Source: an uncultured Flavobacteriaceae bacterium
Lineage (GTDB): Bacteria > Bacteroidota > Bacteroidia > Flavobacteriales > Flavobacteriaceae
NCBI GenBank assembly: GCA_947500385.1
Contig: CANMSA010000001.1
Span: 496,001-560,000, forward strand
DNA length: 64,000 nt
Direction: 5' to 3'
The position numbers and the translations under genes were made by a program. Under the pieces are notes generated by a model. It did not search any database, was not told where the DNA came from, and saw only the letters and a list, made by a program, of their open reading frames with translations. This document shows positions 1 through 64,000 of this stretch, one piece after another. How positions within the stretch are numbered: position 1 is the first letter of the stretch; the number at the start of each line of letters is the position of its first letter.

Positions 1-1
1 G

Positions 2-691
2 AAAGCAATACAGCAAGAAATGGAACAAGGATTTACCTTAGGGCCCAACAGCAAACTAACCGCTATGGGAGCCCTTGACACAGAAAGGGATGACATGCTG
101 GGCGGGAGCTTTACGGGTACCATTTCCGGTAAACCCGCCCAAGCGTACATCGTGGGAATGCCAAACAAATATGGTCAGGGGCTTACGCTTATCTGTGGTG
201 CGAATGTGAATGCTTTTTCGGATAGGCTAAAAAGTGCCGGACTCGACCTTGCCAAATCAGTGGTTTTTTACGACCCGAATGAAAAGCCTCTCCCTATTGC
301 AAAGGGAAATGAATCCGCCGAATGGAAGGCCAAGTTCAATAATTGCCGGCTCACCTTCATGGAATCGTACCAATCTTCGGGAAGTAGCGGATACGGCAAA
401 AAAATTAAAATCGACCTCTGTGCCAAGGGCTATTTTAGGCATTCGTCCTATAGCAGTATGAGTGTCAACGGCGGGGCATATAGCGCCGGCTCAGGGAGTA
501 ATACAAAAGGCAGCGGCACATGGACTATGATAGAAAATCAAGGACAAGTAGTGCTTCGGTTACATTTTTACAACAAGGAAGTATACGAGTTTACAGTCAC
601 CATAGATGCGGACGATAAGACCTATTTGAACGGGAATCGCTATTTTAGGACCTATGAAGGTGCCGGAAAGTACAGCCCGGCATGTGATTGA
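2..691 (+). CDS. hypothetical protein, 3' part (5' end outside window)
   Basis: The reading frame is open from the first bases of the window to the TGA at 689-691. The first ATG (position 20) has in-frame coding sequence before it, so the gene most likely begins upstream and only its last ~229 codons are seen. The final ~85 residues (from about GSGTWTMIENQGQ to the end) alternate hydrophobic and polar residues like a small beta-sandwich, ending NRYFRTYEGAGKYSPACD. I recognise no catalytic motif and cannot name a family. The downstream sensor kinase starts 48 bp later on the same strand. A short inverted repeat (CGATAC/GTATCG near 712-731) lies in the gap. Confidence 0.6.
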   Translation, partial: KAIQQEMEQGFTLGPNSKLTAMGALDTERDDMLGGSFTGTISGKPAQAYIVGMPNKYGQGLTLICGANVNAFSDRLKSAGLDLAKSVVFYDPNEKPLPIAKGNESAEWKAKFNNCRLTFMESYQSSGSSGYGKKIKIDLCAKGYFRHSSYSSMSVNGGAYSAGSGSNTKGSGTWTMIENQGQVVLRLHFYNKEVYEFTVTIDADDKTYLNGNRYFRTYEGAGKYSPACD

Positions 692-739
692 AACCAAACA
701 CAAAGAACATCGCGATACTTTTATGGTATCGTCCCCACT

Positions 740-2686
740 ATGAAAGAGTTCCTAAAAATACTATTCTTCTTTTTTGTTACCCAAGCCGGTTATGCCCAGA
801 ATAGTACGATAACCTCTCTAAAACAACGCCTCCTTCAGACCAATCTAGCGGATACCACGAAAGTGGACCTCTGTTTATTGTTGAGCAGCGAGTTTTTATC
901 CGTTAGCATTGACAGTAGTCAGTTATATACACAGAAAGCGGCCCAGCTATCCGCCCTAAACAATCAGTACAAAGCGGCTAAAATATATAGCAATAAGGGC
1001 TTATTTCAGCATTACAGTGCGAATCGTGATTCGGCGCATTACTATTTTGACAAGGCTTTGGAAAGGTTGGATGAAAAAGAAGATAAAATAGTGCGATCCG
1101 AGGTGTATTCCAACTATTCCATTTCGCTGGACAAGGACTTTGAAAAAGCGATCGATTATAACATCAAAGCGATCGACCTGGTAAAAGACAACGACAGTGT
1201 CGTTTGTAAAATATACTACAATCAAGGGGTATTGTATTTTCAAAATAATTTGAAAGCACCGGCCAAAAAGTACTTCAAACTAGGCTATGAAAAAAGCGTA
1301 ACGGGCGGTTATACCCGACTAGAAGGGGTAGCAGCAAGAGCCTTGGCCTATATCTACCGGCAAGAACAGCAGGTCGATAGCGCCAAGATATACCTAGAAA
1401 GGGCCCTTGCGCTCTGTGAACGCACCAAATCGCCCGAAACATGCTACGGCATTCATGTGGAACTCGGAGAATTTTACGACGGCCTCAAACAACACAAAAA
1501 AGCGAAAGCTGCCTTTTTAAAAGCCAATGAATATGCCTTAGTACGCAAAAAGCGGTTCGATATTCTTAGCAGTTACATCATGCTGGGCCGGCATGAGTCA
1601 CAACAAGAAAATTACGAGGAAGCAAGCGGTTACTTTGAGGAATTCGAACGGTTGTTCAAGCAAGAGGAACCGGTATTCTATGTAGGGGTCAATGCCTACG
1701 AAAGCTGGTCGGAACTAGAGGCCAAAAGAGGCAACTACAGCCGATCGAACACGCTCCTAAAAACGGCCATGCGGTTCAAAGATTCGCTTTATTCCCATCA
1801 GAACAAAGAATCCTTGGCCGCGGCAGATGCGAAATACGAAACAGCAAAAAAAGACAAAGAAATTGCCAAGCAAAATTTACGGCTGCAAGCAAAGGAAAAC
1901 GATCTCTTAAAAAAGAAAAATCAATTTAATCTGGCCTTGGGTGCAGGAATGGTTTTGGTATTGTTGAGTTTGGGCCTGTGGCTGTTTTTTCGGCAACGGC
2001 AAACCCTAAAGAACAATGAAATTATGGCCTTGGAAGCCAAGCAGGAACTCCTAAAATTGGAAGCCTTGATCGACGGGGAAGAGAAAGAACGCAATCGGTT
2101 GGCACAAGACCTGCATGATGGCATCAATGGCGACTTGGCGGTCATCAAGTACAAGATCAGCTCCATCGAGGCCGTCTCCCTTTCTCCCAAAGAACAACTA
2201 TCCCATACCGATGCGGTAGAAATGTTAGACCATGCGGTGGAAGAAATCCGTAGGATATCTCACAACCTGGCGCCTCCTTCGCTCCATAACTTTGATCTAA
2301 TCGAAGCCATACAACAGTTTTGCCTTACCCAAAATGCGGCGCACCCTGTCAACATTAGTTTTCAATATTTTGGCAACAAATTGGCCTTAAAAAAAGAAAA
2401 TGAGACCGCCATTTATCGTATTGTACAAGAACTCGTGAACAATACCATAAAGCATTCCCAGGCCACCGAAGCCTTGGTACAGATCAATAATCGCGGGCAT
2501 CAGCTGACCATTACCGTGGAGGACAATGGCAAAGGCTTTGACCCCAAAAGCCCTTCCAAGGGGATTGGGCTTCAGAACATTCGATCCCGCGTTGATTTTT
2601 TAAAAGCAGACCTAGACTTGAATTCCGGCGCCAGAGGTACTACTTTTAGTATTGAAATAGATCTAACCAAAATAAACAATACGTGA
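740..2686 (+). CDS. TPR-containing sensor histidine kinase (HisKA_3 type)
   Basis: This is a 648-residue inner-membrane sensor kinase. In order it has a signal peptide (ending about ...QAGYAQ), a periplasmic array of TPR-like helices (~40-360), a short coiled coil (~365-392), one membrane helix (~394-417), a HisKA_3 dimerisation/phosphoacceptor segment with His near 458 in AQDLHDGING, and a HATPase domain with N-box (ELVNNTIKHS, ~564) and G-boxes (DNGKGFDP, GIGLQNIRSR). All expected catalytic motifs are present. Its stop overlaps the GTG start of the following LuxR-type response regulator, so the two are cotranscribed and form a cognate pair. In Bacteroidota, kinases of this layout sense an unknown periplasmic or cell-state signal; nothing here reveals the ligand. 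Confidence 0.9.
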   Translation: MKEFLKILFFFFVTQAGYAQNSTITSLKQRLLQTNLADTTKVDLCLLLSSEFLSVSIDSSQLYTQKAAQLSALNNQYKAAKIYSNKGLFQHYSANRDSAHYYFDKALERLDEKEDKIVRSEVYSNYSISLDKDFEKAIDYNIKAIDLVKDNDSVVCKIYYNQGVLYFQNNLKAPAKKYFKLGYEKSVTGGYTRLEGVAARALAYIYRQEQQVDSAKIYLERALALCERTKSPETCYGIHVELGEFYDGLKQHKKAKAAFLKANEYALVRKKRFDILSSYIMLGRHESQQENYEEASGYFEEFERLFKQEEPVFYVGVNAYESWSELEAKRGNYSRSNTLLKTAMRFKDSLYSHQNKESLAAADAKYETAKKDKEIAKQNLRLQAKENDLLKKKNQFNLALGAGMVLVLLSLGLWLFFRQRQTLKNNEIMALEAKQELLKLEALIDGEEKERNRLAQDLHDGINGDLAVIKYKISSIEAVSLSPKEQLSHTDAVEMLDHAVEEIRRISHNLAPPSLHNFDLIEAIQQFCLTQNAAHPVNISFQYFGNKLALKKENETAIYRIVQELVNNTIKHSQATEALVQINNRGHQLTITVEDNGKGFDPKSPSKGIGLQNIRSRVDFLKADLDLNSGARGTTFSIEIDLTKINNT

Positions 2687-3315
2687 TACAGGTAGCCATT
2701 GTAGACGATCATAGTATGGTCCTGAAGGGGATTGAAACCATGTTGGAAGATTCCGATGAGATCCGCATTTGCGCGACCTATGGCTTGGGAAAACAACTGT
2801 TGAACGACATTGAAAACGCCATGCCCCATGTATTGTTGCTCGATATCAACTTACCCGATAGTAATGGGGTTGACCTCTGTAAAACGTTGCACAAAAAATA
2901 TCCAGAATTGGCCATTTTGGCCTTATCCAACTACAGCGAAACGGGCTTTATCAAAAGCATGTTGCGCAATGGGGCCAAAGGCTATTTGCTTAAAAACACG
3001 GGCAAGGCCGAACTGATCCAGGCCATTAAAACGGTCTATGAAGGGAAGACCTACCTACCACGGGGCGTACAGGATATTTTATTGAACCATAGTATTGGCA
3101 CCACGGAAACGAGCTTTATTCCAAAATTGACGCGGCGCGAAAAAGAGATCCTGAACCTCATCGCGGAAGAGCACACCAACCAGGAAATTTCCGAACTGCT
3201 TTTTATCAGCGCCAAAACGGTGGAGACCCATCGCAACAACCTCATCCAAAAAATGGGCGTTCGCAATACGGCCGGACTCATTCGGGTGGCAGTGGAGAAA
3301 GGGTTGTTGGGGTAG
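2683..3315 (+). CDS. LuxR/NarL-family response regulator
   Basis: A 210-residue response regulator. The receiver domain (~1-120) has the acidic pocket in VAIVDDHS, the phosphoacceptor Asp near 53 (LLLDINLPDSNG), and the conserved Lys in GYLLKN. The C-terminal LuxR/GerE helix-turn-helix (~145-205) contains LTRREKEILNLIAEEHTNQE followed by ISAKTVETHRNNL. The start is GTG at 2683, inside the TGA of the kinase gene (4-bp overlap), indicating translational coupling. NarL-family proteins bind short inverted repeats of about 7-bp half-sites. That makes this protein one candidate for binding the TTACGGA/TCCGTAA palindromes found at five places downstream, though the sequence offers no direct proof. 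Confidence 0.92.
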   Translation: MIQVAIVDDHSMVLKGIETMLEDSDEIRICATYGLGKQLLNDIENAMPHVLLLDINLPDSNGVDLCKTLHKKYPELAILALSNYSETGFIKSMLRNGAKGYLLKNTGKAELIQAIKTVYEGKTYLPRGVQDILLNHSIGTTETSFIPKLTRREKEILNLIAEEHTNQEISELLFISAKTVETHRNNLIQKMGVRNTAGLIRVAVEKGLLG

Positions 3316-3344
3316 CGAAGTACCGTTTATCCAATACCAAAAAC

Positions 3345-4097
3345 TTATTTTTTATCAGCGCTTGGATTCACAAAAGAATTCGCATTGAACCTATGCTCCG
3401 GCACATAGGTTTCAATGATGTAAGGGGTAATCTTTTTTAGGGTTTCCCCGTGTACCGGGTGCAGGCCCGGGGCCGTAAAATAATCGATTTCGGTGGCCTT
3501 GTTCTTGTAGTACCAGATCAAGGGCTTGCCGGTGGGGCCAAAAAAAACATAGGCGGCATCTACCCTTACTTTCTTCATACTTTTTAATTCCACTTTGTCC
3601 AAAGGCTTCACTTCCGTTCCGAATTTTGACAAAGGACCTATATCACAAGATACCTCCACATAAACAGAATCGGCCCAGGTCATGCAGACGCTTTCGTTCG
3701 AATCAATTTCAGGTCCGACAGTAACCAAATGACGATATCCAAAAAAAGATAAAACCATTATCAATAAAACAACTAAAATCACAATCCATTTATCATTTTT
3801 TACTTTCCCCTTTTCTATAGCGTTTCCTGTCTTTAAAGATGGGGTCTTCTTAACGTAATCTGAAAAACTATCAAACCCCAAATACTTGCAAAACAAATCT
3901 ACACTGTCGGCCTGCGGAATACCGTGTCTCTTCCTTTTATTTATGTATCTATCATATGCTCTTTCCACTGTTTTAGAACTTAATCCAATCTGCTCACCAA
4001 TGTGGCTGGATAGTGCGTACTTAGAATGAGAAGCGTGTTCCTTCTTCGCCTTATCAAAAACTTTGCAAACAATTTCATCTATCCTTTTTTCATCCAT
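3345..4097 (-). CDS. HTH-like, single-pass membrane protein of unknown role
   Basis: From the ATG at 4097 the product has 250 residues. The N-terminal ~75 residues are helical and charged, with a segment LSSKTVERAYDRYI typical of a small DNA-binding-like domain seen in Flavobacteriaceae. One membrane helix (~residues 103-123, WIVILVVLLIMVLSFFG) is followed by a ~120-residue outer domain without a motif I know. The start is uncertain. The frame stays open to a TTG at 4232 and an ATG at 4223, and the palindrome-linked promoter upstream predicts a transcript start near 4260, which would suit those starts. I prefer 4097 because MDEKRIDEI looks like a natural N-terminus. The gene faces the response regulator tail to tail across a 29-bp gap. 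Confidence 0.65.
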   Translation of the reverse strand: MDEKRIDEIVCKVFDKAKKEHASHSKYALSSHIGEQIGLSSKTVERAYDRYINKRKRHGIPQADSVDLFCKYLGFDSFSDYVKKTPSLKTGNAIEKGKVKNDKWIVILVVLLIMVLSFFGYRHLVTVGPEIDSNESVCMTWADSVYVEVSCDIGPLSKFGTEVKPLDKVELKSMKKVRVDAAYVFFGPTGKPLIWYYKNKATEIDYFTAPGLHPVHGETLKKITPYIIETYVPEHRFNANSFVNPSADKK

Positions 4098-4265
4098 TAC
4101 TCTAAAAATACAAATTTCAAATAGACAAACTTTTGGCATAATACCTTTCGAACGCCCTATTTCATTGGTGTCGAAAACAAGTCGAAAACAAGTCGGCTTC
4201 GTGTCTGCAATCACTTCTGTCATCTTTCCCAAATTGCACTCAACAATGATTACCGCTATGCATTG

Positions 4266-4310
4266 CTAACATAGCGTTTCTAGAAAAATCATGCTTACGG
4301 AAATCTGTAA
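4266..4310 (-). promoter_or_regulatory. Palindromic operator with -7 box (promoter of the HTH-like membrane protein)
   Basis: The 16-bp site TTACGGAAATCTGTAA (4295-4310) is a near-palindrome of 7-bp arms. On the minus strand, 21 bp beyond it, lies TATGTTAG (4273-4266), close to the Bacteroidota -7 consensus TAnnTTTG. The same spacing recurs at four other promoters in this window, so this is read as an activator site centred near -42 of a minus-strand transcript. On the plus strand I see no matching -7 box at that distance. Confidence 0.6.
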
Positions 4311-4473
4311 ACGGTGGGGTTTGGCCCATTGGAAAGTAGCCTAACGCCACCGTCTACCGATTTCACTTTCCACAAAAACAAGGAGTACTCCACCCCTTAC
4401 GGGGGACTGGCAAAAGCAGCTCTGGGAAGGTCCCGGACGGCCACCCCTATGACAAATTTTAAAGCAAAGTTTT

Positions 4474-4629
4474 ATGAAAAAAGTAGTAATAGCCGCATTG
4501 GCAATAGTTTTTAATATGTTTTTATTTTCTTGTACCGACGATTCCATCGCCGAAACCGACATCCTTTATGAAACCCAGGCGACCGAGGGAGACGATGGAG
4601 AAGTAGAACAAGATCCTGACGGTCAATAG
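4474..4629 (+). CDS. small lipoprotein, 51 residues
   Basis: This short gene encodes a product starting MKKVVIAALAIV and ending GEVEQDPDGQ. A hydrophobic signal segment ends in a lipobox (FLFSC, Cys at residue 20), followed by an acidic, probably disordered tail (DDSIAETD...). It should be a lipid-anchored surface or periplasmic peptide. The ATG is preceded by an A-rich stretch (AAAGCAAAG), usual in Bacteroidota, which lack strong Shine-Dalgarno sites. It lies 50 bp upstream of a sensor kinase on the same strand and could be part of its sensing unit. No family recognised. Confidence 0.6.
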   Translation: MKKVVIAALAIVFNMFLFSCTDDSIAETDILYETQATEGDDGEVEQDPDGQ

Positions 4630-4679
4630 AATGCAAGTTAGTTCTTACATTTGATCGGCCTTTTTACTAATTTTGAGGG

Positions 4680-6530
4680 ATGAAGCATTACGTTGCCTTG
4701 TCCCTCTTTTTTGTATTTACTTTTGTTTGGAAAGGCTGTAACTCAAACACAACGGTCAAAAGCGATTCATATCCGATTTCGGATTCCACATCTTTGAAGG
4801 CTCTTGCAGATACTATTGGCACATTCGGAAGGCAGAAAAAATACGATAGTGCCATATACTATTCAAGAAAGCTATTGCGCCTATCCACAGCCCTTAATGA
4901 TAGCTCCTATATGGCCAATGCCAATCGCAGATTGGGGTTTTATAAGAAAAAGAAAAATCAGCTCGATTCAGCATTTTTTTTCTTCAATAAAGCCCTTAGC
5001 ATCCGTAAAAATCTCAAGGATAGCCTTACCGCCGGGGAACGGCTGTTAGACATGGCCAACATTCAGAAAAGCCTAGGGGCATTCAATAATAGTAACACTA
5101 CCGCAATTGACGGTTTACAATACCTGAAAAACGAAACACAAACAGTAGCGATTTCCGGCTTGCACCATGTGCTCTCAGTCTCCTACAAAGAACTGGGAAA
5201 CTACAAGGAGGCATTAAAATGGAACGATAGCGCAATCTATACCGTTCTACAAGACGAAGAACGGGCAAGAGATATCTTGATATTCCAAAATACCAGGGCC
5301 AATATCCTAGCAGGGCAACAGCATTATTCCCAAAGCATTTCCTTATTACAACAATTGTTGAAAGACACCTCGGCCGTCAAAAGTAAAACCGAATATGCAA
5401 GGGTTTTGTGCAACCTGGGGGTGGTAAAATGGCAAGAAAACCCAAATAATAGTGAAAGTGAAGCCCTACTGTTAAGGGCGTCAAAGGAAAGGGAAGCATT
5501 GAAAACCGTATCGGGACTTATTTCCAGCCACATCCACTTGGCCGAATATTATGCGAACAATAAACCCGAATTGGCGCTTGAACACGCCATTACTGCTGCA
5601 ACGTATGGGGAACAATTGAACAATCCTGTTGCAGTACACGAAGCATTGGGGCTTCAGATTTCGCTTAAGAATACCTTGAAACGCAATGCAACCGAGGAAG
5701 CGATAAAGTATAAAGAAATTAGTGAGCATCTTGAGCGCACCAAACAAAAAATCAGCAGCATATATGTGACCACCAAGTACGAAAATGATCAACTTACTGC
5801 GAAAAACGTGTCCTTGAAGGAAGTTGCGCGTCAAAAACAGCAACAGAATAGAATGTACCTCTTCGGCTTGATTCTTGTGTTGATGGCAAGCACATTTTTA
5901 TGGTACTATTTTAAACAACGCAACAAACGCCTCCAACAGGCAAACAAAACAGCCCGACTGGAAGCGTCCCATGAAACGGAGGCGGCATTGTCCCGACGCT
6001 TGCACGACGGGATCGGGGCCACACTGAATTACGGTATGACGTTGCTACAAAACAATGCCGATAAATTAGAGATACTGGATACCCTGGACAGTGCCTACCA
6101 TCAAAGCCGCGATCTATCGAGAGAAATCAACGAGGTGGATACAGGCCTCCACTACCCTGAAGAACTATTAGCAATGCTCGGATCTAGAAAGGCACCAGAA
6201 ACAAAATTGTTAGTGGCAGGCCTAAAGGAAATCAATTGGGAACCGCTAGATTCCCTGATCAAAACCACGCTCTACAAAGTACTACAGGAACTCATGATCA
6301 ATATGGGAAAACACAGCCAAGCAGAGCAAGTATCGGTCATATTTAAAAAAACGGCGACCACCCTTGAAATACATTATGCCGATAATGGCATCGGGGCGTC
6401 AAAAAGCAGTCTCAACATTAAAAATGGCCTGCAGAATACAGAAAAGCGTATTCAAGCCATTGGCGGAACCATTACTTTTGATTCTGAAACGGGAAAGGGC
6501 TTCCATGCCGAAATCAAAATCCCCAAGTAA
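4680..6530 (+). CDS. TPR-containing sensor histidine kinase, divergent catalytic region
   Basis: A 616-residue protein with the same layout as the kinase at 740-2686. It has an N-terminal signal/lipoprotein-like segment (VWKGCNSN), TPR-type helices (~40-340), a coiled coil, a membrane helix (~393-412, MYLFGLILVLMASTFLWYYF), a phosphoacceptor motif SRRLHDGIGA (His near 442), and a HATPase domain. The N-box reads QELMINMGKHSQ instead of the more usual LVNNAIKHS, but the Asn and Lys-His are kept. The G-box YADNGIG and a short GLQNTEKRI are present, so it is probably active. The response regulator begins 11 bp after its stop, forming a second two-component pair. Confidence 0.87.
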   Translation: MKHYVALSLFFVFTFVWKGCNSNTTVKSDSYPISDSTSLKALADTIGTFGRQKKYDSAIYYSRKLLRLSTALNDSSYMANANRRLGFYKKKKNQLDSAFFFFNKALSIRKNLKDSLTAGERLLDMANIQKSLGAFNNSNTTAIDGLQYLKNETQTVAISGLHHVLSVSYKELGNYKEALKWNDSAIYTVLQDEERARDILIFQNTRANILAGQQHYSQSISLLQQLLKDTSAVKSKTEYARVLCNLGVVKWQENPNNSESEALLLRASKEREALKTVSGLISSHIHLAEYYANNKPELALEHAITAATYGEQLNNPVAVHEALGLQISLKNTLKRNATEEAIKYKEISEHLERTKQKISSIYVTTKYENDQLTAKNVSLKEVARQKQQQNRMYLFGLILVLMASTFLWYYFKQRNKRLQQANKTARLEASHETEAALSRRLHDGIGATLNYGMTLLQNNADKLEILDTLDSAYHQSRDLSREINEVDTGLHYPEELLAMLGSRKAPETKLLVAGLKEINWEPLDSLIKTTLYKVLQELMINMGKHSQAEQVSVIFKKTATTLEIHYADNGIGASKSSLNIKNGLQNTEKRIQAIGGTITFDSETGKGFHAEIKIPK

Positions 6531-6541
6531 CAAACAGCACC

Positions 6542-7207
6542 ATGTTCAAAAAAGTACTATTAGCAGAAGATTTCCAAGGCGAAAACCGTGGTATCGTGAC
6601 AACATTGCATGAGAAATTAGGCATTGATCAACTACAAGGCGAGATGTATTGCGATAAAGCATTGAACCGTTTAAAAGTTGCCCATGGTCATGCTCAGCCT
6701 TTTGAACTTCTTATAACGGACTTATCTTTTAAGAAAGATCATGTAGTTCAAAAAGTAGCCTCCGGAATTTCACTCATGAAAGCTGCTAGGGAAATACAGC
6801 CCAAAATAAACATCATAGTAAACTCCATGGAAGACAATCCTATGAAAATAAATGCCCTTTTTAAGGAACACAACATCAACGGTTATGTATGCAAGGGGCC
6901 AAATGGGTTGCAAGAATTGGTCACAGCCATACGGGAAGTATACCAAAACAGAACCTACGTTTCACCCAATGTGAATCTGCAAGTACAAAACAACGTTTTT
7001 GAGCTGGAAGCATTTGACCTCGACATTCTAAAGGATTTGGCCAACGGACTCACCAAAAAGGAAATTGCCTTAAAGCTAAGAGACCAACACATCTCTCCCA
7101 ATAGTGAAAGTACCATTGACAAACGGGTAAGCCGTCTTTTCGATGAATTTGGCGCCAAAAACACCAACCATTTGATCGCCAAACTGGTGAAATTGGGTAA
7201 AATCTGA
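6542..7207 (+). CDS. response regulator with divergent LuxR-like output domain
   Basis: A 221-residue response regulator paired with the preceding kinase. The receiver domain has the acidic pair (LLAEDF), an Asp near residue 59 (LLITDLSF), the Ser of IVNSMED, and the Lys in GYVCKG. The C-terminal ~65 residues resemble a LuxR-type helix-turn-helix (LANGLTKKEIALKL) with a longer loop (RDQHISPNSEST) before the recognition helix, unlike the standard form in the regulator at 2683-3315. A terminator hairpin follows at 7240-7274, which contains one copy of the TTACGGA-type palindrome. A role for this regulator at that site is only inferred from proximity. Confidence 0.88.
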   Translation: MFKKVLLAEDFQGENRGIVTTLHEKLGIDQLQGEMYCDKALNRLKVAHGHAQPFELLITDLSFKKDHVVQKVASGISLMKAAREIQPKINIIVNSMEDNPMKINALFKEHNINGYVCKGPNGLQELVTAIREVYQNRTYVSPNVNLQVQNNVFELEAFDLDILKDLANGLTKKEIALKLRDQHISPNSESTIDKRVSRLFDEFGAKNTNHLIAKLVKLGKI

Positions 7208-7239
7208 CCTATATAATTCCTCTTTATCAAACAAATTTC

Positions 7240-7274
7240 AATCCCTTATAGATATCTGTAAGGGATTCTTTTTT
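7240..7274 (+). terminator. Intrinsic terminator overlapping an operator palindrome
   Basis: The arms AATCCCTTA (7240-7248) and TAAGGGATT (7259-7267) form a perfect 9-bp stem followed by a T-rich run (TTCTTTTTT). It lies 33 bp after the response-regulator stop and should end that transcript. The hairpin loop region contains GATATC and is part of the palindrome TTATAGATATCTGTAA (7246-7261). Confidence 0.7.
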
Positions 7275-7290
7275 GATGGGTGTAGGTTTG
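7246..7290 (+). promoter_or_regulatory. Palindromic operator with -7 box TAGGTTTG (DUF1508 operon promoter)
   Basis: The palindrome TTATAGATATCTGTAA (7246-7261) is followed after exactly 21 bp by TAGGTTTG (7283-7290), a full match to the Bacteroidota -7 consensus TAnnTTTG. The predicted transcript start is near 7296, 26 bp before the GTG of the DUF1508 gene. The block GTAGGTTTGGG is shared with the promoter at 9433-9477. Confidence 0.72.
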
Positions 7291-7321
7291 GGGTAATATA
7301 AATCACTTAAATAAGCACAAT

Positions 7322-7474
7322 GTGGACAAATGGGAATTTTATCAAGATTCAAAAAAAGAATGGCGTTGGAGACGAACCGCATCAAATGGTAGAATAGTAG
7401 GTGCGTCGACTCAAGGATATGTCAACAAATCGGATTGTATTGAGAATGCCAAACGACACGGGTACAAAGACTAA
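7322..7474 (+). CDS. DUF1508 (YegP-like) small protein, 50 residues
   Basis: Translation from a GTG at 7322 gives VDKWEFYQDSKKEWRWRRTA followed by SNGRIVGASTQGYVNKSDC and ends AKRHGYKD. This is one complete DUF1508 unit: the pattern F-x-x-Y/W-x-D-x-x-x-x-(Y/F)RWR-x-x-A-x-NG, then G-x-GY, then a short helix with Cys/Lys. The family's biochemical role is unknown. No ATG is available in frame, as the frame opens only at 7286. The next gene starts 3 bp after the stop, so it leads a three-gene operon driven by the palindrome-linked promoter just upstream. Confidence 0.75.
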   Translation: MDKWEFYQDSKKEWRWRRTASNGRIVGASTQGYVNKSDCIENAKRHGYKD

Positions 7475-7477
7475 ACC

Positions 7478-7711
7478 ATGAACTATAAAGTAATACCATT
7501 TCTTCCTTCAATTAATCAGAAAAAGGAAAATTCTGAGCACGTGGCAGAACAATTGGAAGGAATTATCAGGAGAGGCAATGAAGCTGATTGGGAATTTGTT
7601 AGTCTTGAAGAAGTTTCAACCTACATTCTGCCTAGTGCAGGTTGTTTTGGACTAGGCGCAACTCCTGGTTACACCGCTTCTAGGCAAATGGTAGTATTCA
7701 AGAAAAAATAG
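7478..7711 (+). CDS. small DUF4177-like protein
   Basis: A 77-residue soluble protein, MNYKVIPFLPSINQKK... . A helix AEQLEGIIRRGNEADWEFVS then a strand-rich C-terminus ending ASRQMVVFKKK recalls the DUF4177 fold (short strand, helix with a Leu-x-x-x-Gly-x-x-GWE/DWE turn, strand). The middle has an unusual Gly-rich segment (SAGCFGLGATPGYT). No function is known. It sits between the DUF1508 gene (3-bp gap) and the YidD-like gene, whose ATG follows its TAG directly, so the three are translated from one message. Confidence 0.6.
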   Translation: MNYKVIPFLPSINQKKENSEHVAEQLEGIIRRGNEADWEFVSLEEVSTYILPSAGCFGLGATPGYTASRQMVVFKKK

Positions 7712-8032
7712 ATGCCCTTTTTCATTGTAGCTAGTATTAAACTGTACTGGATATGTATTCCAAAACCTCAAAGGAGAAGATGCATTTTCAAGGAATCTTG
7801 TTCCAAACATGTTTATAGGAAAACCCTAGAAAAAGGCTTTCATGGAGGTTTGAATGCCCTATTGTTTAGATACAGGAATTGTAGATCAGGGTTTGAAATT
7901 TTTGAAAACCCAGTTGATGGTAAAATTCAAATGATTCTTCCCAATCAACAAATCATAAATGACACGGAAATAGCGGAAAGAATACTTAAAAAACAAGTCG
8001 AACCTCAGAGAAAGTCATTACATAGCCCCTAG
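7712..8032 (+). CDS. YidD-like protein (membrane protein insertion efficiency factor family)
   Basis: The 106-residue product begins with a hydrophobic/amphipathic helix (IKLYWICIPK). It continues with RRRCIFKESCSKHVYRKTLE, the family pattern C-x-F/Y-x-x-(T/S)CS-x-(Y/H)-x-x-x-(A/T)-(I/L)-x-x-x-G, and then the GLNALLFRYRNCRSGF segment corresponding to the RI-x-x-C(H/R) end of YidD. YidD proteins assist membrane insertion near YidC and are normally ~70-80 residues; this one carries a ~35-residue C-terminal extension. Such an extended, operon-isolated copy is not the housekeeping gene next to rnpA. ATG follows immediately after the previous stop (TAGATG). Confidence 0.65.
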   Translation: MPFFIVASIKLYWICIPKPQRRRCIFKESCSKHVYRKTLEKGFHGGLNALLFRYRNCRSGFEIFENPVDGKIQMILPNQQIINDTEIAERILKKQVEPQRKSLHSP

Positions 8033-8087
8033 GTAAAAATTTTGAAAATAATATAAAAAAGATAGACAAGAAATACACGTAACTCCA

Positions 8088-9143
8088 ATGACGCAACTCC
8101 AAACCCAACTAAAAGCGCTTGCCGAAAAAATAGGCAAGCTCAAAGACCAGATCACCACCGAAGAATCTACCAAACATGCCTTTGTACTTCCCTTTATCAA
8201 TGCATTGGGGTATGATACTTTTAATCCCATAGAGGTGGTACCCGAATTCACGGCAGACATCGGCCTAAAAAAGGGTGAAAAAGTAGACTATGCCATTTTT
8301 CAAGACGGCCAGCCCATCATCATCATGGAATGTAAAAACTGGAAAGAAGGCTTGGATGCGCACAACTCTCAATTGGTTCGCTATTTCCATGCTTCCAAAA
8401 CGCGCTTTGCCCTATTGACCAATGGCATTGAATATCGGTTTTATACCGACTTGGAGGCAGCTAACAAAATGGACGAAAAACCTTTTTTGGAATTTGATAT
8501 TACCAAACTAAAGGATAACACCCTTCATGAGCTTACCAAGTTCCACAAATCCAATTTTGATTTGCAAAAAATAGTGGACAATGCCAGCTCCTTAAAATAT
8601 ACCAAAGAGCTTAAAAAGTTGATTCTTGCAGAACTTCAAGACCCCTCATTACCTTTTGTAAAACTCTTTGCAGCGAAGGTGCATACAGGCCGGCTTACTG
8701 AAAAAGTGATTGGGGAATTCACCGATTTGGTAGGCAGGGCCTTTACCCAGACCATCAGCGAAAAAGTGAATGACCGTTTAAATAGCGCACTCAACAAAGA
8801 AGCAGCACAACAACAAGAAGAAGTGCCAGAACCGAAGGAAACCAGTAAGATTATTACCACTGAAGAAGAGTTGGAAGGGTTTCGAATCGTAGTGGCGATC
8901 CTAAGGAGAAAACTACCGGTCGCACGCATTGCGCATCGTGATACCCAGTCCTATTTTGGGATTTTATTAGACGACAACAATCGAAAGCCGCTTTGCAGAT
9001 TGCATCTAAATGGCAGTAAAAAATACTTGGGCGTGTTTGAAAAGGATAAAAGTGAAACCAAACACTCCATTGAATCGATCGATACGATCTACGAATTCGA
9101 AGAAGCCTTACTACAAACGGTGGAGGATTATGAAAAGGATTAA
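8088..9143 (+). CDS. HsdR N-terminal-type PD-(D/E)xK nuclease-fold protein
   Basis: A 351-residue protein with an N-terminal coiled coil (~1-25). A type I restriction HsdR_N-like domain (~25-180) follows, with the nuclease motif spread over GEKVDYAIF and IIIMECKNW (Asp and Glu-x-Lys), then the typical LVRYFHASKTRFALLTNG segment. The C-terminal ~85 residues (from EELEGFRIVVAILRRKLP) form a second conserved alpha/beta module. No helicase motor and no HsdM/HsdS neighbours are present, so it is not a classical type I system. Standalone proteins of this kind are common in bacteria and their target is not established. Its place between the palindrome-linked operon and CRISPR suggests, but does not prove, a defence role. 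Confidence 0.72.
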   Translation: MTQLQTQLKALAEKIGKLKDQITTEESTKHAFVLPFINALGYDTFNPIEVVPEFTADIGLKKGEKVDYAIFQDGQPIIIMECKNWKEGLDAHNSQLVRYFHASKTRFALLTNGIEYRFYTDLEAANKMDEKPFLEFDITKLKDNTLHELTKFHKSNFDLQKIVDNASSLKYTKELKKLILAELQDPSLPFVKLFAAKVHTGRLTEKVIGEFTDLVGRAFTQTISEKVNDRLNSALNKEAAQQQEEVPEPKETSKIITTEEELEGFRIVVAILRRKLPVARIAHRDTQSYFGILLDDNNRKPLCRLHLNGSKKYLGVFEKDKSETKHSIESIDTIYEFEEALLQTVEDYEKD

Positions 9144-9155
9144 AACCAACTATCC

Positions 9156-9374
9156 ATGAAAACACTTTCGATATTTTTTTTTAGTACGCTTCTATTCCTT
9201 CAGCCACTATCCAATGTTGAAACCAAGGTCTATATCTGCAAAGGGAAAGGAAGCAAAAAATACCACTATAAGAAGTCATGTCGCGGCCTTTCCCGCTGTT
9301 CGACCAAGATATATGAAGTTGCAAAGACAAAGGCCAAAGAAATGGGAAGGACCCTTTGCGGCTGGGAAGATTAA
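9156..9374 (+). CDS. small secreted Cys/His protein of a Bacteroidota family
   Basis: A 72-residue product with a signal peptide (MKTLSIFFFSTLLFLQPLSN). The short mature part KVYICKGKGSKKYHYKKSC is followed by GLSRCSTKIYEVAKTKAKEM and ends GRTLCGWED. The C-x(n)-YH-x(3-4)-C-x-GL-x-x-C pattern resembles the metal-binding N-terminal module of Ada-type proteins and is seen in many small Bacteroidota proteins. Zinc binding is inferred. It starts 12 bp after the nuclease-like gene and is followed by a terminator at 9402-9429, so it closes that transcript. Confidence 0.68.
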   Translation: MKTLSIFFFSTLLFLQPLSNVETKVYICKGKGSKKYHYKKSCRGLSRCSTKIYEVAKTKAKEMGRTLCGWED

Positions 9375-9401
9375 CCATTACCTACACTATAAACACAGGA
9401 G

Positions 9402-9429
9402 AAGAACGGTTGTTAGGCCGTTCTTTTTT
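9402..9429 (+). terminator. Intrinsic terminator
   Basis: AAGAACGG (9402-9409) pairs with CCGTTCTT (9418-9425) and is followed by a T run to 9429. It ends the transcript of the small secreted protein, only 4 bp before the operator palindrome of the next gene. Confidence 0.8.
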
Positions 9430-9432
9430 GCT

Positions 9433-9477
9433 TTACGGATATCTGTAAGGAATTGTCTTTGAATGGGGGTAGGTTTG
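9433..9477 (+). promoter_or_regulatory. Palindromic operator with -7 box TAGGTTTG
   Basis: TTACGGATATCTGTAA (9433-9448) is followed after exactly 21 bp by TAGGTTTG (9470-9477). The predicted transcript start (~9483) lies 23 bp before the ATG at 9506. The palindrome centre would be near -42, the classic position for an activator contacting RNA polymerase. Spacing and the GTAGGTTTGGG block match the promoter at 7246-7290. Confidence 0.75.
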
Positions 9478-9505
9478 GGATATTAACCATTAAAACCATT
9501 TAAAC

Positions 9506-10033
9506 ATGAAAAAACTATTGGTCCTATTATGTATTTCACATGCATTGTGTTGGGGGCAGCATGATTCCCTAACCGTAAGTAATGCAGAATTATTCTCTTC
9601 CAAATCAGGTACGCTTTTCGAGAAAGAATTTGTTGATTTGGGAAAAGTAAAAAAGGTAGAATTCGAAATATTAAAAGTTACCGATATGATTTCGGGAGCT
9701 TCAATAAAGTCGTTAAGAATAAGACAAAATGTTAAAAACGGTTATTCTTCAGGCACGAAAATTATAACACTAGACTCGGATGAAATCGACGGTTTGCTCA
9801 AATCCATTAGAGTAATCAAAAGTGAGGTCTTGGGAAATAGTCCTACCAATTACACAGAAATCGCTTTTTATAGCCGAAGCGGTTTTGAAATGGGTTGTTT
9901 TTGGGGCAGTAAGGACCAATGGGTATTATACTTAAGACTTGAAAAAAAGGATAGAACTTCTACTATCTTTCTTAAAAAAGAAGAATTTGACGAGTTTAAT
10001 AGGTTATTGGAAAATGCCCAAGCAACACTATGA
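9506..10033 (+). CDS. secreted hypothetical protein
   Basis: A 175-residue protein with a signal peptide (MKKLLVLLCISHALCWGQ). The mature domain is rich in beta strands (EILKVTDMISGASIKSLRIR, TEIAFYSRSGFEMGCFWG) and ends with a charged helix (KEEFDEFNRLLENA). I do not recognise the family; small beta-rich secreted proteins of this look are common in Flavobacteriaceae. It has its own palindrome-linked promoter. No terminator is visible in the 97 bp between it and cas1, so cas1-cas2 may be read from the same promoter. Confidence 0.6.
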   Translation: MKKLLVLLCISHALCWGQHDSLTVSNAELFSSKSGTLFEKEFVDLGKVKKVEFEILKVTDMISGASIKSLRIRQNVKNGYSSGTKIITLDSDEIDGLLKSIRVIKSEVLGNSPTNYTEIAFYSRSGFEMGCFWGSKDQWVLYLRLEKKDRTSTIFLKKEEFDEFNRLLENAQATL

Positions 10034-10130
10034 AAGCTATAATTAACGGCCATGATGAGTGCTGATTCGGTTGGGTAAATTAGAAATGGATTCCGGCATC
10101 AGCAAAAAACATGACTAAATCGTTTCACAG

Positions 10131-11015
10131 ATGATAAAACGATCGATTCTAATAGAACAAAATGCTAAAGTAACCTGTAAATATCGTCAACTTTGCATAG
10201 CGACTCCTGAAAGGGAGGCTACTATACCTATTGAAGATATCGGTTTTTTGGTCATAGAACATCAAGAAACCTATATTAGTATTCCCGCACTGAACCAGCT
10301 CATTGCCAACAATAGCGCGGTTATTATCTGCGATACCCACCACCTACCACATGGTATGTTCCTTAACTTGAACGCCCATCATATTCAACAACAACTATTC
10401 AAGGCACAGATCAATGCCAGCAGTCCGTTGAAGAAGCAATTATGGCAGCAGACCGTAAAACAAAAAATACACAACCAGGGCCTATTGTTGAAACGAGTTA
10501 CTGAAAGAGACAACAAGTTCAATTTTTTGGTGTCCAAGGTATTAAGTGGGGACACCTCCAATATGGAAGGGGTAGCAGCCAATTTCTATTGGGGTTCTTT
10601 TTTTGAAATCGACTTTAAGAGAGAACGCTTTGGGAACTATCCCAATAACTTTTTAAACTATGGGTATGCCATTCTAAGGGCCGCTACGGCCAGAGCCCTT
10701 TCGGGCAGCGGCTTGTTGAATACACTGGGCATACACCACAAAAATAAGTACAATGCCTTTGCATTGGCCGATGATATTATGGAACCGTACAGGCCTCTCG
10801 TGGACGAATGTGTACATGGGCTGATGCAAAAATTCGACGAAAAAGAACTGATTACCCCTATAAAATTGGAACTTGTAAACCTATTAACCAGAACCGTGTA
10901 TTTCGAAAACGAAAAAAGTCCCCTAATGGTGGCTTTACAAAAAACCGCCAGTTCTCTTCAACAGTGTTTTACAGGGCAGCGAAAAAAAATAAATTATGCC
11001 AAGCTATGGAGTTAA
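10131..11015 (+). CDS. cas1: CRISPR-associated endonuclease Cas1 (type II)
   Basis: The 294-residue Cas1 integrase of type II systems captures spacers together with Cas2. The N-terminal beta domain (~1-75) precedes the helical catalytic domain. The metal-binding residues are visible as Glu near 145 (SNMEGVAANF), His near 201 (TLGIHHKN) and Asp near 214 (FALADDIMEPYRPLVD). Length and motifs match complete family members. Its last 10 bp overlap the start of cas2. Unlike the usual cas9-cas1-cas2 order, cas9 lies beyond the array on the other strand. No csn2 or cas4 is present, consistent with subtype II-C. Confidence 0.97.
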   Translation: MIKRSILIEQNAKVTCKYRQLCIATPEREATIPIEDIGFLVIEHQETYISIPALNQLIANNSAVIICDTHHLPHGMFLNLNAHHIQQQLFKAQINASSPLKKQLWQQTVKQKIHNQGLLLKRVTERDNKFNFLVSKVLSGDTSNMEGVAANFYWGSFFEIDFKRERFGNYPNNFLNYGYAILRAATARALSGSGLLNTLGIHHKNKYNAFALADDIMEPYRPLVDECVHGLMQKFDEKELITPIKLELVNLLTRTVYFENEKSPLMVALQKTASSLQQCFTGQRKKINYAKLWS

Positions 11016-11335
11016 ACGGATATCGCATTATGTGGTTATTTGTTTTTTTTGACTTGCCAACCGAAACGAAAAAGGACCGTCGCAATGCGGCCGGATTTCG
11101 CAAGAATTTATTGAAAGACGGTTTTGATATGATGCAATACTCCGTATATACCCGACATTGCGCAAGCAGTGAAAGTGCCGATGCGCATGAAAGGCGCATT
11201 CTTTTGTTACTTCCTCCTTTTGGCAAAGTAAGTGTTTTGCGTATCACCGATAAGCAGTTTGGAAATATCTTAAATTTTTGGGGGCGCGAAGAAGCCCCCA
11301 AAGCACCCCCGCCCATGCAATTGGAACTGTTTTAA
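11006..11335 (+). CDS. cas2: CRISPR-associated endoribonuclease-like Cas2
   Basis: A 109-residue Cas2 starting MELNGYRIMWLFVFFDLPTE. The ferredoxin-like fold signature (hydrophobic strand then FDLPT with the conserved Asp) is followed by YSVYTRHC and a strand LLLLPPFGKVSVLRITDKQF. The ATG at 11006 lies 10 bp before the cas1 stop, giving translational coupling. A longer in-frame extension upstream exists but runs antisense to nothing and only re-reads cas1 DNA, so it is rejected. A strong terminator follows at 11340-11388, directly before the CRISPR array. Confidence 0.95.
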   Translation: MELNGYRIMWLFVFFDLPTETKKDRRNAAGFRKNLLKDGFDMMQYSVYTRHCASSESADAHERRILLLLPPFGKVSVLRITDKQFGNILNFWGREEAPKAPPPMQLELF

Positions 11336-11339
11336 AACC

Positions 11340-11388
11340 AAAAATGCCCCAAACAAGCCTTATCACTGCTTATAAGGGGCATTTTTTT
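11340..11388 (+). terminator. Terminator of the cas1-cas2 transcript
   Basis: AAAAATGCCCC pairs with GGGGCATTTTTTT across a loop that itself contains CCTTAT/ATAAGG. It lies 5 bp after the cas2 stop and separates cas2 from the array, which is read in the opposite direction. Confidence 0.8.
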
Positions 11389-11439
11389 AAACGATATTCA
11401 CGCTTAAACACCTAACTATTAGAAGGTAAGAGACCAACT

Positions 11440-13255
11440 AATATCGTGTCTTCCAATCTTTAATCAAACCACAACCCGATTGGGTTTACTATACAGGGAC
11501 ACGGAATATCGTGTCTTCCAATCTTTAATCAAACCACAACACGTATCAACTTCCGCAACATCTTTAAGGAAATATCGTGTCTTCCAATCTTTAATCAAAC
11601 CACAACTCACCGTGCTTGCTGTCCGTTACGATTCCTAATATCGTGTCTTCCAATCTTTAATCAAACCACAACTTGCTCGTTAAATAAATGTTAGTGCCGA
11701 AAAATATCGTGTCTTCCAATCTTTAATCAAACCACAACGATGCTTCGGCAATTATTGATTCTTGAAAGAATATCGTGTCTTCCAATCTTTAATCAAACCA
11801 CAACTTTCGAATGATTTATCTATTTCTTCTTCGGAATATCGTGTCTTCCAATCTTTAATCAAACCACAACTACTGGGGCAAGTGTAAAATACAATTCAGG
11901 AATATCGTGTCTTCCAATCTTTAATCAAACCACAACGATCGGCCTATTCATTTGTTTGGTATTAAAAATATCGTGTCTTCCAATCTTTAATCAAACCACA
12001 ACAAAGTGCTTAAAATCATCATCGATCAAATCAATATCGTGTCTTCCAATCTTTAATCAAACCACAACGACGAAAAGGCGTCCAATGTTTGCCCCAACAA
12101 TATCGTGTCTTCCAATCTTTAATCAAACCACAACTGATGTAGCAACCGTCTTGGTCTGTTTTAAAATATCGTGTCTTCCAATCTTTAATCAAACCACAAC
12201 CGTGGTGCTTACCCCTTATCTTTTCTATTTAATATCGTGTCTTCCAATCTTTAATCAAACCACAACCGGACACGCTTCGGTGTTCACGTAATATGAAATA
12301 TCGTGTCTTCCAATCTTTAATCAAACCACAACAGGGCCTGTCCGGTGCCGTTCAGGTCATACAATATCGTGTCTTCCAATCTTTAATCAAACCACAACCG
12401 CAACTCAGAAATTCCTTGCTGGGTATTAAATATCGTGTCTTCCAATCTTTAATCAAACCACAACTGTAAACGACAGAACCGCAGCGGATTCCCTAATATC
12501 GTGTCTTCCAATCTTTAATCAAACCACAACTTCGTACAACTTGAATTGTTCGGCTTGCTCAATATCGTGTCTTCCAATCTTTAATCAAACCACAACAAGC
12601 TGATACGGGCAGAACCCTTTTTAGGAAATATCGTGTCTTCCAATCTTTAATCAAACCACAACTCAGTTGTATTGTTCAAATTTTAGGAATGGAATATCGT
12701 GTCTTCCAATCTTTAATCAAACCACAACACCACGACAAGCACATAATGACAATTCAAAAATATCGTGTCTTCCAATCTTTAATCAAACCACAACGGTATG
12801 ACGCTACAGGTGTTCATGCTGTTAAATATCGTGTCTTCCAATCTTTAATCAAACCACAACTGAAATGTTATTGCCCAATGTGCCGCAAAGAATATCGTGT
12901 CTTCCAATCTTTAATCAAACCACAACGGGTTGGTTCTCACCTATCCGTATATTTACAATATCGTGTCTTCCAATCTTTAATCAAACCACAACAAAGCCTG
13001 CCCGGTGCCGTTCAGGTCATACAATATCGTGTCTTCCAATCTTTAATCAAACCACAACGGAAACCTTTTTTTCGCTAAGACCTCTGTTAATATCGTGTCT
13101 TCCAATCTTTAATCAAACCACAACTGTTGGTTGGAGGTTCATTTGTCTTTACCAATATCGTGTCTTCCAATCTTTAATCAAACCACAACGCATTTAGGTT
13201 TTAAGTCGATATAGTCTTGAATATCGTGTCTTCCAATCTTTAATCAAACCACAAC
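11440..13255 (-). CRISPR. CRISPR array, 28 repeats of 36 bp and 27 spacers
   Basis: 28 copies of a 36-bp repeat start at 11440, 11505, 11571, 11637 and so on, to 13154 and 13220. Every copy I read is identical. On the plus strand it begins AATATCGTGTCTTCC and ends AATCAAACCACAAC. Spacers are 29-30 bp. Base-pairing with the anti-repeat at 16826-16852 requires crRNA to be read from the minus strand, starting GTTGTGG, so the leader should lie at the 13256 end. Spacers 14 (12333-12362) and 24 (12993-13022) differ at only 3 of 30 positions. Identical repeats at both ends and a full array suggest a functional, recently active locus. No spacer matches other DNA in this window by eye. Confidence 0.98.
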
Positions 13256-13336
13256 GGTGAGAGCGCCCAACAAGAACAGGTTGGAATAGTTGTAATCCTT
13301 ATTTTACCGTATTTCAAAGATCATATCTGCTATAAA
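13256..13336 (-). promoter_or_regulatory. Putative CRISPR leader
   Basis: This 81-bp A/T-rich interval lies between the cas9 stop and the first-transcribed repeat. It is the only place for a leader if crRNA is read from the minus strand. A TTTG is visible on that strand (ATCTTTGAAATACGG) but I see no convincing TAnnTTTG box, and no copy of the TTACGGA palindrome. Transcription could also continue from cas9. Confidence 0.4.
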
Positions 13337-16300
13337 CTACAGCTTTACTATTTTGCCGGAAACTGAAATTTTTAATTTCATAGGGCTAAAAGTACTCCAA
13401 CCTGTTTTTCCTTCTCCAAAACTCTGAATTCTAATGTAAAATGGTTGAAAATTATTTTTAATCGTAGCCTCTGAAGTTAATCTAAACTCGTAAAATTTAG
13501 CTGATAACTTTTGCACCCGGTACAAATGCGCTTGTAACAATTCATAATCCGGGGTTTCCCAATCAAGTTCGTCCTCCCTTAAACCCAGTAAAAACATATC
13601 ATTGATATGCAATGTCGTTACCATTTCCTTCCCATCCGGAGGCAATTGGTATATGGGATAGCCTTTACGTTTTCGTTCCACCACCGTCCAAAACGTGACC
13701 ACCTCTTCCTGTAATCGCCCCTGTTCGTCCTTATAGATCAATACATGGTGATTGTTCCGTGGGTTCACCCATTGGTTTATCCCATCCTTAAGTTGTTCTG
13801 CATTACCCAAATGCTCCCGCATGCGCACTTTCTTTACAGGTACCGGGTCCCCATTGCGGTTTGGTAAGAAAACTTGTGGTTGTTTTGCCCCATGTTCATC
13901 AACTATAAAAAAAGTGTTCGCCGGCACTTTATCTTTTTCAAAACCTCCCAATGCTTGAACGCGTTTTAGAATTTGCTTTTTTATTGCCTCATCAACCACC
14001 TTTTGCAGCTGTTTGGCCGTAGAAATACTATCAATGGGCTTACGTATATGAAAGCCAGGTTCATCATTGGGTGCTTTGCGTTTGCCGTATACGGTGTCCT
14101 TGTGTAATTGCCCCCTAGCAGCTACCCCTTTGTTTTGATAGCTATTCCCATGTTTCTCCGTTTTGTGCGTACGAACGGTAAGGTCGCGAACAGTTTTTTT
14201 ATGGGACACCAATATCTTTTCAACCGCCTTTTCGGCATCGTATCGGAAAGTTTCCCAAGGCATGGGAAAATCCTTTTGATCGGGGTTCTGTTTGTAACGG
14301 TTCCATCGGGATAATTCTTGTAAATAACTCGTTTTACTACAGGCCATTACCAAGGCATCAATCGCATGGTGTCGATGGTCGGCTCTGCTTTTGGAATTTT
14401 GCTCGTTCAATATGGAATTCAAGCCCCATTTATGCCTCAATTGGGCCGTCATTTGCCCAGGGGAAACCGACACTTTCGTACAAATTGCAGCAAGGTAATC
14501 TTTCGCTGCCCTGCTGATGTATCGGGTATCGTTCAACTGTCTCGCTGTAAAATCGTCATCGAAATGCTGCTGCACAAAGCGCTTGAACTTGTAGTAGGCC
14601 TTGGGATATTCCTTGGTATCCGAGAACAGTTTTATGGCACGTTCCTTGATAGCCGACCAATTCTTTTCATCTCCCCCATAAAATTCAAATGGGGTTTTGT
14701 TCCCCTTTTTTCGATTTTCATCGGCCCAACAAAGTGTTTTGTTGGCAAAACTGTCGTTCAAGGAACGGCTCCACGGATGTATGTGTTCTATTTGTACCTG
14801 GCCCGTAAATAGGTCCGCAATAGCTATGGATTTCCCGGTATATGGACAGGTCTTTTTACATTCTTCCCATAATTTAAATTTCAAAATAGTGTTATGCGAA
14901 AGATTCGTATATTTCAACACTTCCGCTTTAACTCGGTCATTTTCCCTTTCCCGCCTTTTTTTGTCACGGCGAACGTTGTTCCGCTGTGTTTTGGAAGCTT
15001 TTAAATCTCTTGCTATTTCAACTTTTATCTCGTCTATGGCACCATGCGTATCGATCAGTTCGTTCACTAGTTTGCGCAATTCGAACAAAGCCGTAATAAC
15101 TATTGGGTTTCGTATCGCTTGTATTTCCTTGTCCGCCTCCTTCCCCAATGGCAATCTGGGTAGCAACTGTTTTCCGTCGATACTGGAGGAATGATGATAC
15201 AATTTATGCAATCGCTTTTCTGCAATACCAAAATCTTTACGGAGTATCTCTTTAATAGTCCCTATAAAACCACCGGTCGTTTTTGAACGGACAATAGCTT
15301 CCACATTATCGATCAGGTCCAATTGCCTTTGGTCATTTTCTGGGGTATCGTTTTGCCACTTTTCCCCAAAAGCATTTTTAATGCCGCCCATGACCGCTGC
15401 AGCATCATAGGTATATCCCATTTTTAGAAACGGTAAAATATTGGTTATGGCTTTTCTACTTACACTGGCATAGCCTTCCTTTAAATTGAATTTTGAAATG
15501 GCGACGGCTTTTTCTTCAGTAAACCCCCATTGCTTTTGGGCATATGCCTTTAGATTGGATTTACTATCAAAAAAATAGAGCACATGCCAAATATCCTCTT
15601 GCTGTTTCGGTGTAAGTTCAAACCATTTAGCCCCAAAGAACTTTTTATTGGATAAATGGGCTATGGTATGGCTACCCACAATTTTGTCATCGTCTTTGTA
15701 GTTGAACTTAAACTCGGCACTCCCTTTTTGCAATACCTTTCGTATTCGTTTGAATGTGGGTTTTTCCGCACTGTATAAAAAACCTACTATTTTTTCCCTT
15801 TCTTCTTGGGTAATTTTTTCCCCATTACATTCTATCGTGTTCACCCATTGCCAAATTCTAAATTCTTCAAATGCGATCACGCTTACGGGGCACTTAGCCT
15901 TTTTGGATTCAAATGTACAATTGCCCACCAAATGCTTTTGTGATCGTAAAGGGCGCTGATGAAACAAAACACCGTCTTCTTTATATCCATCCTGCTTTCT
16001 TCCTCCGAATAAAGTCTTTAATCCCTCATCTAATATAGGGTGGTATTGCGCCTGCCTATTCCATATAAGCTCAAACTCATCAATATACATTTTACGGGTA
16101 GTATAGCGGTTTCGAATGCGTTCCAAACCACCTTTAAAAGGTTCGTTGTCCTTTGGGGATATTTGATGCAAATACGCTCCTAGTGTTTGATCTTCAATTT
16201 TTCCTAAAGTTTCAGCGATACCTATTTTTCCTTCCTTGGCGTTTCCTTTAAAAATTGCCCCATCGTCTGTTCCTCCTTTTCTACTATTACTCAAAAAACC

Positions 16301-16717
16301 CCTACGTTGCACTAAATGATATAAAATTCTACCTAACTCGTGAAGTGCAAGCTTCTCCGTCAAGGCTTTTTTTCTAAGATCGTAAGGGTTCAGGGCAAAC
16401 CAGTTAGCAAGTTTACTCTCAGGGAATTTTTTGGTATTCCTCCATTCTTTAAAATCTTGCTCGTTCAAAGGGCACATATTGTGTTCAGAAAGGCATTGTA
16501 GCAATATCTTTTTACGCAGACGTCTTCTAAAAAATTGTCTGCGAATTCCTCTAGCACCGGTTCTACCGGCATTTTTGGACAGCTCCTTTTCCCCATCTCC
16601 TAAATTCTCCACCCCCATGGGGAAAATTCTACTTCCCATGCCTATTATTTCAGTATTATTAATTAACGCCCAACCGATGCTGTTGGCACCTAAATCCAAT
16701 CCTAATATTTGACCCAT
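13337..16717 (-). CDS. cas9: CRISPR-associated endonuclease Cas9, compact type II-C
   Basis: A 1,126-residue RNA-guided DNA endonuclease. RuvC-I is seen at the N-terminus (LGLDLGANSIGWAL, catalytic Asp8), followed by an Arg-rich bridge helix (RRQFFRRRLRKKI, ~60-75). RuvC-II is near 562 (DEIKVEIARDLK, catalytic Glu). The HNH domain is near 620-680 (CPYTGKSIA, QIEHIHPWSRSLNDSFANKT, NRKKGNK). RuvC-III is near 783 (HHAIDALVMACS). All nuclease residues are present, so it should cut both strands. The size is at the short end and fits II-C; Flavobacteriaceae often carry ~1,400-residue forms. It is transcribed toward the array and convergent with cas1-cas2. The tracrRNA is divergent from it across a shared operator. 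Confidence 0.97.
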   Translation of the reverse strand: MGQILGLDLGANSIGWALINNTEIIGMGSRIFPMGVENLGDGEKELSKNAGRTGARGIRRQFFRRRLRKKILLQCLSEHNMCPLNEQDFKEWRNTKKFPESKLANWFALNPYDLRKKALTEKLALHELGRILYHLVQRRGFLSNSRKGGTDDGAIFKGNAKEGKIGIAETLGKIEDQTLGAYLHQISPKDNEPFKGGLERIRNRYTTRKMYIDEFELIWNRQAQYHPILDEGLKTLFGGRKQDGYKEDGVLFHQRPLRSQKHLVGNCTFESKKAKCPVSVIAFEEFRIWQWVNTIECNGEKITQEEREKIVGFLYSAEKPTFKRIRKVLQKGSAEFKFNYKDDDKIVGSHTIAHLSNKKFFGAKWFELTPKQQEDIWHVLYFFDSKSNLKAYAQKQWGFTEEKAVAISKFNLKEGYASVSRKAITNILPFLKMGYTYDAAAVMGGIKNAFGEKWQNDTPENDQRQLDLIDNVEAIVRSKTTGGFIGTIKEILRKDFGIAEKRLHKLYHHSSSIDGKQLLPRLPLGKEADKEIQAIRNPIVITALFELRKLVNELIDTHGAIDEIKVEIARDLKASKTQRNNVRRDKKRRERENDRVKAEVLKYTNLSHNTILKFKLWEECKKTCPYTGKSIAIADLFTGQVQIEHIHPWSRSLNDSFANKTLCWADENRKKGNKTPFEFYGGDEKNWSAIKERAIKLFSDTKEYPKAYYKFKRFVQQHFDDDFTARQLNDTRYISRAAKDYLAAICTKVSVSPGQMTAQLRHKWGLNSILNEQNSKSRADHRHHAIDALVMACSKTSYLQELSRWNRYKQNPDQKDFPMPWETFRYDAEKAVEKILVSHKKTVRDLTVRTHKTEKHGNSYQNKGVAARGQLHKDTVYGKRKAPNDEPGFHIRKPIDSISTAKQLQKVVDEAIKKQILKRVQALGGFEKDKVPANTFFIVDEHGAKQPQVFLPNRNGDPVPVKKVRMREHLGNAEQLKDGINQWVNPRNNHHVLIYKDEQGRLQEEVVTFWTVVERKRKGYPIYQLPPDGKEMVTTLHINDMFLLGLREDELDWETPDYELLQAHLYRVQKLSAKFYEFRLTSEATIKNNFQPFYIRIQSFGEGKTGWSTFSPMKLKISVSGKIVKL

Positions 16718-16740
16718 ATTGCTAAAAAGTATTGTAGGTT

Positions 16741-16785
16741 TAAACTTAATTAAAAATAAGAATACATACTAATAGATATCCGTAA
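16741..16785 (-). promoter_or_regulatory. cas9 promoter: operator plus -7 box TAAGTTTA
   Basis: On the minus strand the site TTACGGATATCTATTA (16785-16770) is followed after exactly 21 bp by TAAGTTTA (16748-16741), close to TAnnTTTG. The predicted transcript start (~16735) lies 18 bp before the cas9 ATG at 16717. The arm nearer tracrRNA (TTACGGA in this orientation) is the better-conserved half. Confidence 0.68.
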
Positions 16786-16814
16786 TGGTATTTGTAGACT
16801 TTTATTTATCTTAG
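16770..16814 (+). promoter_or_regulatory. tracrRNA promoter: same operator plus -7 box TATCTTAG
   Basis: Read on the plus strand, the same 16-bp operator (TAATAGATATCCGTAA) is followed after exactly 21 bp by TATCTTAG (16807-16814). The predicted start near 16820 falls directly before the anti-repeat, as expected for a tracrRNA. The -7 box resembles that at 4273-4266 (TATGTTAG). Confidence 0.68.
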
Positions 16815-16819
16815 CTTCA

Positions 16820-16909
16820 GATAAAGACTTCCAATCTTTAATCTTATCACAATAAGGCTATATGCCGTAGGTAAAAAACCTTTGGTCCCGCTTCGGTGGG
16901 ACTTTTTTT
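16820..16909 (+). ncRNA. tracrRNA
   Basis: The anti-repeat is at 16826-16852. CTTCCAATCTTTAATC (16 nt) is identical to the plus strand of the CRISPR repeat and so pairs with the minus-strand crRNA repeat. A 4-nt mismatch (TTAT against AAAC) forms the bulge, and CACAAT forms a 6-bp lower stem with GTTGTG of the repeat. This upper stem, bulge and lower stem are the normal crRNA:tracrRNA duplex for RNase III processing. Downstream are a nexus-like GGC-TATAT-GCC hairpin, an AGGT/ACCT hairpin, and a terminator hairpin GTCCC/GGGAC (16885-16902) with a T run to 16909. Predicted length is about 90 nt. The gene is divergent from cas9. Confidence 0.9.
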
Positions 16910-16941
16910 ATGATAAGTGGTAACGGCCTGGCAAATGAAGG

Positions 16942-17754
16942 TTACCTTAAAGAAAACCGCAAAACCACCGGTAAGTGATCCGATAGCTTTCGTGCGTTTT
17001 CCAGCTCATCGCAGACCCGTACAAAATCTAGAACGCCCCCTTTTACCTTTCCAATTTCTTTGGAGCAAAACACATTGTCTATGGGGTAGTTCAAATAATC
17101 TTGCCGGCTACAGCTTCTTTTTAAGGTTGTTTTTTGATTTTGAATCGCTGGAGTGAACCCGGCCGCTTTCAACCTATCGAACACCGGTTTTTTTTCATCC
17201 ACATTAAAATCACCGGTCAATATCAAAGGAACCTGTAGTGAATCGCATATATAGGTGGTAAGAGCCTTGATCTCAGCCTCCGGATTCTTGTTATGCGGCC
17301 GCGAATGGAAATTAATGATGGACAGCTTTTTCCCCTTTACATAGAACTCCATCAAATACGGTTCCCGATCGATCTCGGTATCCAAGGCCTCAATAAGTCC
17401 TCCCCTATTCTTTATTTTGATATGCTTGGTCTTCCAAACAAAGGCATAGCGTTCTGTCACATACTTGCTGCTATGAGTGGGATCGCTAATGACATAATCC
17501 CACTTGCTCCCCTTTCGATTCAGGATATCCGACAGCTTCGCTACCGCCTGAGCCCCACCAAACCCGGCGACCACTTCTTGAATGGCCACAATGTCCGAAT
17601 CCCTTAAAATGTCGGCCATCCGATTTAGTTCCTCCGCATTCTTTGTCTTTCCAAAGTCACGAATATTCCAAGAGACCAAGGTGATTTCATCTGTTTGGGA
17701 AAAAATAATCAAGTGAAGAAACAGGGTGCCTAAAAAAAAGAGTTTTTTAATCAT
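16942..17754 (-). CDS. secreted endonuclease/exonuclease/phosphatase (DNase I-fold) protein
   Basis: The 270-residue protein has a signal peptide (MIKKLFFLGTLFLHLIIFSQ) followed by one complete EEP domain. Motifs in order are LVSWNIRDFG, IVAIQEV (metal-binding Glu), ERYAFVWK, IINFHSRPH (catalytic His), LILTGDFNVD (Asp-x-Asn), PIDNVF, and LSDHLPVVL (catalytic Asp-His). All active-site residues are present, so it should be an active Mg-dependent phosphodiesterase, most likely a nuclease, acting in the periplasm or outside the cell. Its promoter carries the best copy of the palindrome shared with cas9 and tracrRNA. The gene converges on the tracrRNA terminator with a 32-bp gap. Confidence 0.85.
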   Translation of the reverse strand: MIKKLFFLGTLFLHLIIFSQTDEITLVSWNIRDFGKTKNAEELNRMADILRDSDIVAIQEVVAGFGGAQAVAKLSDILNRKGSKWDYVISDPTHSSKYVTERYAFVWKTKHIKIKNRGGLIEALDTEIDREPYLMEFYVKGKKLSIINFHSRPHNKNPEAEIKALTTYICDSLQVPLILTGDFNVDEKKPVFDRLKAAGFTPAIQNQKTTLKRSCSRQDYLNYPIDNVFCSKEIGKVKGGVLDFVRVCDELENARKLSDHLPVVLRFSLR

Positions 17755-17776
17755 TTTGGTTGGTCAATGGTCCACT

Positions 17777-17820
17777 CAAAAATACCCCAAACCACACAAA
17801 TTTTTTACGGAAATCCGTAA
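17777..17820 (-). promoter_or_regulatory. Palindromic operator with -7 box TATTTTTG (secreted nuclease promoter)
   Basis: TTACGGAAATCCGTAA (17805-17820) is a perfect palindrome of 7-bp arms around AA. On the minus strand TATTTTTG (17784-17777), a full TAnnTTTG match, starts 20 bp beyond it. The predicted start (~17771) is 17 bp before the ATG at 17754. This is the best single copy of the motif in the window. Confidence 0.72.
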
Positions 17821-17874
17821 TCGTATGAGAACGCCTCGGAGAATGATAAAATGGGAAGGTCCCGATAGCGCTGC

Positions 17875-18429
17875 CTATTGGCTCCCATAATAAACCACAA
17901 CGCCCAATGCCCCCATAAAGACCAACAAAAACAGCCCCAGCAATCCTATAAGGCGTATGGCAAAAGGAGGAACAGGCATATAGATTTTCTTTTTCTTTGC
18001 TTTTCCTCTCTTTCCCTGCTCAAGGTCCGTTTTTTCCTCCTCGATTCTTTCCACATCGCCAGCATACCAAATTGGCGTAAGCCCCTTGATCTTTGTTCTG
18101 AGGTAATTAGTCCTGTCCCAACCGGTTCGGATATGCCTGCCATATTCCCATAGCATGTACATGCCATAGCCGCTGAGCAACAACCCGGTCAGTGAAGCGA
18201 ACAGCAATACTGTCGGACTTTCCAATTTCAACGGATGGGTACCAACCACCCCCTTGGCTATAAATCCTAACAAAGCCCCAAGAAGGGTATAGAAAAAGGA
18301 CGCCATCGTCCACATCTTATCCTTAATCTTGGCCGTGTCCTCCGAAAACCATTTCCAAAGTTCCAAGTAGTTTTCGGGAGCGGCGTCCAGATCATACGAA
18401 TTTTTCCGCCGGGGTTTCAAAGGTTCCAT
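17875..18429 (-). CDS. membrane protein of unknown function, ~3 TM
   Basis: The product has 184 residues. A charged N-terminal segment (MEPLKPRRKNSYDLDAAPEN, LELWKWFSEDTAKIKDKMW) is followed by two membrane helices (~43-62 and ~73-95). A cytosolic Lys/Glu-rich loop (GDVERIEEEKTDLEQGKRG) comes next, and a final helix lies near 160-182. The two-helix-plus-soluble-loop layout recalls small oligomeric membrane proteins such as RipA- or SLATT-like families, but I cannot assign one. It lies upstream of the nuclease gene on the same strand, and the nuclease has its own operator/promoter between them. Confidence 0.6.
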   Translation of the reverse strand: MEPLKPRRKNSYDLDAAPENYLELWKWFSEDTAKIKDKMWTMASFFYTLLGALLGFIAKGVVGTHPLKLESPTVLLFASLTGLLLSGYGMYMLWEYGRHIRTGWDRTNYLRTKIKGLTPIWYAGDVERIEEEKTDLEQGKRGKAKKKKIYMPVPPFAIRLIGLLGLFLLVFMGALGVVVYYGSQ

Positions 18430-18521
18430 ATGTTTTACGTAGGGTGAATTACCCTATAAGCTATCAATTTTAGTAGCAAAAATGCTTGGCCATTGTATAG
18501 GTCGTTGCAAAAACTGTATGG

Positions 18522-18668
18522 TTAACCACATTTTTTCACTGCTGTTTCGAAGGACTTGACCCGTTCTGCCAAAAAACGGTTGTTCCGAATAGCGATGTTT
18601 CTCTTGCATGGTTCGCGGCGCTTACCACTATGGATGAAGTTACCTTCTATTGTAATTGCCTCACCTTT
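18522..18668 (-). pseudogene. possible remnant of a PLD-like gene end
   Basis: The minus strand reads GEAITIEGNFIHSGKRREP, KRNIAIRNNRFLAERVKSFE and a stop at 18522. The order hydrophobic strand, GNF, N-x-A-I-RN, then AERVKSFE weakly resembles the C-terminal end of phospholipase D-like nucleases. No upstream part of such a gene is present; the frame continues only antisense-like into the transaldolase gene. I treat it as a possible gene remnant with low confidence; it may be chance coding. Confidence 0.25.
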
Positions 18669-18685
18669 TAAGACGAGGGGGGCAA

Positions 18686-19342
18686 TCAAGGGGTTAACTT
18701 CCTGGCATCGAGCAAAAACTTTTCCAAGCCCGAATCGGTCAAAGGATGTTTCAATAGCCCTTGCATGGCAGAAAGCGGTCCGGTAATGACATCGGCCCCT
18801 ACTTTGGCACAATTAATAATATGCATGGTGCTACGAATTGAGGCTGCCAAAATTTTGGTCCTAAACCGATAATTGTCATAAATCAGTCTTATTTCGCTAA
18901 TAAGATTCAATCCATCCGTAGCAATATCGTCCAATCTTCCTAAAAAAGGAGATACATAGGTGGCACCTGCTTTGGCCGCGATCAGTGCCTGCCCCACTGA
19001 AAACACCAAGGTACAATTGGTTCGAATTCCCTTGGAATTAAAATAGGCAATGGCCTTTATTCCATCCGCCGTCATCGGCACCTTAACTACTATTTGTTCA
19101 TGCAGGCTTGCCAGTTTTTCCCCTTCCGCCACCATATCGGAAAATGCGGTGGACAGTACTTCGGCCGAAACTGCACCGGTTACGCTATTGCATATATCCA
19201 CGTACCGTTGTTCAATGGCTTTTGCACCACGCAATCCTTCCTTCGAAACCAATGTGGGGTTGGTGGTCACCCCATCCAAAATTCCCCATGAACTTGCTTG
19301 TTTAATTTGCTCTAAATCGGCAGTATCTATAAAAAACTCCAT
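18686..19342 (-). CDS. fsa: fructose-6-phosphate aldolase / transaldolase family enzyme
   Basis: A 218-residue TIM-barrel enzyme of the short transaldolase (TalC/Fsa) class. It begins MEFFIDTADLEQIKQA with the family DGVTTNPTLV motif. The Schiff-base Lys lies in HEQIVVKVPMT, and SPFLGRLDDI and ILAASIR follow. The length is normal (~215-220). These enzymes split fructose-6-phosphate to glyceraldehyde-3-phosphate and dihydroxyacetone, or act as transaldolases; the choice cannot be made from sequence alone. It is the last gene of a minus-strand set with a GH32-like hydrolase and a sugar porter, suggesting that it handles sugar released by them. Confidence 0.85.
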   Translation of the reverse strand: MEFFIDTADLEQIKQASSWGILDGVTTNPTLVSKEGLRGAKAIEQRYVDICNSVTGAVSAEVLSTAFSDMVAEGEKLASLHEQIVVKVPMTADGIKAIAYFNSKGIRTNCTLVFSVGQALIAAKAGATYVSPFLGRLDDIATDGLNLISEIRLIYDNYRFRTKILAASIRSTMHIINCAKVGADVITGPLSAMQGLLKHPLTDSGLEKFLLDARKLTP

Positions 19343-19357
19343 CTGTCTTTGTAATTT

Positions 19358-19807
19358 TTAGTAAGTATTCTGAATGTTGATCTGTTCGGTATTCAATTCT
19401 ATGGTCACTTCATCCTCATAGTTCAATTCCTCAATTTCGGGAAGAATCAATTCCAGTGTTGATGCGCTTTGTACGTGCTCTACCTTTGTGCTAGGATCCG
19501 GCATATAGATAAGCCCCGCGTACCCTTTATTGTTAAAATGCAGGGTGACATCAAAAAAATAAAAGTTTTCGGGAGGGATGTGATCAGACCATTTGACCTT
19601 TTCAAAGAAGTATTTGGGCCGCTTAATTTCAAACCCAAAAGGGGAGATATCTACATTCACCGTCCCCATATAGTAGTGGCGTATGTCCAATCCTCTGTCC
19701 AAAAAACAATTCTGCTGCATTCTTATGGTTCCATAGGGATATCTTGCATCCCCGCTCTTGCCCGAAGCGGCTCCATAACCCGGTATTATTCTGGCCTTGA
19801 TCTTCAT
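19358..19807 (-). CDS. conserved hypothetical protein in sugar locus
   Basis: A 149-residue soluble protein, MKIKARIIPGYGAASGKSGD, followed by GTIRMQQNCFLDRGLDIRHY and GTVNVDI. The opening G-x-G-x-x-SGK-x-GD and the later (P/M)GT(V/L)NV segment faintly recall the beta-barrel of archaeal-type riboflavin kinases (DUF120), but key residues cannot be checked here. A nucleotide or sugar-phosphate binding role is only a guess. It lies 15 bp upstream of the transaldolase-like gene and is probably cotranscribed with it. Confidence 0.6.
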   Translation of the reverse strand: MKIKARIIPGYGAASGKSGDARYPYGTIRMQQNCFLDRGLDIRHYYMGTVNVDISPFGFEIKRPKYFFEKVKWSDHIPPENFYFFDVTLHFNNKGYAGLIYMPDPSTKVEHVQSASTLELILPEIEELNYEDEVTIELNTEQINIQNTY

Positions 19808-19898
19808 TTTTATTGTTCCCTTTTTTAGTGTTATATGGTTGATTCAAAACAATATGATCCTGTATCAATTGCTTTGACCCCCATCTATAGTTCGAAAC

Positions 19899-21275
19899 TC
19901 AGATACGCTGCAATCGCATATTTTTTACTCTTAAAAGTCCTTTTTCACAACTAATAAAAAGTTTGTCCCCCCTTTTTTCTCCCAGTCTATTGATGAGGCA
20001 ATGTGAATTTTGGACACATACATCTATGATGTCGTCTTTTGCTATGATATCAACGGTCCACCACTGGCCGAAATCGCCAAAAAAATCAATTTGTTCCTCT
20101 TCCAACCGTATCATTTTCCTCCAGACGTCAAACTCAAGCGCGTACATATCTTTATAATTCCCCACGCCTCTCAATCCAACACCGATGCCATCGGTATCCT
20201 TCCCGATCTTCATTTCACACCTGAACCGAAAATTCAGAGGTACATTTTCAATGGCCATTACCGCCTGAAAATCTGTTGCCAACAACACCGCTTGCAACCC
20301 GGAAAAACGTATGTTCCCGGTAAGCTTGGCTCCCTTAAAATCAATTTCTCCCAATGATTTTGGAATAAGTTCTTTTGGAAACTTTGTTCCCAACCGACCA
20401 TCGGGAAACTGAATGAATTCGCGAAGTACCAGATTGCCTCCCCATAGCATTTTTCCACTATCCCTGTTGTTATGTCTCTTACCGATCCAACCGGCCCCAA
20501 TTCTACGGCAGTTCTTGAAGGTTGCGGTTTTCATGACGGAGAGCATCCAAGCGGTTCCCAGTACATCGCCTTTTGGTTTGGTCCATGGGCCCTCAACGCT
20601 TCGGGACATCACATAAGAGGTTTGGTGTTTTGTGCCGAACAAGAGGTAATACCAACCATTCCATAAAAATAGGTCGGGGCATTCTGGAACACAGTCCGCG
20701 CCCGCCGGACCACCCGGTACCAAGACAGTACCCTCGCATTTCCAATTCATAAGGTCTTTTGAACTCATTCGCATAATGCAACCGCCCCTATCAGCTAGTG
20801 GGAAATTCTCGACCCTAGACGTTATGAGCATCTGAAAGCTCCCCTCCTCATCCTTAAAAACATATGGATCTCTGAAGTCTGCCGCCAAGTATCCCTCAGG
20901 TGCCATCAAAAAACGATTCGGTTCTTGCTTGTTAAATCTAATCCCATCCTCACTGATCGCATAGCTGATATGCTGTGTCCAATCCCGGTTACGGGTCGCA
21001 TAAAAAGCATAGATGTTTTTTCCATGCTTGAAAACAGACCCCGTACATATAGAACCTTCCTTTTCGGGATCAAGGGGCAAAGCAATGGAATGCTTCTTCC
21101 AATGCTTTAGATCGGTACTGGAGATATGTGCCCATTGGTGACCTCCCAGACCATTGTTGCCCTGATGGTGATCAATATCCAACAGGTAATATAAATGAAA
21201 GGTGCCCTGATCGAAAAAAGGCATACAGTCACCAACGTAAAAAGGTTCCTGCGGTGCGTAGTACTGAACATCCAT
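19899..21275 (-). CDS. glycoside hydrolase family 32-like protein (fructosidase)
   Basis: From the ATG at 21275 the product has 458 residues and no signal peptide. A five-bladed propeller is indicated by FYVGDCMPFF (the position of the catalytic Asp, normally in WMNDPNG), DFRDPYVF (the RDP motif) and PECPDLFLWNG (the EC motif with the acid/base Glu). This is followed by a C-terminal beta-sandwich. These are the three GH32 active-site regions, so hydrolysis of a beta-fructoside such as sucrose or a fructo-oligosaccharide is likely, in the cytoplasm. An upstream in-frame start at 21347 would overlap the porter gene by 41 bp and is less likely. The gene follows the porter by 31 bp. Confidence 0.78.
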   Translation of the reverse strand: MDVQYYAPQEPFYVGDCMPFFDQGTFHLYYLLDIDHHQGNNGLGGHQWAHISSTDLKHWKKHSIALPLDPEKEGSICTGSVFKHGKNIYAFYATRNRDWTQHISYAISEDGIRFNKQEPNRFLMAPEGYLAADFRDPYVFKDEEGSFQMLITSRVENFPLADRGGCIMRMSSKDLMNWKCEGTVLVPGGPAGADCVPECPDLFLWNGWYYLLFGTKHQTSYVMSRSVEGPWTKPKGDVLGTAWMLSVMKTATFKNCRRIGAGWIGKRHNNRDSGKMLWGGNLVLREFIQFPDGRLGTKFPKELIPKSLGEIDFKGAKLTGNIRFSGLQAVLLATDFQAVMAIENVPLNFRFRCEMKIGKDTDGIGVGLRGVGNYKDMYALEFDVWRKMIRLEEEQIDFFGDFGQWWTVDIIAKDDIIDVCVQNSHCLINRLGEKRGDKLFISCEKGLLRVKNMRLQRI

Positions 21276-21306
21276 ATCGTATATTCTAAAAGAACTTTTC
21301 CAGTTC

Positions 21307-22638
21307 CTATTCAACAATTGTATTTGATACTTTCTTCTCGTTGCCAAGCCTTATGAATGAAACGGACAGGGCCGACAAAATCAGCAGTACTCCCGCTAAT
21401 TTGATGGCGTTCACCGGATCATTATTGAGCCAAGACTCATAAAACAAGGGAACCGTAAAGGTTTGGATCAACATGGGAACAACGATGAAAAGATTGAACA
21501 TGCCCAGGTAAACACCGGTGCGTTTTTTGGGAATCACACCAGCCAGCATCACGTAGGTATTGCCCATCATACTTGCCCAGCAGAGGCCCACTCCTATCAT
21601 AGGTACATAAATAAATACCACATCGTTCACAAAAGGCAGATAGCATAAGCTAATTCCAGCAATCGCCAAGCAGAAAGCATGTACTTTTTTTACCCCGAAT
21701 CTTTTTGAAAGATAGACCAGTCCGAATGCACCGATGAAGGCAATGAAATTGTAAAAAGCCCCTATTTGGCCTACCAACAATTCTGCATTTCGAAATCCGC
21801 CCCCCATGGTCTTGGTTGTCCCGTATATCGATTTGGCCAGGCATTTGGCAATATAGATCCAATACGTAAACATGGCATACCAGCTAAACAACATCATCGG
21901 GATCATTTGCTTCATGGCCCTTGGCATTTCCCGGATGGCGCGCCCTATTTCGGCAAGGGTTCCCGAGACCCCGCCGGGGGATTTTTTGATACCGTCTATT
22001 TGTGCTTTCGTCAAAGGAATTTCCTTGGTGGTATAAAGCGTCCACAGAATAGAACCAATGGACACTACGGCACCAATAATAAAAGCGACAAAAGTGGTTA
22101 CCGGTATGTTGTTCAGTGCTGTGGCACTTTTGCTTATTCCAAAAAGAATCAATAATGTGGGCGTTAAGTACGATAATGTTTGCCCGAGACCGGTAAATGC
22201 GCTTTGGGTGAGAAAACCTATGGCATGTTGTTCCTTATTCAGCCGATCACTTACAAAGGCTCTATAGGGCTCTAGGGTGACATTGTTGGCCGCATCGAGA
22301 ATCCAGAGAATACTTGCCGCCATCCAGACCGAAGCGCTAAAAGGCATAATGAACAACGAAAGACTGCATACGATGGCCCCGACTAGGAAATAAGGTCTCC
22401 GTTGCCCGTATTTTGAAATAGTCCTATCGCTCATAGCACCAATGATGGGTTGAACCAGTAGGCCCGTCATGGGACCCGCAAGCCATAAATAAGGAAGTTC
22501 ACTGGCATCGGCGCCCAAATAGGAATAAATAGGACTCATATTGGCCTGCTGTAAACCGAAGCTGTATTGCAATCCAAAAAAACCAAAATTCATATTAATG
22601 ATGCTGGCGAGTTTGAGCGTTGGCTTTGAGCGTTTCAT
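21307..22638 (-). CDS. MFS/GPH-type sugar transporter (SLC45-like)
   Basis: The 443-residue protein has about 12 membrane helices. Family signs include MNFGFFGLQYSFGLQQANMS in helix 1, GPMTGLLVQPIIGAMSDRT with the loop 2-3 motif, RRPYFLVGA, and DAANNVTLEPYRAFVSDRL in helix 4. This pattern matches the SLC45/plant sucrose-type porters found in Bacteroidota sugar loci. It should import a disaccharide or oligosaccharide across the inner membrane, feeding the GH32-like enzyme encoded just downstream (31-bp gap to its preferred ATG). Confidence 0.82.
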   Translation of the reverse strand: MKRSKPTLKLASIINMNFGFFGLQYSFGLQQANMSPIYSYLGADASELPYLWLAGPMTGLLVQPIIGAMSDRTISKYGQRRPYFLVGAIVCSLSLFIMPFSASVWMAASILWILDAANNVTLEPYRAFVSDRLNKEQHAIGFLTQSAFTGLGQTLSYLTPTLLILFGISKSATALNNIPVTTFVAFIIGAVVSIGSILWTLYTTKEIPLTKAQIDGIKKSPGGVSGTLAEIGRAIREMPRAMKQMIPMMLFSWYAMFTYWIYIAKCLAKSIYGTTKTMGGGFRNAELLVGQIGAFYNFIAFIGAFGLVYLSKRFGVKKVHAFCLAIAGISLCYLPFVNDVVFIYVPMIGVGLCWASMMGNTYVMLAGVIPKKRTGVYLGMFNLFIVVPMLIQTFTVPLFYESWLNNDPVNAIKLAGVLLILSALSVSFIRLGNEKKVSNTIVE

Positions 22639-22779
22639 ATACTTGGGGAAGGGCTAGTAAATAGCGGTTAATTTATTTGAAATGAGCAGATGGTATTGCT
22701 TGGAATGTATTTGAGCAATCAAATAGGGCACTGAACTTTAGCCGTCCAGCACCCATCATTGAATTAAACTAACTCAAAC

Positions 22780-25731
22780 TTAAAATTCATAAAGAATGGA
22801 AAGGGTCAAAGACCTACCGGGTATCGATCGGGCCCTTATGAAGTTGTCCACGCCCTCTACGATGCTGCCATCTTCCGATTCTGTTATGCCTATGCTATCG
22901 AGTAAATTGTTTCCCGCAATATTCAATGCAATGCGGTTCGTAAGTCCCACATTCAAGAAACCGTTGAGAACACCAAAGCCCGGCATGACCAGTTCATTGG
23001 AATCCTGGGCAAAAGACTTGGTCTGACCGATCAGGCTCAAACCAACGGAACTTCTCCTTGAAGATCCAAAGTCGTAAGAGGAAGTAAGGCTATAGTTGAC
23101 ATCTGGCTGCCTTCTGGGAATATTGCCCTCGTTATCACCGGAAGTGATCTCTGCATCGGTATAGGTGATTCCCCCATTTAGGTTCAGATGGTTAAAGGTG
23201 AAAAAAGTTTCCAGTTCAACCCCATAGGCTTCATAATCATTTTCAATGATCTGACCCGTGGTCGCCTCAAAGCCTCCTTCTTCGGTAGTCTGGGCATAAA
23301 AGGCCGTCAAATAAAGGGCGCCTTTTCCCAAATTGCCTTTAAAGCCAAGTTCTGCCTGGTCAATAAAATCAAGGGCATTTACCCTATCACTATCCGTATA
23401 ACTATCCAAACCCGTAAAGAGAATACGATCGGGCTTAGCAGAGGCGCCCCTGCTATACCTGGCAAAAATTGCCCGTTTGTCGTGAAGCTTGTAATTAAGC
23501 CCCAATGAATAGGAGAAGTAGTCGTAATCGTAATTGACCGGAGTCAGATCCGCATTGTCGATGGCAGATACACTTTGCTCAGGAAACGATAGGGCACCAT
23601 CATTATTGATATCAAATGTGGTTTGGTTCGACCCTGCAAAAGACCCATCGACCCGGCCTTTATCGTATCTGATACCACCATCAATTGCGAGTTTTTCGGT
23701 AGGATTGAAACTAATATTCACATAAGGTGCCGAAATGTTGTACTGGGTATTGTAGTTCCGAGTACAACAATTGCCCCAAAATGGTACCCCATAGGCGTAT
23801 AGGCCATTTTCGCTCAGAGGAGCCCCGGTATTGTCGGATACATTGATCAAACGGGCATTTCTCGGTGCAACCTCTTGCAAATAAGAGTTCCATAACCAGG
23901 ACATTGAAATGTTTTGGGCGGCCTTAAAAAAACCGACCGTTACATCAAGATTCTCAAATGATCTCGAGAGCTGAATATCGTTCATAAAGTTGTTCAAATT
24001 GTTCAACTCGGTATCAAACAGATGAATTCGGTTGACGAGTGAATTGTTGGCCACAAGAGCCCCATCATTTGCATAGGACAAGGTTGCACCGTCACCAAAA
24101 CTTGCAGCAATATCTTGTGGAGTGCCTATTTGTGCGAGAAAGGGTACCAGCACCCTTCCATTGGTCACTGAAAATCTTCCATTGTTCTTAATTCTCCAAT
24201 CATTTCCTAGATCAAATGCGGCGGAGAGCCCTACGGAGGCCGAATTGGAGAAATTTCCATCGGACACTTTTGATCTTCTGCGCTCACCATCAGGTCCCAA
24301 TCCCAAGTTTTGGGACAAGAAAGTAGAGTGAAGCACATCTTGGGTGGCATCAAAATTTGGCGCATTGCTCCAGGTCGGGTCATTGTTCGTACCCGTGACC
24401 TTAATCGGAAAGATGGAATACGAAATCGCCCGATCGTTCAGGTATTTCGCATACAGCCGTATAAAACCGGATTCAAATTTTTTGGTGATGTTAAATTTAA
24501 ACTGGCCACCATTATTGGCCGTAAAATCCGCATCCCGAATACCTTCTCCCACTCTGTAGAATCCGCCAAAATGAAAATTCAGGTCATCACCGATCGGTGC
24601 ACCATACTCAAAATCTGTTCGGAAGGTTTCATAATCCAATCCAAAAGTGGTCCTTGCGGATCCCCCTTCGATCGTTCCCGTTTTACTGATCAAATTAATG
24701 ATCCCCGCGGGTGAATTTGTTGACAAAATAGAGGCCGAACCTCCGCGTATTGCCTCGATACGCCCTATATTGGTATCAAATCGAAGGTAGTTATCGGTAT
24801 TCGCAAAAGAGATATCACCAAAAAGCATCACGGGCAACCCATCTTCTTGTAATTGCACATATTTTGCACCCCCTGCCGAAATAGGTACCCCCCGGGCCGA
24901 AATATTGGCATTCCCATCACCGGCGGCGGCTTCTGCCCGAATACCGGGTATGGAACGGAATATTTCATTCAGGTTTCTCGGCACGGTCTTTTCAATTGCT
25001 TTAAGGCCAATCGTAGTGACCGACACACTCGATTCCAATTTAGATTTTGGATTGGTTACCCCGGTAACGATTACCTGATCCAAAGACTGCACATCTTCCG
25101 TTAAAACAACATCGACAGTGAGGTCGGTATCCGTAACAACAATTTCTTGACTGAATTTTGTAAACCCGACATACATCACTATGAGGGTATATGTTCCCGG
25201 GGCAACATCGGGCAAGTTAAAATTCCCATTCACATCAGAAACGGTTCCTTGATTTGTACCTTGGAGCAATACAGTAGCGCCGAGCAAGGGAAACCCATCT
25301 GGTTCCTTCACGGTACCGGAGACGGTAAAGGCCTGCTGACCAGGTTTCTTTTCTATCATTTTACCGGCTTTTCTTGGTTTCAACAGAATTTTGCGATTCG
25401 CAACTTCAAAACTGGTATCGGTATTTCGAAACAATTTATGAAGCACTTTTTCAATTCTCGCCTTGTTGATCTTAAGGGATACTTTCCTGTGCAGGTTTAC
25501 TACTTCATTATTGAAGAAGAACTTAAACTCGGTTTCGGATTCTATCGCATCGATTACCTCGGACACCCGCACATTTTCCATGTCCAAGGTCACTTTTGTC
25601 GTTTGCGAATAGGAGTCTTTCGCTTGCAGACTCAATATCGAAGTCAATAAAAGCACCAAAGAAATCCTCATTTTAAGGTCAAATTTGAGTTTCCCAAAAG
25701 ACATATCTTTTGAGCTAAGTAGTTTTTTCAT
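22780..25731 (-). CDS. TonB-dependent receptor with STN and carboxypeptidase-regulatory-like domains
   Basis: A 983-residue outer-membrane receptor. In order it has a signal peptide (~1-43), an STN domain (~47-118: VTLDMENVRVSEVIDAIE...) that talks to a FecR anti-sigma factor, and a CarboxypepD_reg-like beta domain (~135-210: VSGTVKEPDGFPLLGATVLL). The plug domain (~215-350) contains ISARGVPIS and IEAIRGGSASILS. The 22-strand barrel ends in a terminal aromatic (SLTLSILYEF). It imports a substrate using TonB energy. No SusD-like lipoprotein is encoded beside it. The neighbours (FecR, ECF sigma, porter, GH32) point to regulated uptake of a fructose-containing sugar. Confidence 0.92.
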   Translation of the reverse strand: MKKLLSSKDMSFGKLKFDLKMRISLVLLLTSILSLQAKDSYSQTTKVTLDMENVRVSEVIDAIESETEFKFFFNNEVVNLHRKVSLKINKARIEKVLHKLFRNTDTSFEVANRKILLKPRKAGKMIEKKPGQQAFTVSGTVKEPDGFPLLGATVLLQGTNQGTVSDVNGNFNLPDVAPGTYTLIVMYVGFTKFSQEIVVTDTDLTVDVVLTEDVQSLDQVIVTGVTNPKSKLESSVSVTTIGLKAIEKTVPRNLNEIFRSIPGIRAEAAAGDGNANISARGVPISAGGAKYVQLQEDGLPVMLFGDISFANTDNYLRFDTNIGRIEAIRGGSASILSTNSPAGIINLISKTGTIEGGSARTTFGLDYETFRTDFEYGAPIGDDLNFHFGGFYRVGEGIRDADFTANNGGQFKFNITKKFESGFIRLYAKYLNDRAISYSIFPIKVTGTNNDPTWSNAPNFDATQDVLHSTFLSQNLGLGPDGERRRSKVSDGNFSNSASVGLSAAFDLGNDWRIKNNGRFSVTNGRVLVPFLAQIGTPQDIAASFGDGATLSYANDGALVANNSLVNRIHLFDTELNNLNNFMNDIQLSRSFENLDVTVGFFKAAQNISMSWLWNSYLQEVAPRNARLINVSDNTGAPLSENGLYAYGVPFWGNCCTRNYNTQYNISAPYVNISFNPTEKLAIDGGIRYDKGRVDGSFAGSNQTTFDINNDGALSFPEQSVSAIDNADLTPVNYDYDYFSYSLGLNYKLHDKRAIFARYSRGASAKPDRILFTGLDSYTDSDRVNALDFIDQAELGFKGNLGKGALYLTAFYAQTTEEGGFEATTGQIIENDYEAYGVELETFFTFNHLNLNGGITYTDAEITSGDNEGNIPRRQPDVNYSLTSSYDFGSSRRSSVGLSLIGQTKSFAQDSNELVMPGFGVLNGFLNVGLTNRIALNIAGNNLLDSIGITESEDGSIVEGVDNFIRARSIPGRSLTLSILYEF

Positions 25732-25780
25732 ACTTTTGAGTGTTAATGAGTGGTTAATATGTATAAGTTGATCACTTTCG

Positions 25781-25817
25781 AATCGGAAAATGTTACAGCA
25801 TTTTCCGATTTTTTTTT
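25781..25817 (+). terminator. Perfect 12-bp hairpin with T-run on the plus strand
   Basis: AATCGGAAAATG (25781-25792), loop TTACAG, CATTTTCCGATT (25799-25810), then a run of T. This is a textbook intrinsic terminator on the plus strand, yet the genes on both sides are on the minus strand. On that strand it would be a hairpin upstream of, or in the leader of, the receptor mRNA. Confidence 0.6.
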
Positions 25818-25911
25818 ACATGCCATCCGTCATCCAAAAAGAAAGTGATCGGGCCAATTCTTGTTATTTAGCAGTATTTTCATACGGTTCCTAGGCTGGT
25901 TTTAGAGAGGA

Positions 25912-27078
25912 TTACTCAATGGTTATTTTATCCCCGTCAATCTTATAGTCAATACCATAAATCTTATCGAAATATTCAAGTATGTCCGCTATTGATTCCC
26001 TATCGGTTTCTATAGTTGCGCTGAACCGTTCCTTTGTAAGCTTGGTATTGTGATTCGCAATGGTGATATCATACGTTCTTTCCAATTTTTTGCTTATTTC
26101 ATCAAAGAATTCATTTCTAAAAATAAGATTCCCGCTTTTCCAGGAGATATAGGGATGGGTATCTACCTCCTGCTCGGAGATGGTTCCTTTTGCCTTGTCA
26201 TAGGCCCCTTTGTATCCAGGCCTAAGAATCAAGTCTTTCGCACCCTTGCCAAGACTTGAATTTGGGTCAAGCAGTACCGAACCTTCTACCAACACCACAT
26301 CGGTAGCCGTGTCTTCAGGGTAATTGGATACATTGAATTCCGTACCGAGTACCATTACGTTTAGGTTTTGGACCTTGACATTGAAGGGTTGGTTCGGCAT
26401 ATGATTTACATCAAAGAAAGCCTCACCTACCAGACTTACCTCTCTTTTCTTTTCCTTCACGAATCGAGGGGGGTACCGCACAGAACTTCCAGCGTTTACG
26501 AAGAGCGCGGTTCCATCTGAAAGTAACAGCTCAAACCGTTTTCCATAGGGAACGTTCAAAAGGTTTTGGTGACTACTCGTATTGGAAAAACCAAAGTCGT
26601 GCATTAGTTTATCACCTTTCTGAAAACCGATGATGTTCCCATCAGAATCTATCACAGTACCCGTTCTGTCCTCTGGTAATGCAATGATCTCGCCATCATA
26701 CAACTCCAAAGTGACTTGGTTGCTTTCTATTTCTATAGAAGTACTTGGTTCCCCATTTGGCCAAATTTCTTGCCTGTAGAAATAACCGAGCCCTAGAAGT
26801 ACTAAACCAATTGCTGCGTATCTTAAAACCTTCCTATAGTTATTTATCCGAAGCATTTTTTTATCTCGCCTGATTTCCTGAATCAGTCGTTTTTTCAATT
26901 CATCTGGATTTGGGTCGTTCATTCCAACAGTAATTGCATAGTGTGTTTTGACAAAGTCTTTAAAGCGTTGTTTGTTTTGAGCCTTTTCGATCCAAACATT
27001 GAGCGCATCAAGGTCCGTTTTGTTCGCGGATTTGGTCAGAAATCGAATCAGGGAATTTTGTATGTTCGGCTCGATCAT
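25912..27078 (-). CDS. FecR-family anti-sigma factor
   Basis: The 388-residue inner-membrane protein has an N-terminal cytoplasmic helical part (~1-80, IRFLTKSANKTDLDALNVWI) and one membrane helix (~84-103, VLRYAAIGLVLLGLGYFY). A FecR domain follows (~165-265, VPYGKRFELLLSDGTALFVN, GEAFFDVN). A C-terminal STN-like/DUF4974 domain (~315-388) contains FDEISKKLERTYDI and ends YKIDGDKITIE. It holds the divergently encoded ECF sigma factor inactive until the TonB receptor signals through its STN domain. It lies 180 bp upstream of the receptor gene on the same strand. Confidence 0.92.
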   Translation of the reverse strand: MIEPNIQNSLIRFLTKSANKTDLDALNVWIEKAQNKQRFKDFVKTHYAITVGMNDPNPDELKKRLIQEIRRDKKMLRINNYRKVLRYAAIGLVLLGLGYFYRQEIWPNGEPSTSIEIESNQVTLELYDGEIIALPEDRTGTVIDSDGNIIGFQKGDKLMHDFGFSNTSSHQNLLNVPYGKRFELLLSDGTALFVNAGSSVRYPPRFVKEKKREVSLVGEAFFDVNHMPNQPFNVKVQNLNVMVLGTEFNVSNYPEDTATDVVLVEGSVLLDPNSSLGKGAKDLILRPGYKGAYDKAKGTISEQEVDTHPYISWKSGNLIFRNEFFDEISKKLERTYDITIANHNTKLTKERFSATIETDRESIADILEYFDKIYGIDYKIDGDKITIE

Positions 27079-27218
27079 TTGCTCAATTTTGCAAGTTATC
27101 TCTATTAGTAATACAAGGCATCTTTACGATACCCTTACTTATTCACGACATTTTTTTTAATTTGGCAGAATTATCATGCTTATATTAAGATATTCGCAGT
27201 TTTACAGAAGGGAGTTTT

Positions 27219-27803
27219 ATGAACAATACAGAGCTTGTAAATGGTTTGATCGCTGGTGAGGAGATTGCCTATGTATATTTGGTAGACAAGTATCACAGAA
27301 GGTTGTATAGCTATGCTTTAACATTGGTCGACAATCACGTGCTGGCCGAAGACATCATCCAGAATGTCTTTTTGAAAACGTGGCAATTTCGAAAAAAGCT
27401 GAAAGCGGAATTATCCATTCAAAGCTTCTTATACAAATTGGTCTACAACGAGTTCGTTAATACCTACAGAAAAGACCAATCTGTTTTATTGCTCCAAAAG
27501 CAGTATTATGATTCGCTATCCGAAATTATGGAATCTGTAGATGAAAATACGCTAGAACGAATGATAGCATCGGTCACGAAAGAAATGGAGAAATTACCTC
27601 CAAGATGTAAGCAAATATTTGAATTGAGCAAGAAAGAAGGGCTTACCAACCTTGAAATTTCGGAATATTTGAATATCTCTCCGAAAACAGTGGAAACCCA
27701 GATTACCAAGGCCTTTAAAATATTAAGGGAGCGACTCAAAGACCAATATAACGCCATTCTTTTCATGGTATTCGGACTTCGGTATTCAGGAACTGCCAAC
27801 TGA
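27219..27803 (+). CDS. ECF RNA polymerase sigma factor (FecI-like, Bacteroidota type)
   Basis: A 194-residue sigma factor. Region 2 spans ~10-90 (YLVDKYHRRLYSYALTLV, AEDIIQNVFLKTWQFRKKL) and region 4 ~125-185 (KLPPRCKQIFELSKKEGLTN, then ISEYLNISPKTVETQ). Length and layout fit the FecI-like class. It is divergent from the fecR-type gene with 140 bp between starts. In most Bacteroidota loci the sigma and anti-sigma genes are in one operon; here separate promoters are needed. Confidence 0.92.
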   Translation: MNNTELVNGLIAGEEIAYVYLVDKYHRRLYSYALTLVDNHVLAEDIIQNVFLKTWQFRKKLKAELSIQSFLYKLVYNEFVNTYRKDQSVLLLQKQYYDSLSEIMESVDENTLERMIASVTKEMEKLPPRCKQIFELSKKEGLTNLEISEYLNISPKTVETQITKAFKILRERLKDQYNAILFMVFGLRYSGTAN

Positions 27804-27923
27804 CCTTTTTTAAGCGTTCCCGTTATGAAGGCTTCCCGTGCACCGGCTTCTGCGTTATTGAGAAAGGACACCTTCTCAGGCGTGGTGGGCTGCGCTTACC
27901 GTTCCGGAGAACTTGTTATCCAA

Positions 27924-28169
27924 TTAGAGCAACCTTTTGTTTCTAAACGCGCAACCAGAGCCCGATTTGAGATAGCGCTCAAAATCGTAGGCTTTTTGTT
28001 TGTTGGCGAATAAGGATAGGTGTAGCAGTGCAACGGGTAATTTGTCTTTGGTAAAGCTTACTTCCCCGCGTCGATGCGCCTTTAACCTGTTTCTAACATT
28101 GACAGAGTACCCCATAACATGTTTCCCATTGGCACATTTTAATAGGTAAACAGGGTACGGAAGTTTCAT
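27924..28169 (-). CDS. GIY-YIG nuclease-superfamily small protein
   Basis: An 81-residue product starting MKLPYPVYLLKCANGKHVMG. The second half of the signature is changed (VMG in place of YIG). The later family elements are intact: the Arg helix (RNRLKAHRRGEV), VSFTKDKLPVALL, and the Glu helix FERYLKSGSG. Such single-domain proteins are common in Flavobacteriaceae. Loss of the second Tyr may mean reduced catalysis. The ATG at 28169 is preferred to one 13 codons upstream because it aligns with the domain start. It lies downstream of tmRNA on the same strand. The 281 bp between them contain only an open frame that I do not support as a gene. Confidence 0.6.
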   Translation of the reverse strand: MKLPYPVYLLKCANGKHVMGYSVNVRNRLKAHRRGEVSFTKDKLPVALLHLSLFANKQKAYDFERYLKSGSGCAFRNKRLL

Positions 28170-28450
28170 GCTAATGATTTTTAGACCTCCAAAGATACAT
28201 GGGGACACCGCAACTTTCTTACAGGGTGTTTCTGAGTAAGTTGATCTAGCAAACGGTAGATCGGCATTGGCCGAAAAGGCAAACGCTGCGAAAGTAAAAA
28301 CTGTGAAAAGTCAAAATACGTAACAAGCTTAAAAAACTCCTCAAGGGATCCGGATATACCGAAGCCCGCAGTCATGCACTCCCAGAAATCTATTAGGTTA
28401 AATAAAAAGCCCACCACCGCTCAGTTGTACTGAGCGAGGGCGGGCGAAGG

Positions 28451-28846
28451 TGGAGCCGGAGGGATTCGAACCCTCGTCCAAACAAGCAATGAAAATGCTT
28501 TCTACATGCATAGTTTCCGCTTAATTTTCGATGTTGGCCTGACCGGAAACGGCCTAACCAACACTTAGCTTCTTAAGGTTTTGGTGCTACTATCAAAGCG
28601 CTAGTAGCCTTATATCGACATTTACGGTGCTCCGAATTGAATCGCCGTCGACAGAGGCTATTCAGGAACATCTCGCTTCCCTACCTAGTAAGGACGAGGC
28701 TAATCTTACTATAATTCAGATTAAGCGGCAAGAGCGTATTTAGTATCGCCTGTTAAAAGTGTGGAAAATGAGATTTACGAGCTGTTCACCAGCGCTCGGC
28801 ATGCTTACATCACCATTGGTCTCGCTGTCAAAAACCAGTCGGCCCC
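28451..28846 (-). ncRNA. ssrA: transfer-messenger RNA (tmRNA)
   Basis: The minus-strand 5' end GGGGCCGACTGG pairs with the 3' end GGCTCC, followed by discriminator A, to form the acceptor stem with one G-U. The T-arm GGTTCGAATCCCTCC is present. The tag frame is at 28750-28721: GGC GAT ACT AAA TAC GCT CTT GCC GCT TAA, encoding GDTKYALAA, ending in the YALAA/LAA degradation signal. tmRNA rescues stalled ribosomes and tags the product for proteolysis. The final A of CCA is not encoded (ACC is followed by T), so the CCA end must be completed enzymatically. Length is about 396 nt. Confidence 0.95.
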
Positions 28847-28850
28847 TTCA

Positions 28851-29225
28851 ATGAGTTAGGCAAGCTGTACTTGCCGTAAACGAATTGAATCCTGACCGCG
28901 CCAGCAAGCGTCAGGATTTTCTTCCCCCATCTTTTTTTTCAATGAACTTTGGCATTCTCCAATATAACGGGAAGCCATTTATTTTGAAATGAGTTAGGCA
29001 AGCTGTACTTGCCGTAAACGAATTGAATCCTGACCGCGCCAGCAAGCGTCAGGATCTTTTTCCCCCATCTTTTTTTTCAATGAACTTTGGCATTCTCCAA
29101 TATAACGGGAAGCCATATATTTTACAATGAGTTAGGCAAGCTGTGCTTGCCCTAAACGAATTGAATCCTGACCGCGGCAGCAGGCGTCAGGATCTTCTTC
29201 CCCCATCTTTTTTTTCAATGAACTT
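28851..29225. repeat. 138-bp tandem repeat, 2.7 copies, abutting tmRNA
   Basis: Copies begin at 28851, 28989 and 29127, each starting ATGAGTTAGGCAAGCTG; the third is cut after ~99 bp (…CAATGAACTT). Period is 138 bp with only a few differences. Each copy holds a small hairpin (GGCAAG/CTTGCC), a larger one (ATCCTGAC/GTCAGGAT) followed by a weak T-rich stretch on the plus strand, and a T8 tract. On the minus strand each copy carries TTTAC and, 18 bp on, TAACTCAT, which in copy 1 sit at about -33 and -12 of tmRNA. The copies may therefore be a triplicated tmRNA promoter region. Confidence 0.85.
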
Positions 29226-29501
29226 GTCCTGAATTCATTTCAGGACCTGTTTAAATTTTATCTTATGTGTCACTTGGGCGTTTCCCTCGTAAAAATACTC
29301 GGGCCGGGCTTTCCGCTTTTACTCCTCCCCTCCTTCGTCTTCGCGTTGCTCGACTTCGGAGGATGCGGGGTATCCGCTGCAATCCCTAACGCGGCCAGCA
29401 AAGATACCCCAAAAAGTATTCCAAAAAAAGTTTTGTCAGGCCCCGGTCATCTGTTACATTTGAAACCAGAAGAACCCTTGTAGTTATAAAACGATCATAC
29501 C
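29226..29501. other. intergenic GC-rich segment, no supported gene
   Basis: After the truncated third repeat comes a hairpin (GTCCTGAA/TTCAGGAC). A GC-rich stretch (29268-29400) then contains two related phrases, GGGCCGGGCTTTCCGC and GGGGTATCCGCTGCAATCCC. It is open as a 72-codon frame, but the peptide has no protein-like features. From memory, similar phrases recur near RNA genes in other Flavobacteriaceae; this is unverified. An unrecognised RNA or dispersed repeat is possible. Confidence 0.35.
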
Positions 29502-30707
29502 ATGAAATTCGGACTCATTCGCGAACGTAAAAATCCGCCCGATCGCCGGGTCGTACTCTCTCCGGAAGCTTGCCAAAAACTACTGACCGAAAACCCCAAG
29601 GCACGACTGGTCGTAGAGCCCTCCCCCATTCGCGCCTTTGCCGATAAGGAATATACTGAACTGAACCTTCAAGTTGCTGCTGAAATGGAGCAATGCGACG
29701 TACTACTTGGCGTCAAAGAAGTACCGATCGAAGCATTGATTCCCAATAAAAAGTACTTTTTCTTTTCCCATACCATTAAAAAACAGCCCTACAACCGGCC
29801 GCTCCTACGGGCCATCTTAGAAAAAAATATTGAATTGTACGATCACGAGGTCATTACCAATAGTAAGGGCGTACGCTTGGTGGCTTTTGGGCGCTATGCC
29901 GGCATTGTAGGCGCTTACAATGGTTTTCGGGCCTATGGTCTAAAGCATGGCCTATTTGTGTTGCCCAAGGCAGAGACCCTCACAGACCAACAAGCATTGA
30001 TCAGCGCCTTGAACAGCGTTCAACTTCCGAACATCAAAATACTGCTTACCGGCCGCGGACGCGTTGGCAATGGTGCCCGTGAAATGCTCGATGCCATGAA
30101 CCTGCGACGCGTCAATGTGGGTGACTATCTCACGGAAGACTTCCATGAGCCCGTTTACTGCCAGATCGATGCCTCCGAGTACAACAAAAGAAAAGATGGG
30201 GTACGGGGCAACAAGCCCGATTTTTTTGCGAATCCACACGAATATAAATCCAACTTCACCCGCTTTACCAAGGTGACCGACTTTTATATTGCCGGCCATT
30301 TTTATGGGCAAGGAGCGCCCTATCTCTATACCCGGGAAGACGCCAGGCAACCCGATTTTAAAATCAGCGTGGTGGCCGATGTGAGTTGCGATATCGATGG
30401 CCCCGTGGCCACCACTATTCGTCCTTCTACCATTGCCGATCCCATCTACGGTTATGATCCACGGACCGAAAAAGAGACCGACTTTAAAAATGCCGGGGCG
30501 GTGGCCGTTATGGCGGTAGATAACCTCCCTTGTGAACTGCCCCGCGACGCCAGTATTGGTTTTGGGGAAGCCTTTCTAAAACATGTGATTCCCGCTTTTT
30601 TTGACCGGGACCAAGAAGGCATTCTCGCACGTGCCAGAATGACCCAAAACGGGAAGCTGACAGAACGCTACGCCTATTTACAGGACTATGTAGACGGTAC
30701 CGAATAA
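29502..30707 (+). CDS. NAD(P)-dependent dehydrogenase, saccharopine/alanine dehydrogenase-like
   Basis: A 401-residue cytosolic enzyme. The N-terminal half has the AlaDh/PNT-N signature: MKFGLIRERKNPPDRRVVLS, with VEPSPIRAF and ADKEY, then CDVLLGVKEVP. KKYFFFSHTIKKQPYNRPLL and the nucleotide-binding turn ILLTGRGRVGNGA follow, and later VVADVSCDIDGPVATTIRPS. This matches Bacteroidota proteins annotated as lysine-forming saccharopine dehydrogenase-like. The exact substrate cannot be fixed from sequence. It stands alone, with tmRNA divergent on one side and the large T9SS gene on the other. Confidence 0.75.
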   Translation: MKFGLIRERKNPPDRRVVLSPEACQKLLTENPKARLVVEPSPIRAFADKEYTELNLQVAAEMEQCDVLLGVKEVPIEALIPNKKYFFFSHTIKKQPYNRPLLRAILEKNIELYDHEVITNSKGVRLVAFGRYAGIVGAYNGFRAYGLKHGLFVLPKAETLTDQQALISALNSVQLPNIKILLTGRGRVGNGAREMLDAMNLRRVNVGDYLTEDFHEPVYCQIDASEYNKRKDGVRGNKPDFFANPHEYKSNFTRFTKVTDFYIAGHFYGQGAPYLYTREDARQPDFKISVVADVSCDIDGPVATTIRPSTIADPIYGYDPRTEKETDFKNAGAVAVMAVDNLPCELPRDASIGFGEAFLKHVIPAFFDRDQEGILARARMTQNGKLTERYAYLQDYVDGTE

Positions 30708-31051
30708 TACTATACTGCCGCTTCCAAGCCACGGTTTCTTTTTATGAAGTAGCCTTAACAGCAGCGAATCATCCACCCAAATCGGAAGATAGCGGCGTCT
30801 CGGAAAATAGGGATGATGATGGGTATATGCGCCCTCTTACATTTTTGAATACCAAAGCGCGTTCCGTACGAAAATCTGAAGGATAACGTAAGCATAAAGC
30901 CCTTTCAACACCAATAAAAACCGGTTTTCGTAAAAAAAGAACCGTTTATCCGATAAATCGGGAAATTATCTAGTATATAGTCGGGTACATCGAGTTTCTA
31001 TTGTTATGTAGTCAAATAGTAATAATTTCGTTTGTTCATTTGTTGGGTGCT
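30708..31051 (+). promoter_or_regulatory. 344-bp intergenic region with promoter of the large T9SS gene
   Basis: TTG (31001-31003), 19 bp, then TAATTTCG (31023-31030) gives a Bacteroidota-type -33/-7 promoter. Its start (~31036) would be 16 bp before the ATG at 31052. Upstream, TTTATCCGATAAA (30945-30957) is a perfect inverted repeat with one central base, extended as CCG...CGG, about 70 bp before the -7 box and a possible operator. The rest of the gap shows nothing I can name. Confidence 0.45.
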
Positions 31052-34000
31052 ATGGTTAGGATTTGGTCAACTTTAGATAACAAGGGGTTCGCTTCTAGTG
31101 TGCAAAGGGCTCTTTGTATACTGGTTTTACTATGTTTTTCTTCCTATGGCTTCGCACAAGATTCCGATGGCGATGGTTTTAATGATAATGTCGATAATTG
31201 TCCTACCATTGCAAACCCAAGTCAGGCAGATTCCGATAACGACGGCTATGGAGACGTCTGCGATTCTGATAGCGATAATGACGGTACCCCCGATACAACG
31301 GATAACTGTATTTTCTATAACCCCTCCCAAAGCGACCCAGATGCAGATAGTATTGGCAGCGTATGCGATAATTGCCCCGATGATTCCAATGTGGCACAAA
31401 CCGATTCCGATGGGGACGGTGTAGGAGATGCCTGTGATACCTGCCCGGGATTCACGGACGAAGGCATCGATACCGATGGGGATGGGATTGACAATGCGTG
31501 TGACCCCGATGATGATGAAGACGGTATATTGGATGTTTCCGATCCTTGCCCTTTAGACCCTACCGCTACGACCGATACTGATGGGGATGGTGTAGGAGAT
31601 ATTTGCGATAATTGTATTGGAACGGCCAATCCCGGACAGGGAGATAATGATGAAGATGGCCAGGGAGATGCTTGTGATACAGACGATGACAACGATACCG
31701 TTGACGACCTTATGGATTTATGCCCATTTGCGGCAGACCCTTCCAATGCCGATTCGGATGGTGACGGTGTTGGTAACGCCTGCGATAGTTGTCCCAACGA
31801 CCCTGATTTAGACCCGACAGATACCGATAGTGATGGCGTGCCAGATGTCTGTGATATCTGTATCAATGACCCCAACCCCGACCAGCTCGATACCGATAAC
31901 GATGGTACGGGTGACGTATGTGAGGCCGACGGTGATAAAGACAATGATGGTTTATTGGATGGTGCCGATAACTGTCCCCTCAACTATAATCCCGACCAAA
32001 CAGATACCGACAGCGATGGGATCGGTGATGCCTGCGATGCAGATGACGACAACGACGGTATCAAGGATATGTACGATTGCTTTGTCGGCATTGCGGGGTA
32101 CAGTTTCGAATCCCCGGCTCCCTACGGAGAACCAACGCATTGGATCAAGACCTATCCCAATGGAAGTCAGACCGGTACACACGACCTAAACAGTTCCAAT
32201 TACGATGCCGCCCCGGAAGGAATTCAATTCTTATACATCAATTCGGATGTACCAGGAGATGCTACCAATCAGATTACCTTGAACAATCCGATCAGCACCT
32301 TTTCTCCGGGAGGGTACGTATTATCTTTTGCCGTAGGCGATGGCCTTGCCACCACCCAGTATAGAAACGATGGCGTCTCTACCATTGAAATTGGATATGG
32401 GGACGATGCGGCATCTTTCATACCGCTAGGGGGTGGTGCATCGAGGGTTGTAGACGGGGCTACGGAAACCCCGAACGGGTCATGGACCTATTTTGATATT
32501 CCTTTTGTGGTGAATGCGGGCGACCCGGCAGTTGGCGGCGGTATTCTGATACGAATTACACATGAAGGAGTGATCGGAAGCGCCCAGGCAGGGAATTATG
32601 ATGATATTCAGTTGGCCATCGATAGCGACCAGGACGGGATTTCAAATTGTAAAGAACTGGATTCCGATAATGACGGCTGTTTCGATGCGGCCGAATTGGG
32701 TTACATTACCACAGGAACCGGTACTTTGCAAGGCACCGGTATCAACACCGACGGCACCGTAAGCGGGTACCAAGGTTTTAGAGGATATCGTGGAAATAGG
32801 CCTATGGTCATTGACCCTGCCGAGGTAGGCTGTACCGTTTTGGATACAGATAACGACGGGAATCCCGATGGAGATCGTATTTATTACAACGAGAGTCGAA
32901 ACGAACGCTATGATCAATTTGACAAAGACAACGACAACGATGGTATCAATGATTTAGACGAAGGTTGCGGACTCACCATGGTGGGTATCAACCGACAGCC
33001 GTATAATTTTGAACTTCCTGCAAACAACTTTGTGTACTACCCGCCGGTAGGGAATACCTCACCGTTTAATGCAGGTGTATTTACCATAAATTTCTGGGAA
33101 AGTACCGATCCAAACCTATCCGGTGTGCATTTGATCTCGGCAGATGATTATCCGGTCAACCCTGGTTCTCCGGGAAATTACCCTCCCAATTTTGAAACAG
33201 ATGGTACCCACTTGCCCGATAATCCGAATGGGCAGGACGGAGACCCCGTTTTCTATAAAAATGACACCTATCTCTACCTCAACAATAACGTGTCGGTCAT
33301 GCAGATTGCCACTACCCCGGAACTAGTGACCATTGACAATGCGGGATATAAAGTAACCATTGCCGTCGGAGACGATGTAGACTACGAAGATCCATACCGC
33401 AATGATGGGAGATCGTCCATAGAAGCGGGCTATATGAACGGGGGAACCTTTGTACCCTTGGGCTCTGTGATCGTACAGCCTTGGATGACCCCGAACGGTA
33501 TGTGGAAAGATTTTAGTTTTTCCTTCGCGACCACCCCCGCCTCTATGGGGCAACGTATGGTAATCAGAATTGGCCATACAATGAATTTGGCGCTAAACCA
33601 ATTGAGAGGTAGTTACGACCATATTCGTATTGATTACGATACCGATTTAGATGGTATCTCCGATTGTTCCGATATCGATTCAGACGATGACGGCTGTTAC
33701 GATGTGCGGGAACAGGGGTATACCGACGATGATATGGACGGTCAGTTAGGAGACGCTCCGGTAGCCGTTGATGGCGAAGGTCGTGTGACCAGTGCTACGG
33801 GCTATACCACTCCTATTTTACCCGCCGTACGTACGGTCGGCATGGTAACCATCAACACCCCGGTAGATGACACCAGTGTTTGTGAAGGGGATATTGCCAC
33901 TTTCACCATCGATGTTACCGGTACGGGAACGCTTATGTATGAATGGACCGTTAGTACCGATGGCGGTACCACCTTTGGCGCTCCGCTGGCAGAGACTTCC

Positions 34001-36883
34001 AACACCCTAAGTTTTACGACGGTCGCGGCAGATGCCGGAAACGTATACAGAGTAGAGGTGTATGCAGACGATTATGTTTGCAGACAGGAATCGTTCGGCA
34101 CTTTGTCTTTTACTCCTCCCCCGACCATTACGGATATCTCTGCAGCCTCGGCCAGCGTCTGCTCCGGGGAAGACGCCGTTTTCACCATTACCGGTGATCC
34201 CGAAGATATTATTACCTACACCACCGATGGCACTACAAATCAAACAGTAGTCTTAGATGCGGTTAGTGGTGAAGCAACCATAACCGTTACCGCCATAACG
34301 GTAGATACGACCTTGGAAATCGTACGCATAGAAGATGATGTAAGCGGTTGTTTTGGAACGTCAACAGACACGGAAACCGTTACCGTTACCGCGTTGCCGA
34401 CAATGATTGTTCCCCTGGTTGTGAATGCCTCCATTTGTGCGGGAGACAATGCATTGTTCAATTTAAATGGCAACCCGAACGATATCGTAGGGTATCGGGT
34501 AAACGGTAGTGCTACCGTAAATAGCATTACGTTGGACGGTACAGGCGCGGCAACCGTAAATCTGCCCGCCGTAACCGTAAATACGACCTTGGAGGTAGTA
34601 TCGGTCGAAGACGGCACCACGGGTTGTATCGTTACCGGATCAGAAAGCGCTTCCATTACCGTCAATACCGTTCCAGTACTAACCTTTAGTAACGCGGCAT
34701 GTGCCCCCGACCTATTGACTTACTCGGTAGATTTCGCTGTAAACATCGGCACCGTTAGTACCAGCAGTGGTACTATTTCAGGCACGTCGATTACAGGAAT
34801 TACGGCAGGTACCAACATAACGGTCACCGTTGACAACAATGGTTGTTCCCGTACTTTTGATTTTACGGCGATCGATTGTAGTTGTCCTATCATCGATGTA
34901 CCCGAGAACCCCGTTGGGGGCGATATCTGTTTTGGGGATGCTACCCCTTCCCTATCGGTCACCCTACCGGCTGCGGGCCTAGGTGATCAGGTAAATTGGT
35001 TTACGACCTTAACAGGAGGTACCGCCCTTGCTACCGGCCTAAGCTATACACCGCTTGACACAGCGGTAGGCACCTATACCTATTATGCGGAAGCGGAGCA
35101 GGCCGTATCTTCTTGTAAAAGTATTACGAGAATTCCGGTAATCTTAGAGATTACCGCAGTGCCGGTCGCAGAGGTTATTGCCGATGTGAGTGCATGTGCT
35201 ACGTATACGCTTCCCAACCTAACACTGGGAAATACCTATTACGATGCTCCGGGAGGGCCTACTGGCAGTGGTGCTGTTTTAACCACGGGAACCCAAATAA
35301 CAACGAGTCAAACAGTTTACATTTACAATGCCTCGGTCAGCAATCCCGCTTGTTTCGATGAAAGCAGTTTCACGATTACCATTGATGAGCAGCCTGTTGT
35401 GAGCAACGTAGTCACTACTTGCGACCCCAGTTTGTTGACCTATTCGGTTACGTTTGACCTCACTATCGGTTCGGTGACCACTACCGCAGGTACGGTTGCC
35501 GGAAACTCGATAATCGATATTCCAGTAGGTACCGATATCACGATTAATGCAACGAATGGTACCTGTACTACCCCATTGACCATCGTTTCTCCCGAATGTC
35601 CCTGCCCAGATATAGAAGCACCTATAAACCCTGTAAATGCTGCCATGTGCTTAGGCACTCCCAATAGCTCATTGTCGGTAGAGCTTCCAACAACTGGTTT
35701 GGGTGATACCGTAAACTGGTTTACAACGGCAACAGGTGGTATCCCCGTGGCAAGTGGGTTAAGCTTTACCCCTTCGGATACGGCACCAGGAATTTACAGC
35801 TATTTTGCGGAGGCACAGCAGGCCGTAAATGGCTGTACCAGTGAGCGGCTTGAATTGACGATTTCAATAACGGAAATACCGCTGGTAGATACCTTTTCAG
35901 ATGTAGACGCCTGTGAGTCCTATACGCTACCGCCCTTGAGTCCGCTAAATACCTATTTTGTAAATCCTGGAGGGGTTGGTGCCACATTGAGTCCCGGTAC
36001 CGAACTGTTTAGCTCGCAGACCGTTTATATATTTGCGCGTTCAGAGATCAACCCAAATTGTATCAATGAAAGCAGCTTCGACGTGACCATATTTCAAGCG
36101 CCAGAGATATCTTTTCAAGAAAATGGGGTACTCTGCCCAGATGCAAGCGGAGCAGTAATACCCATTGTTTTGGGAGAAGACCTTGGACCCGGTTACATCT
36201 ATAATTGGACCCCCAGCAATGATACAAACGGAGATGGTATTCAAGAGCCCTTGTTCGTTGTTGATACTCCCGGCACCTATACCCTCGAAATTGGTGTAAA
36301 CGCTCCCGGAATTAGTTGTACCAGTGTAGTTTATAGCGCGACCATCATAGGCTCGTCTCAACCACTTGACATCAGCGTTTCCGTGGAAGCCGATAGCTTT
36401 AAAAATGCGGGGAATATCGTTACGGCAACAGCCACCTCGAGCAATGGGGATATCAGTGATTTTGAATATAGTCTTGATAATGTAGACGGTCCTTATCAAA
36501 CATCGAATGTTTTTGAAAACGTAGATGGTGGTTTGCATACCATCTTCGTTCGAAACAGTTTGGGATGTGGTGTTGCCGTGCAAAGCGAGGCATTTCTGAT
36601 TATCAACTATCCCACCGCTTTCACTCCCAACAATGATGGTATCAATGACACATGGAACATTCTGGGCCTTGACAATTCTGGTCTTGTAGAATCGGTCAGC
36701 ATCAACATTTTTGACCGCTATGGTAAATTCTTGGCACAGCTTGCACCAGACGGCCCGGGCTGGGACGGTACCTCCAATGGAAATCGTCTTCCGTCAAGTG
36801 ACTATTGGTTCAAAGCGAATTATACCGATTTGACAACGAATGAGCAAGTGCGCTTTACAGGCCATTTTAGCCTAAAACGCTAG
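31052..36883 (+). CDS. giant T9SS cargo protein with thrombospondin type 3 repeats and type B sorting domain
   Basis: A 1,943-residue secreted protein from the ATG at 31052. After a signal peptide ending SSYGFAQ, residues ~35-330 are calcium-binding TSP type 3 repeats (DSDGDGFNDNVDNCP, ADSDNDGYGDVCD and so on), with two more short acidic blocks near 530-640 and 870-910. Beta-rich regions follow. From ~980 there is a series of Ig-like/PKD-like domains with repeated phrases (VCSGEDAVFTITG, ICAGDNALFNLNG; two CP-x-I-(D/E)-x-P-x-NPV units). The end YPTAFTPNNDGINDTWNILG...IFDRYGKFL...FTGHFSLKR is a standard gliding-motility/T9SS type B sorting domain. It should be exported and held at the cell surface, perhaps as an adhesin. 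A TTG start at 31001 is possible but fits the promoter less well. Confidence 0.9.
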   Translation: MVRIWSTLDNKGFASSVQRALCILVLLCFSSYGFAQDSDGDGFNDNVDNCPTIANPSQADSDNDGYGDVCDSDSDNDGTPDTTDNCIFYNPSQSDPDADSIGSVCDNCPDDSNVAQTDSDGDGVGDACDTCPGFTDEGIDTDGDGIDNACDPDDDEDGILDVSDPCPLDPTATTDTDGDGVGDICDNCIGTANPGQGDNDEDGQGDACDTDDDNDTVDDLMDLCPFAADPSNADSDGDGVGNACDSCPNDPDLDPTDTDSDGVPDVCDICINDPNPDQLDTDNDGTGDVCEADGDKDNDGLLDGADNCPLNYNPDQTDTDSDGIGDACDADDDNDGIKDMYDCFVGIAGYSFESPAPYGEPTHWIKTYPNGSQTGTHDLNSSNYDAAPEGIQFLYINSDVPGDATNQITLNNPISTFSPGGYVLSFAVGDGLATTQYRNDGVSTIEIGYGDDAASFIPLGGGASRVVDGATETPNGSWTYFDIPFVVNAGDPAVGGGILIRITHEGVIGSAQAGNYDDIQLAIDSDQDGISNCKELDSDNDGCFDAAELGYITTGTGTLQGTGINTDGTVSGYQGFRGYRGNRPMVIDPAEVGCTVLDTDNDGNPDGDRIYYNESRNERYDQFDKDNDNDGINDLDEGCGLTMVGINRQPYNFELPANNFVYYPPVGNTSPFNAGVFTINFWESTDPNLSGVHLISADDYPVNPGSPGNYPPNFETDGTHLPDNPNGQDGDPVFYKNDTYLYLNNNVSVMQIATTPELVTIDNAGYKVTIAVGDDVDYEDPYRNDGRSSIEAGYMNGGTFVPLGSVIVQPWMTPNGMWKDFSFSFATTPASMGQRMVIRIGHTMNLALNQLRGSYDHIRIDYDTDLDGISDCSDIDSDDDGCYDVREQGYTDDDMDGQLGDAPVAVDGEGRVTSATGYTTPILPAVRTVGMVTINTPVDDTSVCEGDIATFTIDVTGTGTLMYEWTVSTDGGTTFGAPLAETSNTLSFTTVAADAGNVYRVEVYADDYVCRQESFGTLSFTPPPTITDISAASASVCSGEDAVFTITGDPEDIITYTTDGTTNQTVVLDAVSGEATITVTAITVDTTLEIVRIEDDVSGCFGTSTDTETVTVTALPTMIVPLVVNASICAGDNALFNLNGNPNDIVGYRVNGSATVNSITLDGTGAATVNLPAVTVNTTLEVVSVEDGTTGCIVTGSESASITVNTVPVLTFSNAACAPDLLTYSVDFAVNIGTVSTSSGTISGTSITGITAGTNITVTVDNNGCSRTFDFTAIDCSCPIIDVPENPVGGDICFGDATPSLSVTLPAAGLGDQVNWFTTLTGGTALATGLSYTPLDTAVGTYTYYAEAEQAVSSCKSITRIPVILEITAVPVAEVIADVSACATYTLPNLTLGNTYYDAPGGPTGSGAVLTTGTQITTSQTVYIYNASVSNPACFDESSFTITIDEQPVVSNVVTTCDPSLLTYSVTFDLTIGSVTTTAGTVAGNSIIDIPVGTDITINATNGTCTTPLTIVSPECPCPDIEAPINPVNAAMCLGTPNSSLSVELPTTGLGDTVNWFTTATGGIPVASGLSFTPSDTAPGIYSYFAEAQQAVNGCTSERLELTISITEIPLVDTFSDVDACESYTLPPLSPLNTYFVNPGGVGATLSPGTELFSSQTVYIFARSEINPNCINESSFDVTIFQAPEISFQENGVLCPDASGAVIPIVLGEDLGPGYIYNWTPSNDTNGDGIQEPLFVVDTPGTYTLEIGVNAPGISCTSVVYSATIIGSSQPLDISVSVEADSFKNAGNIVTATATSSNGDISDFEYSLDNVDGPYQTSNVFENVDGGLHTIFVRNSLGCGVAVQSEAFLIINYPTAFTPNNDGINDTWNILGLDNSGLVESVSINIFDRYGKFLAQLAPDGPGWDGTSNGNRLPSSDYWFKANYTDLTTNEQVRFTGHFSLKR

Positions 36884-37051
36884 TATAAAAATAGAACGCT
36901 CGCTTGTAGCATTTAGCCAACCGCATCATGGGTGGTTCGGAGTTTTCACAAGCTTTTCAACAATTATTTCAATTTTGTTAATTAAATCAGTTCGTATTCT
37001 GATTTATACCTCTATAATTGTCTTATATTGAGGGACTTTTAAACGGCAAAG

Positions 37052-37315
37052 GTGAAATTTAATTGGATTTTCAAGGAAGGAAAGGAAGAGCAACTCAAAC
37101 GGTTTTGTGTTGATTTGGAATACAGCCTTCGCCCAAAAATTACCCGCTTTTTGCTGGAGCGTGTTGAGAACGAATGCAATGGAGACTTCTCCAATTTCCA
37201 TTTCGATGTAAACATGATTTCCAAACGCATCACCTTATCAGACAAGACACCTGCCAAATACCTCCGATTGATCGAGGCCGATTTTGATGTGGAAATTAGT
37301 CATAATTGCTGTTGA
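37052..37315 (+). CDS. small hypothetical protein
   Basis: The 87-residue product from a GTG start reads KFNWIFKEGKEEQLKRFCVD and later VENECNGDFSNFHFDVNMIS and DKTPAKYLRLIEADFDVEIS. Amino-acid composition and the amphipathic helices look like a real soluble protein. Its last 20 bp overlap the end of the opposite-strand DUF1361 gene. An inverted repeat AATCAG/CTGATT lies just upstream (~36983-37002). The 168-bp gap from the T9SS gene holds no other feature. No family recognised. Confidence 0.45.
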   Translation: MKFNWIFKEGKEEQLKRFCVDLEYSLRPKITRFLLERVENECNGDFSNFHFDVNMISKRITLSDKTPAKYLRLIEADFDVEISHNCC

Positions 37316-37970
37316 CAAAACGCGCACGACCCCTGCGTCTTGATTGGCATAAGCGGAATACAATCCATAAAAACCCTCCAAACGCCAAGGTAATGTACCA
37401 AGTTTTAAGGTCGCTTGCACTGTACAGTATTTGTTGTAAAAGCCCCCATGGATTTGAGAATACATCCCAAGAATTAAAGCGTAAGAATCGACCCAAGTAA
37501 ATCCCATACCCCCCAAGAAAACAACAACAAAACAAAATGGCCCGGGTAGTCTTGCCAGAAAACCGAACGAACAATAACCGCTGCATATCCATCAAAGAGA
37601 GGATACCCAGCAGAAGCCCATTGAACGCAAAAATAAACACCAAGAACAAATCATACCACAAAAGATAGGAACGTTCGTTATGCAGGTGCACCAAATCGGT
37701 GATAATATAAGGGCTGTTAGGGAAGAATAACAGCCAAAAAATAAACCCGACATAAAACCATCCTGTGTGAAAGCCTTTTTTTTCTTGTATAATCCCCATT
37801 AAACGACTAATGCCGTAGGGGATAGCGGCCAGAAATAAGTTCCATACCAAAAAGCTATAAAAGTAGCTATGGGTTATCCCGATTCGAAATAAGAGCAATA
37901 GCATATTAAAGCTTAGGGCCATGACAACATTCCAATGCAATGGTTCAAGTGCGCGAAAAATACGTTTCAT
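37296..37970 (-). CDS. DUF1361 membrane protein
   Basis: A 224-residue protein with about 6 membrane helices. The family signature is clear: WLLFFPNSPYIITDLVHL, YDLFLVFIFAFNGLLLG, and IYLGRFLRFNSWDVFSNPW. DUF1361 proteins have no known activity. It is the last gene of a minus-strand run of membrane proteins headed by a winged-helix regulator, and in Flavobacteriaceae this company is common. Confidence 0.85.
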   Translation of the reverse strand: MKRIFRALEPLHWNVVMALSFNMLLLLFRIGITHSYFYSFLVWNLFLAAIPYGISRLMGIIQEKKGFHTGWFYVGFIFWLLFFPNSPYIITDLVHLHNERSYLLWYDLFLVFIFAFNGLLLGILSLMDMQRLLFVRFSGKTTRAILFCCCFLGGYGIYLGRFLRFNSWDVFSNPWGLLQQILYSASDLKTWYITLAFGGFLWIVFRLCQSRRRGRARFVNSNYD

Positions 37971-38021
37971 AGTTTGTTATAAATCAATTAATAAGGCTGT
38001 TTAAAGGCAGAAGCGACCGGC

Positions 38022-38315
38022 TTAGTTTAAAATATACACGTACCAAATGTTGAGCGGTAGCTGCAAGAGTGATAAGAACAGTGGGATGATATGGGTGCCC
38101 AAATTCCGGAAACCAAGTAAGGTTTTGATTCCTATTACGAAGGAACCAAGCAATCCTACGAATGCAAAAAAGAGGATAAGGGCCGTACCCAATAGTAAAA
38201 CCAACTCCCATTCCCATTCTAGGTAGAGCAGCAGCACAAGGTTGTTCACCAACAGGTTGGCCGCCATAATATAGGCGATGGTTCTAAGTAGGCTATAGCG
38301 GAGGTAGGTACTCAT
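38022..38315 (-). CDS. small membrane protein
   Basis: The 97-residue product has three predicted membrane helices (LRYSLLRTIAYIMAANLLVN; ELVLLLGTALILFFAFVGLL; IIPLFLSLLQLPLNIWYVYI). Its ATG overlaps the stop of the upstream DUF4153-type gene by 4 bp, so it is translationally coupled to it. Family not recognised. Confidence 0.7.
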   Translation of the reverse strand: MSTYLRYSLLRTIAYIMAANLLVNNLVLLLYLEWEWELVLLLGTALILFFAFVGLLGSFVIGIKTLLGFRNLGTHIIPLFLSLLQLPLNIWYVYILN

Positions 38316-39712
38316 GGTTCTTCTGTTTTAGTAAATTCATACAACGTACACTCTTGCCAGGTTTTTGTATCCTGTTCTTTTTGATAGCGTTCGTACCGAT
38401 CGCGAATCGCCTCTTCCTGTTCCGAAATCAAATGACCGCTTTCCTTTTTCGCATATGATTGTAAAAGGGGCATATTAGAATCGCCCAATTGCAGGAGATA
38501 GGTAATATCCGGTCGGTCCAAATAGTGCAGGTTGTACCAAGTAATGGCCCTATTCCAAGGCACCGCGGTAGCCACTATCAGGAGCGCGAACAAACTGGCA
38601 GTATTTATTCGAAGTAAGTAGGTAAAGTTTTTTACCTGAGAAACTTTCACATAGGCGGTCATCAGGCCGATCAACGTTAGGACAAGGTATACGAATACCC
38701 CAATACGCTTATAGGTAAGACCTAGTGCGGAAACATAATCCCAGTTTTTGTAACAGGTACTGACAACCAAAAGAAGATTCAAGAAAATCCAACCGTATGT
38801 CAATTTTTTTAAAAGAGTATTTCCTTTATAGAAGTTAAGGTTTCCCCGAAAAAAACAAAGAATGAGTACTATGGCCAATACAAACGATAAGATCAAAGCA
38901 TACACTCCTTTGTGAACAGCGTCGGAATAGGCCGCATTACTTAAGGAGGTCGTCTGTACCAAATACACTACATCGGTCATTAGGAAGAAGGCCAATAGTA
39001 TATTCAATCCGCCGAACACCATGATTCCCAAGGTGTGCTCTTGTGCAAGTGTTTTCATTGTGGTGGCACTAAAAGGCGCGCTGGGAGCGATGAGCTCATT
39101 TCCATTCCCAAGATCAAACTCCACAAGCTCCGTCGGGGTATAGGGCCTTAGCAAATTCAAAAACAGGACGTACCCAAGTAAGGTAAAAAAGACCCATTGA
39201 AAACTGATAAAACCCAGGTCGATACTATTGACCAGTTCTCCAAAAACCGGATTGGCATTTTGATATAGGAAAGCAAATACTACCAAGAAGACACAGCTTA
39301 GCAAGCCACCTTTCACATAACCGACCGTTGTGGAGGAAAGTTCTTTCTTCGCAGGTGCCGGCCCATTACGCGTTTCGACCTGCCGCACAAGAGCCCCCAC
39401 AAAAAAATTGATAAGGCCGGCAAAGCTGGCCATATAGACCGATGTTTTCATTGCTACCGATTTTCCTATCAGCACGCAGAGGCTGAGAAAATGAACAAAG
39501 ACATGAAAACCAGATGGATCCACAAAGACCATGAGCCCGGTAAAAAGATACAGCGATGCATAGCGCCAAGGAAACACCTTGCGTTCTGAATGTGTCATCA
39601 GCAGCACTACGATAAGTATGGCAAGCAAAAAGAGATTCAATCCAAAACTCTTACTGTATAGTAAAAGACTAAAGGCCAGGGCCCCGAACAAAGATTTGAT
39701 ATGTACGTTCAT
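38312..39712 (-). CDS. DUF4153/DUF4173-type polytopic membrane protein
   Basis: A 466-residue protein with about 12 hydrophobic segments. The C-terminal half carries the family phrases YSDAVHKGVYALILSFVLAI, LTYKRIGVFVYLVLTLIGL, and NRAITWYNLHYLDRP, before a soluble Tyr/Glu-rich tail (REEAIRDRYERYQKEQ-like). Function is unknown. The gene is coupled to the next small membrane protein and probably cotranscribed with the downstream DUF1361 gene. Confidence 0.78.
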   Translation of the reverse strand: MNVHIKSLFGALAFSLLLYSKSFGLNLFLLAILIVVLLMTHSERKVFPWRYASLYLFTGLMVFVDPSGFHVFVHFLSLCVLIGKSVAMKTSVYMASFAGLINFFVGALVRQVETRNGPAPAKKELSSTTVGYVKGGLLSCVFLVVFAFLYQNANPVFGELVNSIDLGFISFQWVFFTLLGYVLFLNLLRPYTPTELVEFDLGNGNELIAPSAPFSATTMKTLAQEHTLGIMVFGGLNILLAFFLMTDVVYLVQTTSLSNAAYSDAVHKGVYALILSFVLAIVLILCFFRGNLNFYKGNTLLKKLTYGWIFLNLLLVVSTCYKNWDYVSALGLTYKRIGVFVYLVLTLIGLMTAYVKVSQVKNFTYLLRINTASLFALLIVATAVPWNRAITWYNLHYLDRPDITYLLQLGDSNMPLLQSYAKKESGHLISEQEEAIRDRYERYQKEQDTKTWQECTLYEFTKTEEP

Positions 39713-39772
39713 TGCATATGTTTTTTAAATGACTAGTTGTTTTACGTGGCGTCCTTTCCCTGCTAGTATCCT

Positions 39773-40063
39773 TTAGAGAACATCGAAGTAAAAACAGAGT
39801 ATAGGAATGGTCGTTAATAAGAGTAGTAGGGAAAAAAGGTGTTCTTTATAATCTTTAAAATGCCATGCACCGTTCAGCAGTAAAAAAAGTAGCATCAGCG
39901 AATTAAGTGCGGCAGCGGAAAGCATACAGAAGTATCCTAATGCCACAAGGCCTGTGTCCCCATTTGTTTTGAAAACGAGCAGGCAAAAAATACCCAACAC
40001 AAGGCTGATGATCGCCGCAAGGGCGGAAATATAATTGACGGGGTGTTTAAATCTTGTTTTCAT
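39773..40063 (-). CDS. small membrane protein
   Basis: A 96-residue protein from the ATG at 40063 (MKTRFKHPVNYISALAAIIS) with three hydrophobic helices, ending ILCFYFDVL. An upstream in-frame start exists at 40090 but adds only a polar MYKTIKFEQ. It belongs to the minus-strand membrane-protein cluster. No family recognised. Confidence 0.62.
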   Translation of the reverse strand: MKTRFKHPVNYISALAAIISLVLGIFCLLVFKTNGDTGLVALGYFCMLSAAALNSLMLLFLLLNGAWHFKDYKEHLFSLLLLLTTIPILCFYFDVL

Positions 40064-40156
40064 CTGTTCAAATTTTATAGTTTTATACATATCGTTTGCG
40101 ATGGAAGATCTTGGCGGACATCAAGAAGTATGCTAACGCAATTCATCGCAGCATGT

Positions 40157-40612
40157 TCAACAAATTAAAAAGGCGTTTTTTATACTGTTAATGGGCTGAT
40201 TTAAAAGCTTAAAAAAATCGAGCTGATGAAACGCCAAGGCACTTCTCCCCCGTTTGTATGCGCTTCGAAAGCGACCCAACTCGTCGGGATATAAAGCGGT
40301 TCCCAATGCCACCACCGTATAGAGATACAAGCTGCGTTTCCCATTGCCCATCAGATAATATTGCATACTTACTTCTTCAGGTACCGATATGCCCGTACCG
40401 GTCAACACATGGTATACATCGTGACTCTCGAGTTTTGGTTGTATTTCAAAACTGTGCTTGATCAGGAAACATCCCAAATGAAAACCAAGGCTGTTTACCG
40501 GATACCTAAGCAGGTCGTTGGCGGCGACGTCCCATGGCCGCGTTCGTTTCCAAATTTTTTGATAGGGTACCTTGCTCCATTCATAGAGTGTTTCAAGAAG
40601 TAATGCTCTCAT
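40157..40612 (-). CDS. COQ4-like protein
   Basis: The 151-residue product contains the COQ4 family metal motif H-D-x-x-H followed 11 residues later by E: SHDVYHVLTGTGISVPEEVS. The same family in eukaryotes supports ubiquinone synthesis. In Bacteroidota (which use menaquinone) the homologues have an unknown role. It lies between a winged-helix regulator and membrane-protein genes on the minus strand. Confidence 0.75.
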   Translation of the reverse strand: MRALLLETLYEWSKVPYQKIWKRTRPWDVAANDLLRYPVNSLGFHLGCFLIKHSFEIQPKLESHDVYHVLTGTGISVPEEVSMQYYLMGNGKRSLYLYTVVALGTALYPDELGRFRSAYKRGRSALAFHQLDFFKLLNQPINSIKNAFLIC

Positions 40613-40664
40613 ATATATATTTTAAAAGTACTTTGAATTTCAAAGTAAATGGTTAAAAAAAAGG

Positions 40665-40955
40665 TCACTTTCCAATGAGCTTTTCCAATGCTTCAATATG
40701 TTTTTTGAATGCGGCTTTTCCCAGTTTCGTAGCCGCATAGCGTGTATTGGGTTTTCGGCCAATAAACTGCTTCTCTACCAAAATGTAGGCTTCTTTCTCA
40801 AGTGCTTTGGCATGGCTGGCCAAATTACCATCGGTTATTTCCAAAAGTTCTTTCAACATTTTAAAATCTGCATGATCATTGACCATGAGAATACTCATGA
40901 TTCCCAACCGTATTCGATGGTCAAAGGCTTTGTTAATGTTATGAATTAAACTCAT
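40665..40955 (-). CDS. winged-helix transcriptional regulator (HTH_34 type)
   Basis: A 96-residue DNA-binding protein: MSLIHNINKAFDHRIRLGIM, LKELLEITDGNLASHAKALE (recognition helix), and a wing with KQFIGRKPNTRYAATKLGKA. This matches the small MarR/ArsR-like winged-helix class common in Flavobacteriaceae next to COQ4-like and DUF4153 genes. It probably regulates its own cluster. Confidence 0.85.
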   Translation of the reverse strand: MSLIHNINKAFDHRIRLGIMSILMVNDHADFKMLKELLEITDGNLASHAKALEKEAYILVEKQFIGRKPNTRYAATKLGKAAFKKHIEALEKLIGK

Positions 40956-41046
40956 CTAGGGTTAATAACGGTATAATTAATTTGAGAACGGTGGTGCCTC
41001 CTATAATAACGGTCCCACAGCGTGACGGTCTATGGTACCTTTCTGT

Positions 41047-41670
41047 TCACTTTCGGTCGTATTTAAAATACATAAGCGTACCATAAAAAATATGGAAGCA
41101 ACCGAAACCGAGTGCCCAAAAATACAATCCGTATCCAATAAATTGGGTATTGATAAGGCCCAGAATTACAAACGCAATTCCCATGTAACGCACATCTCCC
41201 AAAGTATACTTACTTGCATTGATACATGCCAACCCATAAAAAATAAGCGTTGCGGGCGCCACCATCCAGCCAATCCCGTACTGGATCAGGACTAAACAAA
41301 AAGCCCCCCCGGTAAACAAGGGTACCAAAAAGTTGAAGACCAAACGTTTGCTCGACACATCCCACATTTTCTCTCCGCTCTTCCTAGATTTTTTAAGGGT
41401 CAAGAAGATACCGCTGACAATGGCACAGATCATAACCCCGATCGCTATCATAAAAAGCTGTTGCACGACGGACGCATCGGTCCGCACCGATTCCCGGGCC
41501 CAATTCTCCTCCGAATAGCCGCTTAAAACCTGATGCGCCAAAAAAGCTCCGACCAGCGCATAGGCTCCGGCCAACACCCCTGAAAGTCCACTTAAAGAGA
41601 TAAACCGCGACGAACGGCTCATCATATTCTTTATCTCGGAAATATCTTCTAAGTATTTGTTTGAATCCAT
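41047..41670 (-). CDS. membrane protein of unknown function
   Basis: The 207-residue protein has six hydrophobic segments after a polar N-terminus (MDSNKYLEDISEIKNMMSRS). The end is FWALGFGCFHIFYGTLMYFK. Proteins of this type usually sit next to an HTH_34 regulator, as here (92 bp away). A direct role is unknown. Confidence 0.72.
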   Translation of the reverse strand: MDSNKYLEDISEIKNMMSRSSRFISLSGLSGVLAGAYALVGAFLAHQVLSGYSEENWARESVRTDASVVQQLFMIAIGVMICAIVSGIFLTLKKSRKSGEKMWDVSSKRLVFNFLVPLFTGGAFCLVLIQYGIGWMVAPATLIFYGLACINASKYTLGDVRYMGIAFVILGLINTQFIGYGLYFWALGFGCFHIFYGTLMYFKYDRK

Positions 41671-41745
41671 TTAAAAGTACTTTGAAATACAAAGTTAATG
41701 TAAAAATCGAATCGTACAACTATTCGGATCAAAAAATACCCCGCG

Positions 41746-42864
41746 CTACTCTTCAACGGGAATATCCCACGATACAACGGGATGTTGCTTAGGGGCCGTA
41801 TAGGCTCCTAGTGCCTTTAGTTGCAGCCTAAGGGACGGAATTCTTTTCAACGTTTTCACGCGCAGCACATAGGTCGCGCCCGCGGCAATCTCAAAAATAG
41901 GAGGATTCGTATAGAACGTAAAGGGCATCTGGTTCTCAAAAAGCAAATCACTGCTACTATTATTTTTTAAGGTAAGCTCCAACACCTGGGTATCTTCAAT
42001 ATACACCGCCCCCATCACCTCAACACTCGCCTGGAGCAAAGGTTTCAAATACATTTCTTTCCCTACCAAAAGTTCGTTGAATACCGCTACGGTTCTACCT
42101 TCGAAAAGTGCTTCCCGAAGGCTCTCCAAACTTCTTTCTTTTGCAAAAACCAGGGTAATGGGCCGGGAATCGCCCTTTTCTGTGTAGTCCCAATCGATCA
42201 ACCCATGAATATCACTGGTTCCCATAATCGTAAGATTGTTTTCCAGTGCAATTGACAAGGATTCCGCCGCGTAGTCGATTGAATTGATCACTTCGATACC
42301 ATGTAGTTCGCCATTTTTAATGCGTTCTTTTTGAAAATCGCTTAAAATAGGATTACCGGTCGGGCTCTGCGCATGCCAGGCCGGGTGGTTCCAAAAAACA
42401 AATGCAGCTTGTTTTTTGGCTTCGCCAAATGCTTTTTCGGGTGTGTCGGCCAATAACTTGTTCGCATCCGAAATAAACACCGCATTGCTATGCCCCACCG
42501 GCTCGGAACGCGTAATTTCCGACCCAGGTACGATCAACAAATCATGTTCTTGGGCTTCTTCCATCGCCAAGGCATAGGCCCGGTTGCGATCTGGATGCGG
42601 AATATCGCTACTGTGTGGTTGGTACTCTAAATGTTCCGTCAAGGAAATCGCATCCAAATTGTCGCGTAAGGCTTCCATTACACGAATATTGGGCCACACA
42701 TGACCATCGGAGAAAACCGTATGCATGTGCAAATCGGTCTTTAAGGTGAGGTATCCGTCAATATCCGGATAGTGCAGTGGCCTACTTCCGGAATGGGAAT
42801 GCTCTTGCGCTTGTTGGGCTACAGGGTTGAAAAGTATCAAAGCAAAAAAGAGTAGTTTTTTCAT
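41746..42864 (-). CDS. PHP-domain phosphodiesterase (Sb-PDE-like), secreted
   Basis: A 372-residue protein with a signal peptide and an early His stretch (EHSHSGSRP). The PHP metal site is seen as KTDLHMHTVFSDG, ISLTEHLEY, PGSEITR, NHPAWH, and TSDIHGL. The C-terminal ~100 residues form a beta domain. These enzymes hydrolyse phosphoesters with a trinuclear metal centre; a family name used for such secreted forms is Sb-PDE. Substrate unknown. Confidence 0.8.
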   Translation of the reverse strand: MKKLLFFALILFNPVAQQAQEHSHSGSRPLHYPDIDGYLTLKTDLHMHTVFSDGHVWPNIRVMEALRDNLDAISLTEHLEYQPHSSDIPHPDRNRAYALAMEEAQEHDLLIVPGSEITRSEPVGHSNAVFISDANKLLADTPEKAFGEAKKQAAFVFWNHPAWHAQSPTGNPILSDFQKERIKNGELHGIEVINSIDYAAESLSIALENNLTIMGTSDIHGLIDWDYTEKGDSRPITLVFAKERSLESLREALFEGRTVAVFNELLVGKEMYLKPLLQASVEVMGAVYIEDTQVLELTLKNNSSSDLLFENQMPFTFYTNPPIFEIAAGATYVLRVKTLKRIPSLRLQLKALGAYTAPKQHPVVSWDIPVEE

Positions 42865-42962
42865 TACAGGTCGGTTTTATAAAAGTATTGTTTTGTTGGC
42901 TTACCCGAGTAGGCTTACAACCATACACGGAGTACTAAAACGTATTTTTGCAGTTGGCCCCC

Positions 42963-43961
42963 TTAACTTCCCAGAGGGGCAATGGTATGCTGCTTCAACT
43001 TAAAATTCAATACGGCTTTGTTCTCGATAAAGATGGTTAAATAGCGTTGCTCCCAAAGCCCTTTTCGCAATCTAATTTTGGATATATAGGCATCGTCCTT
43101 TTTGCGAAAGTACATTTTCCGCATTTGGTGATCTCCTTGCACCCTGTAATAGACTTCTTTTTTATCGGCCAGCTGGGTGAACCGTAGAAAAGACTTATTT
43201 TTCTCGGTCAATATGATCGTACCGTTTGTTTCGGGAGCTAATTTTAATTGACTGTCAAAATAATTAGGGAAAAAGATAGGTCCGCTAAAGAAGGTACTCA
43301 GCTGCACGGGTTCATGAAGCAACTGCCAGGAAGTGTCACTGGGAAAATGATCTTTAATAAACTCCGCTGGAGGCGTAAAGTAAAAATGTTCTGTAAATTT
43401 TTTAACAAACCTTCGGCTGTCCCAGTCAAAATGGCCCGACGCCCAAGTAGGGTCCATGAGATGCCACTCGCCCCCGAGCGCGACCGCGTTCCATGTATGG
43501 GTTTTTACCAAACGCTTTCCGTCTAAATCTTTGATCGCCGTTTTTGCGACCCCGTAGATAATTTTAGATTTTAGACCAAACGCTTTACACAAAAAATCGA
43601 GCATGAGCGAATAGTCTTTACAAACTCCCTTCCTGGTAGCAAAGGCCTTGCGAATCAGTTTTCGCTCGTGTTTGTTGATTTGATAGTTTTTTCCTTGTTC
43701 GGAGTAGTAGATCAGGGGTAGATTGGAAACAAACAGATCGTCCAAGGTCCGCTGGTAATCAATGGTATTCGTCAACCAAACGAATGCGGCACGTACGCGG
43801 TTTTCTTTTGTATGAAAATCGTTTTTTATCCGAATCGATAGTGCCTCTATACTTGAAAAATCGGGATAGTTTTTTACCTTGGTATCGACCGCTTGATATT
43901 TTTGGGAGTGCAACTGAAGGCACCCCAGCCATAGCACCGTGAGCAAAACTGATTTGAGCAT
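42963..43961 (-). CDS. secreted transglutaminase-like protein
   Basis: The 332-residue protein has a signal peptide (ending QLHSQ). A transglutaminase-like fold carries the catalytic triad in KGVCKDYSLMLDFL (Cys), KTHTWNAVALGGEWHLMDP (His and Asp) and DPTWASG. The N-terminal part (AFVWLTNTIDYQ) matches the usual helix before the core. It probably acts on proteins or peptides in the periplasm. The C-terminal ~100 residues are beta-rich and unassigned. Confidence 0.82.
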   Translation of the reverse strand: MLKSVLLTVLWLGCLQLHSQKYQAVDTKVKNYPDFSSIEALSIRIKNDFHTKENRVRAAFVWLTNTIDYQRTLDDLFVSNLPLIYYSEQGKNYQINKHERKLIRKAFATRKGVCKDYSLMLDFLCKAFGLKSKIIYGVAKTAIKDLDGKRLVKTHTWNAVALGGEWHLMDPTWASGHFDWDSRRFVKKFTEHFYFTPPAEFIKDHFPSDTSWQLLHEPVQLSTFFSGPIFFPNYFDSQLKLAPETNGTIILTEKNKSFLRFTQLADKKEVYYRVQGDHQMRKMYFRKKDDAYISKIRLRKGLWEQRYLTIFIENKAVLNFKLKQHTIAPLGS

Positions 43962-43985
43962 AGCATTTCCTTAGATACTAAAGAT

Positions 43986-44348
43986 ATGAATCCGTCGGAA
44001 GAATACATACTACAACAACCAGAACCTTTTCGAAGCATCTTACTGCACTTGCAGGCAAGAATCGAATACCTCATTCCCGAGGTAGATTTAAAATTCAAAT
44101 ACCGTATTCCTTTTTACTACATTAACGGCAAACCGTTTTGCTATTTAAACCAGTCAAAAGATTATGTGGATCTTGGATTTTGGCATGCCGCCCACCTCAG
44201 CGTACATCTAGAGCATATGACCACTGCGGGCAGAAAGGTGATGCGATCCCTTCGCTATCAAAAGCTCGAAGATATCAACGACACCATTTTAAACGAAGTA
44301 TTGGCCGACGCCCATCGGGTACGCGACGAAAAATTTTGGAAAAAGTAA
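43986..44348 (+). CDS. DUF1801 protein
   Basis: A 120-residue soluble protein with the DUF1801 pattern: RSILLHLQARIEYLIPEVDL, KYRIPFYYINGKPFCYLN, and VDLGFWHAAHLSVHLE. No catalytic role is known for the family. It starts 24 bp from the divergent transglutaminase-like gene. Confidence 0.85.
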   Translation: MNPSEEYILQQPEPFRSILLHLQARIEYLIPEVDLKFKYRIPFYYINGKPFCYLNQSKDYVDLGFWHAAHLSVHLEHMTTAGRKVMRSLRYQKLEDINDTILNEVLADAHRVRDEKFWKK

Positions 44349-44360
44349 GGATGGAAACAA

Positions 44361-44951
44361 CTAATCCCTTACTTTTCCCAAGAACACGTTTACCTTGGGA
44401 TTAATGGGATTCCCTGCCGAACGGCGTAAGACGACCACCTGCCCTGCATGCCAGACCGCGTCTTCGATGGGACCATTGATGTTGTTCCAAAAGGGAAAAT
44501 CATTTGTACCATTCTCCCGTATAAAAATAACGGGGTGTTCGTTTAAATCGGTCGTTTCCTTGAACAACCGGCTTGCCTTTTCGAAGTTTTGAAGGGTGGC
44601 GATTCGTTTTTCGTCCAGGGTCATTTCAATTGGTTCACTTGTAAAATCGCGTGGTTTTTTCTCCGCGGAACGAACGATTACCAGTGAAAGTCCGTGCAGA
44701 TGATCCATGATCGCAGCGATCGTGCGGCCTTCATTACCCGGTTCATACTCCAAATCGGCGGCTGTTAGGTTTTCTGTGGCCCAACGATACCGAAATCCAA
44801 GACCATCGATCATACGGGAAACCACGGTACCGGGCGTATAGGTATCAGGTGCCTCGGGAATGCTAGTATAGGGCAACTCATTTTGAGTGCTATCTTGGGC
44901 GTTGGATGCTGTGAAAAGGGTAAAAAGAAGAAGTGTTACTAGTGCTTTCAT
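44361..44951 (-). CDS. DinB-like protein with signal peptide
   Basis: The 196-residue protein has a four-helix DinB fold, with metal-binding His residues in AAIMDHLHGLSL and DAVWHAGQVVVLRRSAGNPI. Unlike most DinB/YfiT family members it carries a clear signal peptide (MKALVTLLLFTLFTASNAQ), so it would work outside the cytoplasm. The substrate is unknown. Confidence 0.78.
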   Translation of the reverse strand: MKALVTLLLFTLFTASNAQDSTQNELPYTSIPEAPDTYTPGTVVSRMIDGLGFRYRWATENLTAADLEYEPGNEGRTIAAIMDHLHGLSLVIVRSAEKKPRDFTSEPIEMTLDEKRIATLQNFEKASRLFKETTDLNEHPVIFIRENGTNDFPFWNNINGPIEDAVWHAGQVVVLRRSAGNPINPKVNVFLGKVRD

Positions 44952-45023
44952 CGTATGGGTTTGTTGTTTTTAATTCTTTTGATGCTGATTTCTAAATACG
45001 GTTGGGGAATGGCTACTTGGGTC

Positions 45024-45656
45024 TTACAAATCGAGTACTTTGATTTGGTTTCGGTACATTTGGATCTTTCCTTCCTTTTCAAGTTTTTTGAGCAAGCGTG
45101 AAACTACTACCCGGGAGGTATGCATATCCAATGCAATGTCTTGATGGGTGGTATGCACCAAATCGTCGTGGTTTACTTTTGCCTTGTCTTGCAAGTGTTT
45201 TAATAAACGTTCATCCATCCGAAGAAAGGCGAGCGTATCGACCGTCTCCAACAACTCCATCATACGGGTATGATAACTATCAAGTATGAACCGTTGCCAA
45301 CTATTATAACGGCCCATCCACACTTCCATATTCTCGATCGGTATTAATACGAGTTCGGTCTCGGTCTCGGCCACCGCCCGTATTTCGCTTTTATTCTTCC
45401 CCATACAACAAGAGAAGGTCATCGCGCAGGTATCACCGGTCTCCAAAAAATAAAGCAGCAGTTCATCGCCTTCATCGTCTTCCCGCAAGATCTTAATGGC
45501 TCCCGTAAGCAATAAGGGCATCATGGTAATCGGTTCCCCGATATCCATGAGTTGTTCCCCTTGCCCTATTTTTTTAAAAACGCCTATATGGGCTATATCA
45601 TCCAGCAGCGCCTGTTCAAACAAATATCCGTAATTGGCTTCCAGTAGTGCTTTCAT
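45024..45656 (-). CDS. Crp/Fnr-family transcriptional regulator
   Basis: A 210-residue regulator from the ATG at 45656 (MKALLEANYGYLFEQALLDD). The cyclic-nucleotide-binding-like domain (~10-125) includes FKKIGQGEQLMDIGEPITMM and LLLTGAIKILRED. A C-terminal HTH_Crp (~150-205) has THQDIALDMHTSRVVVSRLL and ends IQMYRNQIKVLDL. A Cys pair in FSCCMGKN could sense redox, but no Fe-S motif is complete. The mutarotase-like gene ends 11 bp upstream on the same strand. Confidence 0.88.
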   Translation of the reverse strand: MKALLEANYGYLFEQALLDDIAHIGVFKKIGQGEQLMDIGEPITMMPLLLTGAIKILREDDEGDELLLYFLETGDTCAMTFSCCMGKNKSEIRAVAETETELVLIPIENMEVWMGRYNSWQRFILDSYHTRMMELLETVDTLAFLRMDERLLKHLQDKAKVNHDDLVHTTHQDIALDMHTSRVVVSRLLKKLEKEGKIQMYRNQIKVLDL

Positions 45657-45667
45657 GGGTAACAAAA

Positions 45668-46447
45668 TCAATCCAATGCGGAGATGTGTACGGTAAATTC
45701 CTTGGGGGTATCCAACAGATAACCAAACCCTTCATGCATCGATCGCTGCGGCACGGAATACGGATAAAAGGTAATCGGTTCAATACATATCATATTGGGT
45801 ACCTCTGTCCACAACATAAACGCGCCAAAGCCTTCTGTTCGGATGCGCAATTGCTTCGCATCCTTTAAAATCAATTCTTCGCACTCGGGCATGTGCAATG
45901 CGCGTCCTCCCACTGCCAGTACTTCTTCCAAGGAAACGGTTTTTTCAGCACTGGCAATGGTTACCTCCGAAGCATGCAATTTAAAGGCGGGATGGTATCC
46001 TAACATAAAAGGGCTATCGCGTTCGCCGGTAATCTTAAAATGTACTTCCAAGCCTTCAGGACTTAGTCGAAATGTTTTCTCAAAATGAAAGTCATATGGC
46101 CAAAAGAGGTACTTTTTGGTAGATTTCTCGGGGTATTTTGAGTTCTCGACCGGCGTTCGGGCAGTATACCTTTTTTTGAAAACAGCTTCCGTTTCCGTTT
46201 TCGAAACCAGCTCATAGGCAAGTTCCCGTAGTAATCCGTGTTGGTCCAGTACCGCCACATCTTTCGGAGTCTGCACAAAAAAGTCTGCTTCGGCGGTAGG
46301 GCCGATGATCGGGAACATCTCGGTATCGGCATTGCGCCATCCGGGACTCCCTTTTTGATGTATGTATTCATGCCCCTGGATCTGATAACTTACCAGTTCC
46401 CCCGCATCGATAGCGACTTGTTGATCTTGAAATGCTATTGTTGTCAT
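45668..46447 (-). CDS. aldose 1-epimerase-like protein
   Basis: A 259-residue beta-sandwich of the galactose mutarotase superfamily: SPGWRNADTEMFPIIGPTAE, the His in LDQHGLLREL, FMLGYHPAFKLH (second His), and a late acidic residue in MICIEPITFYP. Many Bacteroidota homologues are annotated only as aldose 1-epimerase family and act on unknown sugars. It lies between an M20 peptidase and a Crp-type regulator on the minus strand, with 1-11 bp gaps. Confidence 0.82.
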   Translation of the reverse strand: MTTIAFQDQQVAIDAGELVSYQIQGHEYIHQKGSPGWRNADTEMFPIIGPTAEADFFVQTPKDVAVLDQHGLLRELAYELVSKTETEAVFKKRYTARTPVENSKYPEKSTKKYLFWPYDFHFEKTFRLSPEGLEVHFKITGERDSPFMLGYHPAFKLHASEVTIASAEKTVSLEEVLAVGGRALHMPECEELILKDAKQLRIRTEGFGAFMLWTEVPNMICIEPITFYPYSVPQRSMHEGFGYLLDTPKEFTVHISALD

Positions 46448-46448
46448 A

Positions 46449-47753
46449 TTATTGATTGATGAGTCTATAAATCAATACCGCGGTGCGCTTTGTCAAAGCT
46501 TCGATAGTGTTTAGGTTCACCGTCTCTTCCGGGGTATGCGCCCCTGTACCCATGGTACCCAGCCCATCAAGACATGCCAAGTAGGCCGCAACAAAGGAGG
46601 TGTCGGCCGCACCCCGTTTTCCAGGATCATACGCACGTACTTCCCCTTGCCCTAAATCCAAGCTTACTTGGTTCAATTCGGACAATAATACCATATTGCG
46701 CTCGGTAGGCCCCATCGCGGGGTAACTGTCCGTAAAAAGAATCTCCGCCTCCGTATGTGGTAAATTGGCGGCCACAATCGCGCGCATTTTGTTCCGTGCG
46801 CTTTCCTTTTGCGCTTCCGATATAAATCGAAGTCCGCCTTTAACGACTGCGGTCTGTGCCACTACATTGCCCTTCCCGAAGGCATTGCCTTTGCTACTTT
46901 TTTGATCGTATTCCAAAAACGTACCGCCCAAGGCGATGCCCGGGTTAAACGTAAGATATTCCTCGCCCCGTACTTCTTCATAAAACGCATTCAGAATGCG
47001 GGACATTTCAAAAATGGCCCCCGCCCCGGTACGCTCGCTAAAAATACCAGAAGAATGGGCTCGCTTACCTTTTACATGCAGTTCCCAACCAGATGCGCCC
47101 CTGCGTGCCACAGTTGCATAATTAAAGCCTGTAGAGTTTTCAAAACCCAATGCAATGTCGCTTCGTTTTGCGGCATCGATCAAGGCCTTTCTACTGATAC
47201 TTAGGGGTTTCCCGGTACGTTCCTCATCGCCGGTGTAGGCAACCACAATTTGCGCATCTGCAAGCATTCCATTCTCATGTAAGGCCTTTAAGGCGTAGAG
47301 CATGATCACATTACCGCCTTTCATATCATTGCCACCGGGCGCATGTGCAATGCTATCGTTTACTTTTTTGAATTGTTGAAACGGACTATCCTCTTCAAAA
47401 ACGGTATCCAAATGGCCGATAAGCAGGAGTTTCTTTCCCTTTTTACCCTTGGTTTCGGCGAACAAGTGCCCGGCTCTATTCATTTCGGGCGGCATGGCTA
47501 TCCAAGAGGTTTCAAATTCAATGGCATCGTAGGCATCCCGAAAGACCTTGCCCACCGCTTGCACGCCTTTTGCATTCAGCGTACCACTATTAATATTCAC
47601 CACTTTTTCTAAAAAGGAAATGGCCTCCCCATTATTGTGCTCAACCGATTTCAAGAGTTTTTTTTCCGCCTTGGATATGTTGGTTTGCGCTTGCAGGATA
47701 TTCAAAGAAAGTAGAAAACCAAACGCACCATACAGAAAAGGATATTGCTTCAT
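46449..47753 (-). CDS. M20-family metallopeptidase, secreted
   Basis: A 434-residue protein from the ATG at 47753. A signal peptide (ending NILQAQ) precedes a complete M20 di-zinc catalytic domain: LLIGHLDTVFE (His-x-Asp), GGNDMKGGN (bridging Asp), YTGDEERTG (Glu-Glu). A dimerisation domain follows (~210-330), then GTGAHTPEETVNL (last His). It resembles glutamate carboxypeptidase-type M20 enzymes. Its ATG overlaps the TAA of the upstream CotH gene by one base (TAATG), so both are coupled. Confidence 0.87.
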   Translation of the reverse strand: MKQYPFLYGAFGFLLSLNILQAQTNISKAEKKLLKSVEHNNGEAISFLEKVVNINSGTLNAKGVQAVGKVFRDAYDAIEFETSWIAMPPEMNRAGHLFAETKGKKGKKLLLIGHLDTVFEEDSPFQQFKKVNDSIAHAPGGNDMKGGNVIMLYALKALHENGMLADAQIVVAYTGDEERTGKPLSISRKALIDAAKRSDIALGFENSTGFNYATVARRGASGWELHVKGKRAHSSGIFSERTGAGAIFEMSRILNAFYEEVRGEEYLTFNPGIALGGTFLEYDQKSSKGNAFGKGNVVAQTAVVKGGLRFISEAQKESARNKMRAIVAANLPHTEAEILFTDSYPAMGPTERNMVLLSELNQVSLDLGQGEVRAYDPGKRGAADTSFVAAYLACLDGLGTMGTGAHTPEETVNLNTIEALTKRTAVLIYRLINQ

Positions 47754-49165
47754 TATTGTAGTTCGTTTATGGCGGTATCGAGCCATTCAGCCCGATCATC
47801 GATCCACGTTTTAAGGTAATTCGCTTCCTGGTCATAGGTGTCCCCAACAAAATTATTGGGCCATACATACACGCCAAGCACTCCCCAAGTATTAAAATTT
47901 TCATCGATGGCCCCGGCATCTTGCATACGGGCAATAAAACCATCGATCTTTGCAGTGATATTATTGTTGGATAACGTATTCCCCCGCAAGCTATTCCACC
48001 TATCTTTTAATCTGCTTACAAAGGCTGGGTCCTCTAGCAGGCGTTCCCACCAAAAAGGCACCAACCAAAAATCAAAGTTACAGCGTTCATTGAATTTATA
48101 AGCCCATACGTTCGTTTCCCCGCCGCTGCAATAGTCGGCATTGCCAAAAGCCAGATTAAAGTCCCAAATGGGACCCATTGCCAACTTGCCCGCTTTGTCT
48201 TTATGCATATAGGTACTTAAGCGATATCCATCTACATTATTAGAAAGTTCATTCAATAGAAAGAAATCTATAAAACTATCTACATCGATATAATTTGCAT
48301 ATCCCGTTTGCGGGTCGGCAAAGGTATCGGAGGCCAGTGCGGTTTCGAATTGGAAGATATACTCACTTATATAGGTCTTTTGCTTGGGCGTGATATCCTC
48401 GGCATCGGGATACTCGTAAAGATATTTAATGGTCTGCCCCATGCCGTTATCGGGAGGAAGAATTTGGGATTCAAAAGAATTGGCAGCGGTATAGCTTTGT
48501 CCCAAATCGGATCCCGAAAGCTTATCGATTTTAAGAACATAGCCACCCGTAAGGTCCTCTCCGGTATTCTCATCGGGGTTTAGCTTCGACACATCGATTC
48601 GGTTCTTATCGCGTTTCAGTTTCTCCATAAACACGTAGATTCCTTGGTAGCTATCATTTATGTTGAGCTCTACCAATTCGGTGCGGCTGGCGTAATTACC
48701 CATTTCTCGCGCCAATTCATATATCAGATGGTTTCGAACCAATGACTTATCACTATAAGGTCCGTTCAAAATCCAGTCCTCTTCCTCTGGAAATCCGAGT
48801 AGTGCCACATCTATATCTTGCCCACTGGTATCCCAAGTCTCAAAGCCATACGATTTCTTATCGAAGCCTTGGGAAGTGGCTCCCCGAAACTCGATTCCGA
48901 TAGGCCCTTCAAAAAGGACCGTATTATTTTTAACAATAGACAGCTCTGCATTTACCTTGGGTTCGTCAACGATGACCCCACCATTCGTTCGTACCGTAAA
49001 CCTTGGCAAGTCTCCACTGCTCATTGGGGTGCCCGTTGGTGGGGTTTCCCCATCTGGAGGCAATGCCGGGTCATCATCCTTATTACAGGAAAGCGCCATT
49101 ACCAATAAAAAGCTGTATACCAAGGAAGTAAGAAGTACTTTTGAAGTTCGTTTTTTGTGGGACAT
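47753..49165 (-). CDS. CotH-family lipoprotein
   Basis: The 470-residue product (ATG at 49165) has a lipoprotein signal (LLVMALSCNKDD). The CotH kinase-like domain is shown by IEFRGATSQGFDKKSYGFET, WILNGPYSDKSLVRNHLIYE, IYVFMEKLKRDKNRID, and GPIWDFNLAFGN. Spore-coat CotH proteins phosphorylate other proteins; in Bacteroidota the role is unknown. It is coupled to the M20 peptidase gene downstream, so both act on surface or periplasmic substrates. Confidence 0.87.
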   Translation of the reverse strand: MSHKKRTSKVLLTSLVYSFLLVMALSCNKDDDPALPPDGETPPTGTPMSSGDLPRFTVRTNGGVIVDEPKVNAELSIVKNNTVLFEGPIGIEFRGATSQGFDKKSYGFETWDTSGQDIDVALLGFPEEEDWILNGPYSDKSLVRNHLIYELAREMGNYASRTELVELNINDSYQGIYVFMEKLKRDKNRIDVSKLNPDENTGEDLTGGYVLKIDKLSGSDLGQSYTAANSFESQILPPDNGMGQTIKYLYEYPDAEDITPKQKTYISEYIFQFETALASDTFADPQTGYANYIDVDSFIDFFLLNELSNNVDGYRLSTYMHKDKAGKLAMGPIWDFNLAFGNADYCSGGETNVWAYKFNERCNFDFWLVPFWWERLLEDPAFVSRLKDRWNSLRGNTLSNNNITAKIDGFIARMQDAGAIDENFNTWGVLGVYVWPNNFVGDTYDQEANYLKTWIDDRAEWLDTAINELQ

Positions 49166-49296
49166 GTTCAAAACATTTAAGGATGGGCTCCAAAGTAGGC
49201 CTTTCTATTCACAATCAAATCACTCCTTGTAGGATATATCAAAAAGAGACGGTATGGGCAGACAACTTTCTTTAAAGCTTCCTCTAAGGTACGAAA

Positions 49297-50277
49297 CTAA
49301 TCTAAAAACCCTTTTTCGCGCATCCAATCATTGTTGAACATCTTACCTACGTATCGGCTGCCATGGTCATGGAATAAAACCACGACCACATCGTCTTTTG
49401 TAAAATGTTCTTTTAACTGCAGTAGGCCTTTCATTGCGGCCCCGGCGGAGTTCCCAAGGAACATCCCTTCTTCTTTTGCCAACAACTGTGTATACACGGC
49501 CGCATCTTTATCGGTCACTTTTGTAAAACCGTCAATAATCTCAAAACGCACATTTCTGGGAAGAATATCCTCCCCGATGCCTTCGGTAACATAGGGATAA
49601 ATTTCATTTTTATCGAAAATACCGGTCTCATGGTATTTCTTGAATACCGAACCGTACGTATCGATTCCCCATACCTTTACATTCGGGTTTTTCATTTTTA
49701 AATAAGATCCTACCCCAGAGATGGTACCTCCGGTACCTACCCCCACAACAAAATGGGTCACCTTCCCCTTGGTCTGCTCCCATATTTCCGGGCCCGTACT
49801 TAAAAAATGTGCCCTGCAATTCGAGGGATTATCGTATTGGTTTACATACCATGAATTGGGTGTTTCCTTTGCCAGGCGTTTCGCCGTGGAATAGTAACTC
49901 CTAGGGTCTTCCGGGGCCACATCGGTGGGGCATACATGTACTTCGCTCCCCATGGCCCTTAAAATATCCATCTTTTCCTTGGATTGCTTATCGCTCAGTA
50001 CACATATTAATTTGTATCCTTTCACGACCGCTGCCAAGGCAAGGCCCATTCCGGTATTCCCGGAAGTTCCTTCGATGATCGTATAGCCCGGTTTCAAAAT
50101 ACCTGCGGCTTCCGCATCCTCTACAATCTGTAATGCCATCCGATCTTTCACCGAGTTACCGGGGTTGAACGTTTCATATTTGGCCAAGACCAAACAGGGC
50201 AGTTCCGAGGCTAATTTGTTCAATTTCACCAACGGCGTTTTCCCGATGGTCTCCAATATATTTTCAGCGTACTCCAT
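49297..50277 (-). CDS. PLP-dependent cysteine synthase / cystathionine beta-synthase-like enzyme
   Basis: A 326-residue fold-type II PLP enzyme. The Schiff-base Lys is in YETFNPGNSVKDRM, the phosphate loop in GVGTGGTISG, and the substrate loop in EGTSGNTGMG. Other marks are DKQSKEKMDILRAMGSEVHV and PEDPRSYYSTAKRLAKE, which favour the cystathionine beta-synthase branch over bacterial CysK, but no CBS domains follow. It likely makes cystathionine or cysteine from serine or O-acetylserine. Confidence 0.87.
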   Translation of the reverse strand: MEYAENILETIGKTPLVKLNKLASELPCLVLAKYETFNPGNSVKDRMALQIVEDAEAAGILKPGYTIIEGTSGNTGMGLALAAVVKGYKLICVLSDKQSKEKMDILRAMGSEVHVCPTDVAPEDPRSYYSTAKRLAKETPNSWYVNQYDNPSNCRAHFLSTGPEIWEQTKGKVTHFVVGVGTGGTISGVGSYLKMKNPNVKVWGIDTYGSVFKKYHETGIFDKNEIYPYVTEGIGEDILPRNVRFEIIDGFTKVTDKDAAVYTQLLAKEEGMFLGNSAGAAMKGLLQLKEHFTKDDVVVVLFHDHGSRYVGKMFNNDWMREKGFLD

Positions 50278-50361
50278 ACAATTCCTAGTATTTCTAGATT
50301 TGGGTAATTTCTTCTTAGTTCGTTTAAAAAATAGGTGAAAGCCTATGGCCCTTTCTATATA

Positions 50362-51603
50362 CTATTCAAAATTCATTGCTTTTACCGGCGTTATTTTGGT
50401 AATGATAAAAGAGGGCACCAACAGCATTAACAAACAAAGGAACAAGACGCCGATGTTTAGCAATATGACCGTCATAAAATCAATATGTACGGGAATATAC
50501 TCGATATAATATTCCTCTGGATTCGGGAATTTAAAGAGCCGAAATTGTTGTTGCAGGAACAACACCCCAAGCCCTATGAGATTGCCCCAAAAAAGCCCGA
50601 TAAGGATCAAATATGCTGCATTGTACAAAAACACCTTTCGGATACTCCAGTTCGAAGTACCCAATGCCTTGAGAATTCCGATCATTGGTGTTCGCTCTAA
50701 AATCAGCACCAAGAGGGCCGTAATCATATTGATTCCCCCTACAATGATCAGGATTCCGATAATGAGGGTGATATTAAAATCGAACAATCCGATCCACTCA
50801 AAAATCTTTTGATATTTGTCGCGCACCGTTCTGGTATCCAAAGAAGACAGGGTTTTACCATAAATCTCCTTCCCTTTTTCATCCATGGTATTAAAATCCT
50901 CCAAAAAAACCTCAAAATTACCGATCTCGTTTTTTTCCCATTTGTTCATCCGCTGAATATGGCGAATATCGATAAGGATGTATTTCGAATCGAGCTCTTC
51001 AAAACCACTTTCGTACAGCCCCGCGATTTCAAATTTTCGCTGATTGGGAGTGTTCAATGCATCCTCTTGTTTCGGGAATAAGGTATAAAAGACATCCCCG
51101 ACCTTTAGATTGAGACGGTTTGCCATTAAGACGGACATGAGTACCTCTTCATTCAAATCACCGGTATAGTCGGGCAATTTCCCTTTGACCAAATACTCGT
51201 TAAAAGCATCCCATCGGTAATCGCTCCCTACCCCTTTTGCGATAAAGGCATCGAAGGTTTCTTCGGTTCGGATCACCCCTCCTTTGGTAGCCACCGCTTG
51301 TACATGTGCAATCCCGTCGACCGTTGAAAATTCAGGATAAAAGTCCTGCTCCAAAGACACAGGGCTGACAGAAACATCAGAATGATTGTTATCAAAATTC
51401 GAAATCTGAAGATGCCCGTTAAAGGCCGCCACTTTCTCACGAACCTTATATTTAAGACCTACCCCGGTCGCAATGGCGATCAACATGATGATGATACTGA
51501 TCGCAATGGCGGCAATAGCAATTTTTATAATTGGGGCGGAAATACTAATTTTATGCTCCTTGCCGGTTATGAGTCGCTTTGCGATGTAAAATTCTAAATT
51601 CAA
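50362..51603 (-). CDS. FtsX/LolC-LolE-family ABC transporter permease
   Basis: The 413-residue protein has four membrane helices: one near 25-50 (IIKIAIAAIAISIIIMLIAI) and three near the C-terminus (~275-400). Between them is a large periplasmic MacB-like domain. The phrases ERTPMIGILKALGTSNWSIR and the end SFIITKITPVKAMNFE are typical of LolC/E. It would help extract lipoproteins for transport to the outer membrane, with an ATPase encoded elsewhere. The start is TTG (51603), supported by GGAGAG about 11 nt before it. This start lies only 3 bp from the ATG of the divergent gene. Confidence 0.87.
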   Translation of the reverse strand: MNLEFYIAKRLITGKEHKISISAPIIKIAIAAIAISIIIMLIAIATGVGLKYKVREKVAAFNGHLQISNFDNNHSDVSVSPVSLEQDFYPEFSTVDGIAHVQAVATKGGVIRTEETFDAFIAKGVGSDYRWDAFNEYLVKGKLPDYTGDLNEEVLMSVLMANRLNLKVGDVFYTLFPKQEDALNTPNQRKFEIAGLYESGFEELDSKYILIDIRHIQRMNKWEKNEIGNFEVFLEDFNTMDEKGKEIYGKTLSSLDTRTVRDKYQKIFEWIGLFDFNITLIIGILIIVGGINMITALLVLILERTPMIGILKALGTSNWSIRKVFLYNAAYLILIGLFWGNLIGLGVLFLQQQFRLFKFPNPEEYYIEYIPVHIDFMTVILLNIGVLFLCLLMLLVPSFIITKITPVKAMNFE

Positions 51604-51606
51604 TAT

Positions 51607-52869
51607 ATGGCGTTTCTCTCCGTTGTCAAAAGTACATTTTTCTTATGGTTTTTACTGGTATCGGCTTGCGGAAACCAACCAAAACAACAGAAAGCAGCCA
51701 AGCGCGATGCTACCACTACTTTTGAAACGGACAGCGTGGCTCCGGTTATGGTAGCTGCCAATCGTACAAAGGTGTACCTGCCACTTCTCAAAGAAAAAAA
51801 AATAGCGCTTGTTGCGAACCAGACCAGCGTAATTTTCAAGACCCCCAGTGCCAAGGGAGACCGCTCAACTCCCTATACACACCTTGCAGACTCACTTTTG
51901 TCGTTAGAAATAAACATTCAAAAGGTCTTTGCCCCTGAACATGGATTTCGGGGAAAGGCAGATGCAGGAGAAAATGTCAAAGACGGACAGGATACAAAAA
52001 CGGGGCTTCCTATTATTTCCCTGCACGGTAAACACCGAAAACCTACAAATAAACATTTGGAAGGTATAGACCTGGTATTGTTTGATATTCAAGATGTGGG
52101 AGTACGGTTTTATACCTATATCGCCACCTTACAATTGGTAATGGAAGCCTGTGCCGAGGCGGGTATCCCGATCCTCGTTTTGGATAGGCCCAATCCCAAT
52201 GCCCATTATATTGATGGCCCGACCATGGAAGAGGCCCATACCAGCTTTTTAGGGATGACCCAAATTCCTTTGGTCTATGGGATGACCATTGGGGAATATG
52301 CTGTGATGATCAATGAAGAAGGATGGCTCGAGGGAGGTCAAAAGGCCAACCTGCAAGTAATCAACCTAAAAAATTGGCGCCATAGCACGCCATATGAACT
52401 GCCTATACGGCCTTCCCCCAATCTACCGAACGATCAGGCGATCAACCTGTATCCAAGTCTGGGTCTTTTTGAAGGTACCACGATCAATGCCGGACGGGGC
52501 ACCGAATCGCAGTTTCAACGTTACGGAGCTCCCTTTCTAAAAAAAGACGCTTATTCTTTTGTGTATACGCCCATTCCAAATTTTGGTTCAAAAAGTCCCA
52601 AACACCAGGGCAAGGTATGTTTTGGAAAGAATTTGGAAGCCACCCCAATGATGAACCAAGTTTCACTTCGTTGGTTGATTGATGCCTACGCCAATGCCTC
52701 CGATCAAACCAAGGTTTTCAATACAAACGGGTTTACCAAGCATGCCGGCACCGAAAAACTGCAACAGCAGATTGAAGCAGGTCTTAGCGAAGCGGACATA
52801 AAAAAAACATGGGTAGGCGATTTGGAAAACTTCAAAGCCATCCGGGCCAAGTATGTTCGGTACGACTAA
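51607..52869 (+). CDS. NamZ-like (DUF1343) lipoprotein, exo-N-acetylmuramidase family
   Basis: The 420-residue lipoprotein (FFLWFLLVSACGNQ) has a full DUF1343 domain: KIALVANQTSVI, KVFAPEHGFRGKADAGE, VLFDIQDVGVRFYTYI, LVLDRPNPNAHYIDGP, and LFEGTTINAGRGTESQFQ. Members of this family (NamZ) release terminal N-acetylmuramic acid from peptidoglycan fragments, so a role in cell-wall recovery is expected. The ATG at 51607 is the only start that keeps the signal peptide. Confidence 0.87.
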   Translation: MAFLSVVKSTFFLWFLLVSACGNQPKQQKAAKRDATTTFETDSVAPVMVAANRTKVYLPLLKEKKIALVANQTSVIFKTPSAKGDRSTPYTHLADSLLSLEINIQKVFAPEHGFRGKADAGENVKDGQDTKTGLPIISLHGKHRKPTNKHLEGIDLVLFDIQDVGVRFYTYIATLQLVMEACAEAGIPILVLDRPNPNAHYIDGPTMEEAHTSFLGMTQIPLVYGMTIGEYAVMINEEGWLEGGQKANLQVINLKNWRHSTPYELPIRPSPNLPNDQAINLYPSLGLFEGTTINAGRGTESQFQRYGAPFLKKDAYSFVYTPIPNFGSKSPKHQGKVCFGKNLEATPMMNQVSLRWLIDAYANASDQTKVFNTNGFTKHAGTEKLQQQIEAGLSEADIKKTWVGDLENFKAIRAKYVRYD

Positions 52870-52881
52870 GTTTTACCCAGC

Positions 52882-53724
52882 TTATTTATCGCCCATTGCG
52901 GCCGTGGTGGGTTTTCGATATTTATGGAAAGGTTGTTTTAACAGCGCTTTGATACTACTGTTTTCTTTTTCATCGGGAAAGGTGTCCACACCGTATACAA
53001 TAGCATCACGATCAAATTTCATATAGGTGCCGAACAAGCGGTCCCACAGCGAAAAGATGTTTCCATAGTTGCTATCGGTATAGGGCAATACATAGTGATG
53101 GTGCACTTTATGCATATCAGGAGAAACGATGATCCAACTCAATACCTCATCTACTTTTCTAGGGAGTTTGATATTTGCATGATTGAACTGACTTAGCACC
53201 AAAGAAATGGATTGGTACAGCATTACGATACCGATAGGTGCCCCGACCAACAGCACTCCGACCAGGGTGAACGTAAAGCGAATAACACTTTCCAAGGGAT
53301 GGTGCCTATTGGCCGTGGTAGTATCTACATTGTGATCCGTATGGTGTACCAAATGAATCATCCACAGGGGCTTTACTTTATGTTCTACCAAATGGGCAAG
53401 ATACGCCCCGATCAAATCGAGTAACAGCAAACCGATAAGTGCATATAACCACAAGGGCATCGCGGGCAACCAATTCAAAACACCAAAACTATTCGCTACC
53501 GTGAAATCGGCTGTTCGCAAGAGCAAGAACGCAAGCGCAAAGTTCACGATGATCGTCGTGAGTGTAAAAAAGAAATTTGGCAAGGCATGCCGCCATTTTT
53601 TATAATTGAATTTAAACAAGGGCACCGCTCCCTCCAAGATCCAAAATAACGTAATGCCACCTACCAAAAGAGCACTGCGATGGGTAGAAGGTATATTTTC
53701 AAAATAGGTAAGAATGCTTTCCAT
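52882..53724 (-). CDS. fatty acid hydroxylase / sterol desaturase family protein
   Basis: A 280-residue membrane protein with 4-5 helices and the eight-His di-iron signature: HLVEHKVKPLWMIHLVHHTD with VNRHHP-like ANRHHPLESV, then DMHKVHHHYVLPYTD. It should oxidise a membrane lipid. It converges on the NamZ-like gene with a 12-bp gap. Confidence 0.87.
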   Translation of the reverse strand: MESILTYFENIPSTHRSALLVGGITLFWILEGAVPLFKFNYKKWRHALPNFFFTLTTIIVNFALAFLLLRTADFTVANSFGVLNWLPAMPLWLYALIGLLLLDLIGAYLAHLVEHKVKPLWMIHLVHHTDHNVDTTTANRHHPLESVIRFTFTLVGVLLVGAPIGIVMLYQSISLVLSQFNHANIKLPRKVDEVLSWIIVSPDMHKVHHHYVLPYTDSNYGNIFSLWDRLFGTYMKFDRDAIVYGVDTFPDEKENSSIKALLKQPFHKYRKPTTAAMGDK

Positions 53725-53785
53725 GTCACTAAAGATATTAAAATCGGATGAATCATGGTCAACCTATATCAGGGACGTACATAAA

Positions 53786-53890
53786 CTGCTCACTGTTTAC
53801 CGTTCACTGTTTACTTTTCACTGCTCACTGCTCACTGCTCACTGTTCACTGTTTACTTTTCACTGCTCACTGCTCACTGCTCATTGTTCA
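53786..53890. repeat. 7-bp tandem repeat array (TCACTGC-type)
   Basis: About 105 bp made of heptamers such as TCACTGC, TCACTGT and TTACTTT. They are arranged in a 42-bp higher-order unit (GTTCACTGTTTACTTTTCAC and onward) that begins at 53802 and again at 53844. It separates the divergent desaturase gene from the 3' end of the Cys-cluster gene. Array length may vary between strains by slippage. Confidence 0.8.
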
Positions 53891-54382
53891 CTTCCCAACA
53901 AGCATTTTCATCTTTTCAACAATGTCATAGGCAGCCGGACAAATCGCTACATTTTTCAAGGTAAGATGGCCGATCTGTTGAAACTTTTTTCGATTTGTAT
54001 GCGGGAACTCCCTACACGCTTTGGGTCGTACCTCATATATTGCACAATAATTATCGTTTCCCAAAAAAGAACATGGGACCTGCTGCAGTACATAATCGTG
54101 CTCCTCGTCCAGCCGCAAATAGGTAGTTATAAATTGCTGCGGCTTTAAACGAAGGTGTTTGGAAATTCGTTCAATATCTGCATTCGTAAATAACGGTCCG
54201 GTAGTTTTACAACAATTGGCACATGCAAGGCAGTTTGTTTCTTGGAACGTTTCTTCATGCAGTTCCTGCATCAGGTAATCTAGTCTTTTGGGCGGCTTCT
54301 TCTTAAGTTTGGAAAAGAACTTCTTGTTTTCGGCATGCTTTTCCCTGGCTTTTTTAGGAAGCGCTCTCAATCTATCCTCCAT
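53888..54382 (-). CDS. YkgJ-type cysteine cluster protein
   Basis: A 164-residue protein with the family's Cys pattern: ETNCLACANCCKTTGPLF, QQVPCSFLGNDNYCAIYEVR, PKACREFPHT, and a late Cys in NVAICPAAYD. It likely binds zinc or an Fe-S cluster. The basic N-terminus (KKAREKHAENKKFF) is a helix. The stop codon lies at the edge of the heptamer array. Confidence 0.83.
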   Translation of the reverse strand: MEDRLRALPKKAREKHAENKKFFSKLKKKPPKRLDYLMQELHEETFQETNCLACANCCKTTGPLFTNADIERISKHLRLKPQQFITTYLRLDEEHDYVLQQVPCSFLGNDNYCAIYEVRPKACREFPHTNRKKFQQIGHLTLKNVAICPAAYDIVEKMKMLVGK

Positions 54383-54383
54383 C

Positions 54384-54914
54384 TTAGTCTTTTAAAAGGC
54401 TGATAGCCGTTTCATAGAGATTACGACTCCAATCTTCCGATGTTTTGGAAATTCGCTCGGCAAGAAGTGGTTGTTTTTCACGTATTTTTTCTCCAAGGGT
54501 GCTATTGTAGAAGGTATTAAGGGCTTCTTTTTGTGAGTCACTCATTTGACTGCTATCTTTCTGCAATTGTACACCGGCATCACTTTTATAAAAAACAGTC
54601 ATCTCAAGAATCTCGTCCTGGGAAAAAATTTCCTGATAAATAGGCACCAATAAATGCTTCATTTCATTGACCGACCGTTCCTTAGAATTGGTTAAATAGC
54701 CCCACCCCTCTTTGTTGGCATCGGTTTGGGGAAATCGGCTTGCCAGCATCTTCAAAAGCCCGTCATAGGCGTTTTCATATTGTACAACGGTTCCGTTGCT
54801 TTCCAAATACGTTTGTACCGCACTATCGAAAACAGCTTCTTGAGCATACCCTTTTGATGGTAAAAACATGAGAACCCCTACCAGGGTAAAGATTAGTTTT
54901 ATTTTGTTTATCAT
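54384..54914 (-). CDS. DUF2059 secreted protein
   Basis: The 176-residue product (ATG at 54914) has a signal peptide (MINKIKLIFTLVGVLMFLPS, ending YAQ) and a DUF2059 helical domain. In that domain IFSQDEILEMTVFYKSDAGV and QKDSSQMSDSQK match the family core. Function unknown, periplasmic. It starts 1 bp upstream of the Cys-cluster gene and is probably cotranscribed with it. Confidence 0.8.
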   Translation of the reverse strand: MINKIKLIFTLVGVLMFLPSKGYAQEAVFDSAVQTYLESNGTVVQYENAYDGLLKMLASRFPQTDANKEGWGYLTNSKERSVNEMKHLLVPIYQEIFSQDEILEMTVFYKSDAGVQLQKDSSQMSDSQKEALNTFYNSTLGEKIREKQPLLAERISKTSEDWSRNLYETAISLLKD

Positions 54915-54951
54915 TTTAAAAAACCCATTTTGCAGGCAAAGTACAAAATAA

Positions 54952-55656
54952 ATGGCAACGGATATTTTTGGAAAAGCCCTCATCGATTACCAAAACAATG
55001 ACTACACGGAAGATATTCGCACCTTTTCCTCCTTGGATGAGGAAGATACCATGCCCCTGCCCTATTTGTTTCGAAGCTATCAAGAAATGCCATTGCTCGA
55101 AAAAAAGGCATTGGCCCTTTGTACAGGAACCGTACTCGACATTGGTTGCGGTGCTGGCAGCCATAGCGTACACTTACAAAGCCTGGGGGTTGATGTGACG
55201 GCCCTGGATCGTTCACAGGGAGCCATTGAAACCTGCAAGGCGCGGGGTATTTCACAAACGATTTTGGGTGATGTACGCCAATACGATGCCAAAAAATTCG
55301 ATACCCTGCTTCTCTTAATGAACGGTATCGGTATTGTTGGGGGCCATCAAAATTTGAACGCTTTCTTAGAAAAGCTCAAACAACTATTGCGGCCGAAAGG
55401 GCAGATTTTGGTAGACTCGAGCGATATCATCTATATGTTCAATGATGATGATGAATTGCCAACAGCACATTATTACGGGGAAGTACAGTTTCAAATGGAC
55501 TATAAGGGTCAAAAAAGTGCCCCTTTCACTTGGTTATATCTCAAATACGAGGATTTAAAAAAAGCCGCGGAAATTCAAAATTTGCGATGTGAATTGATAG
55601 TGGAGGGCGAACATTACGACTATTTGGCAAGATTAAGCCCGGCGATATACAGCTAG
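54952..55656 (+). CDS. class I SAM-dependent methyltransferase
   Basis: A 234-residue enzyme. Motif I is TVLDIGCGAGSHSVHLQSLG, motif II DVTALDRSQGAIE, and a later segment TLLLLMNGIGIVGGHQNLNA and LVDSS follow. The substrate cannot be told. It is divergent from the DUF2059 gene with 37 bp between starts. Confidence 0.87.
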   Translation: MATDIFGKALIDYQNNDYTEDIRTFSSLDEEDTMPLPYLFRSYQEMPLLEKKALALCTGTVLDIGCGAGSHSVHLQSLGVDVTALDRSQGAIETCKARGISQTILGDVRQYDAKKFDTLLLLMNGIGIVGGHQNLNAFLEKLKQLLRPKGQILVDSSDIIYMFNDDDELPTAHYYGEVQFQMDYKGQKSAPFTWLYLKYEDLKKAAEIQNLRCELIVEGEHYDYLARLSPAIYS

Positions 55657-55760
55657 GCACGTTTTTTGCGTTATCTTAGAACACTCAATATCGGATATGC
55701 TATGAAATATCTTTCCCAAGGCTTGGGATGTTCAATCTGATTTAAAAAAAATTGCTACAG

Positions 55761-56642
55761 ATGAAAAAATATAATTTTGCCCTTCTTGTCTTGTTTTTAT
55801 GTTTGGGCCTGGCCTGTTCTAAAAATGATGATAACGGCGCTACAAATCCCCCACAATCTGTCGATAAGAGTGCCAATTTGTTGGGCACCGGCGATTCGGC
55901 CAACGATATTTTATCCAACGGAACCTTCAATAAGCTGCTAGTTGAAATTGCCTATGTGGAAGGTTTTAGACCCGCTCCGGCATCGATTGCCTCCTTTGAA
56001 GCCTATTTGAAGGAACATACCTTTAAGGAAGATATAGAGGTTATTTACAACGAGTTACCCTCCCCCAACAAGGAAACCCTGAGCATACAGGAGATTGCAG
56101 ATCTTGAAAGCGAGAATAGAACCGCTTATAATGATGGAGAGACCTTGGCTATTTATATTTACTTCGCCGACGCCCCATCAGACGATGACGATGAAGAACA
56201 AGGGCTGGTTACCTTGGGAGCCGTATATCGCAATACTTCAATGGTTATTCACGAAATTACCGTGGTACGCCTAGCTGGTCGTAGTCTCTTAATTACCGAA
56301 ACCGACGTGGAAGTAGCGACTTTAAACCATGAGTTTGGGCATTTGTTCGGACTGGTAAATTTAGGCACTACCCCTGTCAATAACCATGAAGACCTTGAAG
56401 CCAGGAATCATTGTAATGTGGAAGGGTGTCTCATGCGCGCCGAACTTCAATTCGGAGCTGCCGATAAATCAACTTTTGCTACGACCTCCAAAGCGGCTGA
56501 AGGTGCTATAAAAGTCGGGTGTCAATTAAGCGGGGCTTCCGTTATGAATATGTTGACACGGCAAATTGCAAAAGGAAACAACATTACGCCCTTGTTGGAT
56601 GCCGAGTGTATGCTGGACCTACAATCAAATGGTGGCAGGTAG
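55761..56642 (+). CDS. lipoprotein metalloprotease (metzincin-like)
   Basis: A 293-residue lipoprotein (CLGLACSKND) from the ATG at 55761. The zinc motif NHEFGHLFGLVNLGT has the form HExxHxxG-x-x-N, followed by HED and, after NHCNVEGCLMRAE, a Met-turn-like sequence with two Cys. These features suggest an active periplasmic or surface protease. The C-terminal part (CQLSGASVMN...LDAECMLDLQ) adds two more Cys. Confidence 0.72.
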   Translation: MKKYNFALLVLFLCLGLACSKNDDNGATNPPQSVDKSANLLGTGDSANDILSNGTFNKLLVEIAYVEGFRPAPASIASFEAYLKEHTFKEDIEVIYNELPSPNKETLSIQEIADLESENRTAYNDGETLAIYIYFADAPSDDDDEEQGLVTLGAVYRNTSMVIHEITVVRLAGRSLLITETDVEVATLNHEFGHLFGLVNLGTTPVNNHEDLEARNHCNVEGCLMRAELQFGAADKSTFATTSKAAEGAIKVGCQLSGASVMNMLTRQIAKGNNITPLLDAECMLDLQSNGGR

Positions 56643-56652
56643 CCCAGGGGAA

Positions 56653-57912
56653 CTAAGAAAGCAGCTTTTTAAGAGCGGTGATTTTTTGACGAATAAAACA
56701 CTTTTCCACCTCCAGTTTGGCCAGAGTCAAGGCGTCCAAATAAAAATCCAGGGCCTCCTCGCAGTGGTTTTGCAGCGCATGCATTTTGCCCAAAGTAGCG
56801 AAGTACAAATGGTTTTTTTCCAAACCCTTTAACGATGCCACCTGTTCTATGGCCACTTCCCTTTCCCCTGAATAAAAGAGGGCGATGTAACGATTCAAAA
56901 AAACGAGTGCGCCATCGTTTATGGCGGATAACCCTTCATATAGGGTAAGAATGGCGTTCCAAGGGGTCTCATTAAAGTGCTTTGCAGTGCAGTGTAGTGA
57001 AGCAATGCCCGCCTCATAGTGGTAAGAAGACCAGGCTGCTTTTTTTCGAGCGCGATTAAAATAATGGATTCCGATTTGGATCGTTTCATGATCCCACAAA
57101 GATCTATCTTGATCTTCCAATGAAATAGGTACGCCCGCTTTGTCTATTCTACTTTCAAAACGGGCGACATTAAAGAGCATTAAGGAGTAAAGAGCCTCGG
57201 TGTCGTAATCAGAAATTTTCGTTTCCCCCAACAGTGCCTCTAAGGGGCGTATCGCCGCCAAGCACAGTTCTTTTCGTATTAGATCAACTCCTGAGGATGC
57301 ACTATACCCTTCATTAAAGATCAAATACAAAATACGGTGAACCGTATTGATCCGTTCCTTCGACTGCAATGCATAGGGTACTTTGAAGGGAATGTTTTGG
57401 TCCTTGAGTCGTTTCTTGGCTCTTGAAAGTGTTTTTTTAACAGCGTCCATTTCCATATGGAGCGCCCTTGCGATCTCGGTTGTGCGAAAACCAATGGTTG
57501 TCTTTAAGGTAAGCATGATCTGTGCCTTTACCGAAAGCGCCGGATGACAGGTGGCGAATAACAAACGAAGCTGGTTGTCCCTGATCTCATGTGGTAAAAA
57601 GAGCCGTGCAACTTTTTGTGCCGGGAAAGGCGACAAATGATGATCAGACAACCTGGTATGATAAGCGCCTTCTCTTTTTATTGCATTGATGGTCTTATTC
57701 TTGCATACTTTAAACAACCACCCCGCCGCTTGTCGGGGAACCCCATTTTTAGTCCAGTTTCTTAAGGCGGCATAAAAAGTATCCTGAACGATATCTTCGG
57801 CCAAATTGATTTCGGACAATTCAAAATAAGAAACCAAGGAAGCGACCAACTTTCCGTAATACAAACGGTATAATTGGTCTACTTCCTTTTGAATATTATT
57901 CGGATCGATCAA
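56653..57912 (-). CDS. ECF42-type RNA polymerase sigma factor with TPR-like C-terminal domain
   Basis: A 419-residue protein. Region 2 (~10-80) has VSYFELSEINLAEDIVQDTF; region 4 (~115-175) has LLFATCHPALSVKAQIMLTL and RTTEIARALHMEMDAVKKTL. A long C-terminal helical domain (~190-419, LYLIFNEGYSASSG...) is the mark of the ECF42 group (DUF6596). These sigma factors occur with a YCII-domain (DGPF) partner, here encoded 1 bp upstream, so the two likely work as a unit. Confidence 0.9.
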   Translation of the reverse strand: MIDPNNIQKEVDQLYRLYYGKLVASLVSYFELSEINLAEDIVQDTFYAALRNWTKNGVPRQAAGWLFKVCKNKTINAIKREGAYHTRLSDHHLSPFPAQKVARLFLPHEIRDNQLRLLFATCHPALSVKAQIMLTLKTTIGFRTTEIARALHMEMDAVKKTLSRAKKRLKDQNIPFKVPYALQSKERINTVHRILYLIFNEGYSASSGVDLIRKELCLAAIRPLEALLGETKISDYDTEALYSLMLFNVARFESRIDKAGVPISLEDQDRSLWDHETIQIGIHYFNRARKKAAWSSYHYEAGIASLHCTAKHFNETPWNAILTLYEGLSAINDGALVFLNRYIALFYSGEREVAIEQVASLKGLEKNHLYFATLGKMHALQNHCEEALDFYLDALTLAKLEVEKCFIRQKITALKKLLS

Positions 57913-57913
57913 A

Positions 57914-58252
57914 TCAGTATTTCATTACCGGTCGTACCTCAACCGCGCCACCGTTTTTAAAAACAGGACACTTCTTGGCTATCGACACTGCTTGGTCGAT
58001 CGTATCGGCCTGTACCAGAATATAACCGGTCACCGCTTCTTTCGATTCTATAAAGGGCCCATCGGAATGAATGGCATCCTTGGTAATATAGCGCCCTTCC
58101 GGATCTAAGGGGTCGCCACTGACATAGTTTCCCGCTTTTCCAATTTCCTCTACCCATGCGGTATACTCCTGAATATCGCCTTGTATTTCAGCTTCCGACA
58201 TATGGGTCATCGCAGTAGCATCCTCCCGAATTAAAATCATAAAGTTTTTCAT
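57914..58252 (-). CDS. YCII-related protein (DGPF type), ECF42 partner
   Basis: A 112-residue protein: MKNFMILIREDATAMTHMSE, the DGPF motif in SDGPFIESKEAVTGYILV, and VRPVMKY at the end. YCII-fold proteins next to ECF42 sigma factors are thought to take part in their signalling. The stop lies 1 bp before the sigma gene start. Confidence 0.9.
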   Translation of the reverse strand: MKNFMILIREDATAMTHMSEAEIQGDIQEYTAWVEEIGKAGNYVSGDPLDPEGRYITKDAIHSDGPFIESKEAVTGYILVQADTIDQAVSIAKKCPVFKNGGAVEVRPVMKY

Positions 58253-58339
58253 ATTGAAATTATATATTGGTTCGTACTATAGACAGTTCACCCTAAAAAT
58301 AAGGGACAAAAAATAAAAAAAAATGTACCTTAGGGACAG

Positions 58340-58720
58340 ATGATAGAAAAGCTGGACATCGCGGAGCGTTCCAAAATCTGGATTGCACTTTCCGATCTGT
58401 ATCTGGATACGGAACTGCAGGAGTATACGTATCGTCATATTGCCAAAATTATAGCCGAAAGTTCATATACCCTCTCACAAGTACGGCAAATTGATAAAAC
58501 CGAAGTATTCCCGGTACTGTACCCCAATATGCTAAGTTCGCTCGGTGTTTGGGATGGATTTCACACTACCTGGCTCATTGAAACTATTCAGAAGAAAATA
58601 GCACAAGAAAACTTTTTGAACCGCATTACCAGAAACCTGACTTACCGGTTGTTCAAAAAAACATTTGCCGCCGATTGGGAGAAAATACGTGAAGCGTTGC
58701 CGCGCAAAAGCAACGAATAA
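58340..58720 (+). CDS. DUF7079-like protein
   Basis: The 126-residue product reads IWIALSDLYLDTELQEYTYR, EVFPVLYPNMLSSLGVWDGF and TTWLIETIQKK. This pattern occurs in small bacterial proteins (DUF7079 family) of unknown role. It is divergent from the YCII gene and convergent with queE. Confidence 0.7.
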   Translation: MIEKLDIAERSKIWIALSDLYLDTELQEYTYRHIAKIIAESSYTLSQVRQIDKTEVFPVLYPNMLSSLGVWDGFHTTWLIETIQKKIAQENFLNRITRNLTYRLFKKTFAADWEKIREALPRKSNE

Positions 58721-58743
58721 CCCATTCTTATTTCCCTTACTAC

Positions 58744-59376
58744 TTAAGGAATATTGAGGTATTTGTGGGTTTGCAAAGACACTTTCCATTTAGGGTTTTG
58801 CATTACATAATCGACGATCAAAGGGGTAACCTTGTCACGCACACTCCATTCGGGTTGTAAATAAAGGATACAATTCTTGCTTACCTGTGCTGCCTGTTCT
58901 TCGGCAAAAATGACATCGTGCTTGTTGTATACAATGACTTTTAACTCATCGGCCTTCTCATAAATCTCACCGACCGGAAGCTTGTTTTTCTTCGGGGACA
59001 AACAAATCCAATCCCATTGGCCTGAAAGTGTATACGCCCCCGAGGTTTCGATATGTGTCTGCAACTTTTTTTCCTTTAACGCATGGGTTAAAGGAGCCAT
59101 GTCCCACATGAGTGGTTCTCCCCCGGTTATTACAATGGTATCCGAAAATTTCGCAGCATTGGCCACAATATGTTCGATCATCGTTGGCGGATGCGTCTCA
59201 GCGTCCCAACTTTCCTTTACATCACACCAATGACACCCAACATCACAGCCCCCTATTCGAATAAAATAAGCAGCGGTACCCTTATGAAAACCTTCCCCTT
59301 GAATCGTGTAAAACTCCTCCATCAATGGTAACATAAGACCCTTATCTACCCATTTCGAAATATCTTTTTTAAGCAT
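58744..59376 (-). CDS. queE: 7-carboxy-7-deazaguanine synthase QueE (radical SAM)
   Basis: The 210-residue enzyme (ATG at 59376, MLKKDISKWVDKG) has the shortened radical-SAM cluster motif GGCDVGCHWCD, the EEFYTIQGEGFHKGTAAYFI start of QueE, and IVITGGEPLMW for SAM binding. It converts 6-carboxytetrahydropterin to 7-carboxy-7-deazaguanine in queuosine synthesis. The frame continues upstream through a low-complexity repeat (Phe/Glu/Val/Leu); this is not considered part of the protein. The repeat begins only ~20 bp before its start codon. Confidence 0.92.
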   Translation of the reverse strand: MLKKDISKWVDKGLMLPLMEEFYTIQGEGFHKGTAAYFIRIGGCDVGCHWCDVKESWDAETHPPTMIEHIVANAAKFSDTIVITGGEPLMWDMAPLTHALKEKKLQTHIETSGAYTLSGQWDWICLSPKKNKLPVGEIYEKADELKVIVYNKHDVIFAEEQAAQVSKNCILYLQPEWSVRDKVTPLIVDYVMQNPKWKVSLQTHKYLNIP

Positions 59377-59394
59377 CCGGCAAAGATAGGTGTT

Positions 59395-59637
59395 GTTGCT
59401 TTCAAACTCAAGTACAAACTCAAGTACAAACTCAAGTACAAGCTCAAACACAAACACAAGCTCAAATACAAACTCAAATACAAGCTCAAACACAAGCTCA
59501 AACTCAAATACAAGCTCAAACACAAGCTCAAATACAAGCTCAAACACAAGCTCAAACTCAAATACAAACTCAAACACAAATACAAACTCAAATACAAGCA
59601 CAAATACAAACTCAAATACAAACTCAAAAACCAACTA
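59395..59637. repeat. degenerate hexanucleotide repeat tract
   Basis: About 240 bp built of alternating hexamers of the type CTCAAA-TACAAA, CTCAAA-CACAAG. It is free of stops in several frames on both strands, giving false peptides rich in Ser/Asn/Thr or Phe/Glu/Leu. It sits directly upstream of the queE start on that gene's strand. Length changes by slippage could alter queE transcription. The following 276 bp up to 59913 hold a GTACGTACGTAC palindrome (59723-59734) and no gene I can support. Confidence 0.85.
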
Positions 59638-59913
59638 AAGTGCTTGTGTAAAATCAAATTCAAATGGGCAAGTGGCTTGTTAGGATGGCAGATACGTCAA
59701 CAGCTAGTATCTATCCGTTTTGGTACGTACGTACGAAAAGCACTCCCATTCACTGGCAGTCCTAAAAGACCTCCGTGCGTTCCCCAATGGTATCACAGGG
59801 AAATTTAATATTTCATTTTGTGGCCAGTATGGGAATGCATAAATCTTGATTATCGCGTCAAAAATCTACCGCATTATGCAATTTTGCCCTATTTTTATAC
59901 CAAATACAAACCA

Positions 59914-61422
59914 ATGAGCAGTAAAGACAAATTCTTCGGTCATATTGAAAAAGGATATACCACCAAAGGAGATTTTATCAATATGGGCGCCGCGATGTTA
60001 GAAGGCGAGGCCATGACCAATGCATTTGTAAAAATTCCCCTTAAAACGATGAACCGGCATGGATTGATTGCCGGGGCAACAGGTACCGGAAAAACCAAAA
60101 CCTTGCAGGTACTGGCAGAAAATCTTTCAAATAAAGGCGTACCTGTATTGCTGATGGACCTTAAGGGCGACCTAAGCGGACTCGCGCAGCCGAGTCCCGG
60201 GCATGCAAAAATAGACGAGCGTCATGCGAAAATTGGATTTCCATTCGAAGCAAGTAATTTCCCGGTAGAAATACTGTCATTATCCGAACAAGATGGTGTG
60301 AAACTACGCGCCACCGTCTCCGAATTTGGTCCGGTGCTGCTTTCGCGTATCCTGGACCTAAGTGAAACCCAATCGGGAATTGTAGCGGTGGTTTTCAAAT
60401 ATTGCGATGATAATAAATTGCCCTTACTAGATCTTAAAGATTTTAAAAAAGTATTGAGCTACGCCACCGGAGCGGGAAAAGAAGAGTTTACCGAAGCGTA
60501 TGGAAGAATACATACCAGTTCTACGGGAACCATTCTTAGAAAGGTCATTGAACTTGAGCAACAAGGGGCCGAGCTCTTTTTTGGTGAAAAATCGTTCGAT
60601 GTGGAAGACTTGACACGGATTGATGATAAAGGTCGCGGATACATCAATATTTTGCGCCTGACGGATATTCAGGATCGCCCCAAGCTTTTCTCCACCTTTA
60701 TGCTAAGCCTCTTGGCAGAAATATATTCCACCTTTCCGGAACAAGGAGATAGCGATCAGCCAGAATTGATATTGTTTATCGATGAGGCCCATTTGATTTT
60801 CAATGAAGCTTCCAAAGCACTCTTAGATCAAATCGAAAGTATTGTAAAACTCATTCGCTCCAAGGGCATCGGTTTGTATTTCGTCACCCAAAACCCCACC
60901 GATGTCCCCAACGCAGTGCTTTCGCAATTGGGGCTAAAAGTGCAGCACGCTTTGCGGGCTTTTACCGCGAGAGATCGCAAAGCCATCAAACTTACCGCAG
61001 AAAACTATCCCGAATCAGAGTTTTATGATACCAAAGAAGTACTTACCGCTTTGGGTATCGGGGAAGCTTTGATATCGGCCTTGGATGAAAAGGGACGCCC
61101 TACTCCTTTGGCCGCAACGCTCTTACGCGCTCCTATGAGCCGCATGGATGTATTGACCGATGCGGAGCTAAAAGAAGTCATTGGAAAATCAAAATTGGTC
61201 AAAAAGTACAATGAGGTCATAGACCGGGAAAGTGCCTATGAAATTCTAAACGAAAAAATCGAGAAAGCCGAAAAAGAAGCTGAAAAAGAAAAGGAAAAGC
61301 CCACAACTCGAAAACGTAGTACCAGCCGAAAAAGCACGCGCATGAATCCGGTTGTAAAAGTGCTTACCAGCGCCACCTTCATCAGGGGCGTATTAGGAAT
61401 ACTAAAAAAGGTACTTCGCTAA
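59914..61422 (+). CDS. HerA/DUF853-type ATPase
   Basis: A 502-residue protein from the ATG at 59914 (MSSKDKFFGHIEKGYTTKGD). Walker A is GLIAGATGTGKTKTLQ, and Walker B is LILFIDEAHLIF. The sensor region YFVTQNPTDVPNAVLSQLGL and the arginine-type segment follow. DUF853 proteins are HerA-like ring ATPases of unknown substrate. The last ~60 residues are a Lys/Glu/Arg-rich linker and a hydrophobic tail (FIRGVLGILKKVLR). A frame upstream is open to 59818 but has no good start context. Confidence 0.85.
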   Translation: MSSKDKFFGHIEKGYTTKGDFINMGAAMLEGEAMTNAFVKIPLKTMNRHGLIAGATGTGKTKTLQVLAENLSNKGVPVLLMDLKGDLSGLAQPSPGHAKIDERHAKIGFPFEASNFPVEILSLSEQDGVKLRATVSEFGPVLLSRILDLSETQSGIVAVVFKYCDDNKLPLLDLKDFKKVLSYATGAGKEEFTEAYGRIHTSSTGTILRKVIELEQQGAELFFGEKSFDVEDLTRIDDKGRGYINILRLTDIQDRPKLFSTFMLSLLAEIYSTFPEQGDSDQPELILFIDEAHLIFNEASKALLDQIESIVKLIRSKGIGLYFVTQNPTDVPNAVLSQLGLKVQHALRAFTARDRKAIKLTAENYPESEFYDTKEVLTALGIGEALISALDEKGRPTPLAATLLRAPMSRMDVLTDAELKEVIGKSKLVKKYNEVIDRESAYEILNEKIEKAEKEAEKEKEKPTTRKRSTSRKSTRMNPVVKVLTSATFIRGVLGILKKVLR

Positions 61423-61465
61423 TCACACATTGTCCAAATCATCAATCATTAAACAAAACAATCCT

Positions 61466-62014
61466 ATGAAGCGTACCCTTGCGATACTATTACTGGCGCT
61501 GCTATTGCTCCAGTGTAAAAAAGAAGTGGATACTACCTGGTTGATTACCAATGGTACGGTCGGCGTGCTCGCGCGAGAAAGTCTGGCCAGAGATATTGAA
61601 TTGATCTACGCGAACGATTCGGTCGTGAAAGATACGAATAGTTTAAACCTCGGAAACAAGGCCAAAAAACTTAAGATTTTTGAGAAAGGTGGGAAACATC
61701 TACTCACATTGACTCCAAGTGCCGATAGCATTCCGACGATTGAAAACGTTCGTTTTGAAGATGCACGGTATCAAACCGAAAAAGGAATCAGCACCGCCAG
61801 TACTTTCAAGGACATTAAAGAGGCCTATACCATTCGTAAGTTGATTACCTCCACGAACAACGTCCTCATTTTGGTAAAAGAAAGTGATGTATACTTTACT
61901 ATCAGCAAAGAAGAACTCCCCAGTAGTCTTCGATATGCGGCCAGTGCGAATATCGAGGCCGTACAAATACCCGATAAGGCCAAAATAAAATATATGATGT
62001 TGGGGTGGGACTAG
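61466..62014 (+). CDS. lipoprotein of unknown function
   Basis: A 182-residue lipoprotein (LLLALLLLQCKKE) with a beta-rich mature domain (VDTTWLITNGTVGVLARESL, ARDIELIYANDSVV). No family recognised. It begins 44 bp after the HerA-like gene and may be in its operon. Confidence 0.68.
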   Translation: MKRTLAILLLALLLLQCKKEVDTTWLITNGTVGVLARESLARDIELIYANDSVVKDTNSLNLGNKAKKLKIFEKGGKHLLTLTPSADSIPTIENVRFEDARYQTEKGISTASTFKDIKEAYTIRKLITSTNNVLILVKESDVYFTISKEELPSSLRYAASANIEAVQIPDKAKIKYMMLGWD

Positions 62015-62076
62015 GATAGGTGCAAGAGCAAGTCCACGAGTAAAATTATAACAAGACGGGGTACTTTTCCAATCTC

Positions 62077-62502
62077 CTATACCTTTCGAAAGCGTTTTCG
62101 GTTCGAAATGACGGTATCGCTATACCGGGTCGCCCATTCGCTCAATTCAATTAGTTTCTGAAGGTATGAATGTCCAAAATCGGTCAGGTTGTATTCAACG
62201 CGCACGGGAACCTCAGGAAACATGGTGCGGCAAAGATAGCCATCGGCCTCCAGTACTTTCAACCGCTCACTCAGTACTTTGTTGGAAATACCATTGACCC
62301 TTTTTTTCAAATGATTGAAACGCATCACGGGATAGTAACCTAAATACAGAATAATCAAAATACTCCATTTATCAGAGGCAAGCGCCATGACGTCTCTGAT
62401 TGGGCAATATTCCATTTCTCGTCGATCCATATGCCCGAACATCTTTTTTAATTTTTCTGCGGCTCTAACTTTCTGATTTTCAGTAATAGTTTCTATTTCC
62501 AT
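62077..62502 (-). CDS. HxlR-family transcriptional regulator
   Basis: A 141-residue winged-helix protein (ATG at 62502): YCPIRDVMALASDKWSILII, MRFNHLKKRVNGISNKVLSE, and LKVLEADGYLCRTMFPEVPV with YNLTDFG. The Cys before the first helix is the usual HxlR sensor position. It is divergent from a tautomerase gene that it may control. Confidence 0.9.
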   Translation of the reverse strand: MEIETITENQKVRAAEKLKKMFGHMDRREMEYCPIRDVMALASDKWSILIILYLGYYPVMRFNHLKKRVNGISNKVLSERLKVLEADGYLCRTMFPEVPVRVEYNLTDFGHSYLQKLIELSEWATRYSDTVISNRKRFRKV

Positions 62503-62616
62503 ACTTGATACGATTTTTACCACCTGCAAATTTTTGCTCCAAAATGATTATTTTTGGTTTTGAATAAAGAGTAGGTTACCAAAAGTAACTAATTTAAAAC
62601 TAAAGAACAAGAACGC

Positions 62617-62880
62617 ATGCCATTTGTAAACATCCGTACCTATAAAGGGGCCTTATCAGCCGATGAAAAACGAATCTTACAAGAAAAAATCACCGACCTC
62701 CTAGTGACCTATGAAGGAAAGGGAAATCCGGCATTTCGAAAATTGGTTTGGGTAATGCTAGAGGAAGAAAATGCAGAAAATTGGATGTTGGGGGGCCAAA
62801 CCATTAAAGACCGTCTTGATACCAACCCACAGTTTAAAGAAAACTATCTTCGCAATCTCAATGAAACGACTCCTGAATAA
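62617..62880 (+). CDS. 4-oxalocrotonate tautomerase-family protein
   Basis: An 87-residue protein beginning MPFVNIRTYKGALSADEKRI. Pro2 becomes the N-terminal catalytic base after Met removal. The LSADEKRILQEKITDLLV helix and the strand RKLVWVMLEE fit the family. The HxlR neighbour suggests response to a reactive small molecule. The next gene starts 20 bp before its stop. Confidence 0.85.
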   Translation: MPFVNIRTYKGALSADEKRILQEKITDLLVTYEGKGNPAFRKLVWVMLEEENAENWMLGGQTIKDRLDTNPQFKENYLRNLNETTPE

Positions 62881-63700
62881 ATTACTGCCATTGGGTTTTG
62901 GGGCCTATTTCAACATAGCGTCTTACATAACCCGGGAAAAGACGGCAAAAAAAGCTTTTCTCCTATTCTGTACACCACGAAAAGGGAGGGTACTCCCACC
63001 GCAAAAATCCTATTTGGAAAATGCAAAGGATACTATCATAGACGTCAACGGCATTGCCATACAAACTTATCGATGGGAAGGCAATGGACCCACTGTACTC
63101 TTGCTCCACGGCTGGGAAAGTAATACCTTCCGGTGGCGTAATCTGGTTTCCAAACTGATAGAGAAAGGGTTTAATATCGTAGCCATGGACGCTCCCGCCC
63201 ATGGGTATTCGGGAAATCGCACCTTCAATGCACCAATGTACGCCGACTGTGCACAAAAAATCATAGAAACCTATAAACCTGTATACGTGGTTGGCCATTC
63301 ATTGGGGGGTATGACCATGATTTATAACCAGTATAAGTATAACAACCCCACAATAGAAAAAATCGTGGCCTTGGGCGCTCCTTCCGAACTGGCCGATTTT
63401 ATGCGACAGTACCAACAAACGCTGGGATTGAGCAAACGTCTTATGAATGATTTGGAAAAATACTTCGTTGCCCATTTTCAAATGCGCTTTGACGACTTTT
63501 CTACTGCCAAGTTTGCCAAATCATTGGATGTCAAGGGTCTTTTGATTCACGATGAACTCGATGCCATTGCCCCAATTTGGTCTTCCGAATCGGTACATGC
63601 CAATTGGAAAGGGAGTCAGTTTATAAGAACCAAAGGGCTGGGACATTCGTTGCATCAAGACAAAGTACGGAATCAGGTCATCGACTTCTTAAATTCTTAG
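62861..63700 (+). CDS. alpha/beta hydrolase
   Basis: The 279-residue enzyme (ATG at 62861, MKRLLNKLLPLGFGAYFNIA) has the oxyanion motif VLLLHGWESNT, the nucleophile elbow VVGHSLGGMT (Ser), an acid in IHDELDAIAP and a His in TKGLGHSLHQ. An N-terminal hydrophobic helix may hold it at the membrane. Overlap with the tautomerase gene indicates coupling. The substrate is unknown. Confidence 0.87.
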   Translation: MKRLLNKLLPLGFGAYFNIASYITREKTAKKAFLLFCTPRKGRVLPPQKSYLENAKDTIIDVNGIAIQTYRWEGNGPTVLLLHGWESNTFRWRNLVSKLIEKGFNIVAMDAPAHGYSGNRTFNAPMYADCAQKIIETYKPVYVVGHSLGGMTMIYNQYKYNNPTIEKIVALGAPSELADFMRQYQQTLGLSKRLMNDLEKYFVAHFQMRFDDFSTAKFAKSLDVKGLLIHDELDAIAPIWSSESVHANWKGSQFIRTKGLGHSLHQDKVRNQVIDFLNS

Positions 63701-63776
63701 GAAAACAGTATTTTTACGGATGAAGTTCACCGGTTTGCTCGGTATTTCCGAGCAGGCTATCCAATGTATCACTCCC

Positions 63777-64000
63777 ATGCAAGCAGTTACCCCTTTTCAT
63801 GTCGCTATTCCCGTTCATAACTTGGCCGAATGCCGCACGTTTTATCGCGATGTTTTATGCTGTGAGGAAGGTCGTAGTAGCGATCATTGGGTCGATTTTA
63901 ATCTGTTCGGGCATCAATTGGTCATTCATTTTAAGGAAAAAGTGGAAGACGATGCGTTGCATCACAACGCCGTAGACGGCAAAGCTGTTCCCGTACCCCA
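63777..64000 (+). CDS. VOC-family (glyoxalase-like) protein, 5' part
   Basis: The gene runs off the window end. From the ATG at 63777: MQAVTPFHVAIPVHNLAECR, TFYRDVLCCEEGRSSDHWVD, and FNLFGHQLVIHF. This is the first beta-alpha-beta-beta-beta module of a VOC metalloenzyme with His/Glu-type ligands. An earlier in-frame ATG at 63720 adds 19 residues and is less likely since the family starts near MQ-x-TPFH. Confidence 0.85.
   Translation, partial: MQAVTPFHVAIPVHNLAECRTFYRDVLCCEEGRSSDHWVDFNLFGHQLVIHFKEKVEDDALHHNAVDGKAVPVP

Follow-up and report, generated by a model that had tools for sequence, protein, structure and literature searches.

The window, a 64,000-nucleotide stretch from an uncultured Flavobacteriaceae bacterium, contains cas9 (13337..16717, minus strand; TIGR01865, 5.4e-187; 33 relatives), a type II cas1 (10131..11015, plus; TIGR03639, 9e-89) and cas2 (11006..11335, plus; TIGR01573, 5.1e-16). 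A tracrRNA was assigned to 16819..16913 on the plus strand from an anti-repeat and a terminator-like hairpin, its start being inferred from the promoter box. The repeat array and the anti-repeat were read by eye, and the anti-repeat is kept in relatives. With cas9, type II cas1, cas2, tracrRNA and an array, the system qualifies as type II-C CRISPR-Cas, with no profile data for csn2 or cas4.

The same stretch encodes a sensor histidine kinase (4680..6530, plus; Pfam TPR_12 and HATPase_c), which by eye seems to carry a lipoprotein signal and a single membrane segment and whose C-terminus is weakly LiaS/UhpB-like, far below cut-off. The adjacent gene (6542..7207, plus) encodes a protein that predicted fold and alignment identify as a NarL/RcsB-type response regulator, the proposed binder of all sites described below. 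Its Response_reg match (5.8e-4) is below cut-off, and D10, D60 and K118 of the receiver are invariant in an alignment of 17 sequences. Pfam GerE was not detected in the window's protein, which also scores under every listed NCBIfam equivalog cut-off; the predicted C-terminal helices 157-167, 172-181, 189-203 and 208-217 correspond by fold to a four-helix GerE helix-turn-helix (HTH). The best PDB match of the predicted fold is RcsB (E 4.1e-11), with LiaR and VraR also matched. A kinase homolog lies immediately upstream of the regulator gene in 52/52 loci, and on the receiver residues, the HTH of the predicted fold and the adjacent kinase, the protein meets the description of a NarL/FixJ-type response regulator. 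The predicted receiver and four-helix C-terminus are shared with RcsB, LiaR, VraR and spr1814; a few additional residues ahead of the recognition helix distinguish the protein from NarL/FixJ/RcsB types.

Palindromic sites and their -7 boxes

The original prediction described five palindromes of TTACGG-N4-CCGTAA type and six TAnnTTTG-like -7 boxes at a set distance of 21 bp (20 bp at 17805), and all were found as described. Site 1 (TTACGGAAATCTGTAA, 4295..4310; read on its minus strand as TTACAGATTTCCGTAA), with the box TATGTTAG 21 bp off (4266..4273, minus), is the putative operator of a predicted HTH protein with a membrane segment (3345..4097, minus) without Pfam or NCBIfam match. A 10/12 site and the same box precede look-alikes of this gene in two other loci, and a further look-alike lies downstream of a boxed site in a third, likeness being judged by eye. 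Site 2 (TTATAGATATCTGTAA, 7246..7261, plus) lies directly downstream of the regulator gene, with the box TAGGTTTG 21 bp off (7283..7290, plus). Its putative targets are a DUF1508 small protein (7322..7474, plus; PF07411, 8.4e-7), a small protein resembling DUF4177-like proteins (7478..7711, plus; without Pfam or NCBIfam match), a YidD-like protein (7712..8032, plus; below the Pfam cut-off) and, as a possible operon member, an HSDR_N / PD-(D/E)XK-like protein (8088..9143, plus; Pfam, 1.3e-16). By eye, DUF1508-like genes often follow the regulator-linked site in a second bacterial family and DUF4177-like genes lie behind sites in relatives, with PF13783 matched by 2/108 first genes of the census described below; in one locus, a gene resembling the HSDR_N-like one comes with a separate boxed site. 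Site 2 additionally forms the core of a hairpin resembling a terminator, and a role as terminator may coexist with that of operator, but taken alone it leaves the 21 bp spacing and the other sites unexplained.

Site 3 (TTACGGATATCTGTAA, 9433..9448, plus) and its box TAGGTTTG, again 21 bp off (9470..9477, plus), would serve a secreted-looking protein of unknown family (9506..10033, plus) encoded upstream of cas1. A look-alike of this protein was recognized by eye behind a boxed site in another locus. We infer that cas1 is perhaps reached by read-through from site 3; in several relatives, cas1-like genes come with a site of their own. Site 4 (TAATAGATATCCGTAA, 16770..16785) would act as a common operator for cas9 and tracrRNA, whose divergent promoters have the boxes TAAGTTTA (16741..16748, minus) and TATCTTAG (16807..16814, plus), respectively, each 21 bp from the site; this copy matches only 9/12 motif bases. 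Site 5 (TTACGGAAATCCGTAA, 17805..17820; read on its minus strand as TTACGGATTTCCGTAA) is an exact operator with the box TATTTTTG 20 bp off (17777..17784, minus); its putative target is a secreted-looking protein of the endonuclease/exonuclease/phosphatase family (16942..17754, minus; PF03372, 3.6e-9), with look-alikes behind a boxed site in two other loci and, by blastp cluster, in a third.

A further site, absent from the original list, lies within the kinase gene ahead of the regulator gene (ATACAGAAAAGCGTAT, 6436..6451, plus), with the box TACTTTTG 21 bp on (6473..6480, plus). A counterpart matching 7-10 of 12 bases is present in 52/52 homologous loci, with a perfect box in 44/52. The arginine codon in this site is CGT in 47/52 loci and CGC in 5, while CGT makes up 14% of 985 other arginine codons. 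Since a match at a fixed 21 bp was used to find the site, these codon and match counts are biased upward. Coding constraint on a conserved N-x-E-x-R-I is part of the explanation, but only part given the CGT bias, and the site copy suggests autoregulation.

Motif counts and promoter geometry

Sequence similarity by itself is weak evidence for these sites. The window holds 7 matches with at most 3 mismatches against 2.8 expected, a number equaled in 5/100 shuffles, and the genome of the organism holds 27 with at most 2 mismatches, compared with 25 when the pattern is reversed. The bare motif was not in excess in this genome in a second count (226 vs 405) or in 10 genomes of the genus, and the cas9 loci plus window gave 55 matches of at least 10/12 vs 41 for the reversed motif, little or no excess. 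Places with at most one mismatch number 5 in 6.03 Mb, 3 of them inside the 13.5 kb of the window that holds the sites described here. Given these bare counts, the motif has to be assessed together with its spacing. It had been proposed that random occurrence genome-wide, without spacing to -7 boxes, would refute the regulon; the bare counts do look random in this sense, but the spacing is strict.

Among 394 flanks of 197 distinct exact sites from relatives, a perfect TAnnTTTG, the sigma-A -7 box, starts at a distance of 21 bp in 72, at 22 bp in 6 and at any other distance in no more than one; boxes of at least 5/6 occur at 21 bp in 125. No TTG-like -33 element was found in the site-to-box spacer of these exact sites. 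The fetched sites are a non-random sample, site-rich genomes having been fetched by preference (loci L127-L156 are one site per genome and not hand-selected), and loci were compared without phylogenetic independence. The arrangement of site plus box in relatives is real and far beyond chance as judged from their sequences. An exact site without a box in the organism's own genome was taken as chance. In Flavobacterium psychrophilum the -7 box spans -12 to -5 (PMC9723704). The 21 bp distance would therefore place the palindrome centre at -41.5, the position of a class II activator, with transcript starts unmapped. The sites could instead be repressor operators, with the regulator keeping defence genes off until a signal arrives, as the known defence regulators BrxR/CapW, CapR and RptR are repressors (PMC12255303). 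The strict 21 bp spacing, the -41.5 centre and the lack of a TTG-like -33 element instead form an activator-dependent geometry, and we consider repression improbable.

Association of the operator with the regulator

Across 299 genomes, an exact site is present in 96/130 with a homolog of the 6542 regulator vs 24/169 without (p=1.6e-26, odds ratio 17), or 1.88 exact sites per genome against 0.15, and the reversed-motif control does not discriminate (32/130 vs 34/169, p=0.40). No exact site occurs in 34/130 regulator-bearing genomes, perhaps because the operator drifts. Boxed sites of at least 9/12 adjoin the regulator gene in 47/52 loci, and in the second bacterial family a boxed site of at least 11/12 occurs in 20/20 fetched regions. 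In a 38-locus comparison set, the corresponding counts were 2/38 at 11/12 or better and 7/38 at 9/12 or better; many of these loci were selected for a central match with no apparent box, and at least two (L130, L145) adjoin a regulator gene by coordinates. Comparison thus shows the operator to be linked, at the level of genome sequence, to the 6542 regulator family in two bacterial families.

The same association holds at cas9. A site of at least 9/12 lies between tracrRNA and cas9 in 21/34 cas9 loci vs 0.62 expected, and one of at least 10/12 in 11/34 vs 0.055 expected. The cas9 site is present in 16/18 cas9 genomes with the regulator vs 5/16 without (p=0.001), and in three genomes it is present despite no recognized regulator. 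The 12-base motif form was fixed after inspection of cas9 promoters, so the cas9-promoter count is not wholly independent; the 299-genome co-occurrence and the second-family regions are independent of those promoters.

A NarL/LuxR-type regulator encoded nearby, at 2683 or 6542, had been suggested as the binder. Co-occurrence and linkage bear this out for 6542 but not for 2683. The latter, of canonical GerE type, is encoded 1 kb from site 1 and could control the sites with its own kinase; among 30 loci of its type, however, which include the window's own locus and form a cleaner comparison than the 38-locus set, boxed sites reach 9/12 in only 2 and 11/12 in only 1, the window itself, leaving this assignment with almost no credibility. 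Another factor, for example of the CRP/FNR family, might bind the palindrome, the two-component system being merely one of its targets. A TACGG-N4-CCGTA (5-4-5) spacing and a -41.5 centre would also suit such factors, and boxed sites occur in a few genomes, among them G012 and G032 (neither labeled as a MAG), in which no regulator was recognized (nothing at 1e-6 and a best match of 4e-7, respectively). The sites nevertheless track the 6542-type regulator at the odds ratio given above (CRP/FNR proteins were outside this search) and adjoin the response regulator in the 47/52 loci and all second-family regions. The site fits a NarL-type 7-2-7 inverted repeat, as bound by NarL/FixJ/RcsB-type regulators, equally well, and a CRP/FNR-type binder seems to us quite unlikely. 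The likely binder, without binding data, is the 6542 regulator with the 4680 kinase.

Defence genes behind the operator and the proposed regulon

The regulon appears wider than originally claimed, with many anti-phage genes in other genomes. There the operator precedes, among others, Zorya, Gabija, DndC, AbiGi, PD-Lambda-1 and type I restriction genes. In a census of 108 first genes, which omits cas9-locus sites, the window's own loci and sites where no ORF of 40 aa or more begins within 200 bp of the box, at least 18/108 have PADLOC defence matches vs at most 4/108 control ORFs (E<=1e-5, p=0.003). Individual scans matched 18/30 first genes, and since these 30 were hand-picked from the 108 by size and look, 18/30 cannot be read as a rate, and 18/108 is a minimum. 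The tallies of PADLOC models (285 vs 7 for the control) run too high, since a single protein can hit dozens of them. As controls, the 108 ORFs are imperfect: they were drawn from the 38 loci, which surround other motif-like matches and of which 20 lie in the organism's own genome, and several are apparently one gene in different genomes. Three of the 18 defence matches come from G012 and G032 (SIR2 in one locus, IetA and an MkoB-like gene in another), which slightly lowers confidence in the best explanation given below. Within these bounds, defence genes are overrepresented among the predicted targets.

Small or secreted-looking proteins of unknown function are frequent among the targets, as are CsgG/FlgO-like, M48 peptidase and DUF1508 genes. 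Together with the TPR repeats and weak LiaS-like end of the kinase, these would suit a general envelope-stress or competence-like program in which defence genes are passengers. Against this, defence families are commoner than in control ORFs, and the operator is found at each of several unrelated systems (Zorya, Dnd, Gabija, AbiGi, CRISPR); we regard such a program as possible but unlikely.

The best explanation, which we hold with high though not complete confidence, is that a two-component system switches on an immunity regulon, type II-C CRISPR-Cas included, with TTACGG-N-WW-N-CCGTAA as the operator of this dedicated NarL/RcsB-type system; binding, activation and signal are inferred. With its TPR domain, the kinase would detect a signal from the envelope or periplasm, and it would phosphorylate D60 of the regulator. 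A dimer of the regulator would bind at -41.5 and, acting as a class II activator, make up for the absent -33 element. The regulator would raise transcription of its own gene and boost cas1-cas2, cas9, tracrRNA, the secreted nuclease, the HTH protein and the small proteins here, and Zorya, Gabija, Dnd, AbiGi, restriction and similar genes elsewhere. Activation of its own gene, CRISPR and other defence genes would make this an inducible immunity regulon. The activator regulon originally proposed for cas9 and tracrRNA is strongly supported by the comparative data, without binding or transcript-start data.

Two-component systems are known to affect cas transcription. VicR/VicK and KinB/AlgB belong to regulator families other than that of the 6542 regulator, and PhoP/PhoR has an OmpR-type regulator. 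VicR/VicK acts on the II-A and I-C systems of Streptococcus mutans and KinB/AlgB in Pseudomonas; the review passages on them call the VicR/K mechanism unclear and do not mention an operator common to cas and other defence systems (PMC10013973). In Riemerella anatipestifer, a relative of flavobacteria, deletion of RAYM_RS09735/09740 alters cas9, cas1 and cas2 transcripts, with CRISPR components rising and 805 genes changing. That system is discussed in relation to PhoP/PhoR and was judged different from ours, without alignment to the 6542 regulator (PMC5399024). BrxR/CapW, CapR and RptR likewise control defence genes transcriptionally but repress one system or island, whereas a two-component activator of scattered systems is proposed here (PMC12255303). 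The five literal 16-base site strings had no match in the literature searched, a shorter sixth string alone being matched, and no description of such control was found there, few subscription-journal papers being covered.

Control of the expression of costly bacterial immune systems remains largely open, and the dedicated regulators named in one paper repress single systems (PMC12255303). The present analysis points to a likely regulator with its sensor and provides a short exact DNA signature by which sequence alone can reveal probable members of an immunity regulon. The operator is thus a practical search tool, and unknown genes behind it are candidate new defence systems. A bolder proposal, to which we give even chances, is that of a flavobacterial immune master switch, in which a periplasmic danger signal (phage or neighbor lysis) activates CRISPR-Cas9, tracrRNA, spacer-acquisition genes and other defences, and newly acquired genes for defence join once a -7 box has gained the 16-bp operator at a distance of 21 bp. 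If true, there would be one shared control point for bacterial immunity across a large bacterial group.

Putative operator and promoter geometry

The five palindromes (16-bp sites of the TTACGG-N4-CCGTAA type, scored here over 12 fixed bases) and the six TAnnTTTG-like -7 boxes of the original prediction were all present in the window at the positions assigned to them, and the proposed palindrome-to-box distance of 21 bp throughout, or 20 bp at 17805, was confirmed. The site at 16770 is common to two divergent promoters, for tracrRNA rightward and cas9 leftward, and lies 21 bp from each box. A further copy, absent from the original prediction, was located at 6436-6451 within the 3' end of a gene encoding a TPR histidine kinase (4680-6530); a box, TACTTTTG, follows 21 bp on, and the gene for a NarL/RcsB-type response regulator (6542-7207) starts 61 bp further. 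Directly 3' of this regulator gene, the second site forms part of the stem of what looks, from sequence alone, like a terminator hairpin at 7240-7274 (AATCCCTTA...TAAGGGATT, then CTTTTTT), and the operator may double as the terminator of the regulator gene. A similar arrangement occurs near position 12382 of the fetched locus L025.

Counts of the bare motif give no support: allowing two mismatches or fewer, the 16-mer occurs 27 times in the 6.03-Mb genome versus 25 times for the reversed control, which is no excess. The N4 version gave 226 matches in the same genome versus 405 for its reversed control, and exact matches across 10 genomes of the genus were near background. Pooling the cas9 loci of 33 relatives with the window gave 55 matches of at least 10/12 versus 41 reversed. 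However, of the five places in the genome that differ from the originally predicted motif by no more than one base, three lie within the 13.5 kb that hold the predicted sites.

The spacing to the box was surveyed on the 394 flanks of 197 distinct exact sites, at distances of 0 to 60. A perfect TAnnTTTG started at d = 21 in 72 flanks, d = 22 in 6 and d = 20 in 1, with no other distance occurring more than once; when one mismatch was allowed (TA kept), the counts were 125, 17 and 9, respectively. In the 125 aligned promoters RG stands where a -33 element would have TTG, and the central two bases of the palindrome are A or T in every case. The sigma-A box of Flavobacterium psychrophilum is placed at -12 to -5 in the accessible part of PMC9723704. 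A box so placed puts the palindrome centre at -41.5. This is the usual position of a class II activator. Several promoters close to the regulator also share a likeness beyond site and box: their 21-bp spacers (7262-7282, 9449-9469, and those in L025 and L126) read roughly GGnATTnTnTTTnATGGG.

Co-occurrence of the sites and the proposed regulator

An even draw of 299 genomes from the family gave 130 with the regulator (E ≤ 1e-20) and 120 with an exact site. Exact sites occurred in 96 of the 130 genomes with the regulator versus 24 of the 169 without (Fisher p = 1.6e-26), or 1.88 versus 0.15 sites per genome, and the reversed pattern in 32/130 versus 34/169 (p = 0.40). Across 30 site loci, one per genome, a box lay 20 to 22 bp from the site in 18/23 from regulator-bearing genomes and 0/7 from the others. 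The window encodes a rival candidate, the regulator of another type at 2683. Of 52 loci of the 6542 regulator, taken with 1.5 kb flanks, 33 hold a boxed site matching at 11/12 or better (47 at 9/12 or better), compared with 1 of 30 loci of the 2683 type (2 at 9/12 or better); a looser comparison set of 38 loci, limited as a control, gave 2 and 7. A second family of the same order also has members of the regulator family (79/246 genomes in total, 42 of them in the second family). There, all 20 fetched regions, of 42, carried beside the regulator gene a boxed site matching at 11/12 or better (19 exact), and 18 of the 20 have a site at the usual upstream position. Thirteen of the 20 come from a single genus and are not independent. 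Three second-family loci (L330, L332 and L348) contain two tandem regulator genes on either side of a boxed 11/12 site.

For the site inside the kinase gene, the search fixed the box 21 bp away; the best place so found, at 52/52 regulator loci, matches 7 to 10 of 12 bases. Its box, perfect in 44/52, ends 44 to 75 bases ahead of the regulator gene, an arrangement that suggests autoregulation. The coding sequence here is a conserved kinase motif, but its Arg codon is CGT in 47/52 and CGC in 5/52, while among 985 Arg codons elsewhere in these genes CGT accounts for 14%.

Several observations count against a simple pairing of operator and regulator. An exact site is absent from 34 of the 130 regulator-bearing genomes, and G012 and G032, two relatives with boxed sites, yielded no recognised regulator. 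Three others (G015, G016 and G034) have cas9 sites, yet no regulator homologue at 1e-15, with weak ones only in G016 and G034 at 1e-6. A profile search did detect the regulator in G026, directly beside its sites, and in G028. In G258, a genome with seven exact sites, the regulator gene (L380, C1:592583) has a frame change although boxed sites adjoin it; either the gene mutated recently or the sequence is in error.

The regulator is predicted to consist of a receiver and a four-helix C-terminus (mean pLDDT 84, pTM 0.63), and D10, D60 and K118 are the same in all 17 sequences aligned. Its fold matches RcsB, spr1814, LiaR and VraR, and its profile matches are other NarL-type regulators, RcsB among them; no NCBIfam equivalog cut-off was reached. 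The kinase has TPR repeats and a HATPase domain and, judging from its sequence, appears to carry a lipoprotein signal and a single membrane segment; we infer that it senses a periplasmic signal. The kinase-regulator pair is also carried by environmental strains that can be grown in culture, among them Aequorivita todarodis KCTC 62141 and Cellulophaga tyrosinoxydans DSM 21164. Two further regulator-family members in the genome of the window, L085 (C7:175919) and L088 (C1:481707), each follow a kinase homologue. Beside the L085 regulator gene is a variant palindrome, CTGCGGATTTCCGCAA, 21 bp from a TAGGTTTG box, and L088 has only a site of the kinase-internal type. These are possibly sister regulons of shifted specificity.

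Boxed sites at cas9 and other genes

Scanning named genomes yielded 33 cas9 relatives, or 34 loci with the window. The 115 bases upstream of cas9 contain at least 9/12 motif bases in 21/34 loci versus 0.62 expected from dinucleotide shuffles, and at least 10/12 in 11/34 versus 0.055; in those 21 loci the site ends 49 to 55 bp ahead of the cas9 start. The tracrRNA-side and cas9-side boxes both lie 20 to 22 bp from the site in several relatives. A regulator homologue is present in 18 of the 34 genomes, and exact sites adjoin it in many. Boxed sites also precede genes named from likeness to those of the window: cas1-like genes (L020, L025, L026, L027 and L045, with weaker boxes in L026 and L045), an EEP nuclease (L025 and L027), DUF1508-like genes (L017 and L025), and both a DUF4177-like/YidD operon and an HSDR_N-like gene (L045).

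Two-component control of CRISPR has been described for VicR/K and KinB/AlgB (PMC10013973) and cas changes for a two-component mutant of R. anatipestifer (PMC5399024), and the dedicated defence regulators that PMC12255303 names each repress a single system or island, as far as the accessible portions of these papers go. Our literature search turned up no account of such an operator or regulon.

Defence genes and other predicted targets

Outside the cas9 loci, the first ORFs behind 108 boxed sites matched 285 PADLOC models versus 7 for 108 control ORFs, where a single protein can match many models. Thirty hand-chosen first ORFs were scanned singly (E ≤ 1e-5, part of the scans at 1e-10): 18 had a PADLOC match and 12 had none. 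The matches were SIR2 (6e-139), GajA (1.8e-189), IetA (2e-133), MkoB-like (1.2e-8), PDC-M62A, DndC (6e-135), ZorA (8.5e-45), two PDC-S60, two type I restriction enzymes, two PD-Lambda-1 (to 1e-188), AbiGi (3.8e-60), PDC-M49A (6e-294), a GajB-like helicase, TerY and PDC-M60A. The SIR2, IetA and MkoB-like genes are from G012/G032, where no clear regulator was found, and PDC-M49A and one PDC-S60 are from G258. Among the 51 second genes scanned are ZorB (9e-56), which follows ZorA, as well as type I methyltransferases and mads_2/3. At E ≤ 1e-5, defence matches thus number at least 18/108 versus at most 4/108 in the control (p = 0.003).

In the second family, DUF1508-like genes, often doubled, are by eye the commonest first gene behind a regulator-linked site (L331, L334, L335, L340, L341 and others; compare 7322-7474 in the window). 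At L146:1598-2254 a boxed site precedes the gene for a LexA-like S24 repressor (Pfam LexA_DNA_bind, 2.1e-7), which hints at a connection with an SOS-like response. The large genes at L113:2439-4499, L189, L233 and L282 follow boxed sites and had no PADLOC match at E ≤ 1e-5; they are candidate defence systems of undescribed kinds. Since many further targets are small, secreted-looking or unknown proteins, the regulon may extend beyond immunity. Our reading, in which binding, activation and signal are inferred, is that the two-component system activates an immunity regulon that includes type II-C CRISPR-Cas.
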